Source: a virus
Virus record (IMG/VR): IMGVR_UViG_3300028189_000047
Coordinates: 1 to 27,848 of that record
Direction: 5' to 3' (one strand)
Length of the DNA stretch: 27,848 nucleotides
Part shown: in pieces, positions 1 through 27,848 of the stretch
How the letters are laid out: every line of letters begins with the position of its first letter
Position numbering within the stretch: position 1 is the first letter of the stretch
The notes under the pieces: model-generated
Databases searched by the model: none
What the model was told of the DNA's origin: nothing
Seen by the model: only the letters and a program-made list of their open reading frames with translations
Translations under genes and position numbers: made by a program

Positions 1-597
1 TATCTGTTTAAAATATGTTATGTATGAACGTGAAGAGTCAAGAACTGGTCTAAACTGTGTAGCATCACGAGCATATATTTCTACAATATTACCATTTATA
101 CTTCTTACTTTTTCAATAACAGCTTGATCTAATACTAACAAATCAGTAAGAAATTTCTGTATAATACTAGGCCATGTCTCTTTTGATATATTAGGTCTAT
201 TTATAAATTCTTCTACAGCTTTAACACTACTCTTTTTACCATCTACCCTTATAGGTAAATGTGCTACTTCTTTAACTATTGAATCTATTGCTGGTCTAAC
301 ATGAGAACTTCTTCTATAAATCTCTCTTAATGTATCAAAAGATAAAAGAGAATCTCTCTCCATATTCTGAGAAGAATACGACCAAGCCTGAGAATTTGTA
401 TTGTGGTCATCTCTCCAACCACGATTAATACTGAATCCGTCACCATCTTTTAAATCGGAACTTAATTGAATAGTTTTATCACCAACAACTTTTGCAGAAT
501 AAGTTCCAACTAGATTTAATGCTTTTGAAAAGTCCATTGATATCTCTGAACCATCATGATCTAAAACACGAAACCCATTACCATTTTTTTCACTCAT
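1..597 (-). CDS. Portal protein, N-terminal part (runs off window)
   Basis: The 199 visible codons open with ATG at 597 and stay open to the window edge, so the C-terminus is missing. The translation begins MSEKNGNGFRVLDHDG and contains RRSSHVRPAIDSIVKEVAHL, a pattern typical of the N-terminal region of phage portal proteins, where a pair of helices is followed by a conserved R-P-A-I segment. Portal forms the dodecameric ring at the capsid vertex through which terminase pumps DNA. It sits 3 bases downstream of the TerL stop, the canonical TerS-TerL-portal order. The family is assigned from motif resemblance and position, not from alignment. Confidence 0.75.
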   Translation of the reverse strand, partial: MSEKNGNGFRVLDHDGSEISMDFSKALNLVGTYSAKVVGDKTIQLSSDLKDGDGFSINRGWRDDHNTNSQAWSYSSQNMERDSLLSFDTLREIYRRSSHVRPAIDSIVKEVAHLPIRVDGKKSSVKAVEEFINRPNISKETWPSIIQKFLTDLLVLDQAVIEKVRSINGNIVEIYARDATQFRPVLDSSRSYITYFKQI

Positions 598-600
598 ATA

Positions 601-2088
601 TTATCCCATCTGCCAACTAGCAAATCCACCTTTACCAACTCCTTCATTAGAATATTTTTTACTTCCTTGAACAGCTAAATAACAAGCCATTACAGCATCA
701 CTATATGTTCCATAAGGATATTGTAGAAGTTCTGTTATCCAATGACAAATATTACAACCACATCCTTTTTCTAATTCCCAATCATACTCATCTTCTTCCA
801 TTGGTATAACCCACCTACCATTTTGAAAATCAGTTGCCATAGCAGGAACACCAAAATCTAAACTTTTCTTCTGTTGAGATCCTGTAGTAAAAGGTTCTAT
901 GTTCATTTCTACACCTTGTAGATCATCTAACCAATCTATTATAGCTTGTTGATAAAAGTTATTCTCAACTACAGCAGCTACAGGTGCTACCTCATTATAC
1001 ATATCTATTAATTCTCTTGCAGTATCAGGTGAAGAAAACTTACCTCTACGTATTTCAATAGGATATCTAATTTTCTTCTCTTCATCAAAAGCTAAACCAA
1101 ATAGTACAGTATACTTAGAGGATTTACCTTGACCTATTGCTAAATCAACACCTATAAATTTTTCTAGATTATCTATATAAGGCATATCTTGTCTTGAAAC
1201 ACAACAAGCTTTAATATTATCCTTATTAAATACTTTATCAAAATCAGACATCATTAATCCACGAAAGGCTGGATTAAAGTATATTGCACCTCTAAATTTA
1301 AATTCTTCTATAAGTGCTTCCTTAGGCCACCGTTCTTCCCAAACTGGTGTAAAGTCCTCATCTATAAAATACTTATAAGATTGAAACTTTGGTGTCTTTA
1401 ATAACTTTGCAGTTAAATCATCTTTGTGCCAAGGTGTTGCAACATATATAATTCTAGCTTTTGGACCAGATTTAATATCCATCCAGTTACCAAAGAATGC
1501 ATCTATAACTTGTTGTCTCATACTAGGGTTAAGAATAGCATTCTTAAAAGAAACAACATCATCAAATAAAACTAAATCAGCTTTACCTCCAGTAGCAGAA
1601 GCTAATACTCCACAAGCTTCTATAGATGAATCCTTTCTAACATGAGTACCAGCTAATCTAACTTTAGATGCAGACCAAAGAGGTGCGCCTTCATCTGTTA
1701 TGTCTGGAAATATATCATGAAACTTACCACCCTCTTTTGATATATGACCTTTTATTTCCTGTAATATCTTGCAAGATAAGTCATCAGAATGACTTATAAT
1801 CTTAATTCGTATATCTGGATTGTTTCCTAACTCCCATAAACATCTCTCTACACTTATTGTAGTTGTTTTACGATGATCTTTAGGAGAAGTAATAACAGTA
1901 TATATGTTATCAGTTATATGACTATGCCACTCTTGATGCATATTAGACAGAGGACATTCAAAATCAGTTGCCATATACTGAGAAAAAGCAAAAGGATCTC
2001 TCCTAGCTCGTTGTCTTATCTTCTCCAAGTTCAATGAGAGTAAGTGCTCTTTGAGTTTCCTTGAGTTTTGTGTCAAGTTCTCCATCAT
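601..2088 (-). CDS. terL: Terminase large subunit (ATPase-nuclease)
   Basis: This is the packaging motor that cuts concatemeric DNA and translocates it into the prohead. The ATPase half shows a variant Walker A (TSPKDHRKTT, residues 67-76), Walker B LVLFDDVV (172-179) and coupling motif ATPWH (217-221). The RNase H-like nuclease half shows D315 in FIGVDLAIG, E375 in AVVENNF and D464 in TYSDAV, the expected acidic triad. At 495 aa it is full length. The ATG at 2088 has an AAAGGGG ribosome site just upstream. The start lies 86 bases inside the TerS reading frame, so the two are probably translationally coupled. Confidence 0.93.
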   Translation of the reverse strand: MMENLTQNSRKLKEHLLSLNLEKIRQRARRDPFAFSQYMATDFECPLSNMHQEWHSHITDNIYTVITSPKDHRKTTTISVERCLWELGNNPDIRIKIISHSDDLSCKILQEIKGHISKEGGKFHDIFPDITDEGAPLWSASKVRLAGTHVRKDSSIEACGVLASATGGKADLVLFDDVVSFKNAILNPSMRQQVIDAFFGNWMDIKSGPKARIIYVATPWHKDDLTAKLLKTPKFQSYKYFIDEDFTPVWEERWPKEALIEEFKFRGAIYFNPAFRGLMMSDFDKVFNKDNIKACCVSRQDMPYIDNLEKFIGVDLAIGQGKSSKYTVLFGLAFDEEKKIRYPIEIRRGKFSSPDTARELIDMYNEVAPVAAVVENNFYQQAIIDWLDDLQGVEMNIEPFTTGSQQKKSLDFGVPAMATDFQNGRWVIPMEEDEYDWELEKGCGCNICHWITELLQYPYGTYSDAVMACYLAVQGSKKYSNEGVGKGGFASWQMG

Positions 2089-2509
2089 CCAACCCCTTTA
2101 AATCTACACTTATTGTTGTTTCTGTTTTAACTGTAGGTTTACCAAGTATCAATCTCCTTTGTTCATTAACTAATCTAATAGTACTAACAACATCACTCCA
2201 AGATGTAGGTTCTATTTCTTCAGAACATATCTTCTCTAGAATCATATCTTCTAGACTAGTTAATATACCTAATTGTTTTTCATCTTCTTCTAATATTATT
2301 GTATTGTTTGATTGTTCTTTTATACTTAATCTAGCTTTAAGCATACCTTGTAGCTTTTCTATTTTATCATCCCAACCATCTTCAACTTTCCATTTAGAAA
2401 GAGTTGGTTGTGTAACACCAAGTTCTTCAGCTATACTAGATAAAGTATTCCTACCTCTATATAATTTAAATGCTTCTTTTCTTCTTTCAGTATCTTTAGG
2501 CCTAGCGAT
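2003..2509 (-). CDS. terS: Terminase small subunit, apparently starting at ATC or ATT
   Basis: The small terminase subunit recognises packaging DNA and loads TerL. From the first ATG (2344) the frame gives 113 aa, but it stays open upstream and encodes a helix-turn-helix: RRKEAFKLYRGRNTLSSIAE then ELGVTQPTLSKWKVEDGW, which is the DNA-binding domain of TerS proteins. No ATG, GTG or TTG lies between the stop at 2557-2555 and the HTH. A strong GGAGG (2521-2517) sits 7 bases before ATC at 2509 and 4 before ATT at 2512. An ATC start gives the family-like N-terminus (M)ARPKDTERRKEAF and 168 aa. Confidence in the gene is high, in the exact start moderate. Confidence 0.8.
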   Translation of the reverse strand: MARPKDTERRKEAFKLYRGRNTLSSIAEELGVTQPTLSKWKVEDGWDDKIEKLQGMLKARLSIKEQSNNTIILEEDEKQLGILTSLEDMILEKICSEEIEPTSWSDVVSTIRLVNEQRRLILGKPTVKTETTISVDLKGLDDGELDTKLKETQRALTLIELGEDKTTS

Positions 2510-2540
2510 AATATAACCTCCATTTTTATTTATTTTATTA

Positions 2541-2569
2541 ATAATACTATATTTTCAATATGTTGTCAA
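2541..2569 (-). promoter_or_regulatory. Sigma70-type promoter for the terminase operon
   Basis: On the minus strand a perfect -35 TTGACA (2569-2564), a 17-base spacer and -10 TATTAT (2546-2541) precede terS. Transcription should start near 2535, leaving a leader of only about 25 bases before the GGAGG ribosome site. Confidence 0.8.
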
Positions 2570-2611
2570 TATACATTATCTAATTACATCTTTTAGAATT
2601 AGAAAAGTGCA

Positions 2612-2653
2612 TAAAAAAACCCCACAATGATAATTTTATTTACCATTGCAGGG
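2612..2653 (-). terminator. Rho-independent terminator after recA
   Basis: On the minus strand CCCTGCAATGG pairs with the CATTGTGGGG arm across an AT-rich loop and is followed directly by a run of seven T. It ends the uvsY-ssb-recA transcript just before the terminase promoter. It closely resembles the terminator at 6394-6430. Confidence 0.85.
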
Positions 2654-2663
2654 TAAGGAGGAA

Positions 2664-2687
2664 TTGTTAGACCCGATTATCTAACAA
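2664..2687. repeat. Short inverted repeat between recA and its terminator
   Basis: TTGTTAG (2664-2670) and CTAACAA (2681-2687) form a perfect 7-bp inverted repeat with a 10-base spacer, in the 3' untranslated region of recA. It lacks a T-tract. It may be an RNA hairpin that stabilises the mRNA end; no function is shown. Confidence 0.4.
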
Positions 2688-2710
2688 GCACAACCATGAA
2701 AAATACTAAT

Positions 2711-4783
2711 CTACTTCTTTTCTTCTTCTACAACTTTAGGTTTTGTTATATCTTTTAACATAGAACCGTCTTCTAACTCTTTGTTAAAATATTCTTTAAA
2801 CTGTTTAATTCTTAACTTTTGACCTTTGTACTCGAAAAAACCACCCTTATGAAACACTATACTATCAAGTTTAATACCTAAAGTTATAGTATCCATAACT
2901 TTATCAATACCATGTGAATAAGATATTTCTACTTCTACAGGACTACGTGGTCTATCCATCTTATTCTTTACTATTGATACTCTACAACTCATACCAATAG
3001 GATCTTCAGATTTCTTATTTTCTGGATGTATAAAGCCTGTATTAGCTGTCTTTAATCTAACAGAAGAATAAAACTTTACAGCATTACCATGTGGTGTTGT
3101 TTCAGGATTACCAAATACAATACCTATTTTTTCTCTTACTTGAGATACTAATATCAATGCTACTTTACTATTCCATATTAACTTATTAATTTTTCTTAAT
3201 GCAGTAGAGACAATCCTTGCTTCTGACGCTAATGCTTTTGTATCTTCTGTTTTTCCAGCTTCAAATTGTTTCTTACATCCTAATACTGATAATGAGTCTA
3301 CAACTAAACAAGCAGGTACTTTATTCCTTTTAGCAAATTCACAAGCTAATTCTATTTTATCAAAAGCATCTTCAAGATAATCAGAATCAAGTATTAACAA
3401 TTTAGAATCATCTATACCTAATTTCTTAGACCAACCAGATAACATAGAATTCTCAGTATCTAGCATTATACCAACGCCACCATTCTTCTGACAAGATGCT
3501 AATAAATTTGCAGCAAATATACTATTATGTGTTACTATAAAATCTTTAGTAACAAAAAGTTTACTTTTATGTGCTACTGATATACAAGTTACTTCTTTCT
3601 TGTTCTTAATAGATACAATTTTTTGTAACCTTCTACCATTAGAACCTCTTTTATAAAATTTATATCTGTCAACTTTTCTTTTTAACCTGAATGGTACTAG
3701 ATTATTGAAATTAATTATAACACGATAACTTAATCTACCACGTTTCTTAACTCCTTTATGCGTATAGAAAGTGTATCTACTTGTTACTTTACACTTACCA
3801 CCAAGAGACAAAACAATAAATTTTACATTTTCTGACAATTGCTTTGATGTTGTACTATATTCCATAAAACCACTAACAGAACAATGACCATCAGAATCCA
3901 TTAATCCTCTAAGAATTTCTAACCTAACATTAATATTATTAAATAAGTATTCTCTAGGAACAAATTTTTCATATGATTTCTTACCTAGCAAACCAACATT
4001 TCTAAGTTTATCACACATACCTGAAATAGTATATGAGTACTTACCACAAGCATCCTTTCTACATATACTACCAAGAAACTTAGGTATTTCTACGTCAGCA
4101 GTTGTTAGTTTTACAACGCACTGATTACCTGTACTATCTTTCTTTTTGTAATCAGCTAAATGACCACCACCTATTAACAATCCCAATAAATAAGGATCAA
4201 TACTAACTTTTTGTTTATTAAATTTAATAGGTTCTACTAGTGGTATTTCTACACGATATTTCTCTTTTGGTATTAAACCACCATAATCAATTATATCATT
4301 AGTAGACATAACTTTATAAGTTCCATATTTTTTAGAAACTTTACCTGTACCTAACTTCTCTTTTAATCTTTCTCTTCTACCTTTTACATACCACAAATGA
4401 TCTTCACATGATTCAATTTCAGAACCATCATCAAATATAAAATTATAGCACTTTCTTTTACCTCTATTAAATACACCTGTCACCTTAGTTTTACTACCAT
4501 CTTTTGAAAATACATAATCACCTATCTTTAAATCTGATATTTTTGACCATCCGTCAGGTGTCATAACTGGTGTATCATTTGGTAGTGCTTTTCCGGTACT
4601 TTGCCACCCGAATATCTCTGTTAATCTACCATAAGGAATTCCACCACCTAAAGAATAGTCAAGAGCACCACTACCAGTACTAAGAAATCCTAATTTATGT
4701 TCTGGTAGTGGTTTCTCTTTTAACATAGAACCAGATTTTCCAAATGTATCTAATAAATCTTCATATATTTTATCTTGGTTCAT
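2711..4783 (-). CDS. recA: RecA-type recombinase interrupted by an intein
   Basis: The strand-exchange protein forms filaments on ssDNA for recombination-dependent replication and repair. The host protein is residues 1-65 plus 421-690, 335 aa after splicing, close to normal RecA length. The P-loop is split: GWQSTGK ends the N-extein and S begins the C-extein, rebuilding GxxxxGKS. Other RecA marks are the LDTEN motif, Walker B ACLVVDSLSVL, and GNPETTPHGNAVKFYSSVRL, the L2-loop region that contacts DNA. A 355-aa intein occupies residues 66-420. The ATG at 4783 has AAGGGG upstream and follows the SSB stop by 9 bases. Without splicing the ATPase site would be destroyed, so the intein must be active or the gene is dead. 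Confidence 0.95.
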   Translation of the reverse strand: MNQDKIYEDLLDTFGKSGSMLKEKPLPEHKLGFLSTGSGALDYSLGGGIPYGRLTEIFGWQSTGKALPNDTPVMTPDGWSKISDLKIGDYVFSKDGSKTKVTGVFNRGKRKCYNFIFDDGSEIESCEDHLWYVKGRRERLKEKLGTGKVSKKYGTYKVMSTNDIIDYGGLIPKEKYRVEIPLVEPIKFNKQKVSIDPYLLGLLIGGGHLADYKKKDSTGNQCVVKLTTADVEIPKFLGSICRKDACGKYSYTISGMCDKLRNVGLLGKKSYEKFVPREYLFNNINVRLEILRGLMDSDGHCSVSGFMEYSTTSKQLSENVKFIVLSLGGKCKVTSRYTFYTHKGVKKRGRLSYRVIINFNNLVPFRLKRKVDRYKFYKRGSNGRRLQKIVSIKNKKEVTCISVAHKSKLFVTKDFIVTHNSIFAANLLASCQKNGGVGIMLDTENSMLSGWSKKLGIDDSKLLILDSDYLEDAFDKIELACEFAKRNKVPACLVVDSLSVLGCKKQFEAGKTEDTKALASEARIVSTALRKINKLIWNSKVALILVSQVREKIGIVFGNPETTPHGNAVKFYSSVRLKTANTGFIHPENKKSEDPIGMSCRVSIVKNKMDRPRSPVEVEISYSHGIDKVMDTITLGIKLDSIVFHKGGFFEYKGQKLRIKQFKEYFNKELEDGSMLKDITKPKVVEEEKK
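3524..4588 (-). mobile_element. Class 3-type intein with LAGLIDADG endonuclease domain, in the recA P-loop
   Basis: The intein is 355 aa, from Ala1 (ALPNDTPVMTPDG) to the terminal THN, followed by extein Ser. It lacks a Cys/Ser at position 1. It carries the three marks of class 3 inteins: Trp at block B position 12 (CEDHLW, residue 66, with block B His64), Cys at block F position 4 (VTCISV, residue 335) and Thr at block G position 5 (VTHN, residue 353). An internal homing-endonuclease domain has two LAGLIDADG helices. The second, LRGLMDSDG (around 226-234), keeps the catalytic Asp; the first, LLGLLIGGG (around 134-142), has Gly in its place. Splicing looks intact, cleavage probably impaired. 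Confidence 0.9.
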
Positions 4784-4792
4784 TGTAACCCC

Positions 4793-5596
4793 TTAAACAA
4801 GTGATTCTAATTCTTTTAACAATTTTGCTTTTCTATCTTCGGCACTAACATCAACTTCTTTATTTTCTTCAACATTATCTACCTCTTTAGCAGATGTATC
4901 AATTAGTGTAGGAACTTCATTAGGAACTTCATTAGTTTTTTCACCTGTAATATTATTAACGACATCTTTCAATTCAAAAGCATCTTTGAAATCCATAATA
5001 CCATCTAGTTCAAACATACCATCTATCCAAGCATCAGACTGTTTAGGATCATCAGACAGTGTAGAATTATTAGGTGATACCTTTACAACATAACTTGTAT
5101 CTAGTTTCTGACCAGTTCTTTCAATAGTTACATCTCTACCTTCATCAACATCTGTAATATCACCGTAATCTTCATCGTACAAATAACTAAGAATGTTTTC
5201 ATAAAGTTGAATACCAGAACGCATTATCTGCACACCTTTTTCTTCTTCACCTCTTACAATAATATTGTAATAAATACTCTTCTTAGCACTAAACTTACTA
5301 GCTAAAGCATCTTTACCACGACCTCTCAACTCTTTAGTAAGCTCACACAAAGGACATTCTTTATTAATAACAGTAAGACAATTAACCATTCTATCATTAG
5401 GTGGTATATTCCAATGTGACCTACACTCAAAAGCTATATCACCAGCTTCACTCCAAGGTGGAAGTATTCTAATCTTACTATTACCTTCTGGTATCTTCCA
5501 CATGGGTAATAGATTCCTTTGTGCTTCCTCCTGCAACCTTTGCTTTGTTTCTTTTGCTCTACTTGAATTTACCTTATATATTGTTCTTTTAGCCAA
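4793..5596 (-). CDS. gp32-like single-stranded DNA-binding protein
   Basis: This protein coats ssDNA at forks and during recombination. The core opens with an OB-fold-like stretch (NSKIRILPPWSEAGD) and carries a zinc site of the T4 gp32 type: H61, C73, C81 and C84 (the last two in CPLC). The C-terminal third is acidic and low-complexity, as in gp32, where such tails recruit replication partners. The tail contains a short in-frame tandem duplication (NEVPNEVP, near 4909-4932). The ATG at 5596 has a strong AAGGAGG. It lies between the UvsY-like gene and recA, matching the functional UvsX/UvsY/gp32 set. Confidence 0.85.
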   Translation of the reverse strand: MAKRTIYKVNSSRAKETKQRLQEEAQRNLLPMWKIPEGNSKIRILPPWSEAGDIAFECRSHWNIPPNDRMVNCLTVINKECPLCELTKELRGRGKDALASKFSAKKSIYYNIIVRGEEEKGVQIMRSGIQLYENILSYLYDEDYGDITDVDEGRDVTIERTGQKLDTSYVVKVSPNNSTLSDDPKQSDAWIDGMFELDGIMDFKDAFELKDVVNNITGEKTNEVPNEVPTLIDTSAKEVDNVEENKEVDVSAEDRKAKLLKELESLV

Positions 5597-5660
5597 AATA
5601 CCTCCTTATGAATTATAAATTAATATAACGATAACCACTAAATCTTCTAGTACTTATTAG

Positions 5661-5876
5661 TCAATCATCTTCTTTACCATATTTAATATCAACTAGATGA
5701 TCTGCTAACTGTCTCATTTCCCAATTACCTATCTTTAGTTTAGAACCAACAATCTTTTCAGACAACTCTTTTGTTAGTGCATCTTGATCTAAAGTCAATA
5801 AATACTCCCTATAATTCTTTCTTTTAAAAGAATCACTCTTTGTGTAATAATCTTTATTTTCATCAAATAATTCCAT
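5661..5876 (-). CDS. Small protein of unknown function in the recombination operon
   Basis: This 71-aa charged protein starts MELFDENKDYYTK. The ATG at 5876 is chosen because AAGGAGG sits right upstream; the longer frame would add an implausible hydrophobic leader lying inside the previous gene. It contains KRKNYREYLLTLDQDALTKE and is probably all-helical. I do not recognise it. Its position between a UvsY-like protein and SSB suggests an accessory of recombination or replication, but that is inference only. Confidence 0.75.
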   Translation of the reverse strand: MELFDENKDYYTKSDSFKRKNYREYLLTLDQDALTKELSEKIVGSKLKIGNWEMRQLADHLVDIKYGKEDD

Positions 5877-5886
5877 TGCTTCCTCC

Positions 5887-6285
5887 TTAATCTTTATCAA
5901 TATTAGAATCGGTTTTACGATTAAAACCAATAGACTTCAATACATCATGCTTCATTACAGCACTTTCTTTATTGTTTTTATATCCCTCCCATATTCTAAC
6001 TTTCTCAAAATAATCTTTCTTAGCTTCTTGAACTACACCTTCATCAGCACTTACTACATTCTCAGCTTTCTTATCAGTGTCACCACACATCTTTGATTTT
6101 AGAAATATCTTTGCAGAGACTTTTTTAACTTTGTCTTTTGCTATTAATTGATCTGAGTATGCTTCTGTTGTTAGGCGTGAATAAAGATAAAAAGCTTTAA
6201 CTACATTGATGTATTCATCTTCTAGGTTATCAGGATTAATGTTATACAAATTTCTAACACTATCATTAAAATCTTTTTTAAGCAT
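5887..6285 (-). CDS. UvsY-like recombination mediator (probable)
   Basis: UvsY of phage T4 helps load the RecA-like UvsX on gp32-covered ssDNA. This 132-aa helical, lysine-rich protein has the length and layout of UvsY: an N-terminal helix followed by VVKAFYLYSRLTTEAYSDQL, a basic K-rich helix, then VVSADEGVV, which closely resembles the VLSADKDVL I recall in T4 UvsY, then a final pair of helices. The neighbours are SSB and RecA, exactly its partners. ATG at 6285 is preferred to a TTG at 6297 because the GGGGGTG ribosome site lies between them. The assignment is from remembered sequence pattern plus context and needs an HMM test. Confidence 0.6.
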   Translation of the reverse strand: MLKKDFNDSVRNLYNINPDNLEDEYINVVKAFYLYSRLTTEAYSDQLIAKDKVKKVSAKIFLKSKMCGDTDKKAENVVSADEGVVQEAKKDYFEKVRIWEGYKNNKESAVMKHDVLKSIGFNRKTDSNIDKD

Positions 6286-6317
6286 TAACACCCCCAATAA
6301 AATTAATCGTTTTCTAT

Positions 6318-6345
6318 ATTATACACATTTTCTGTAAAAAGTCAA
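6318..6345 (-). promoter_or_regulatory. Sigma70-type promoter for the uvsY-ssb-recA operon
   Basis: On the minus strand -35 TTGACT (6345-6340), a 16-base spacer and a perfect -10 TATAAT (6323-6318) lie about 35 bases before the UvsY-like start codon and directly after the upstream terminator. Confidence 0.8.
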
Positions 6346-6393
6346 ACATATATTTGAACAACAGAAATTCACTTGACAATTAGTAGTAGGCAT

Positions 6394-6430
6394 AAAAAAA
6401 CCCCACAACAATATTTAAACTGTTGCAGGG
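6394..6430 (-). terminator. Rho-independent terminator after the polymerase operon
   Basis: On the minus strand CCCTGCAACAG pairs with the TTGTTGTGGGG arm and is followed by seven T (6400-6394). It lies 18 bases after the stop of the small zinc-finger gene and separates the polymerase operon from the uvsY promoter. Arms and T-tract are nearly the same as the recA terminator, with matched changes on both sides of the stem. Confidence 0.85.
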
Positions 6431-6447
6431 TCTTTTTACAATAAATT

Positions 6448-6696
6448 CTAAACTCTATCTTTTATATTTAATTCCTCCTCTAATCTTTTTACACCTAAAT
6501 ATTCTCTTTGACGTTCTGGAATAAATGATTCAACATTTAGTGAGTATGATATTTCATACAACATTCTCCAATGTTTAGAACAAACAAATAACTTACATCT
6601 TACGTAGTTTAAATTAGTATAACCCCAACATGAATAAGTAATAGCATTATTAAGATCTAACTCTTCTCCACAGAAATGACATTTATTAACATTCAC
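6448..6696 (-). CDS. Small zinc-finger protein of unknown function
   Basis: The frame has CHFCGEEL near the N-terminus and VRCKLFVCSKHW in the middle, so two Cys pairs and a His could form a treble-clef type zinc site. No further domain is seen. The start is uncertain: GTG at 6696 has GGGAG at 8 bases, while TTG at 6711 has poor spacing. Either start lies inside the end of the polymerase gene, implying translational coupling. It is the last gene before the terminator. Confidence 0.65.
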   Translation of the reverse strand: MNVNKCHFCGEELDLNNAITYSCWGYTNLNYVRCKLFVCSKHWRMLYEISYSLNVESFIPERQREYLGVKRLEEELNIKDRV

Positions 6697-9010
6697 CCCA
6701 GTTTCTCCCAACCTTTACATCAACTAATACATCACCTATTAATGTATTTTTCTCTAATATACTCTTACATTTCTCTATTAAATCTTCTTCACTTTGATGT
6801 ATTTTAAAATACACAGCATCATGTTTAGTATGTATTACTTTACTCTTTTTATATTTAAGATAGTTATGACAATCTAATACCTTTGGCCAAAATATTGCAG
6901 AACTACCAGCTTGAATAGGAAAATTAACAGATTGTCTAAATATATCACCGTCCATATCAAATATATTATACTGTTTAGTTATGAACCTTCTTTTCCTACC
7001 TACAATATCAACTATTTCACCATTAAATAATGCATCATCTCTAAACCCATTTAACATTTTCTTTACATTTTTAAAATTCCTAAAGAATCCTTTCTTTAAC
7101 TCTTCTGCAAACTCTGCTTCCATGTCAAATTCTATCGCAATACTTTCAGATCCTCTACCATATAATACACCATAAATAACACCTTTAATCTGTGTCCATA
7201 TATCTTCTGTATAATCTAAGTTAATTATCATCTTTGTGAGTTGTTGCTTTACATCTGGTGAATCTAGAATCTCTATTAATTTATTTTCCTTTGCTAAGTA
7301 CGCAGCGATCCTTAATTCAAACTGTTTATAATCCATACCAACAAACATAAATCCTTGTTCTGTAGTAAACAGTTCTCTATAACCACCTTCTCTTGGTATT
7401 GTATGTAGAGGTGATGTTAATCTACCACTAACTGTTCCATTAATATTATTAGAATTATGAATTTTACCATCATATTGTAATAACTTAAATAGATCTGTAT
7501 TATAATCCGGTGTATATGAACTCAAGTTTTCAGAGTATTCTAAAAGTTGTAACTCAGTTTTAATTAACTCAACTTTAGAATACTCCTTCTTATTAATCAC
7601 ACCTGTAAGATATGTTCCTAAACCTTTAACCAAATGTCTCAGTTCTAATAATAATTTAGGTGCTTCATGTTTATTTTCTAGTATTTTTAATGCTGCCTCG
7701 TTTGTACAAGGAGCACCAGTAGGTGTTTTAGATGGACATTTTAATTTCAAATCTTTATATAATACTTCACCAACTTGTTTTGTTGAGTTCCAATTTATAG
7801 GTGATATATCATTAAGTTTTCTTTTTATTCTAACACATTCAAGATTTTTATTTAAACTTAAATTCTTTAATCTATTTATATCTATAGTTATTCCTGTTGA
7901 TTCTATATCTATAAGCATTCTATTAACAGGCATAATAGTTTTAAAGAACAAATCTTCATAACCATCTATCACTATCCAATCCTTGAATATATTATACAGT
8001 CTAAATGTTACATCAGTATCAAAGTTATTATACAATGCTACCTTATTTATATCTTCTTTATCTAAAGCTAATTTACTTTCTAAATTATAATAAGGTACAT
8101 CTGTATATACTGATGCAAGCGTCTTTAAACCATGACTTACATTGTCGTTTAATATACCTATTGCAGCATAAGTATCAAAATACCAATTCTGTACTTCTAT
8201 ACCATACCTATTTTTAAGAAACAAAACATCAAACTTGGTATGTGATACAGATCTTATATTTAATGCAAATATCTTCTTATACCATTCTTGATTAAAAGGT
8301 ATACATATAGATGAACCTTCAGCAAAAGAGAAACTACAAGTTACTATATTATCATTATATGTATTCAGACCAGTAGTTTCTATATCAAAAGCATATGAAT
8401 TACATTTACTTACCAAATTATACACCTTTTGAAAATCTTCTGTATATATGTATTTTCTTGGTATAGGTTTATATTTACCTTCTAGTACACGAAACGCCTT
8501 ATATATATCTGATTGAAACTCAAACAAATTAGCTGGTCTCTTAATCAAAGAACTAGGATGATATGTAGGCATTATTCTTATACCTTCCCTAATATCATCA
8601 AACACATACCCCCTCACATCAGATATTTTCTTATTACCTAAGAAATATTTTGTAGCTACTGCACCTAAAGGGACAATAACTTTAGGTTTAATTTCAAATA
8701 TTTCATCTTCTAAATAATCCTTACATGCCAATACTTCAGGTGGTTTAGGATTACCCTTAGATAATTGCATACACTTTAAAAGTGTAGTCCTATATACATC
8801 ATTTAATTTATAACCTGCCTTCTCTACACACTCTGACAATAACATACCTATTACACCAGATATGGGTGACCCATATACAGCATCTTGTTGACCAATAACA
8901 TCACCAACAAACATTATCTTATTATCAGTATTACCTTCACCCATAATCCAATGATTCATTCTTTTATTTCTACTATTCTTTCCTAAGTGACATTTATCAC
9001 ACTTTCTCAT
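6686..9010 (-). CDS. Family A DNA polymerase with 3'-5' exonuclease and N-terminal uracil-DNA-glycosylase-like domain
   Basis: This is the replicative polymerase. Residues 1-180 resemble a family 4 iron-sulfur UDG: C4, C7, C80 and C96 as cluster ligands, VGDVIGQQDAVYGSPISG as active-site loop and PTYHPSSL near 149-156. The exonuclease shows exo I FDIETTGL (D209, E211), exo II SHTKFD (D261) and exo III YNNFD (D331). The polymerase shows motif A MDYKQFELR (D560), motif B KGVIYGVLYG (609-618) and motif C KHDAVYF (H730, D731). Motif C has Ala where Glu usually follows Asp. A similar UDG-polymerase fusion is known in SPO1-like phages. ATG at 9010 has AAGGAGA upstream. Confidence 0.93.
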   Translation of the reverse strand: MRKCDKCHLGKNSRNKRMNHWIMGEGNTDNKIMFVGDVIGQQDAVYGSPISGVIGMLLSECVEKAGYKLNDVYRTTLLKCMQLSKGNPKPPEVLACKDYLEDEIFEIKPKVIVPLGAVATKYFLGNKKISDVRGYVFDDIREGIRIMPTYHPSSLIKRPANLFEFQSDIYKAFRVLEGKYKPIPRKYIYTEDFQKVYNLVSKCNSYAFDIETTGLNTYNDNIVTCSFSFAEGSSICIPFNQEWYKKIFALNIRSVSHTKFDVLFLKNRYGIEVQNWYFDTYAAIGILNDNVSHGLKTLASVYTDVPYYNLESKLALDKEDINKVALYNNFDTDVTFRLYNIFKDWIVIDGYEDLFFKTIMPVNRMLIDIESTGITIDINRLKNLSLNKNLECVRIKRKLNDISPINWNSTKQVGEVLYKDLKLKCPSKTPTGAPCTNEAALKILENKHEAPKLLLELRHLVKGLGTYLTGVINKKEYSKVELIKTELQLLEYSENLSSYTPDYNTDLFKLLQYDGKIHNSNNINGTVSGRLTSPLHTIPREGGYRELFTTEQGFMFVGMDYKQFELRIAAYLAKENKLIEILDSPDVKQQLTKMIINLDYTEDIWTQIKGVIYGVLYGRGSESIAIEFDMEAEFAEELKKGFFRNFKNVKKMLNGFRDDALFNGEIVDIVGRKRRFITKQYNIFDMDGDIFRQSVNFPIQAGSSAIFWPKVLDCHNYLKYKKSKVIHTKHDAVYFKIHQSEEDLIEKCKSILEKNTLIGDVLVDVKVGRNWGEC

Positions 9011-9173
9011 ATCTCTCCTTTTTCATTAATAAGTATTTTTTTACTTGAACATCTGGTATATGTAGAGGTATTGTACTAACACAACCCCAACATAATTTCT
9101 CTGATTCTATATTAAACTCCCAAGAATCGTACTCATAATTAAGTCCACATACTGTACAAGTTTTAGTTTTCAT
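8997..9173 (-). CDS. HIPxxQ-tail zinc ribbon protein 1
   Basis: This 58-aa member of the window's repeated family has CTVCG, then LCWGC, then IPLHIPDVQVKKYLL. Two CxxC pairs should bind one zinc; the tail has the shared I-P-x-H-I-P-x-x-Q-x-x-K-Y-L pattern. ATG at 9173 is preferred to an in-frame GTG at 9182. Its end overlaps the polymerase start by 14 bases and it overlaps the next copy upstream, so it is co-translated with its neighbours. Function is unknown. Confidence 0.8.
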   Translation of the reverse strand: MKTKTCTVCGLNYEYDSWEFNIESEKLCWGCVSTIPLHIPDVQVKKYLLMKKERYEKV

Positions 9174-9330
9174 TTTTCTCACTTAAAAATAATAAATACT
9201 TTCTTAATTGATAAACATTTATATGACTAGGTACACTATTAACACAATCTACACAATAACCTACTATTTGTTCAGTATATTCATAGACTTGTTTTTCTTC
9301 TCCACAACATTTACATTTTAATATTCTCAT
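9163..9330 (-). CDS. HIPxxQ-tail zinc ribbon protein 2
   Basis: This 55-aa paralogue has KCKCCGEE, then YCVDC, then VPSHINVYQLRKYLL; the tail is more diverged, with N replacing P in HIP. The ATG at 9330 forms an ATGA overlap with the stop of the upstream gene. An in-frame TTG six codons earlier (9348) is possible but lies inside that gene and is not favoured. Function is unknown. Confidence 0.78.
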   Translation of the reverse strand: MRILKCKCCGEEKQVYEYTEQIVGYCVDCVNSVPSHINVYQLRKYLLFLSEKNEN

Positions 9331-9752
9331 TTTATATAAGGAATCCAATCACTACAGTTTAAAGATATTTGTGTTATTTCTTCACATTCTCTAAAGTCTA
9401 CACCAAAATCACCAAAATGTATACTATGTCCTTCTTTACATCTTTCATTTACTACAGAACAATCATAGCATACCCTATTATGTGTGGATAAGCTACTAAA
9501 TTTCTCACCACACTTCAAACAATTTCTTTTTTCTCTAACTATATCTCTAGGAGATATAGATTTTTCAGTACGAATATATGAACTTTTTCTGCTTTCACTT
9601 GCTAGTTTTCTGGTTTCCTTACATATGATTTCTCTATGTTTACGACAATATTGTTTATTGGATGATCTGGTAAGTAGCTCTCTACCACAATTTTCATATT
9701 TACAGTATGTTTTTCTTATTCTTTTAGTTAAAAATTTACCCTTTATAGCCAT
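9327..9752 (-). CDS. Zinc-binding protein with two Cys clusters, unknown function
   Basis: This 141-aa basic protein starts MAIKGKFLTKR. It has an N-terminal treble-clef-like cluster (YCKYENCGREL, then YCRKHRE), then a CxxC...CxxC ribbon (NCLKCGEKF, then VCYDC), and ends SDWIPYIK. The DWIPY ending recurs as NDWIPYF in the protein at 22743-23012, so this tail may be a shared small domain. It overlaps zinc ribbon 3 upstream by 17 bases and zinc ribbon 2 downstream by 4. ATG at 9752 has AGGAGG 5-6 bases before it. I do not recognise the family. Confidence 0.8.
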   Translation of the reverse strand: MAIKGKFLTKRIRKTYCKYENCGRELLTRSSNKQYCRKHREIICKETRKLASESRKSSYIRTEKSISPRDIVREKRNCLKCGEKFSSLSTHNRVCYDCSVVNERCKEGHSIHFGDFGVDFRECEEITQISLNCSDWIPYIK

Positions 9753-9915
9753 TTATCCTCCTAGCTTTTAATTTGCTTAATATGTATTTCTCATGTTGTT
9801 CTGGTGGAATGTGGTCTATAGGTATTAAATTAAAACATTTATTACAATACAAAGCTAACCACATACCAGTTTTTATAATATGATTTTCACCACAACCTTT
9901 ACATTTATCAATCAT
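9736..9915 (-). CDS. HIPxxQ-tail zinc ribbon protein 3
   Basis: This 59-aa protein begins MIDKCKGCGENH, continues with YCNKCFNLIP and then DHIPPEQHEKYIL, a full match to the family pattern. ATG at 9915 has AAAGGA 5-6 bases upstream. Stop is TAA at 9738-9736, so its end runs into the following gene. Function is unknown. Confidence 0.82.
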   Translation of the reverse strand: MIDKCKGCGENHIIKTGMWLALYCNKCFNLIPIDHIPPEQHEKYILSKLKARRINGYKG

Positions 9916-10108
9916 AATTTTCCTTTTTTAAAGATATTAAATATTTTTCATGTTGTTCTAAAGGTATATGTTTAGGTATAGAATAAAAACAAATATTACA
10001 ATATTGTGGAAGAAGATCTGGATCATGTATATTAGGATCATGTATATTAGGATCATGTATATTAGGATCATGTATAGATCCACAACACGCACATTTATAC
10101 ACACTCAA
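9908..10108 (-). CDS. HIPxxQ-tail zinc ribbon protein 4, with NIHDP pentapeptide repeats
   Basis: The first Cys pair (YKCACCG) and second (YCNICF) are separated by tandem copies of the pentapeptide NIHDP, then the tail IPKHIPLEQHEKYLI follows. The repeats come from a 15-bp DNA unit present 3.8 times, so the loop between zinc knuckles has expanded. There is no ATG: TTG at 10108 overlaps the stop of the upstream gene (TTGA), and GTG at 10102 is the alternative. Function is unknown. Confidence 0.78.
   Translation of the reverse strand: MSVYKCACCGSIHDPNIHDPNIHDPNIHDPDLLPQYCNICFYSIPKHIPLEQHEKYLISLKKENYD
10020..10076. repeat. 15-bp tandem repeat, about 3.8 copies
   Basis: The plus-strand unit GGATCATGTATATTA is repeated at 10020, 10035 and 10050, with a partial fourth copy from 10065. 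The unit is a multiple of three and lies inside a gene, so copy changes would alter protein length without a frameshift. Confidence 0.95.
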
Positions 10109-10359
10109 TTTAAGTTACTAAAAGGTGTAATCGTAGGTAGATCTAACACATACAAGTAATCATATTTAATTGTTTTTATTCCTAACCTCTTCTGAAATAT
10201 ACTAAATTCATAACAACTATACTGTGGTGATGAGAAAAATTCAACCATATGATCTTTAACCTTTTCTATAGTATAACCTTTTTTCTCACTGAAAGAACCT
10301 GTAAATTCTTCCCATTTTTTATCACCTATTTTTCTAATATTTACCTTATATTTATTCAT
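10105..10359 (-). CDS. Small protein of unknown function
   Basis: An 84-aa protein starting MNKYKVNIRKIGDKKWEEF, with alternating polar and aromatic residues that suggest a small alpha/beta fold. No motif is recognised. ATG at 10359 has an AGGAGA ribosome site. It is the first gene after the 450-base non-coding region, so it leads the transcript into the zinc-ribbon and polymerase operon. Confidence 0.75.
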   Translation of the reverse strand: MNKYKVNIRKIGDKKWEEFTGSFSEKKGYTIEKVKDHMVEFFSSPQYSCYEFSIFQKRLGIKTIKYDYLYVLDLPTITPFSNLN

Positions 10360-10389
10360 TTTTCATCTCCTGCAAAACTAAGAATGTTG

Positions 10390-10415
10390 TTGACATAATT
10401 CAATCTGTATGTCAA
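10390..10415. repeat. Inverted repeat TTGACATA-N10-TATGTCAA
   Basis: Two perfect 8-base arms (10390-10397 and 10408-10415). Each arm contains TTGACA reading inward, but neither has a good -10 at 16-18 bases, so an operator-like site is more likely than a promoter pair. It lies in the leader of the gene at 10105-10359. Confidence 0.6.
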
Positions 10416-10468
10416 GTGAAATATAGTTGTCATAAGTCCTGTAAAATGAGGTGTTATCTAAAATATGC

Positions 10469-10497
10469 TTGACACATTTTAAGATACTTGTTATAAT
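10469..10497 (+). promoter_or_regulatory. Consensus sigma70-type promoter on the plus strand
   Basis: TTGACA (10469-10474), a 17-base spacer and TATAAT (10492-10497) match the consensus at all 12 positions. It points rightwards while every gene in the window points leftwards. Predicted transcription start is near 10504, immediately before two hairpins. No plus-strand gene follows. Confidence 0.8.
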
Positions 10498-10506
10498 TAA
10501 TCTTTT

Positions 10507-10530
10507 AAGAAACTTGTTTCTTATTTTTTT
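10507..10530 (+). terminator. Terminator-like hairpin directly after the plus-strand promoter
   Basis: AAGAAAC, a 2-base gap and GTTTCTT form a perfect inverted repeat (as RNA a six-pair stem with a CUUG loop), followed by A and seven T. A transcript from the plus promoter would meet it within a few bases of its start. Confidence 0.5.
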
Positions 10531-10570
10531 AGCTTTTTTGAATGAACGTAGTGAATGGAAGCTAAAAAAA
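10524..10570. repeat. 12-bp perfect inverted repeat with 23-base loop
   Basis: TTTTTTTAGCTT (10524-10535) and AAGCTAAAAAAA (10559-10570) are exact complements. The loop contains GAATGAACGTAGTGAATGG. It shares its T-run with the preceding terminator-like hairpin. It may act as a bidirectional terminator, a cruciform or part of a small RNA. Confidence 0.65.
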
Positions 10571-10602
10571 TCACATCAAAATTTAGTTTTTAAAATAAAA
10601 AT

Positions 10603-10611
10603 ATTATAACA
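10603..10611 (-). promoter_or_regulatory. Possible extended -10 promoter towards the polymerase operon
   Basis: On the minus strand TGTTATAAT is an extended -10 element (TG, one base, TATAAT), without a clear -35. It could drive the gene at 10359 and the operon beyond, with a leader of over 200 bases crossing the plus-strand promoter region. In such AT-rich DNA chance matches are easy. Confidence 0.35.
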
Positions 10612-10767
10612 TAAAAAATTAAATTTTAAAATAAGTTTTTTAAAAAGTCATCATTTAATTTAGGAAAGGTACACACTTATTTTATTACAGTATACTCAGA
10701 ATCATTAAATCATTAAATCTTTTCATACAGATTTTAGAACAAAAATATTATATTCTCCTGTAAGAAT

Positions 10768-10798
10768 GGATGCTGTTAGCATTATACCAACAGCATCC
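10768..10798 (-). terminator. Hairpin after the band-7-like gene
   Basis: GGATGCTGTT (10768-10777) and AACAGCATCC (10789-10798) form a perfect 10-bp stem with an 11-base loop, 15 bases past the stop codon at 10814. It is much richer in GC than its surroundings. The following minus-strand bases are only partly T-rich, so termination is likely but not certain. Confidence 0.6.
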
Positions 10799-10813
10799 AA
10801 TTATAAAAATAAG

Positions 10814-11242
10814 TTACCTCTTTCCAGCTTCTAAAATAGGCATATTAGCTTCTGTAGGAATATAAATAACCTCACTACTTCCATCTTGTAGGCCTTTAAC
10901 CCATAGGTACTTTAAATACTCTTCGTTTTCTTTCAAGCTTTCACCTATAATCTCATTGGCTTCTGCAACACCTTTTGCTCTTTCAACTTCTGCATTAGCC
11001 CAACCTGTAGCTTTCACAATACTAGCTTCAGCATATAAAGATGCACTATCTCGTTCAGCTTTTGCTTCTTCTACAAGAACTTTCTTTGTCCATTCCTTTT
11101 CTCTCAACTCAGCTTGACCTCTCAAGTCCTGCTTGTATATCCTATATTTTGGAAATACATACATAGATACTGATACAATACCAATAATAAAAGCTAAAAT
11201 TATAGACAAGGTAATTATTACTGATTTAAGTTCTTTGTTCAT
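10814..11242 (-). CDS. Membrane protein with band-7/SPFH-like coiled-coil segment
   Basis: A 142-aa protein with one N-terminal membrane helix (SVIITLSIILAFIIGIVSVS, roughly residues 7-26), then a charged helix with repeated E-A-x-A patterns (EEAKAERDSASLYAEASIVK, then WANAEVERAKGVAEANEIIG), like the C-terminal helical part of prohibitin/HflC (SPFH) proteins; it ends with a short IYIPTEANMPIL segment. It is too short for a full SPFH domain. It would sit in the host membrane, perhaps as an oligomer. ATG at 11242 is chosen because GGAGG sits 6 bases upstream; the earlier ATG at 11254 overlaps that site. Confidence 0.75.
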   Translation of the reverse strand: MNKELKSVIITLSIILAFIIGIVSVSMYVFPKYRIYKQDLRGQAELREKEWTKKVLVEEAKAERDSASLYAEASIVKATGWANAEVERAKGVAEANEIIGESLKENEEYLKYLWVKGLQDGSSEVIYIPTEANMPILEAGKR

Positions 11243-11269
11243 AATATCCTCCATAAAATTAAAAAAAAA

Positions 11270-11374
11270 TTAACAATTAAAAGCAACCACAGTTCCTACA
11301 ACAACTATTGAAAAAATAACTAACCACTCACCACTTGACCTACCATAAAAAAGATTAACAAATCTATACAACAT
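11270..11374 (-). CDS. 34-aa membrane peptide
   Basis: MLYRFVNLFYGRSSGEW is followed by a hydrophobic segment (LVIFSIVVVGTVVAF) that would span the membrane once. AAGGAG sits 6-8 bases before the ATG at 11374. It is tiny but has a good ribosome site and lies in line with the operon. The sequence just upstream holds a broken gene with a similar start. Function is unknown. Confidence 0.6.
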   Translation of the reverse strand: MLYRFVNLFYGRSSGEWLVIFSIVVVGTVVAFNC

Positions 11375-11386
11375 AATACAACTCCT

Positions 11387-11484
11387 TTATAATATTATTA
11401 TAAATATAAAAACAACTATTAAAAAACTACTGACTGTTCAAAACTTGATAAACTTTCCATAAATTGAATAAGTTTATGTAACAT
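11387..11484 (-). pseudogene. Frameshifted paralogue of the 34-aa membrane peptide
   Basis: From ATG at 11484 the frame reads MLHKLIQFMESLSSFEQSVVF and stops at 11419. One extra T in a run of six T would continue it as LIVVFIFIIIL, a membrane segment ending at 11387. The layout matches the neighbouring peptide (MLYRFVNLFYGRSS plus a hydrophobic tail). It may be a decayed duplicate or a sequencing error. Confidence 0.45.
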
Positions 11485-11503
11485 AATAATATCTCATTAA
11501 AAA

Positions 11504-12412
11504 TTAATCTACACCAACCACTGACCAACTGGCTAAAGCTGTATTCTGTATAGCTTCACATACACTATTTAGTGTTAATGTTCCATGTTCCTTATGTGAA
11601 ACATAAGATTCACAATAGTGTTTACCTTTATACAAGATATATTTATTTACTGTGTGACTGTTACCACCTTTTTCTTTGGGTAAATCAAAATGTAAAGAAA
11701 ATGAATCTGGATCTAATTTAATATCACTAGGTATAAAGAACCATTCACCTTGTCTTTGTGCAAATTTACCACTATCCTTTTCATACTTTAAAACTCTTCT
11801 AGGTTTAAGAGATTTGAATGCAGCATCAACACTTTTAGGATTGGTCTTTAACTTAGATATAAAATAACTGTCATCATCCATACCACATATATAACTAGAA
11901 TTTTTATACTTAATTAACATACTTCCTGCAATATGATATGATTTTTCATAAATTGCACCACTAGGCTTTCCTGTTTTTTTAATAAAGTTTCTGCGCTCTT
12001 TATATGTGGCACCTTGAGGAACTGTCTTTTCAAAATTTTTAAAATTCTTCTTTTTTGGTGTTGTGTAATTAGATCTATCTTGGGTAATATCAATTACTTG
12101 CATGTCAGATACTACTACACCTGCATTTTTTAAACAAGTAAAGCTTGTGGTTATTACATCTTTACTACAATTTTGTAATTCTTCAATAGTTTCATTAATA
12201 TCATATCCTGATTCATAACCATCATATTCATCACCATTAATAACTATAAACTTACCTGATTTTATTGCTATATCAAAATTATTATAACTATCATATTGTA
12301 ATACACCTTCACATATGAAAAATTCTGATAAATTTTGTTTTTGACCGGTCATAAAATATTCAATTATATCAAAATTACAAATAACATCTTCTAAAATTTG
12401 TTTCTTTTTCAC
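11504..12412 (-). CDS. 302-aa protein with RQGEWFF motif, unknown function
   Basis: The protein appears to have an N-terminal half rich in D/Y/N (residues 30-110), a basic linker (PKKKNFKNFEKT, then YKERRNFIKKTGKPS) and a conserved-looking C-terminal region: AQRQGEWFFIPSDIKLDPD (218-236), then HTVNKYILYKGKHYCESYV and SHKEHGTLTL. The Q-R-Q-G-E-W-F-F...H-x-x-E-H-G pattern recalls uncharacterised proteins in other phages and plasmids, but I cannot attach a function. ATG at 12412 has AGGAG upstream. It is the longest unknown in the ligase-band 7 segment. Confidence 0.8.
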   Translation of the reverse strand: MKKKQILEDVICNFDIIEYFMTGQKQNLSEFFICEGVLQYDSYNNFDIAIKSGKFIVINGDEYDGYESGYDINETIEELQNCSKDVITTSFTCLKNAGVVVSDMQVIDITQDRSNYTTPKKKNFKNFEKTVPQGATYKERRNFIKKTGKPSGAIYEKSYHIAGSMLIKYKNSSYICGMDDDSYFISKLKTNPKSVDAAFKSLKPRRVLKYEKDSGKFAQRQGEWFFIPSDIKLDPDSFSLHFDLPKEKGGNSHTVNKYILYKGKHYCESYVSHKEHGTLTLNSVCEAIQNTALASWSVVGVD

Positions 12413-12421
12413 AATATTCTC

Positions 12422-12604
12422 CTAAACTTTTTCTATAAATATATAACAAAAACAATATTTACATCCACATGGAAAGTTATCATCATAACTATCAAAATGT
12501 CTATAATAAACATGACCACATTCACATACTCTATCGTCACCATATTTAATATTATAGAGTTTTTCTATGGTAGTTACTATCTTTTCTAAATATGGTTGTT
12601 CCAT
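12422..12604 (-). CDS. Small zinc-finger protein (CxCGH...CxxC type)
   Basis: A 60-aa protein. After a 25-residue helix come VCECGHVYYRHFDSYDDN and PCGCKYCFCYIF, giving a C-x-C-G-H / C-x-C-x-x-C-x-C arrangement that should hold one or two zinc ions. This spacing is seen in small uncharacterised phage and actinobacterial proteins. It differs from the HIPxxQ family. ATG at 12604 shares a base with the stop of the gene before it, so translation is coupled. Confidence 0.78.
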   Translation of the reverse strand: MEQPYLEKIVTTIEKLYNIKYGDDRVCECGHVYYRHFDSYDDNFPCGCKYCFCYIFIEKV

Positions 12605-12858
12605 TAATCCTCCATAATTTTTGATTCAATAAGAGATATATTACTTCTAATAATATTAAAAACACCTGAATCATATGGTATCATATACAATTCAGATTCT
12701 TTAGAATACCACCATTTATAGAATTTTTTACAATTTCCTATTTTTGATTTACCTTTATAATCACCTTGTATTAGTTGTATAGGTGTAGTACCATCTTTAA
12801 AGTAAATAGTTAAAACTGCTTTTCTATTTATATTCTTTACTTTCTTTTTACCAAACAT
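12604..12858 (-). CDS. Small protein of unknown function, ancestrally coupled to ligase
   Basis: An 84-aa basic protein (MFGKKKVKNINRK) with a strand-rich middle (AVLTIYFKDGTTPIQLIQG) and KKFYKWWYSKESELYMIP. No family is recognised. ATG at 12858 has AAGGAG upstream and overlaps (TAATG) the stop codon of a leftover ligase 3' end, indicating that before the GIY-YIG insertion this gene directly followed the ligase. Confidence 0.75.
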   Translation of the reverse strand: MFGKKKVKNINRKAVLTIYFKDGTTPIQLIQGDYKGKSKIGNCKKFYKWWYSKESELYMIPYDSGVFNIIRSNISLIESKIMED

Positions 12859-12950
12859 TATAAACTCCTTTCTTTACCGTGTATACATTTAAATGTAGGA
12901 AATCTTAAAGATATAGAACCATCTTTAGAATTAGTTGTTTCTTCAAAATA
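12858..12950 (-). pseudogene. Orphan copy of the DNA ligase 3' end
   Basis: The minus strand from 12950 encodes YFEETTNSKDGSISLRFPTF and ends at TAA 12860-12858. The true ligase ends YFEETVNEKGGISLRFPVF with its own tail. At DNA level the two share the block TATTTTGAAGAAACA and the block around ATCTTAAAGATT-like codons for S-L-R-F. The copy has no start codon and is preceded by a stop. It is the likely original ligase end, displaced by an insertion of about 500 bases. Confidence 0.8.
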
Positions 12951-13142
12951 TTATTTATATAGGTTAAATTTTCCAACACATAATATAAAAACTATACAAC
13001 AAATAACAATTATACCACCAAATGCAAATATAGACTTTGTTTCATAAGAAATGGGCATATAAGTAATACAAATTGCCCATATAGAATTAATTACTAATGA
13101 TATAATTACTATTTTTGTAAAAGCATACCAGTTAATATTCAT
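12951..13142 (-). CDS. Two-helix membrane protein within the ligase insertion
   Basis: A 63-aa protein with two hydrophobic segments (IVIISLVINSIWAICITYM and a second near FAFGGIIVICCIVFILCVG) and short polar ends. AAAGGA precedes ATG at 13142. Its stop codon abuts the orphan ligase 3' end, so it lies wholly inside the inserted block. It may be cargo of the insertion. No family is recognised. Confidence 0.65.
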   Translation of the reverse strand: MNINWYAFTKIVIISLVINSIWAICITYMPISYETKSIFAFGGIIVICCIVFILCVGKFNLYK

Positions 13143-13184
13143 ACTATCCTTTCTTTTTATTATAGTTTAATTTTAATGATTCAC

Positions 13185-13382
13185 TTATTTTCTTTTTAAA
13201 TATTTATTATGTATTGGTTTATTTCTTAAAACTTTAATAATTGTATCTTTATATCTAGTATTTTTACCTTTACCAACATAAAACGGTAAAAATACTAACT
13301 CTTTATATTTAGAATTATTAAATAAAGATCTACCATCACAATAAACATAAACGTAATAGTTATTCTGTTCTTTTATTTCCAT
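13185..13382 (-). CDS. GIY-YIG-type homing endonuclease, truncated
   Basis: The sequence has YYVYVYCDGR, then LPFYVGKGKNTRYKDTI, the paired motifs of GIY-YIG nucleases of the Y-V-Y-x-Y / F-Y-V-G-K-G-K type, including the Arg of the active site. It is only 65 aa and stops soon after HNKYLKRK. One base shift in an A-run would extend it with KISESLKLNYNKKKG to 13144, which resembles the small DNA-binding repeats found behind such nucleases. It overlaps the ligase end by 23 bases. ATG at 13382 is preferred to TTG at 13394; no ribosome site is clear. It is probably a decaying homing endonuclease. Confidence 0.72.
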   Translation of the reverse strand: MEIKEQNNYYVYVYCDGRSLFNNSKYKELVFLPFYVGKGKNTRYKDTIIKVLRNKPIHNKYLKRK

Positions 13383-14631
13383 AATTATGTACAAATACTG
13401 GGAATCTTAGAGATATTCCACCTTTCTCATTAACTGTTTCTTCAAAATATCTAACTTTTATTACCTTACCAATAATTTCATTAGGATTCTTATAATAACA
13501 CTCTCTTTGTTCTTTAGTAAACCCACTACCTACTTTAACTGTATTTCCTTTATGACTAATCTCTACAGCAGATAATGTCATTCTTCCTACATCTTTACCA
13601 TTCTCAAAGAATCTAATTTCATCATTAATAACACCTTTAACCTCATACTCTGCATCAATAAATGATTTTACTTTAAGTAAGTCATTAGATCTTTTACCTT
13701 TATAACCTACATTCTTTCTAAGCATAACACCTTCATAACCTTTTTCTTTTGCTTCTACCTCTAATTCTTTTAACTCTTCTTTACTACTAACTATAGTTTG
13801 TGAAAGTTTCTCTGTGGTATTACAAATTGGTATTCTTTTCAATCTTTCTGAAAATATAACACTAGATGATTTACTATTAAATTCTTCTGTAGTTAAAGCA
13901 TCGAATATAAAGAACTTAGGATTTCTTATATTATGATTCTTCTTCTTTATTTCCTTCATAACACCTTGGAAATCTTCTTTATTATCCTTATCTACTATAC
14001 ATACCTCACCATCAAATACAATATTTTTAAGACCTAATTGATAAAGATTTAGTTTCAATACACTTAAAGTAGTGAATAATTTCCCTGTCCTTGATAGAAA
14101 CTTAATCTCACCATATTCATCTATCTTACAAATACATCTTACACCATCTAACTTTCTACTACCATACCACTCATCTTTATAGTCTACTAACTTCTCTTCA
14201 TATTTATTTGCAAGTGCTACTTTGAACTCTGGTATAAATCCTGGAACTACTTTATTAATAATAGATGCATTAGCTCTAGTCTCAAGATCCTTATCTATAA
14301 TATTATATATTAGATCTCTATGTGTCTGATTATTAAATATGAAAGTTTTTACTGATCTTAGAGCATCATGACCTGTCAATTTTCTACTACAAAGATCGTC
14401 TAGTAGAATAAACAAACTACCTGTAGATACACCAACTGGACTTTTATCAAACTTTTTTACTTTATCACTTGTTATACCATAAGTTTTATCTTCATCATTT
14501 GTGTAAAGTAATACTTTCATTATGAATTCATTACATATATACTTCTTTAATATTTCCTTCTTTTTATTTGAAGATGGTGTTGACTTCATATCATCAACAA
14601 ATTTTTGTAAGTTTTCAAAATCATTGTTCAT
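13360..14631 (-). CDS. ATP-dependent DNA ligase
   Basis: The ligase seals nicks using ATP through a lysyl-AMP intermediate. The motifs are in order: motif I KLDGVR with the adenylated Lys K160, motif III FDGE (206-209), motif IV EGVMLR (300-305) and motif V LLKVK (318-322). An OB-fold domain follows and ends ISLRFPVFVHNYGNKRTE. Its first 140 residues are an extra N-terminal helical region, as in T4-like and other phage ligases. The last roughly 30 codons appear to have been replaced by a second copy during insertion of a GIY-YIG element, whose displaced original lies at 12858-12950. Confidence 0.92.
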   Translation of the reverse strand: MNNDFENLQKFVDDMKSTPSSNKKKEILKKYICNEFIMKVLLYTNDEDKTYGITSDKVKKFDKSPVGVSTGSLFILLDDLCSRKLTGHDALRSVKTFIFNNQTHRDLIYNIIDKDLETRANASIINKVVPGFIPEFKVALANKYEEKLVDYKDEWYGSRKLDGVRCICKIDEYGEIKFLSRTGKLFTTLSVLKLNLYQLGLKNIVFDGEVCIVDKDNKEDFQGVMKEIKKKNHNIRNPKFFIFDALTTEEFNSKSSSVIFSERLKRIPICNTTEKLSQTIVSSKEELKELEVEAKEKGYEGVMLRKNVGYKGKRSNDLLKVKSFIDAEYEVKGVINDEIRFFENGKDVGRMTLSAVEISHKGNTVKVGSGFTKEQRECYYKNPNEIIGKVIKVRYFEETVNEKGGISLRFPVFVHNYGNKRTE

Positions 14632-14634
14632 AAA

Positions 14635-14775
14635 CTAATAACCTTCCCATATAAATATTAAACCTAAAATAGACCAACCAACACCAGTATTACCGTTGGT
14701 TAAATACATACAATATGCACCTAAACCACAAACTGCAATACTAGCCAAACCTTGAGATATTTTAATATTTTTCAT
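14635..14775 (-). CDS. 46-aa membrane protein
   Basis: MKNIKISQGLASIAVCGLGA is followed by a short TNGNTG turn and GWSILGLIFIWEGY, giving two hydrophobic segments. ATG at 14775 forms an ATGA overlap with the preceding gene. It is intact across its length. Function is unknown; several such small membrane proteins lie in this part of the genome. Confidence 0.6.
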   Translation of the reverse strand: MKNIKISQGLASIAVCGLGAYCMYLTNGNTGVGWSILGLIFIWEGY

Positions 14776-14996
14776 TTTGATTTAAAATCCTTTTGACTAG
14801 TTAAATGATAATGTCTACAAATATTACACTTGTAATGTCTTTTACCTATATTACTGGCAAGTTTCTTTGCTTGTATTCTAGTATGTGCAATTTTTGCACA
14901 TACATTAGATATTACTTCTCTACCACCAAATTTCATAAAACATGTTTTTCTTCTTTTCCTATTCCTTATTCTAGCATTAAAAGTTTTTTTTATCAT
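14772..14996 (-). CDS. Small basic protein with C-terminal zinc knuckle
   Basis: A 74-aa, strongly basic protein (MIKKTFNARIRNRKRRKTCF) with a helical middle and the ending HYKCNICRHYHLTSQK. The C-x-x-C-x-x-Y-H-L-T ending is common in small phage zinc proteins of unknown role. The charge suggests nucleic-acid binding. No clear ribosome site precedes ATG at 14996. It follows the small membrane protein gene at 15013 closely. Confidence 0.7.
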   Translation of the reverse strand: MIKKTFNARIRNRKRRKTCFMKFGGREVISNVCAKIAHTRIQAKKLASNIGKRHYKCNICRHYHLTSQKDFKSK

Positions 14997-15012
14997 AGTA
15001 TTAGTAATAAAT

Positions 15013-15174
15013 TTAAAAATATGTTAAAAATCCCCAAGTTGCTATACCAGTAGCAATAACAAATTGAAATATTCTCTGATTTCTAGTAATTTTAATTTGT
15101 TTAAAACTTGATTGCAAAATAACAGTAGACTTGATTGCAAATAATATACTACATACTAGTACAAATGTTTCCAT
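15013..15174 (-). CDS. 53-aa membrane protein
   Basis: METFVLVCSILFAIKSTVIL forms the first membrane segment, a basic stretch (KQIKITRNQR) a cytoplasmic loop, and FQFVIATGIATWGFLTYF the second. TAGGAGA lies upstream of ATG at 15174. It lies directly after the tRNA. Function is unknown. Confidence 0.65.
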   Translation of the reverse strand: METFVLVCSILFAIKSTVILQSSFKQIKITRNQRIFQFVIATGIATWGFLTYF

Positions 15175-15195
15175 AATTTTTCTCCTATTAAGTTA

Positions 15196-15266
15196 AAGGG
15201 GTGGTGAGACTCGAACTCACATTATCTGCGTCAAAGGCAGATGCCTTTCCCAATGGCTACACCCCA
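15196..15266 (-). tRNA. tRNA-Gln (anticodon UUG)
   Basis: The minus strand folds as a cloverleaf: acceptor TGGGGTG pairs with CACCCC, D-arm GCC/GGC, anticodon stem CTGC/GCAG with loop CTTTGAC (anticodon TTG, reading CAA), and T-arm GTGAG-TTCGAGT-CTCAC. CCA is not encoded. Position 1 and 72 are both T and would not pair; the weak 1-72 pair is a feature of Gln tRNAs, but a full mismatch is unusual. CAA is the dominant Gln codon in these genes, so the tRNA would support phage translation. Confidence 0.9.
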
Positions 15267-15270
15267 TTTC

Positions 15271-15294
15271 TAAAATTAAAATATTATTTAAAGT
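15271..15294. repeat. 24-bp direct repeat, left copy
   Basis: It is an exact match to 19345-19368, in the same orientation. It lies between the kinase stop and the tRNA. The two copies bracket exactly the kinase, PP2C, VWA and nicotinamidase genes. The sequence is nearly all A/T, so a chance match is possible, but the location is suggestive. Confidence 0.75.
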
Positions 15295-15299
15295 CCTTA

Positions 15300-16997
15300 C
15301 TAAGTTTTTAATTTCATACTATATAACTTTGTACCTTCTGCAAAAAGTACTGTTATACCATCTTTCATCAACAACATTGATGTGCGAATATCTTTACTAT
15401 CTACAACTCTAATTCTAGTATTGTTCAAATTATTAAAATAAATTTCCATCTGCCCATCTTCTACTATAGATGCCACAACTCCGTTCTCCAAAACTATAAA
15501 ATTATTATATTTATAATCTACATCTTTAGTGGTTCTCAATGAGTAATTATCATATTTTTCAGAAAATACAATTGTAACTCTATCATACATACCATCTTTA
15601 AAACATATTATCTGGACAACTTGTGAATCATGCTTTGCTTCAATAATCTTATAATCCTCTAATTCAGATATAGGTATTACATGGCATTGTGTGGACTTCT
15701 TTGTAGGTACAGGTATCATCAAATAAGGTTTTCCTAAAATACTTTGATAAACTAAACCAGAAAACATCTCACTAGAATTTGGCATTATATTCCAATAGGA
15801 TCTAACAGTTTTAATTAAAGTATTATTAAGTATTTTGAATCTCACCTCAGACAACATATTATTATATTGTAAAAATACACTATTGCCTACAACCATCATA
15901 TCATCTGCTCGTAATTGAATACTATCTTGAGGTAAATTTAACTCATTAGTTATTGATAAAATACCTTTATCTATGTGAACAAATATTGGCATTTGTGTAT
16001 TTTCTTCAATTACTAATTCAGTCTTTGTGGAAGAGAGAGTATGTTCTTTCTTATTAATTTGGATCTTACTTGATCCTTTTACTATGTTTTTATTTTCATA
16101 TCTTTTATAGTATAAGATATTTTCTGAAAAATCAAGATTCATAATCTCTTTAACAATAAATTTTTCTACTGAACTAATCACTTTAACTACACCAACTATA
16201 GGTATAAGCTTTCCCATATTTTCAGGAGGTGCTTCACGAACACCATTTTCAAACAACCTTTGAAACCATTCTAAATAGGTATCAGGTATAACATTAAAAT
16301 CTCTAACAGCAGATGGTAATCTTATATTAGAACCAAATATAGATGCATTTTCTTTCATTCGTTTTATTAATTCTTTTTTATTATATTGTGAATGCTTACC
16401 CTTATAAGGATGTATACCAATCAATAACTGACAAGTAAGTATTGCGAATGAAAACCAATCAGTATTTTCATTAAAACCTTTTGTTTGGTGGTCTTTAACA
16501 TAAGGCATTATTGCTGTTGCTGGATAACTTGGTGTTTGGTATGAATCAACATCTATAAAATAAGGACATTGAAACTTTGTATCTACTAATATATTTAATT
16601 CATTAAGATCAACAATAAGACACTTTTTAGAATGGATATTATTTATAACATTTCTCAAAACATTTATAAGATCTATAGCCATCTTATCAGATATATTGTT
16701 CATATTTCTGAAATCATTAGTAAACAATTTACAAATAGAAATAGTTTTCTTGATCCAATCCATTGTGAAACCTACATCAACCTGTCTACTATTACTGAGA
16801 ATATTTAAAGGTACTATGACTTTAGAATCAGTAATATTTTTTAATTCTAAAATCTTCCCATTAGCAATCATTTTACTACGGTCATGATAGATTTTATAAA
16901 TACTAGAACCTTTTCCGTAGACTTCACCCTCACCTCCTTTAGTTATAAAATCATTTTGAGTAAGGCTTATTTTTTTACCATTCTCATACACTATCAA
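15300..16997 (-). CDS. Serine/threonine protein kinase-like protein of a VWA/PP2C/kinase triad
   Basis: The N-terminal 280 residues are a protein-kinase fold: glycine loop KGGEGEVYG (20-28), Lys35 in IYKIY, catalytic loop VDLNELNIL (D130, N135; HRD is replaced by IVD), metal-binding DVD in place of DFG (D149) and TDWFSFAILTCQLLIGIHPY, the helix typical after the activation loop. The remaining 280 residues are strand-rich and may be a beta-propeller-like sensor; no family is recognised. Essential residues are present, so activity is plausible. TTG at 16997 follows GGAGG by 8 bases, and the gene overlaps the phosphatase by 14. Kinase, PP2C and VWA in one operon match the TerY-P triad of Ter systems. 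Confidence 0.82.
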   Translation of the reverse strand: MIVYENGKKISLTQNDFITKGGEGEVYGKGSSIYKIYHDRSKMIANGKILELKNITDSKVIVPLNILSNSRQVDVGFTMDWIKKTISICKLFTNDFRNMNNISDKMAIDLINVLRNVINNIHSKKCLIVDLNELNILVDTKFQCPYFIDVDSYQTPSYPATAIMPYVKDHQTKGFNENTDWFSFAILTCQLLIGIHPYKGKHSQYNKKELIKRMKENASIFGSNIRLPSAVRDFNVIPDTYLEWFQRLFENGVREAPPENMGKLIPIVGVVKVISSVEKFIVKEIMNLDFSENILYYKRYENKNIVKGSSKIQINKKEHTLSSTKTELVIEENTQMPIFVHIDKGILSITNELNLPQDSIQLRADDMMVVGNSVFLQYNNMLSEVRFKILNNTLIKTVRSYWNIMPNSSEMFSGLVYQSILGKPYLMIPVPTKKSTQCHVIPISELEDYKIIEAKHDSQVVQIICFKDGMYDRVTIVFSEKYDNYSLRTTKDVDYKYNNFIVLENGVVASIVEDGQMEIYFNNLNNTRIRVVDSKDIRTSMLLMKDGITVLFAEGTKLYSMKLKT

Positions 16998-17772
16998 AAT
17001 AAAAACCTCCTATGGAAATATCATCATAATGTGTTCCTAATTTTTTTATTGCTTTATTAGATCTACGCTTAACAAATTCTCCTTTAATATTTTTAAAGGA
17101 TGTAAATTCATTAACTACTTCTACTATATTATCTGCAAAATCACCTGAAAAAGATTCAATACCATCAGAAGCAATTAAAACAGCTTTAACATCTTTTTTA
17201 GGTATATTTATTTGAAAAGGTTTATTAACAGGTATATTATTATTGTACATATTAACACCTGCAAAATAACGTTTCTCAAACACATAAGGACTAAACTTTT
17301 TAAGATATTTTTCCACATCTTCTGAACTCTTCAAATAAGATAAATAGAAAGGCGCATTCTCTGCATATGAGTAATTCATAATTTGTACTCTACCATCTTT
17401 CATAATCTGAATAATACTACCATCTCCGAAAACTCTCACTAAAATTTGATCTTCAACAACCATTGCACACATCAAAGTAGCATCTAAACAAGCATGATCT
17501 AATCCCATTAAAGTCACTACATCTAAAGAAGGTTGTAAAACTGTGAATTTAGGCAAAGACAAACCTTTATCAGCTTTAAATTCTACAAACATATCATCAA
17601 GAAATGTTCTATGAGCTTGACTTACAAGTATTCTGGCGCCTATATCAGTATTATGAGAACTAGAACAACCGTCTGAAAGAATTACATAAGGAAATGGTTT
17701 TGTCCCATGCCTTATGTAATCCTCACAGATCGAATGAGCAGTTCCTTTAGTTAAAAAAGAATCTACTTGCAT
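16984..17772 (-). CDS. PP2C-family protein phosphatase
   Basis: A 262-aa metal-dependent Ser/Thr phosphatase. Motifs in order: EDYI (17-20), VILSDGCSSSHNTDIGARI with metal-binding D34-G35, LDATLMCAMV (97-106), VRVFGDGSI (112-120), VLIASDGIESF with D203, and HYDDISIGGF with D250/D251. All expected metal ligands are present. It would remove phosphates placed by the adjacent kinase, possibly on the VWA protein. ATG at 17772 follows the VWA stop by one base, so the two are translated together. Confidence 0.88.
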   Translation of the reverse strand: MQVDSFLTKGTAHSICEDYIRHGTKPFPYVILSDGCSSSHNTDIGARILVSQAHRTFLDDMFVEFKADKGLSLPKFTVLQPSLDVVTLMGLDHACLDATLMCAMVVEDQILVRVFGDGSIIQIMKDGRVQIMNYSYAENAPFYLSYLKSSEDVEKYLKKFSPYVFEKRYFAGVNMYNNNIPVNKPFQINIPKKDVKAVLIASDGIESFSGDFADNIVEVVNEFTSFKNIKGEFVKRRSNKAIKKLGTHYDDISIGGFYFDSV

Positions 17773-17773
17773 A

Positions 17774-18517
17774 TTAGAATCCAGCTATTTGGCTGGGACC
17801 TCCTGTTCCTATAGACTGGCTTTGGCTTGAAATACTTTGACTAACAAAGTCAGCTAATTGAGCAAGCTTACTTTCAGTAGCATCACCAACATTAATAAAC
17901 TTATCAAGATTGGCGTCCTGTTTAAAAGATTCCAAACATTGTTTGACAGTACTATCTTCAATATTAACACCTACAAGAACTGATATTAAGGATTCAATTT
18001 CTTCATCATGACCAACCTTCTTAATCCAGTTAGATATTCCTTCAGGTGTCATAGTTGATCTATTATCCATACCATCTGTAATAATGTACAAAGCACCATT
18101 AACATCAAAATCTTGATCTATAAGTGTTTTTGCAAAAGTTACTATAGATCCAACTCCTGAGTAAGCTGCATCAAATAATGCTGTCATACCTGATGGATTC
18201 AAACTTTTATAATCATCTATGTCTATAGTATTCAAAGTTTTAAATCCGTGAATCTCTTCCAACTCATGGTTGAATGAAATAAGTCTAATCATAAGATTCT
18301 CTGCTCTTGGTGACTTCTTACAAGCTTCTACAATTTTCTTAATAGTTTTTACCAACTCTGTATCAAAATCTCTAACACTTGATGATCTATCCACAGCTAT
18401 AACTACCAATGTGTACTCTGTTGCTCCTAAATCTTCAGGTCTAATACCTGAAAAATTAAAAGCACCAGTTCCAGGAATTGTTGATTTTACTAAGTCATCT
18501 CCCATTAAATTTGGCAT
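17774..18517 (-). CDS. VWA-domain protein (TerY-like)
   Basis: A 247-aa von Willebrand A-domain protein with a complete MIDAS metal site: DRSSS (D43, S45, S47), T112 in PSGMTALFD and D148 in YIITDGMDN. Such domains bind a divalent metal and mediate protein contacts. The C-terminal tail is Ser/Gln/Gly-rich (SQSISSQSQSIGTGGPSQIA) and may be a flexible or phosphorylated region. The start at 18517 has GAAAGG upstream. With the adjacent PP2C and kinase it forms a triad like TerY-P in tellurite/stress-resistance islands. It is soluble, with no membrane helix or signal peptide. Confidence 0.88.
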   Translation of the reverse strand: MPNLMGDDLVKSTIPGTGAFNFSGIRPEDLGATEYTLVVIAVDRSSSVRDFDTELVKTIKKIVEACKKSPRAENLMIRLISFNHELEEIHGFKTLNTIDIDDYKSLNPSGMTALFDAAYSGVGSIVTFAKTLIDQDFDVNGALYIITDGMDNRSTMTPEGISNWIKKVGHDEEIESLISVLVGVNIEDSTVKQCLESFKQDANLDKFINVGDATESKLAQLADFVSQSISSQSQSIGTGGPSQIAGF

Positions 18518-18530
18518 ATTAACAACCTTT

Positions 18531-19322
18531 CTATTTTAAAAAGTCTATTGAATTAGAAACCTGCATACCTCTACTCTTTAAATCATTTACAAAATCTATT
18601 CCAAGCTGCTCAAAAGAAGGAACATTTGAAGTAGCATCTTCTAGTAAAACCAACTTCTTAATACTATCATCTCCAAATGCATTAGCAACATCTGTTACAG
18701 TATTAGCTACACAATGTGACAAAGCTTCTCCTGCTATAACTACAATATCAGCCCTTTCAAGAGTTTCAATAAGTCTTGTATTTAACATAGTACCAGGATC
18801 TTCAGGATCAGGTACATCTGCTTGAACTGCTGAATAATGTTCTGTCCAAAAATTACTACCTTTTGTAACATAATCTACCATTTTGAAAGACTTTTCCCAC
18901 TCTGTAAGTACATTGAACAATTCTGGAACTACTTGATATCCTTCTGAACCTATCAAACAATGTGGAGGCCATATACATAGTAGATATCTACTGTTAATAT
19001 CAAGTGTTTTTACATACTCTAAAGCTCTTTTTTGAAAATTAGGATTTGTAGATCTCCAAACTCCATTTTCCACATCATCTTTACTAATCAATGTGAATGG
19101 GTTTGGGTGTTTACCATCACTATCTATCCAAAATATTGGATGAGCTATATCTACATAATGATGACTATCTAAAGTTACGTGAATATCTTTGATCTTACCA
19201 CCTAAACGAGAAATCATACTAGAAAGTCTTTGTATATCTTTATCTGCACCAGGTACAAACAAAGAACCTTTTGGATCACAAAAATCTTTTTGTGGGTCAA
19301 TAATTAATAATTCTAAATTCAA
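18531..19322 (-). CDS. Nicotinamidase / cysteine hydrolase (PncA-like)
   Basis: PncA-type enzymes convert nicotinamide to nicotinic acid for NAD salvage. The isochorismatase fold shows LLIIDPQKDF with catalytic D9, YVTKGSNFW with Lys154 and EALSHCVANT with nucleophile C204. Metal ligands are plausible at D52 and H54 (LDSHHYVDIAHP) and H121 (WPPHCLIGSEG). At 263 aa it is somewhat long, with a loop near 65-90. TTG at 19322 is preceded by AAGGAGA. It is the first gene of the repeat-flanked cassette. The exact substrate is inferred from motifs; other amidohydrolases share the fold. Confidence 0.82.
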   Translation of the reverse strand: MNLELLIIDPQKDFCDPKGSLFVPGADKDIQRLSSMISRLGGKIKDIHVTLDSHHYVDIAHPIFWIDSDGKHPNPFTLISKDDVENGVWRSTNPNFQKRALEYVKTLDINSRYLLCIWPPHCLIGSEGYQVVPELFNVLTEWEKSFKMVDYVTKGSNFWTEHYSAVQADVPDPEDPGTMLNTRLIETLERADIVVIAGEALSHCVANTVTDVANAFGDDSIKKLVLLEDATSNVPSFEQLGIDFVNDLKSRGMQVSNSIDFLK

Positions 19323-19344
19323 TTTTTATCTCCTTAAATATTAA

Positions 19345-19368
19345 TAAAATTAAAATATTATTTAAAGT
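19345..19368. repeat. 24-bp direct repeat, right copy
   Basis: Identical to 15271-15294. On the minus strand it begins in the last codons of the 131-aa gene (its stop codon is inside the repeat) and runs into the leader of the nicotinamidase. The left copy lies between the kinase and the tRNA. Confidence 0.75.
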
Positions 19369-19757
19369 TCTCCTAGTAGTTTTGTTAGTTCTTCTTCAGA
19401 CTTACCTTTCAAACTTTCATCTTGCTTATCTGCAAGTATAGACATAATACGTTGTTTCTTCTCTTTATTCTTTTTCCTGTCGTCTACAGCTTTAGCTTCT
19501 GCCAACCTAACTTCTATAACTTTCTTAACAATATCAAATTTAGTTAATAGAATATTATTCTTACTTGTACTTTTTACTACGAAACTTTCCTCCTCATTTT
19601 CATTTATTTGTTTGTTAAGGCCTTTAGCAATATTATCTAGAGAAATATTAGATTTTCTAGATATAAGTGGTATATCCCACAAATCCTCTACTGTTATTTG
19701 TCCTACTGGTGTATTAAAACGATACTTATCTTTACTAGCTTTTTCAAAGTTCTCCAT
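19362..19757 (-). CDS. 131-aa phage protein of unknown function
   Basis: The protein starts MENFEKASKDKYRFNTPVG and has QITVEDLWDIPLIS, a basic helix DIVKKVIEVRLAEAKA, then DDRKKNKEKKQRIMSILADK and a C-terminal SEEELTKLLGEL. The Y-R-F-N-T...T-V-E-D-L-W-D-x-P-L pattern and the K-Q-R-I-M-x-I-L-A-D-K-Q-D-E helix are familiar from uncharacterised phage proteins, usually beside genes like the next two. It overlaps the next upstream gene by 14 bases. It may be a coiled-coil adaptor; no function is known to me. Confidence 0.78.
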   Translation of the reverse strand: MENFEKASKDKYRFNTPVGQITVEDLWDIPLISRKSNISLDNIAKGLNKQINENEEESFVVKSTSKNNILLTKFDIVKKVIEVRLAEAKAVDDRKKNKEKKQRIMSILADKQDESLKGKSEEELTKLLGEL

Positions 19758-20061
19758 TTTGTTTTCCTTTCATTTTTTTAAGTTCTGTAAGTTGTTTTTC
19801 ATAACTTTCTTTATTAGTATCACAACAATAAGATAAACTATTTTCTATATCTTCAATCATATCATCTATTGTAGTTATAGTTTCTTTACAAATAATAGGT
19901 GATTCTGATTCTAAATCTATATAACCATTACAAGGTTCACCCCAACCTTCATCCATGTTATTTTGATGCCACTGTGTTAATTCTTCTGATTCCATGAAGA
20001 TTGGGTAAGCACTACCATCACCACCACTTTCTACTGAATAATGTAATCTTAATTTGTACAT
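19744..20061 (-). CDS. 105-aa acidic phage protein of unknown function
   Basis: MYKLRLHYSVESGGDGSAYP, then FMESEELTQWHQNNMDEGWG with SPIICKETITT and a C-terminal coiled-coil helix. The G-G-D-G-S-A-Y-P and E-S-E-E-L...W...M-D-E-G-W-G motifs recur in small proteins of many phages and bacteria, always uncharacterised as far as I recall. It sits between the 676-aa protein and the 131-aa protein, probably one functional set. ATG at 20061 is 9 bases after the upstream stop, with an AAAGGAG site. Confidence 0.78.
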   Translation of the reverse strand: MYKLRLHYSVESGGDGSAYPIFMESEELTQWHQNNMDEGWGEPCNGYIDLESESPIICKETITTIDDMIEDIENSLSYCCDTNKESYEKQLTELKKMKGKQNGEL

Positions 20062-20070
20062 AATTCTCCT

Positions 20071-22101
20071 TTAAAAGTTAATTTTTATAGTTCTTGAGAA
20101 ACTACCAGTTACTCTACAGTAAACACTGTTTCTTTGTGTAGAGCTAAATCCAAGACCACTCAACTGATCATTAGACTTCTCTGTTTTCATTTTAGATCCA
20201 AGTACTTCAAACACTTTTCTATGTTTAGTTAGATCGTTACTAAGAAATTCATTATAAAATCCTCTTCCTTTTTCTTGATTCCTACATCCTTCTAATATAA
20301 AGAACCAATGTTTGTTACCTGTAATATAATCATCCCAGTTATTAGGTGAGTTCATTATCATAGAAACATTCTGGAATTTTTGTGTATTAATTCCCCACAC
20401 TTCTTTGGTTGCTTTAGTAGATGGTAAAGATTTAATTATCTTAATACCATATGCATGTGTGTACTCAAACTCTGCAACTTTAACATACCCAGATACAGGT
20501 TTATCATAATGGAATGAATGTATTTCACCACCAAATTCTATCTCTACATCAAATCCTACATCAACTGTTTCACGTTTAGAAAATTGACGTACTTTCAATA
20601 CATATTTTCCTTCAATCATTTTAGCCTTATTCTTATAAGTTATGTTCTCTACAGCATTTCTACTTCTTCCACCACCAGCATTCATATCAACATCAAGCTT
20701 TCCACCTTTAGGTGAACTCTTACGACCATAATAAATGGTTATACCACCTTTTGGTTCTATTAAATGAATATCTAAGTCATCATAATTAAACCAAGATAAA
20801 GAACACCTTAAATCACCAGTCACACTACCACCAGCTTTCTTTACTCGTTCCTTAATAGAATCTGTAACTTCACCATTATATGACCAAGAGAAGTTATTAT
20901 CCCATTTAAAGATTCTCTTTGAATCCTTATTTACTGGTGCTATCAAACTCATAAGATTACCAGTATGACTATTATCAAATAGTAATTCAATCTTATCAGC
21001 CTTTGGTACTACATCCTCAATGAATGTTTTAATATCTACTTCATCTACTTTCTTTAGATTAGGTAGTTTATCTTGTGCTTCACTTTTCAATTCATCAAAA
21101 ACATTCATTGACTTCTTTACTTCTCTGTTAGCAAACAATACATTATTGATGGTTATGTCATCAGTGACTGCATAACGTCTTTGTAATGACTCACCAATAC
21201 CAAGTTCTTCTACTTTCTTCTGAGCATTATCTATCATACTTTTTGTAACTAATGCTGTAGGTCTTTTATAGTTTGCTGGTGCAACCTTAGTTTCAAAAGA
21301 CTTCACTGATGCATCTAAAGGTTTACCATCTGAAATATCAACTAGTAAAGTACCAATCACAGTATTTCTTATCTTAGATGCAGATTTAAGTATTATAGAT
21401 GTATCCCAACAATAGTTATCTTTCTCACTACTATCAATGATCTTATCATAAATATCTTTATGTTTTAAGAATAGTTCTACAATACCTTTATGTTCTGCAC
21501 CTCTGTAGATGGAGTTTTGTTCTATTAGTTCTAAAACTGTCTCTACTGATTCTAATGTTATTTCATCTAATCCACGTTTAAATACTTCTTTATTACTTCT
21601 TAATTCTGATAGTTTTGTACCAACTCTATCACCACTCATTACAAATTTAGTAGGTAATTTAAAATGAAGATGATTCCATTTTATTATTTCACCATCTTCT
21701 AACATTTGATTATTAAAATCAGTTCCTATCTGTTGCTCATAATGTAAGAATACATCTGCAATGAGGTTGGATTTAACTAGTTTAGACAAGGCATCTACTA
21801 CAACTTGATAGCTACCACCTACTTCAACATCCCATATAGAAACTAACTTGTTATCCTTAATAGTAACAACATTACCAGAAGCTCTTATAAATTGTCTACA
21901 ACTTTGACAATCATGTTCTGTACGTTCTTTATATATAGGATTAGTTCCTTCTGGAAATGAAGAAAGATAAGTATCCCATAATAGGTCTTTATCTACATTT
22001 GTTCTAAATAATTGAGTCTTAGACATTAATTTAAATTGCTCATGAATCGGTGCTTTTAAATCAGTAAAGTTTAACTTCTTTTTTTCTAGTGTAGCTAACA
22101 T
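20071..22101 (-). CDS. 676-aa phage protein with YfaP/DUF2135-like beta-sandwich domain
   Basis: Residues about 428-545 read GDLRCSLSWFNYDDLDIHLI, then EPKGGITIYYGRKSSPKGGK and LDVDMNAGGGRSRNAVENI, which match the YfaP/DUF2135 pattern (D-L-D-L-H-V-x-E-P-x-G...G-G-x-L-D-x-D). The N-terminal 420 residues have a CQSC motif (65-68) and are otherwise novel to me; the C-terminal 130 include WFFILEGCRN and QLSGLGFSSTQRNSVYCRV. No catalytic site is evident. Domain type suggests binding or surface contact; it is encoded just upstream of the VWA/PP2C/kinase cassette but outside its flanking repeats. ATG at 22101 has AAGGAGG. Confidence 0.78.
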   Translation of the reverse strand: MLATLEKKKLNFTDLKAPIHEQFKLMSKTQLFRTNVDKDLLWDTYLSSFPEGTNPIYKERTEHDCQSCRQFIRASGNVVTIKDNKLVSIWDVEVGGSYQVVVDALSKLVKSNLIADVFLHYEQQIGTDFNNQMLEDGEIIKWNHLHFKLPTKFVMSGDRVGTKLSELRSNKEVFKRGLDEITLESVETVLELIEQNSIYRGAEHKGIVELFLKHKDIYDKIIDSSEKDNYCWDTSIILKSASKIRNTVIGTLLVDISDGKPLDASVKSFETKVAPANYKRPTALVTKSMIDNAQKKVEELGIGESLQRRYAVTDDITINNVLFANREVKKSMNVFDELKSEAQDKLPNLKKVDEVDIKTFIEDVVPKADKIELLFDNSHTGNLMSLIAPVNKDSKRIFKWDNNFSWSYNGEVTDSIKERVKKAGGSVTGDLRCSLSWFNYDDLDIHLIEPKGGITIYYGRKSSPKGGKLDVDMNAGGGRSRNAVENITYKNKAKMIEGKYVLKVRQFSKRETVDVGFDVEIEFGGEIHSFHYDKPVSGYVKVAEFEYTHAYGIKIIKSLPSTKATKEVWGINTQKFQNVSMIMNSPNNWDDYITGNKHWFFILEGCRNQEKGRGFYNEFLSNDLTKHRKVFEVLGSKMKTEKSNDQLSGLGFSSTQRNSVYCRVTGSFSRTIKINF

Positions 22102-22119
22102 AACATCCTCCTTATAAGA

Positions 22120-22383
22120 TTAATAGTGTGATTTTTCTCTTACTATGTCGTACAACCTACCATGAATAGTTTGTGCAAAACCAATTATTTTCTTTCTTCT
22201 ATCTTTATCTTTAATTATATTTCTAAAAGCTTCTCTGAATGTACTCTCATTAACAAACATAATAAACTTCTCAACTTCTTCAATAGTCATACTGTTTATA
22301 CGATTATATGAATATAATTCGTCTCTTCTACTTTCAAGTGTTAATGTTTCTCCTGTTTCCTCACAATTAAATATCTTTTTCAT
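22120..22383 (-). CDS. Small helical protein of unknown function
   Basis: An 87-aa charged protein (MKKIFNCEETGETLTLESRR), with IEEVEKFIMFVNESTFREAF and a basic KDKDRRKKIIGFA segment. No motif is recognised. ATG at 22383 has AAGGAG upstream. It lies just ahead of the 676-aa protein. Confidence 0.75.
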   Translation of the reverse strand: MKKIFNCEETGETLTLESRRDELYSYNRINSMTIEEVEKFIMFVNESTFREAFRNIIKDKDRRKKIIGFAQTIHGRLYDIVREKSHY

Positions 22384-22411
22384 AATTTTCTCCTTATTCT
22401 ATAAATTAAAA

Positions 22412-22556
22412 TTATTTAACTAACCAATTAAATACCCATAATGATGCACAAAACCATCCTAATGTAGCTGGTAAATTTTTGTTTACTATATTAAGTATAA
22501 AATTTGCAATAAACATTACTAAACAAAAATAAGATATAAATACTATTACACTCATA
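22412..22556 (-). pseudogene. Frameshifted small membrane protein
   Basis: From ATG at 22556 the frame reads MSVIVFISYFCLVMFIANF then YT and stop. Removing one base from a run of five T (at about 22499-22503) restores a 47-aa protein with a second hydrophobic part (ATLGWFCASLWVFNWLVK) ending at 22412. TAGGAGA lies before the start. It is either decayed, a sequencing error or uses frameshifting. Confidence 0.5.
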
Positions 22557-22564
22557 ATTTTCTC

Positions 22565-22753
22565 CTATTTTATAAATTTAACAATCTCAACTCCGTGGAT
22601 TAATAAAAGTGGTGCTACATCTATTTTGAAAGTCTCTTCTTTAACCTTTTCCTTTCCACATGAACAATGTTTAAATAAGTTAATATTATCTACTGGTTCT
22701 ATCCATATGTTCCTATAATGTAAGTCACCTTCACTAAACTTTCTAAGTTTCAT
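22565..22753 (-). CDS. Small protein of unknown function with CxC motif
   Basis: A 62-aa protein (MKLRKFSEGDLHYRNIWIEP) with FKHCSCGKEK in the middle and a hydrophobic end (APLLLIHGVEIVKFI). One H-C-x-C cluster could bind metal with partners elsewhere. ATG at 22753 lies inside the end of the previous gene and has GGGAG upstream; the longer frame would read deeper into that gene. Confidence 0.7.
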   Translation of the reverse strand: MKLRKFSEGDLHYRNIWIEPVDNINLFKHCSCGKEKVKEETFKIDVAPLLLIHGVEIVKFIK

Positions 22754-23012
22754 CTTTATGTTTCTCCCAATAAGATTTAAAATAAGTGAACCATTGATCA
22801 TCTGGTATATGTTCAGGTTTTACAAAGTATGGTATCCAATCATTATAGTTTGATTCATTAGTAGATAATATTTTACCTGTATGGTGTACGCCAGTATTAC
22901 CAAAACCAGAATATTTATTATTACCGTTATAGAATAATAAACTTCCATCTTCATTAACTCTATATGCGTGATTTTGACACGTAGATTTTTTTATTGCTTT
23001 TTGTAGTTCCAT
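22743..23012 (-). CDS. 89-aa protein with HIPxxQ-type tail but no zinc ribbon
   Basis: The body is Gly/Asn-rich (SLLFYNGNNKYSGFGNTGVH), followed by SNYNDWIPYFVKPEHIPDDQ and WFTYFKSYWEKHKDE. The tail H-I-P-x-x-Q-W-x-x-Y resembles the end of the small zinc-ribbon proteins, and NDWIPYF resembles the end of the 141-aa zinc protein at 9327. It has only one Cys and no CxxC pair. This links the tail to a different head, so the tail may be a separate binding element. The start is 1 base after the primase stop. Confidence 0.72.
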   Translation of the reverse strand: MELQKAIKKSTCQNHAYRVNEDGSLLFYNGNNKYSGFGNTGVHHTGKILSTNESNYNDWIPYFVKPEHIPDDQWFTYFKSYWEKHKDET

Positions 23013-23013
23013 T

Positions 23014-23820
23014 TTATTTCTTTATTTTGTTTAGGCATAATTTCAATATCTCATTTTCAGTAAGGTCACCAGGATCACCAGATTTTAATTGAACTGGAAT
23101 AGTATTAAAATACTCTGATAATTCATCACATAACTCTTGTTCGTAATCTCTCTTAGAATGTATGTTTGCATCGCTATCCAACATAACAAATACTGTTTTA
23201 ACATTTAGAAATGCTGTAAGTAGTCTCTTTTGTTCTTTACTTAACTTCTTACCTAATATACATATACCATAATCAGGTACTTTCAATATATCAAACACAC
23301 CTTCAAAAATAATAACAAAGTTTTTATATGATTTTAAATCCTTTATAGCAAATATACCTAAACTCTTTTTACCAAATATAAGGTATTTAGGAATCCTATT
23401 ATATACAGATCTACCTTGCCAACCTACAATATTATTACCACTCTTAATAGGAAACACTATTCTACCATTTAGAGGTCCTTGTTGTGAGTACATACCACCT
23501 AACTTAGTACATAACTCAATAGAAACACATCTTGATTTAATATACTCTATAGTATAATGATTAGATTTCAAAGATTCTATAGGTATAAATCCATTTGGAT
23601 CAATCAATTCTTTACTGTCTTGTACAAATTTTTTGTTTCTAGAAACTGGTTTAGTAGTTTTTCTATTTTTTAGTATATTTAGTATACCTTTATTTTCTAC
23701 TATTCTACCAGAGTATCCACATTTCCAGCAATGATAGATCATCTTCTGTACATTTATCCAAAGATGATCTTTATCATCATCACAATAAGGATTTATACAT
23801 GTAACTTTTATATCATCCAC
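23014..23820 (-). CDS. DnaG-type DNA primase
   Basis: The primase makes RNA primers for lagging-strand synthesis. A short N-terminal zinc domain uses C8, C13, C31 and C34 (CINPYC, then CWKCG). The RNA-polymerase core includes GRIVFPIKSGNNIVGWQGR (119-137), and the TOPRIM region shows IFEGVFD with E173 and VMLDSDAN with D215 and D217. At 268 aa it is shorter than bacterial DnaG, lacking the helicase-binding C-terminus, as in several phages. The start is GTG at 23820 with a GGAG site about 9 bases upstream. It is encoded two blocks downstream of the DnaB-type helicase. Confidence 0.88.
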   Translation of the reverse strand: MDDIKVTCINPYCDDDKDHLWINVQKMIYHCWKCGYSGRIVENKGILNILKNRKTTKPVSRNKKFVQDSKELIDPNGFIPIESLKSNHYTIEYIKSRCVSIELCTKLGGMYSQQGPLNGRIVFPIKSGNNIVGWQGRSVYNRIPKYLIFGKKSLGIFAIKDLKSYKNFVIIFEGVFDILKVPDYGICILGKKLSKEQKRLLTAFLNVKTVFVMLDSDANIHSKRDYEQELCDELSEYFNTIPVQLKSGDPGDLTENEILKLCLNKIKK

Positions 23821-23972
23821 TTTTTATTACTCCAATATTTTTTAAATTGTTCTTTTGGTATGTGATTTGGAATTAATTCTTCTCTACAATTAAAACATAT
23901 ACCAGTTTTTTTTGATAACTTACAATATAAAATTTTATAACACATTTTACAAATAATAGTACAATGTTTCAT
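23808..23972 (-). CDS. HIPxxQ-tail zinc ribbon protein 5
   Basis: A 54-aa family member: ICKMCYKI, then GICFNCREELIP, then NHIPKEQFKKYWSNKKW. ATG at 23972 makes an ATGA overlap with the stop of zinc ribbon 6, and its own end overlaps the primase start by 13 bases. Function is unknown. Confidence 0.8.
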   Translation of the reverse strand: MKHCTIICKMCYKILYCKLSKKTGICFNCREELIPNHIPKEQFKKYWSNKKWMI

Positions 23973-24133
23973 AATATTTTATATTTAGAATTTAAATATT
24001 TTTTATGTTGTTTTAGTGGAATGTATTTAGGTATAATCTTATCTCTACACACAGCACAAACACAACCACATATATAAGATTCGCTACATTCATTAATTAT
24101 ATTTTCTTTACAACATTTACATTTATAATACAT
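23969..24133 (-). CDS. HIPxxQ-tail zinc ribbon protein 6
   Basis: A 54-aa family member: YKCKCCKEN, then CVCAVCRDKIIP, then KYIPLKQHKKYLNSKYK. The tail has Y in place of the conserved His of HIP. Extra Cys residues (CGCVCAVC) might give a second zinc ligand set. It overlaps the membrane-anchored zinc protein upstream by 11 bases. Confidence 0.8.
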   Translation of the reverse strand: MYYKCKCCKENIINECSESYICGCVCAVCRDKIIPKYIPLKQHKKYLNSKYKIL

Positions 24134-24632
24134 ATTTCTTTTTAAATAATTTTAAATAGTTTTTATTTTGGCTTAATGGTATATGTGATGGTATTTTATA
24201 CCATAAAGTTTCATAACATTTTACACATTTAATAAATATTTCATCATTATTTGTAATATTACCATATTTCAAACCATTAATTATAATATTACCATATTTA
24301 AAACCATTAAAAATTTCAAAATCTACATTTTTTGAAATTGTAAGTTTTTTATTACATTTTTTACATATTAATTTAATATTTTTATGAAAACCAATACCAT
24401 ATTTAAATTTTTTAGTGAAAAAATATGTAAGTAAAATACCAATAACATTTACTAATGTAAGTAAAATTCCAAAATATATTGAGTAAATTTTATTTGATTC
24501 AAAAAAAGATTTACTCATACTAAAACCCCAATTATTTTGTTCATATACAAACAAAGAGTTATATATTATAAAAAATATTATTGGAGTACTACATATATAG
24601 TAATATAAAAAATAGTAGATATACATATTCAT
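24123..24632 (-). CDS. Membrane-anchored HIPxxQ-tail zinc ribbon protein
   Basis: A 169-aa fusion. Residues 4-30 and about 50-73 are hydrophobic (IYYFLYYYICSTPIIFFIIY, then IYFGILLTLVNVIGILLTYF) and should span the membrane. The rest is a zinc ribbon with LICKKCNKKL and KCVKCYETL, and the tail IPSHIPLSQNKNYLKLF. A 10-aa internal repeat (FKYGNIIING, then LKYGNITNND) lengthens the loop between the Cys pairs. ATG at 24632 forms an ATGA overlap with the HNH gene stop. It implies at least one family member works at the membrane. Confidence 0.72.
   Translation of the reverse strand: MNMYIYYFLYYYICSTPIIFFIIYNSLFVYEQNNWGFSMSKSFFESNKIYSIYFGILLTLVNVIGILLTYFFTKKFKYGIGFHKNIKLICKKCNKKLTISKNVDFEIFNGFKYGNIIINGLKYGNITNNDEIFIKCVKCYETLWYKIPSHIPLSQNKNYLKLFKKKYVL
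24255..24309. repeat. Imperfect 30-bp tandem duplication
   Basis: Two 25-base copies (24255-24279 and 24285-24309), 30 bases apart, differ at one position. They encode FKYGNIIING and LKYGNITNND in the loop of the membrane-anchored zinc protein. Confidence 0.85.
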
Positions 24633-25057
24633 TTGTTATTTTCTTCAGAAAGTTTTTCTAATTTAATTTTTATTTCTTTCTCATTACTAGAAGTCTTAAT
24701 ACATTTTTTATATACGTCATGTTCTGTAAGATTGTATTTATTTTTCATAGTTTCCATAGACATACCAAACTTCTTAACATATTTACTATTATAGTCTTTT
24801 GATCTTGGTCTACATCTACTACATAACATTTCTAAATTAATTATAATATGATTATCTTTGTCACCATCTTTATGTGTTGCAAATAGTGGAACTTTCTTAC
24901 CACATTTCTCACATAAACTACCTACTTGTTTCATCTTTTCTTTTCTATTAAGTTTTAATTGGTAATGGTTTTTATAATAAGAATTAACACCACCTGACCA
25001 TCTACCATTCTTTTCACCACTAACTGCTACACGATCTATCTTATTTATGTTATCCAT
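24629..25057 (-). CDS. HNH endonuclease
   Basis: A 142-aa HNH nuclease. Zinc is held by C49, C52, C79 and C82 (CEKC, then CSRC). The catalytic core is FATHKDGDKDNHIIINLEM with H62 as the general base and N74. The C-terminal half is basic and helical (MKNKYNLTEHDVYKKCIKT), probably for DNA binding. Such free-standing HNH genes often act as homing endonucleases in phages; here it lies within a zinc-ribbon cluster. ATG at 25057 has AAGGGG. Confidence 0.87.
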   Translation of the reverse strand: MDNINKIDRVAVSGEKNGRWSGGVNSYYKNHYQLKLNRKEKMKQVGSLCEKCGKKVPLFATHKDGDKDNHIIINLEMLCSRCRPRSKDYNSKYVKKFGMSMETMKNKYNLTEHDVYKKCIKTSSNEKEIKIKLEKLSEENNK

Positions 25058-25065
25058 AATTCCCC

Positions 25066-25317
25066 TTAAAAGTGTTCATTCATTTCTTTTTCTAAATCAT
25101 CATCTTTATTAATTACTCTATCTAAATCTACATTATTATTTTTAAACTTTTTAGTTACTCTTTCTATATACTTATTTGCTATCATTCTATGTAGTCTATT
25201 TGTGGAGTTTATAGCAAACCAATCAAGATATTCTAAATCTACATCTTCTAATTTACAATCTTTAAATTTGCCGAATGGCATAATAAAATCATCTATTTGT
25301 TCATTTAGACTTTTCAT
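25066..25317 (-). CDS. DUF3820-type small protein
   Basis: An 83-aa protein with IMPFGKFKDCKLEDVDLEYL and DWFAINSTNRLHRM, the M-P-F-G-K-x-K-x-x-x-L-x-D-V...Y-L-x-W pattern of DUF3820 proteins, a small family common in phages and annotated without firm function (sometimes linked to exonuclease-like contexts). The C-terminus is acidic. ATG at 25317 has GGATAAGAG upstream. Confidence 0.72.
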   Translation of the reverse strand: MKSLNEQIDDFIMPFGKFKDCKLEDVDLEYLDWFAINSTNRLHRMIANKYIERVTKKFKNNNVDLDRVINKDDDLEKEMNEHF

Positions 25318-25492
25318 CTCTTATCCTTTCATTTTTCTTAATCTTTGCTTTTATATATTTAGAAACTGTTATTTTGGAATATGATTGTGTACGAGTTTGT
25401 GTATATCAAAAAAAACACGTTCTACATATTTTACTATTAGGTAGAAAATCACATATTGACACATCTTTATAACAAAGTAAACATTTTCTCAT
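25301..25492 (-). pseudogene. Degenerate HIPxxQ-tail zinc ribbon gene
   Basis: From ATG at 25492 the frame reads MRKCLLCYKDVSICDFL, then KICRTCFF and stops at a run of eight T. Dropping one T restores DIHKLVHNHIPK, then a TAA where Glu is expected, QF, and after a second shift KYIKAKIKKNERI. Two frameshifts and a stop show true decay, not a single read error. Overlaps the stop of zinc ribbon 7 (ATGA). Confidence 0.75.
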
Positions 25493-25662
25493 ATTATCTT
25501 TTTAAATTCTAAATATTTCTTATGTTGTCTTGATGGTATGTGGTCTGGTATTATTTTATCTCTACATTTTAAACAAACACCAATTAAAAATGAACGTGTA
25601 AAACTTTTATGAATACATAACGCACATAATATACAGTATTTATATTCATAGTTAGTTTCCAT
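25489..25662 (-). CDS. HIPxxQ-tail zinc ribbon protein 7
   Basis: A 57-aa family member: YCILCALC, then VCLKCRDKIIP, then DHIPSRQHKKYLEFKK. The start at 25662 (METNYEYKYC) is chosen because the longer frame back to 25776 runs through the preceding gene in another frame and makes no family sense. It overlaps that gene by 11 bases. Confidence 0.8.
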   Translation of the reverse strand: METNYEYKYCILCALCIHKSFTRSFLIGVCLKCRDKIIPDHIPSRQHKKYLEFKKII

Positions 25663-25828
25663 ATTTTTTATCCATGTATTTTGACCATTGTTCTTTTGGT
25701 ATATGGTCTGGTATTTTAGATTCAACAAAACAAATATAACAATAACCTTTATGTTCATCATTAGAGTTACTATCAAAACCTACCTGTTGTGTATTACATT
25801 TTTTACACAAATAATATTCATTATTCAT
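25652..25828 (-). CDS. HIPxxQ-tail zinc ribbon protein 8
   Basis: A 58-aa family member: YLCKKCNTQ, a longer loop (VGFDSNSNDEHKG), then YCYICFVESKIP and DHIPKEQWSKYMDKKYG. ATG at 25828 overlaps the helicase stop (ATGA), so it is translated right after the helicase. Function is unknown. Confidence 0.82.
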   Translation of the reverse strand: MNNEYYLCKKCNTQQVGFDSNSNDEHKGYCYICFVESKIPDHIPKEQWSKYMDKKYGN

Positions 25829-27060
25829 ATTAGTTTAGCATCATGAATTCTAACTTTAGCTAAGTCAACAATACAATCCACTACTCCACCTTTAGGTCCA
25901 TTTTTCTGTTTGCTTATTATGTATCTTAATCTATTACCTGCTCTTTCCTCTTCTGTCTGAACAGCAGTAATTACAATATGTGATATATGTGCTTTACCTT
26001 TACCACCATATATATGTTGTAACCCTACAAATTCCTTACCATAACTAGCTGAAGATGTTTGTGTGGCTGTCCAAACAGGAACATTTAACTCAGATGCCAA
26101 TGCTTTTAATTCCCTAGATGAATCTTCCACTTCTTGCCATCTGTCACTTCTCTTATTTCTTCCACCTAATTCATCTAAATAATCTACTACAATTAAATCC
26201 ATTTTATCCATACCAGCTATAACTGACCTTATTTTACCTACTGTACATATACCAGATGAAAAATCCTTCACATATAATTTATTTTTATGTTCAAGTACTT
26301 TATTTTTAATTCTTTGTGAAGCTGTTGGGTCTCTCCTAAAAGTTATAAATTCTTGATTTGAGAATAAAGCATCAAATCTTTGCATCACAGTATCCATAGA
26401 ATCTTCTAGGGTTATAAACAATACCCTAAAACCTAAATGAACAGCACCCCAAGCAAAATTTAATAAAGTCATAGATTTACAACCACCAGTTTGAGCAGAA
26501 ATTAAACCAAATTCACCTGGAGTTATTCCACCACCAATAATAGTATCTAAACTAGTAATAGATGTTGGTACTGGCTTTTGACCAAGACTTCTTTTGTGTA
26601 ATGATGATACGTATTCAAGTGGTTTATCTTCTTCAGGATCATATTTATTAGCATCTTTTAAATCTTCTAATAGTTTTTCAATTTTATTTAAATTAAAATT
26701 TTGACTAGCACTTGATAATATTTTTCTTAACTTACGTTCTTTTATGTGATTACCTATTTCAGACTTTAAAAATTTAATATCGTATTTTGTATCAAATATA
26801 TCAATTATTAATCCTGATATTATAGGGAATTCTTCGTTAGAGAAATTTTGTTTAGTTAAAGTTTTGGATAGTAAATATTTAAATATATCAAAAGGTATTA
26901 CATTATTATACTTATTATAATATGTTTCTAATATAGAATAAAAATATTTATAGTATTGATTTTTAAATATTTCATCATCAATATAACCTATTGTTTCTTT
27001 TAAAAATTGTTTATCTTTTAGTAGTGCTGATATTAATAGTTTCTCAAATTCATCCGTCAT
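25825..27060 (-). CDS. DnaB-type replicative helicase
   Basis: A hexameric 5'-3' helicase that opens the fork and binds primase. The N-terminal 140 residues are the helical domain; the ATPase shows SLDTIIGGGITPGE (170-183), a variant Walker A SAQTGGCKS (188-196), TLEDSMDTV (218-225) and Walker B LIVVDYLDEL (289-298). The C-terminal WTATQTSSASYG and SHIVITAV match the later DnaB motifs. At 411 aa it is compact. ATG at 27060 has AAGGAGA. Its stop overlaps a zinc-ribbon gene, and a frameshifted zinc-ribbon gene overlaps its start. Confidence 0.9.
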   Translation of the reverse strand: MTDEFEKLLISALLKDKQFLKETIGYIDDEIFKNQYYKYFYSILETYYNKYNNVIPFDIFKYLLSKTLTKQNFSNEEFPIISGLIIDIFDTKYDIKFLKSEIGNHIKERKLRKILSSASQNFNLNKIEKLLEDLKDANKYDPEEDKPLEYVSSLHKRSLGQKPVPTSITSLDTIIGGGITPGEFGLISAQTGGCKSMTLLNFAWGAVHLGFRVLFITLEDSMDTVMQRFDALFSNQEFITFRRDPTASQRIKNKVLEHKNKLYVKDFSSGICTVGKIRSVIAGMDKMDLIVVDYLDELGGRNKRSDRWQEVEDSSRELKALASELNVPVWTATQTSSASYGKEFVGLQHIYGGKGKAHISHIVITAVQTEEERAGNRLRYIISKQKNGPKGGVVDCIVDLAKVRIHDAKLI

Positions 27061-27239
27061 AATTCTCCTTTATATATTCTACTTTATATTTATGTCTTTG
27101 TTTTTCTGGTATATGTTTTGGTAATGTTATTATTTCATAGTAAATATTAGAAACACATTCACCACATATACCAATATTAACTTCTCCTGTACATGTAACA
27201 CATGTACAATTATCATAATTTACATTTTTTACATTTCAT
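27050..27239 (-). pseudogene. HIPxxQ-tail zinc ribbon gene with a frameshift at A6
   Basis: ATG at 27239 overlaps the upstream stop (ATGA) and reads MKCKKCKL before stopping. Dropping one A from a six-A run joins it to NCTCVTCTGEVNIGICGECV and LPKHIPEKQRHKYKVEYIK, ending at 27050 inside the helicase start. The second frame has no ATG, GTG or TTG of its own. It could be a broken gene, a sequencing error or a site of programmed frameshifting. Confidence 0.6.
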
Positions 27240-27703
27240 AATTTTATGTTTTTAAGTTCTGGTGTTTTCTCAATTTCTTTCTGTGCTAAAAACAACCAAT
27301 TTTTAGGATAATCTTTTAACTTACTACATCTGAAATAATAGTAGAATATATCAAATTGCAATGCTTCTTCTAATGTGTAACCATCTTCACATAATTCACG
27401 TAAATATGATTCTTGAGTTCTATTTATTTCTTCACTTGTTATACAACTAATATGATCTAAATATCTTTGCATAGCTACTTTAGATAGTAGTTGGTTAGGA
27501 TAAGGCTTATATCCTTTAGCACTAAACTGTATCCTTATAAAATCATCTGGTGATATATCTTTCTTTTTAAGTTTTTCATTTAGCTTAGAGAAAGTTTTTC
27601 TGTGTTTTACATAAGCATCACCTCTTCTACTTATTTTATAGAAACGAGAATGTTTTTCTCTTACTAACCTCTCATATAGATTTATTAGATCTAAAGTATT
27701 CAT
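27236..27703 (-). CDS. Helical protein of unknown function upstream of the helicase
   Basis: A 155-aa basic, helical protein (MNTLDLINLYERLVREKHSR) with RGDAYVKHRKTFSKLNEKL, an aromatic stretch (FDIFYYYFRCSKLKDYPKNW) and a charged C-terminus. No motif is recognised. Its place right before the helicase operon raises the possibility of a helicase loader or replication factor, but this rests on position only. The start codon overlaps the end of another zinc-ribbon fragment. Confidence 0.7.
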   Translation of the reverse strand: MNTLDLINLYERLVREKHSRFYKISRRGDAYVKHRKTFSKLNEKLKKKDISPDDFIRIQFSAKGYKPYPNQLLSKVAMQRYLDHISCITSEEINRTQESYLRELCEDGYTLEEALQFDIFYYYFRCSKLKDYPKNWLFLAQKEIEKTPELKNIKL

Positions 27704-27848
27704 TTTCTATTCTTTTCTATAAAAGTTTTAAAATATTTATGTCTTTGTTTTTCTGGTATATGTTTTTGGTATATGATAATCAGAGAATTTATTTATATTA
27801 AATTCATTTTCACATTCTTTACAAATTATAAATATATTTTTTTTAAAC
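27700..27848 (-). pseudogene. Partial HIPxxQ-tail zinc ribbon gene with frameshift at A5
   Basis: The gene runs in from the right edge. The frame encodes IICKECENEFNINKFSDYHI then PKTYTRKTKT and stops. Removing one A of AAAAA gives HIPKHIPEKQRHKYFKTFIE, ending at 27700 over the next start codon. The tail DNA (about 35 bases around 27738-27772) is almost identical to that of the copy at 27050, differing by just this extra A. Confidence 0.6.

Follow-up and report, generated by a model that had tools for sequence, protein, structure and literature searches.

A predicted class 3 intein with a degenerate LAGLIDADG endonuclease domain in the ATP-binding loop of a phage RecA

In class 3 protein splicing, a Cys residue at position 4 of block F (F:4) attacks the N-terminal splice junction, the N-extein passes to the +1 residue, and Asn cyclizes (PMC5222942, PMC4031507, PMC6195587). 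The mycobacterial DnaB inteins of this class, Msm DnaBi1 (also DnaB-1; PDB 6bs8 and 6own) and Mle DnaB, contain a Trp-Cys-Thr triad and an Ala at residue 1, and interrupt the P-loop with Gly-Lys before and Ser after the intein (FGVGK/STLGL, PMC5222942). In phages, inteins between Lys and Thr of the P-loop have been published for terminases, and class 3 inteins have been published for mycobacteriophages (PMC5050341). TerL1-a and related P-loop inteins occupy this “classic” K/T site in phage ATPases, their hosts being terminases, RecB-like proteins, and others; no phage recA host is named in the accessible portions of that paper (PMC5050341). Two recombinase inteins have been described as well. 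The archaeal mini-intein of Pyrococcus horikoshii RadA, a RecA-family recombinase, is inserted in the P-loop, and its splicing is conditional (PMC5790916). The RecA intein of Mycobacterium tuberculosis (PDB 2imz and 5i0a) belongs to class 1, with Cys1 and with Asp at F:4 (PMC4031507, PMC6195587).

The intein described here lies in the recA gene of a viral contig (IMG/VR record IMGVR_UViG_3300028189_000047, positions 1 to 27,848), and the full 27,848 nucleotides of this contig are referred to as the window. The host is identified as RecA by its Pfam match (Table 1), its Walker A motif, and a conserved core that aligns with phage RecAs. The intein comprises residues 66–420 of the precursor, is inserted after Lys65 of the Walker A loop (GWQSTGK/S), and would leave a 335-residue RecA after joining of the two exteins. 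An initial annotation had placed an intein between the Lys and Ser of this loop, and its boundaries prove exact to the residue. As that annotation also proposed, we infer from the sequence that unspliced RecA would lack a normal ATP site. The GC content is 28.3% for the window, 28.6% for the intein, and 30.7% for the recA exteins. Five other IMG/VR contigs contain the identical full-length intein, and a sixth is identical over residues 99–355. Similar to the mycobacterial DnaB inteins, the RecA intein has the triad, Ala1, and a P-loop insertion between Gly-Lys and Ser. Unlike Msm DnaBi1, which is a mini-intein with no endonuclease in a helicase host, it contains a full LAGLIDADG domain (LAGLIDADG_3 in Pfam, E 3.1e-7) and interrupts a recombinase.

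Table 1. Positions in the window of the recA precursor, its exteins and intein, and the residues discussed in the text
Feature	Positions	Strand	Evidence or remark
recA precursor ORF, 690 aa, ATG start	2711..4783	-	Pfam RecA E 1.5e-50
N-extein, 65 aa, C-terminal end is Walker A GWQSTGK	4589..4783	-	
Predicted class 3 intein, 355 aa, LAGLIDADG domain nested inside	3524..4588	-	
C-extein, 270 aa, first residue is Walker A Ser (predicted +1 nucleophile)	2711..3523	-	
Ala1, in place of a Cys/Ser1 nucleophile	4586..4588	-	
Cys47, aligned with Cys48 (redox partner in Msm DnaBi1)	4448..4450	-	alignment; Cys in 6/200 relatives
Block B: His64 (B:10) 4397-4399, Leu65, Trp66 (B:12) 4391-4393	4391..4399	-	
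Block C catalytic position, Gly141; Asp in relatives	4166..4168	-	192 D, 6 N, 2 E of 200
Block E catalytic Asp231, intact	3896..3898	-	block E conservation biased: block E in two search patterns
Block F Cys335 (F:4), predicted first nucleophile	3584..3586	-	Cys in 199/200 relatives
Block G: Thr353 (G:5) 3530-3532, His354 3527-3529, Asn355 3524-3526	3524..3532	-	

Class 3 inteins lack the Cys, Ser, or Thr of class 1 at residue 1 and instead combine Trp at B:12, Cys at F:4, and Thr at G:5. The RecA intein has Ala1 together with Trp66, Cys335, and Thr353, as the initial annotation had read them. It may share descent with proven class 3 inteins: it aligns over its full length with gp205 of the Bixzunavirus Cane17, presumably the homologue of Catera Gp206, which has been tested experimentally. 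An AlphaFold2 model of the intein and 10 flanking extein residues per side, built from an alignment of 75 sequences, has a mean pLDDT of 92.3, with values below 50 only in the N-terminal flank and the last block. In VIA-align comparisons, the model overlays with the PI-SceI precursor (1jva_B) over 327 residues (Z 27.1, rmsd 3.2), with the class 3 intein Msm DnaB-1 (6bs8_C) over 123 residues of the splicing fold with matching ends (Z 18.6, rmsd 1.5 Å), and with the class 3 splicing domain 6riy_A over 128 residues (Z 18.4, rmsd 1.9). The M. tuberculosis RecA intein shares the Hint fold with Z 15–16. Since the scores of class 1 inteins are only slightly lower (6frh_A, Z 18.1, rmsd 2.6, 149 residues), the fold cannot decide the class, and it is the residues that do. 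What the comparison with 6bs8 does fix is the two ends of the intein, because model residues 11 (Ala1) and 365 (Asn355) fall on residues 1 and 139 of that structure; a shifted register of the blocks, which had been named as a reason for doubt, is thus not seen. With the alignment and the structural ends fixing the positions of Trp66, Cys335, and Thr353, the class 3 chemistry predicted from these residues is well supported.

The family to which this intein belongs is widespread. The initial annotation had considered a class 3 intein unusual outside the mycobacteriophages and in a low-GC phage, a view that is not borne out. By tblastn (E ≤ 1e-3), 615 of 50,697 phage records match the intein, the match spanning 80% or more of the intein in 487, and the matching records divide into 281 from Mycobacterium phages and 334 from other phages. 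The top rows include phages of Vibrio, Klebsiella, Pseudomonas, Shewanella, Proteus, Salmonella, and Raoultella. Relatives in bacterial genome contigs (best 80 of 311) come, as judged by contig title, from many phyla, for example Chloroflexota, Planctomycetota, Acidobacteria, Verrucomicrobia, Burkholderiales, and actinomycetes. For comparison of individual residues, relatives were taken from 16 named phages (of the 615 records), 78 viral contigs, one viral contig from a separate scan (L008), these 80 genome contigs, and 77 further viral contigs, and removal of 52 repeated rows reduced the 252 rows to 200 distinct inteins; the window-population copies (L032, L033, L319, and L320) were left out of the counts. 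None of the 200 is closer to the RecA intein than 46.5% identity (L117).

The search pattern was block E for the 78-contig scan of viral relatives, either block E or block A for the 77-contig scan, and either block G or block C for the genome relatives, so that counts at G:5–G:7 and in blocks A, C, and E are biased upward; none of the patterns included B:12 or F:4. The full triad is present in 195 of the 200 distinct relatives, with Trp at B:12 in 197 and Cys at F:4 in all but one. Ala occupies residue 1 in 148 relatives, whereas 9 have Ser and 1 has Cys. Gly-Lys directly precedes the intein in 176 relatives (88 of 95 in the viral and named-phage subset), and at +1, 175 relatives have Thr, 20 have Ser, and 5 have Cys. 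Because the triad, the Gly-Lys, and the +1 residue are conserved across the 200 relatives, the family, as read from these alignments, is marked by both its chemistry and its site, the junction between Lys and Ser or Thr of P-loop ATPases. A recurrent host in the genome contigs is an APLAYMRGR/TLND protein that appears PhoH-like by eye (L134, L156, L160, L167, L177, L181, L184, and L187), in which Arg replaces the Lys before the intein; Gly-Arg is found at this position in 9 of the 200 relatives. PhoH intein hosts are known in mycobacteria (PMC6195587).

The LAGLIDADG domain and its fold are present in the RecA intein, and the domain is classed here, from its residues, as degenerate rather than active. 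An active enzyme of this type has a catalytic Asp in both block C and block E; Asp231 of block E is retained, and the block C position is Gly141. At the corresponding position, 192 of the 200 relatives have Asp, 6 have Asn, 2 have Glu, and none has Gly, where the Asp count leans high because Asp at this position was a requirement of one of the two patterns used to scan genomes; the 95 relatives chosen without block C have 91 Asp and 4 Asn. Because Gly replaces the block C catalytic Asp in this intein only, homing is probably dead. The lone loss of the block C Asp may leave nicking activity. A precedent is the PhoVMA intein, in which the loss of aspartates has inactivated the endonuclease (PMC8966425).

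Alleles of this recA with no intein were identified in four viral contigs (L199–L202), whose RecAs are 68–70% identical and have the uninterrupted P-loop GWQSSGKS. As compared by eye, L202 shares with the window a gene order of single-strand-binding-like protein, RecA, small protein, and terminase. A single-protein search with the C-extein recovered nothing beyond the window population except one distant RecA; the empty alleles surfaced with an alignment search, in which 77 of 80 RecA loci have an uninterrupted P-loop, two belong to the window population, and one is L208. Comparison of the recA exteins with the four empty alleles gives dN of 0.23–0.24 and dS of 0.78–1.99, with dS near saturation and with dN/dS unpolarized, so that the value is not specific to the intein-bearing branch. 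These values fit a recA that is under selection and that would therefore be spliced. The remaining locus, L208 (1151–2962), encodes a phage RecA with a different P-loop intein, inserted four residues upstream (GPE/C...VVHN/SGGKTT, by eye). It starts with Cys and ends with VVHN, which by eye is class 1, and its Pfam Intein_splicing score is 31.1 bits (cutoff 35.8); it has no LAGLIDADG match.

A second phage recombinase contains an intein of the same family. L107 (IMGVR_UViG_3300044645_002124) encodes a UvsX-like recombinase (PHROG 97, E 6.7e-24; Pfam RecA, E 2.4e-17) that a class 3 intein interrupts at the same site, between Lys and Thr. In this UvsX-like family of 42 contigs, 40 reach the P-loop, which is occupied by the intein in 5 and empty in 35; the nearest empty allele is 92.5% identical. 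Similar to the RecA intein, the L107 intein resides in a RecA-family protein and includes a LAGLIDADG domain. The main differences are that L107 retains the block C Asp and that, in a tree of 152 inteins, it is placed in another clade (16 members, support 0.976), near PhoH and helicase inteins, whereas the window intein belongs to a 19-member clade (support 0.98). Because the two inteins are in separate supported clades, the RecA and UvsX-like hosts look like two independent invasions. The hosts of 17 of the 18 other members of the window clade were scanned, giving 8 terminases, 6 helicases, and 3 with no match. The two nearest tree neighbors of the RecA intein are terminase inteins, with modest supports of 0.84 and 0.75. 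A jump from a terminase is the likeliest, but not proven, source of the RecA intein.

Together, we consider it very likely that a functional phage recA here contains a full-length class 3 intein, which entered by P-loop homing, whose endonuclease has since degenerated, and which is now inherited vertically. Entry would have been through a P-loop-targeting endonuclease, most likely that of a terminase P-loop intein; the endonuclease would later have lost its catalytic Asp, so that it probably no longer homes, and the intein would be retained through the need for precise loss. By analogy to the characterized class 3 inteins, Cys335 would attack the Lys(-1)-Ala1 bond, the N-extein would then be transferred to Ser+1, and Asn355 would cyclize. 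Ligation would restore the ATP-binding loop GWQSTGKS in a RecA that would be inactive before splicing.

Two other views of what the element is can be set against the residues. The top PDB sequence match of the intein is a chain of gp41-1 (E 9.5e-11), an intein that is class 1 (PMC7664689) and that also ends in THN, as might be expected if the RecA intein were a class 1 or mixed intein merely resembling class 3. The first-matching chain, however, is an engineered variant (C1A, F65W, D107C), and Ala1 offers no class 1 nucleophile. Further, the class 1 Asp at F:4 is replaced by Cys, with Trp at B:12, as in the 195 relatives with the full triad. Class 1 identity is ruled out on these residues, and the probability of a mixed or look-alike intein is very small. 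The absence of the block C Asp could likewise suggest a dead, non-splicing remnant, or an assembly artefact, within recA. Such a reading is highly improbable, however, in view of the open frame, the intact splicing residues, the conserved recA exteins, and the identical intein in six other contigs that come from different IMG data sets. These six contigs rule out an assembly error, and a chance motif is ruled out by tblastn matches to named phages across all 355 residues with E down to 2e-51.

A further alternative concerns why the intein persists. In line with the post-translational switch raised in the initial annotation, the intein may have become a regulator that gates RecA splicing, for example by oxidation of Cys47 and Cys335 or by ssDNA, such that RecA is produced only under set conditions. 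DnaBi1 shares the P-loop site and the class, and its splicing is blocked by a Cys118-Cys48 disulfide (PMC6195587); Cys47 of the RecA intein aligns with this Cys48. In addition, the P-loop intein of P. horikoshii RadA is under ssDNA control (PMC5790916). The endonuclease is probably dead, yet the intein is found in six of six other contigs of the population, five of which were found with the intein itself as the query. Cys47 deserves attention because so few relatives have Cys at this position (Table 1), but this frequency is about that expected from the Cys content of the RecA intein, and because there are 9 Cys in its 355 residues, Cys47 may be due to chance. Moreover, the empty recA alleles manage with no intein, and recent loss of the endonuclease would account equally for retention. 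We therefore consider a regulatory role unlikely. The specific proposal that an intein with a dead endonuclease is kept because a DnaBi1-like Cys335-Cys47 redox lock gates RecA, giving active RecA only in a suitable redox (or ssDNA) state, is a little more doubtful still.

As a predicted class 3 intein of a phage recA that is very probably functional, the RecA intein is distinctive in its new host gene and its degenerate endonuclease. Phage recombinases, RecA and the UvsX-like protein of L107, join the hosts of class 3 inteins. In the accessible portions of the literature, to which this search was confined, neither a phage recA nor a phage uvsX is described as the host of a class 3 intein, and no claim of a first report is made. 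One intein family occupies the same junction between Lys and Ser or Thr in terminases, helicases, PhoH, and recombinases, and host-to-host jumping by way of this shared P-loop is therefore testable. The occupied and empty syntenic recA alleles, with an endonuclease that lacks its block C Asp, provide a clean system in which to ask whether an immobile intein is kept by regulation or by inertia.

Several other genes of the window, all on the minus strand, have features of their own. A single 774-residue protein (6686–9010) combines an N-terminal uracil-DNA-glycosylase-superfamily domain, a 3'-5' exonuclease, and DNA polymerase A; similar full-length polymerase proteins are found in other phages at 23–27% identity. 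Searches with the window terminase and polymerase reached no more than distant phage matches and point to no particular host. Three adjoining genes (15300–18517) encode a protein-kinase-like protein (Pfam 26.2 bits, cutoff 31.7; one weak PADLOC match, MkoA), a PP2C phosphatase (E 1.2e-9), and a 247-residue protein that resembles a von Willebrand A domain by eye and has no Pfam match, an arrangement reminiscent of bacterial kinase-phosphatase-vWA triads. The gene at 18531–19322 encodes a nicotinamidase/isochorismatase-like hydrolase with a weak Pfam match (22.4 bits, cutoff 27). Finally, five small paralogues (8997–9182, 9163–9348, 9908–10108, 24123–24632, and 25489–25776) have in common a CxxC pair and an “(I/V)PxHI...Q...YL” tail; the two that were searched against Pfam gave no match, and the paralogue at 9908–10108 has a short repeated (N)IHDP run between its cysteine pairs.

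Follow-up and report, generated by a model that had tools for sequence, protein, structure and literature searches.

An apparently lineage-restricted family of small phage proteins joined by a C-terminal tail

The window, 27.8 kb from the record of an uncultivated phage, carries 12 tail-bearing ORFs according to an iterated profile, most of them mini-genes with two CxxC pairs (a C4 head) followed by the tail IPxHIPxxQxxKY, which has 13 residues (39 nt). All nine intact copies listed in an earlier note on this DNA are present, on the minus strand. The first (8997-9173) overlaps the start of PolA and is followed by copies at 9163-9330 (tail VPSHINVYQLRKY), 9736-9915 (tail IPIDHIPPEQHEKY) and 9908-10108, the last with a TTG start and an NIHDP repeat in its loop. 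The copy at 23808-23972 overlaps the primase start, and the one at 23969-24133 forms an ATGA junction with the next mini-gene. This is a C4 and tail unit with a long loop (24123-24632), fused to a hydrophobic, probably membrane-spanning N-terminus. Two more lie in tandem: 25489-25662 has an 11-nt overlap with the preceding copy, and 25652-25828 has an ATGA overlap with the DnaB stop. In eight aligned intact copies, nine residues are invariant (C, C, C, C, P, I, Q, K and Y). Overlap of every copy with core replication genes, as first described, is too strong a statement: some do overlap PolA, DnaB or primase, but the rest overlap one another, small zinc proteins or unknown genes. Among the neighbours is a small Cys-rich protein with an NCxxCGxxFxSxxxHNRxCxxC motif (9327-9752; 5629-6012 in the longer contig described below), which is also found in relatives and matches phrog_13335, of unknown function (E 5e-5).

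The three broken copies of the earlier list were also found, all on the minus strand. Frameshifts were seen both in the decayed copy at about 25315-25492 (listed at about 25301), which shifts frame at a run of T and whose tail contains stops, and in the otherwise complete C4 and tail copy at 27050-27239, which lies between dnaB and an unknown gene and has an ATGA at either end. A programmed frameshift was considered for the latter, with nothing beyond the sequence itself in its favour, and the copy was treated as decayed. The third, at 27699-27848, is cut by the window end; its reading frame is shifted here and open in the longer contig (36835-37113). The tails of these last two copies are identical at 38 of 39 nt. 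A thirteenth copy (22743-23012, minus strand), absent from the earlier list, bears the tail on a non-CxxC 'YNDW' head. A possible distant relative is the PolA-linked CxxC..CxxH protein at 6448-6711 (minus strand), which ends in IPERQREYL and has orthologues in four relatives (G005, G007, G008 and G009). This resident gene is co-linear, but it was not accepted as the ancestor of the family, with an hhalign probability of just 21.8%.

The family is larger than these copies indicate. Contig G001, 66.7 kb long, stems from the same phage, with 98.5-99.4% identity in the blocks aligned with the window. It has 37 family ORFs at a domain E of 1e-4 or less in the iterated HMM, all on the plus (coding) strand. 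None of 744 minus-strand ORFs of this contig matches the profile; therefore, the matches are not due to chance. The earlier proposal of a paralogue family thus stands, while its size of about twelve was understated, with about 37 copies per phage. The copies span about 5.2-55.6 kb, the replication and nucleotide half of the contig, and their neighbours read as genes for ribonucleotide reductase, a nuclease, a UvsW-like helicase, DnaB, primase and PolA. The profile matches nothing in the terminase/portal region (the virion module), including contigs that extend it.

Among the 37 ORFs, 23 have the CxxC-CxxC head, seven have a degenerate third or fourth ligand and seven have other or partial heads, so that 14 heads are degenerate or unrelated and the tail is the true common element. 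Seven tail copies are entirely without a C4 site. The length of the loop ranges from 8 to 42 residues while the tail stays, and three proteins with '[ND]DW' heads align with the C4 family across the tail only (hhalign 95.5%, 23 columns). The earlier observation that heads and loops vary while the tail is kept was therefore borne out, but the CxxC pairs do not mark the family as a whole.

Searches of Pfam, PHROGs, NCBIfam and PDB sequences gave no credible family; the weak, scattered matches are mostly to single members, a different family each time, and no known family absorbs the copies. This agrees with the earlier statement that no described family has this tail. DNA patterns for IPxHIPxxQxxKY and a relaxed version, run on 2.9 million viral contigs, match this phage lineage only. 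Since the relaxed version finds about 15 of the G001 copies, a phage outside the lineage with several copies would probably have been detected. Tail-pattern matches in the genome collection (Bordetella, Bacteroidales and others) were judged to be chance, with profile E values of 0.003-0.02 or none, and one lies inside an 849-aa ORF; a further scan with a DnaB profile gave no new lineage member. The family thus has no description in the libraries and papers covered, and within the collections searched it is confined to one uncultivated lineage. Membership of known families was not supported. For HNH/endonuclease VII there were just single-member matches to PHROG endonuclease VII (E 0.007-0.04), and the 23-sequence family alignment shows no HNH pattern between the Cys pairs. 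For DksA/TraR there was no Pfam match at E <= 0.1, and the new proteins usually have few residues before the first Cys, in contrast to the N-terminal coiled coil of that family. For Gin/CsfB (PF10764) the best score in the phage contigs was 8.9 bits against a cut-off of 27.

An AF2 model built from the same 23 sequences has a pLDDT of 79.5, below 90 throughout, and contains short strands, a helix at 29-32 with C28 and C31 of the second CxxC at its start, and a long C-terminal helix at 41-57 that starts with the tail's P-x-x-Q. Foldseek matches are weak (E above 0.2), and the PDB list is led by LIM treble clefs at E above 1. The model of a YNDW head has low confidence (pLDDT 53). The C4 copies probably bind zinc, judging by their Cys pattern, and the predicted head fold may tentatively be called treble-clef-like. 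In the term 'zinc ribbon' used before, the CxxC-CxxC pattern is real, but the predicted fold is nearer to a treble clef than to a classical zinc ribbon. With a C4 head, a basic C-terminus and a location among replication genes, these proteins might be modulators that use the zinc knob and the basic helix to bind nucleic acid, DNA or RNA, and so regulate replication, translation or the transcripts of the phage, much as has been guessed for the zinc-ribbon expansion of phage G (PMC7824862). We consider this unlikely, although worth keeping in mind: the best-kept residues of the tail (I, P, H, I, P, Q, Y) form no known nucleic-acid-binding signature, the basic residues past the tail are the least conserved part, no DNA-binding family was matched, and the copy at 24123-24632 is fused to a probable membrane segment.

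The organization of the mini-genes differs from that of other genes. In counts from 31 mini-genes and 53 other genes, which are approximate since genes were hand-picked from the ORF map with mechanical start choice, 77% of mini-genes overlap the upstream gene (38% of the others) and 74% overlap the next one (40%). The frequent ATGA overlap reported earlier is confirmed (39% versus 6%), and a Shine-Dalgarno-like motif precedes 39% of mini-genes versus 77% of the others. More overlap and fewer Shine-Dalgarno motifs imply translational coupling. The overlaps at both ends would also suit translational spacers, genes that mainly couple their neighbours or set their expression ratio and whose peptide matters little. 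This seems very improbable to us, as such spacers would need neither four Cys nor a tail sequence nor constraint at the amino-acid level, and in G007 and G008 the orthologous neighbours manage with no mini-gene ahead of dnaB. That the genes are expressed early is presumed only from where they lie.

Members occur in four relatives with about 70% nucleotide identity (G005, G007, G008 and G009), in some cases at the same junctions; no members were found in the other relatives within the stretch covered. Copy number differs among close relatives. Before the UvsW-like gene there is one copy in G001, three in tandem in G007 and two in G008, the second of which is a chimaera that starts like copy 2 of G007 and continues like its copy 3. 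Tail-only remnants occur as well, and tandem duplication, chimaera formation and loss are all seen among the relatives. In the window, a 24-nt block (TATGAATATAAATACTGTATATTA) lies in frame in the second tandem mini-gene (25489-25828), as it does in L007, while in G001 it is in the first (38979-39324, L008); this shift may be either a real paralogue exchange or an assembly artefact. Divergence between the otherwise near-identical phages peaks in two small genes (22120-22383 and 19744-20061; 42240-42512 and 44562-44888 in G001), with 36 of 90 and 34 of 108 codons different, which points to allele replacement.

Constraint on the proteins was estimated from dN/dS. The value near 1 that the earlier note had set against the family was not obtained: one simple orthologous pair gives 0.29, and UvsW and DnaB of the same two phages give 0.16-0.20. 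Between tandem paralogues dN/dS is 0.7-2.3, where the values above 1 depend on a small number of synonymous sites and are only suggestive. Polymorphism of the mini-genes between window and G001 is sparse, one synonymous and one non-synonymous change, too few for a selection test. Several tail pairs are identical at 35-38 of 39 nt with random flanks, a maximum reached in 0 of 500 codon-column shuffles, and same-codon use in the tail is above expectation. Overall, the segments of the tail are only weakly linked to each other (correlations about 0.1). The near-identical pairs are consistent with occasional short-patch exchange, while the weak linkage led us to reject the tail as strictly a mobile DNA element. 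The same pairs and codon use, together with the decayed and tail-only copies, could be explained by near-neutral or selfish micro-genes that duplicate and decay at junctions with little benefit, tolerated since ATGA overlaps pass translation on, and whose tail is kept by recent copying. We regard this as improbable, because the orthologous pair is constrained, because Cys and tail residues are retained over the deep divergence of G005, G007 and G008, and because the weak linkage argues against a DNA element that has spread recently.

A comparable expansion is known. Phage G has about 35 zinc-ribbon paralogues, for which roles as specific transcription factors or structural DNA-binding proteins were suggested (PMC7824862). 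We recovered 36 zinc-ribbon places in Bacillus phage G (NC_023719; gp32, YP_009015343, and paralogues), to be compared with the 37 ORFs of G001; in both phages the Cys-rich paralogues number in the tens and vary in their body but keep their C-terminal end, which in five aligned phage G copies is a conserved, helix-like KENDRYL. However, the tail-family profile matches nothing in phage G, and hhalign between the two family alignments gives 0.9%. The phage G head is CPxC..CxxxC, without an IPxHIPxxQ tail, and most copies form one tandem array with larger open frames, whereas the new family is scattered over gene junctions. The array, at 353-371 kb, holds about 28 paralogues with open frames of roughly 180-230 aa. 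By size and fold, the nearest functional analogue may be CsfB (Gin) of Bacillus subtilis, a small protein with a C4 treble-clef zinc finger and then a C-terminal region, which binds and inhibits sigma factors (PMC5890618). A weak PDB profile match to 5n7y (CsfB/Gin) was found at E 0.13, but Gin proteins lack the IPxHIPxxQ tail. The N-terminal zinc-binding domain of ClpX is likewise a C4 treble clef with similar Cys spacing, but it has no such tail; it was rejected, with no Pfam match at E 0.1 and an hhalign probability of 4.6% against three approximate sequences, a weak test. CsfB is a single-copy host gene. The internal proteins of T4 are diverse and small and share one short capsid-targeting sequence, which is N-terminal and cleaved, on late virion proteins. 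They are an analogy only through the shared short tag, since the tag of the new family is C-terminal and its genes are in the replication region.

We tentatively prefer to read the family as lineage-restricted and evolving by birth and death, a repertoire of small zinc adaptor proteins that are made early and dock through a helix common to all. We find this reading plausible but short of probable; zinc binding, the fold, early expression, docking and action on the host are what we infer in it. Each protein would usually be a small C4, treble-clef-like zinc knob made of CxxC, a variable loop and a second CxxC at the start of a short helix, which IPxHIP would join to the basic C-terminal helix starting at PxxQ. 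The conserved IPxHIPxxQxxKY helix would be the handle by which all members dock onto a single partner, a macromolecular machine of phage or host encountered during early infection, while the variable loop or head would contact changing second targets. Produced mainly by translational coupling from the preceding gene, the set may form a diversifying repertoire of host-takeover or counter-defence adaptors. In favour of this docking repertoire are the tail common to C4 and non-C4 heads, the varying loops, the lack of copies in the virion module, the low dN/dS of the one orthologous pair, the copy-number differences and chimaera among relatives, the enriched overlaps, the tentative fold and, as a functional precedent, CsfB; the tail could instead be structural and not a docking surface. 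The roles offered in the earlier note, as host-factor binders, transcription or translation modulators or a set against host defences, likewise stay at the level of suggestions. A bolder proposal, possible but rather doubtful, is that the 13 residues are a portable, phage-specific docking label on unrelated heads, which brings fast-changing tiny proteins to one machine, with short-patch swapping of heads and tails.

Hypervariable phage regions have many tiny orphan genes without a functional handle, and here about 37 of them are tied by one tail. A single tail-binding partner, if found, would account for a large share of the orphan genes of one phage. Phage G and the present phage are two unrelated examples in which a single phage has tens of Cys-rich paralogues that end in a fixed C-terminal stretch, which suggests a recurring strategy.

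Other genes of this phage also have unusual features. RecA (2711-4783 in the window) contains an intein with a LAGLIDADG-like domain, and the UvsW-like helicase of G001 (33722-35875, L008) exceeds that of G007 by about 280 aa, which look like an intein with an HNH-type part. At 15300-18517 of the window there are adjacent genes for a protein-kinase-like protein (below the Pfam cut-off), a PP2C phosphatase and a protein that is vWA-like by eye, a triad reminiscent of phosphorylation modules of the TerY type.

Follow-up and report, generated by a model that had tools for sequence, protein, structure and literature searches.

Triads of a VWA-domain protein, a PP2C-type phosphatase and a protein kinase are widespread, and we know of none with an established physiological target. 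Bacteria often halt infection through destruction of NAD, nicotinamide is released whenever NAD+ is cleaved, and in the Preiss-Handler route PncA makes nicotinic acid from nicotinamide, after which PncB, NadD and NadE give NAD+. Among the described triads, TerY-P combines a VWA protein and a PP2C with a Ser/Thr kinase that has a C-terminal zinc ribbon or, in a variant, an OB-fold, and TerY-P-like modules with an OB-fold kinase have been reported as stand-alone antiphage systems (PMC11090510). E. coli YegL-PphC (YegK)-YegI consists of VWA, PP2C and kinase proteins homologous to those of the phage triad described here, encoded in the same gene order. For NAD+ repletion by phages, two reports describe NadV together with NadM/NadR, of the NARP2 type (PMC9503650, PMC7824862), and a third describes NARP1 (Adps and Namat), which reconstitutes NAD+ against NADase defence (PMC13232231).

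The DNA analysed here (the window) is the IMG/VR virus record IMGVR_UViG_3300028189_000047, positions 1 to 27,848, with a length of 27,848 nt. It encodes a large terminase, a portal protein, a family A DNA polymerase, a gp32-like protein and a DnaB-like helicase, which bears out the phage context that a first-pass annotation had given to a VWA-PP2C-kinase triad in this window. The three ORFs were found exactly where that annotation had placed them and they form an operon: VWA and PP2C genes are 1 nt apart, PP2C and kinase genes overlap by 14 nt. The unit of three genes was, however, not complete, since a gene encoding a PncA-like nicotinamidase, 13 nt upstream of the VWA gene and on the same strand, had been overlooked as the fourth member. 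The features of the cassette are as follows.

15300-16997, minus strand: kinase, 565 aa, TTG start, M1 common to relatives
16182-16997, minus strand: kinase domain, residues about 1-272 (Pfam Pkinase, YegI hhalign, structure model)
15300-16169, minus strand: predicted C-terminal beta-propeller of the kinase, residues 277-565 plus stop (AlphaFold2, Foldseek)
16984-17772, minus strand: PP2C-type Ser/Thr phosphatase, 262 aa (Pfam PP2C_2)
17774-18517, minus strand: VWA-domain protein, 247 aa, metal site D43, S45, S47, T112, D148
17777-17848, minus strand: Ser-rich C-terminal tail of the VWA protein, residues 224-247 (S226, S228, S230 and S233 conserved)
18531-19322, minus strand: PncA-like nicotinamidase with isochorismatase fold, 263 aa (matches to PDB nicotinamidase profiles)

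Scans for promoters and terminators gave matches at chance level only. Elsewhere in the window, a RecA/UvsX-like recombinase with an intein-like insert (Hint and LAGLIDADG between two RecA parts) is encoded at 2711-4783 (minus strand), a uracil-DNA-glycosylase domain is fused N-terminally to the family A DNA polymerase with its 3'-5' exonuclease at 6686-9010 (minus strand), and a protein of 676 aa at 20071-22101 (minus strand) corresponds to phrog_1735 over its full length (E=1e-281) and has no Pfam match.

The PP2C matched Pfam PP2C_2 above the cut-off (E=1.2e-9), the VWA protein (E=0.0015) and the kinase (Pkinase, E=6.5e-6) matched their Pfam models below it, and searches of PDB sequence profiles with the VWA protein and with the PP2C gave no matches. 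The metal-site and catalytic residues named in the first-pass annotation for these three proteins are all present and are conserved across 101-117 relatives. In the VWA protein, T112 and D148 were found in 117/117 relatives and D43, S or T45 and S47 in 116/117 each; D34, D203, D250 and D251 of the PP2C are invariant (101/101), as are D130 and D149 of the kinase (111/111), in which K35 and N135 are present in 110/111. The tail of the VWA protein retains S226 in 113, S228 in 116, S230 in 104 and S233 in all 117 relatives, which makes it a candidate phospho-site or docking tail that would be phosphorylated. A second VWA paralogue is encoded near the cassette in some phages (L040, L041, L044, L100, L108), and many more show remote VWA matches in other parts of the genome.

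The PncA-like protein matched nicotinamidases in the PDB (2h0r, E=1e-12), and all its PDB profile matches were nicotinamidases or pyrazinamidases. The NCBIfam PncA model was matched below its cut-off (E=1.6e-6, 28.1 bits versus a cut-off of 174), as was Pfam Isochorismatase, and insertions separate the two metal-binding segments. Nevertheless, the Asp-Lys-Cys triad, the metal ligands and a WPxHC motif are all present: D9, D52, H54, H121 and C204 were found in 166/166 relatives and K154 in 165/166. By comparison with known PncA enzymes, we take D9, K154 and C204 to be catalytic and D52, H54 and H121 to be the metal ligands. The protein thus appears, from its sequence, to belong to a divergent nicotinamidase subfamily and would deamidate nicotinamide. 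The active sites of the cassette are intact and, judged by near-invariant catalytic residues in 101-166 relatives per family, all four proteins look functional and under selection.

The C-terminal half of the kinase had been described as strand-rich and unrecognised. The former was confirmed, and the half can now be given a predicted fold. AlphaFold2 modelled the whole kinase with a pLDDT of 94.9 and the C-terminal half alone with a pLDDT of 96.2 and a pTM of 0.92; the model of this half contains 27 strands in about seven blades, counted manually. A Foldseek search with it returned beta-propellers (G-beta, WDR5, the LRRK2 WD40 domain, DDB1, clathrin) with TM of about 0.5, and the modelled kinase domain returned kinases. 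We therefore assign the C-terminal half, with high confidence in the prediction, to the beta-propellers; the assignment rests on predicted structure, because a PDB sequence-profile search with this half gave chance-level matches only. LRRK2 was also the top whole-chain Foldseek match, with an identity near chance, so the modelled architecture recalls LRRK2 and common ancestry is not claimed.

The kinase and the VWA protein were first seen together in three huge phages of 595, 485 and 462 kb; the PP2C is detectable in two of them and divergent in the third. When the window was compared with these phages and the first IMG/VR relatives, leaving aside the near-identical L004, the four genes gave the only clear matches, and the sole further match, in L002, was weak and covered 42 aa. 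IMG/VR was then scanned with PncA and kinase profiles, and dereplication left 97 virus loci. All four genes were present in 85 of these, on the same strand in 85/85 and in the order PncA-VWA-PP2C-kinase in 79/85, with a median PncA-VWA gap of 43 nt. Since the loci had been chosen by PncA or kinase matches, the count from the kinase side is the fairer test: of 92 virus loci that have the kinase, 89 have PncA nearby, and two of the remaining three lie at contig ends. The pairwise distance matrices of the four families are correlated (Mantel r 0.51-0.72, reached in 0/1000 permutations), as expected of a co-inherited cassette. PncA, VWA, PP2C and kinase are conserved as one unit. The cassette or part of it is also present in virus contigs L072, L073, L075, L076, L077 and L150, whose IMG/VR names resemble isolate-genome numbers; their hosts may be cultivable.

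Neighbouring genes were clustered unsupervised, with no function chosen beforehand. Three families led by a wide margin, nicotinate phosphoribosyltransferase (PncB, 39 loci), a NUDIX/NrtR-like family (36 loci) and NAD synthetase (NadE, 35 loci), followed by a NadD-like adenylyltransferase (20 loci); Pfam and NCBIfam confirmed the representatives, several of them above curated cut-offs. These families differ from the NARP1 and NARP2 genes. LigA, NADAR, Thg1, RNA ligase and RtcB types also recur near the cassette, and no nuclease, membrane or other effector family recurred in the clustering. In 42 long phage records NadE was found 33 times and PncB (NAPRTase) 28 times. The distance from the VWA gene is at most 10 kb for NadE in 18/29 cases (2.0 expected at random) and for PncB in 10/25 (1.8 expected at random), values reached in 0/20000 simulations each. 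The cassette is thus linked to NAD genes. In a reciprocal scan from PncB, in which 80 loci were counted without dereplication, NadE was found beside 54, PncA beside 35 and VWA or kinase beside 17. Phage NAD modules therefore occur without the triad, which in turn almost never occurs without PncA, and since many phages have PncA or PncB/NadE without the triad, the pathway does not require it. For the window's own phage the nicotinamidase step alone is seen because its contigs are fragments: no PncB, NadD or NadE was seen in the window or in its 66.7-kb near-twin, both fragments, and in many relatives these three accompany the cassette. Thg1, RtcB and RNA ligase were recorded near the NAD cassette in 10, 8 and 9 loci, respectively (e.g. 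L020 6327-7151, L031 4859-6058, L167 17122-18231), a recurrence that suggests a joint region for NAD repletion and RNA repair.

The cassette was also found in bacterial contigs. In the clearest case, a Parcubacteria contig (L225), PncA-VWA-PP2C-kinase occur together with a NadD-like gene, NrtR, PncB and NadE as well as quinolinate-synthase-like and NAD-kinase-like genes (names assigned from sequence), and ribosomal protein S12 is encoded on the same contig. Among sampled cells the VWA profile turned up seldom, in 1/240 genomes of the phylum to which L225 belongs and in 3/145 of the order that includes L209. Viral branches predominate in a quick kinase tree, which shows 5-7 changes between virus and cell, and some of the cellular matches may be misbinned phage contigs. 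A search of Rfam with six bacterial loci gave no matches. An Armatimonadetes MAG contains the cassette together with NadE on a contig of 1.36 Mb (9962-15950 of locus L176, G044:C5). The kinase encoded there clusters with that of L031, a phage contig of 479 kb, and no ribosomal S12 was found in this genome. An integrated huge phage, a very large phage or an incomplete MAG are candidates for its origin. A Variovorax plasmid (L247, 9523-15767) has a PncA-VWA pair without a kinase or PP2C match, flanked by genes for NUDIX hydrolases, a macro-domain protein, a deoxyribosyltransferase and NAD kinase, possibly a reduced version of the cassette.

Since bacteria destroy NAD against infection, the cassette looks like regulated viral restoration of NAD. 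We infer that it is a phospho-switch dedicated to NAD salvage, which probably serves NAD+ repletion against NADase defences, and give this reading a probability of roughly 60%. PncA would convert nicotinamide to nicotinic acid, the entry step of the Preiss-Handler route, and PncB, NadD and NadE, often encoded on the same phages, would complete the conversion to NAD+. The substrate that the kinase would phosphorylate and the PP2C dephosphorylate would be the VWA protein, probably at its Ser-rich tail, PncA, or both. The VWA protein, which adjoins PncA and carries this tail, is the likely phospho-substrate and, via its metal site, the likely adaptor that would link the kinase/PP2C pair to PncA or its pathway, and the propeller of the kinase may act as docking or sensing platform. 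In this way the phage could adjust NAD+ resynthesis, for example upon firing of a TIR, Sir2 or other NADase defence. The earlier proposal, with modification of host or phage proteins or a role against defence as possible functions, was too vague; the PncA partner and the NAD context support regulated NAD repletion as its specific form.

The counter-defence purpose is argued by analogy, from literature on other phages, and plain metabolic support would show the same data, which counts against it. By the same mechanism the cassette might instead support ordinary phage metabolism in NAD-poor hosts, where NAD would be used by NAD-dependent DNA ligase, RNA repair and replication of a large genome. 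The LigA-, RtcB-, Thg1- and RNA-ligase-type genes nearby are in line with such a use, as is the Parcubacteria chromosome, in which the cassette sits within the cell's NAD genes and no antiphage logic is needed; but the ADP-ribose-related NADAR and NrtR recur as well, and RNA-repair neighbours are, according to one report, typical of counter-defence regions (PMC7824862). We regard this alternative as unlikely but worth keeping in view. Quite unlikely is a TerY-P/YegIKL-type defence module for superinfection exclusion with the nicotinamidase and other NAD genes as passengers of a shared accessory island. YegIKL homology, the OB-fold TerY-P-like antiphage systems (PMC11090510) and weak PADLOC matches of the kinase, e.g. 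to PD-T4-6, are consistent with it, but PncA, near-obligatory, on the same strand and mostly adjacent, does not behave like a passenger, the TerD Pfam model found nothing in the 42 long phage records, and no effector recurs among the neighbours.

Two further readings concern the substrates. The scores below the PncA and Isochorismatase cut-offs and the insertions between the metal-binding segments would also fit an amidohydrolase of the same fold that acts on another molecule, e.g. a nucleotide-derived signal. This is very unlikely in view of the full set of nicotinamidase residues including WPxHC, the exclusively nicotinamidase or pyrazinamidase matches in the PDB, and neighbours (PncB, NadD, NadE) that use the expected product of PncA. 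Finally, intact kinase and phosphatase sites in a phage would be compatible with a kinase/phosphatase pair for host takeover, with numerous targets among host or phage proteins and without a special tie to NAD, but that idea is hardly credible, as it leaves the constant PncA partner, the NAD neighbourhood and the cellular cassette within a NAD cluster unexplained.

How does the proposed phospho-switch for NAD salvage compare with known systems? The first-pass annotation had called the triad TerY-P-like. In hhalign comparisons with E. coli, YegI (E=2e-15, kinase domain only), YegL (9e-6) and PphC (3e-5) were matched, so a conserved homologous module stands; the Ter linkage and the TerY-P kinase architecture are not supported. 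Like TerY-P, the phage cassette has VWA, PP2C and a kinase with an extra C-terminal domain, but this domain is a predicted propeller instead of a zinc ribbon or OB-fold, and the constant partner is PncA. "TerY-P-like" is therefore fair as ancestry: the phage triad is homologous and maybe TerY-P-like in action, but not a member, because zinc ribbon/OB-fold is absent, as is TerD in the 42 long phage records. The C-terminal half of YegI does not align with the phage propeller, the alignment ending with the kinase domain, and unlike in the phages no nicotinamidase or NAD gene is found within the 25 kb surrounding YegL-PphC-YegI. Conversely, an NrtR-controlled NAD salvage operon of Chitinimonas (L227) combines a PncA of this subfamily with PncB, NadE and NrtR, but has no VWA-PP2C-kinase triad near PncA, and the genome has no VWA match at E 1e-20. 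Open-access literature on phage nicotinamidase/Preiss-Handler genes, or on NrtR with kinase/PP2C, gave no report of the cassette, which, given this scope, is not proof of novelty.

The NadV/NadM/NadR route likewise recovers NAD+ from nicotinamide with phage-encoded enzymes, but it is amidated and runs via NMN, and the accessible parts of these reports (PMC9503650, PMC7824862) and of that on NARP1 name neither a nicotinamidase nor a PncB/NadE pair nor a kinase triad. NARP1 differs in using ADP-ribose and nicotinamide as inputs and in having two genes, with no phospho-regulation described in the accessible part of its report (PMC13232231). Tentatively, at somewhat less than even odds, the cassette could be a third, regulated form of phage NAD+ reconstitution, in which huge phages would encode the deamidating Preiss-Handler route and the kinase/PP2C/VWA switch would gate its first enzyme, the nicotinamidase, and sense loss of NAD+, possibly via the propeller. 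The near-invariant pairing with a nicotinamidase, across huge phages and some bacterial chromosomes, offers a concrete candidate target for a VWA-PP2C-kinase triad, with a simple assay. If this is true, triads of the YegIKL/TerY-P type would have their first assigned metabolic target, and a phosphorylation-controlled route would join the means by which phages restore NAD+ against NADase immunity.
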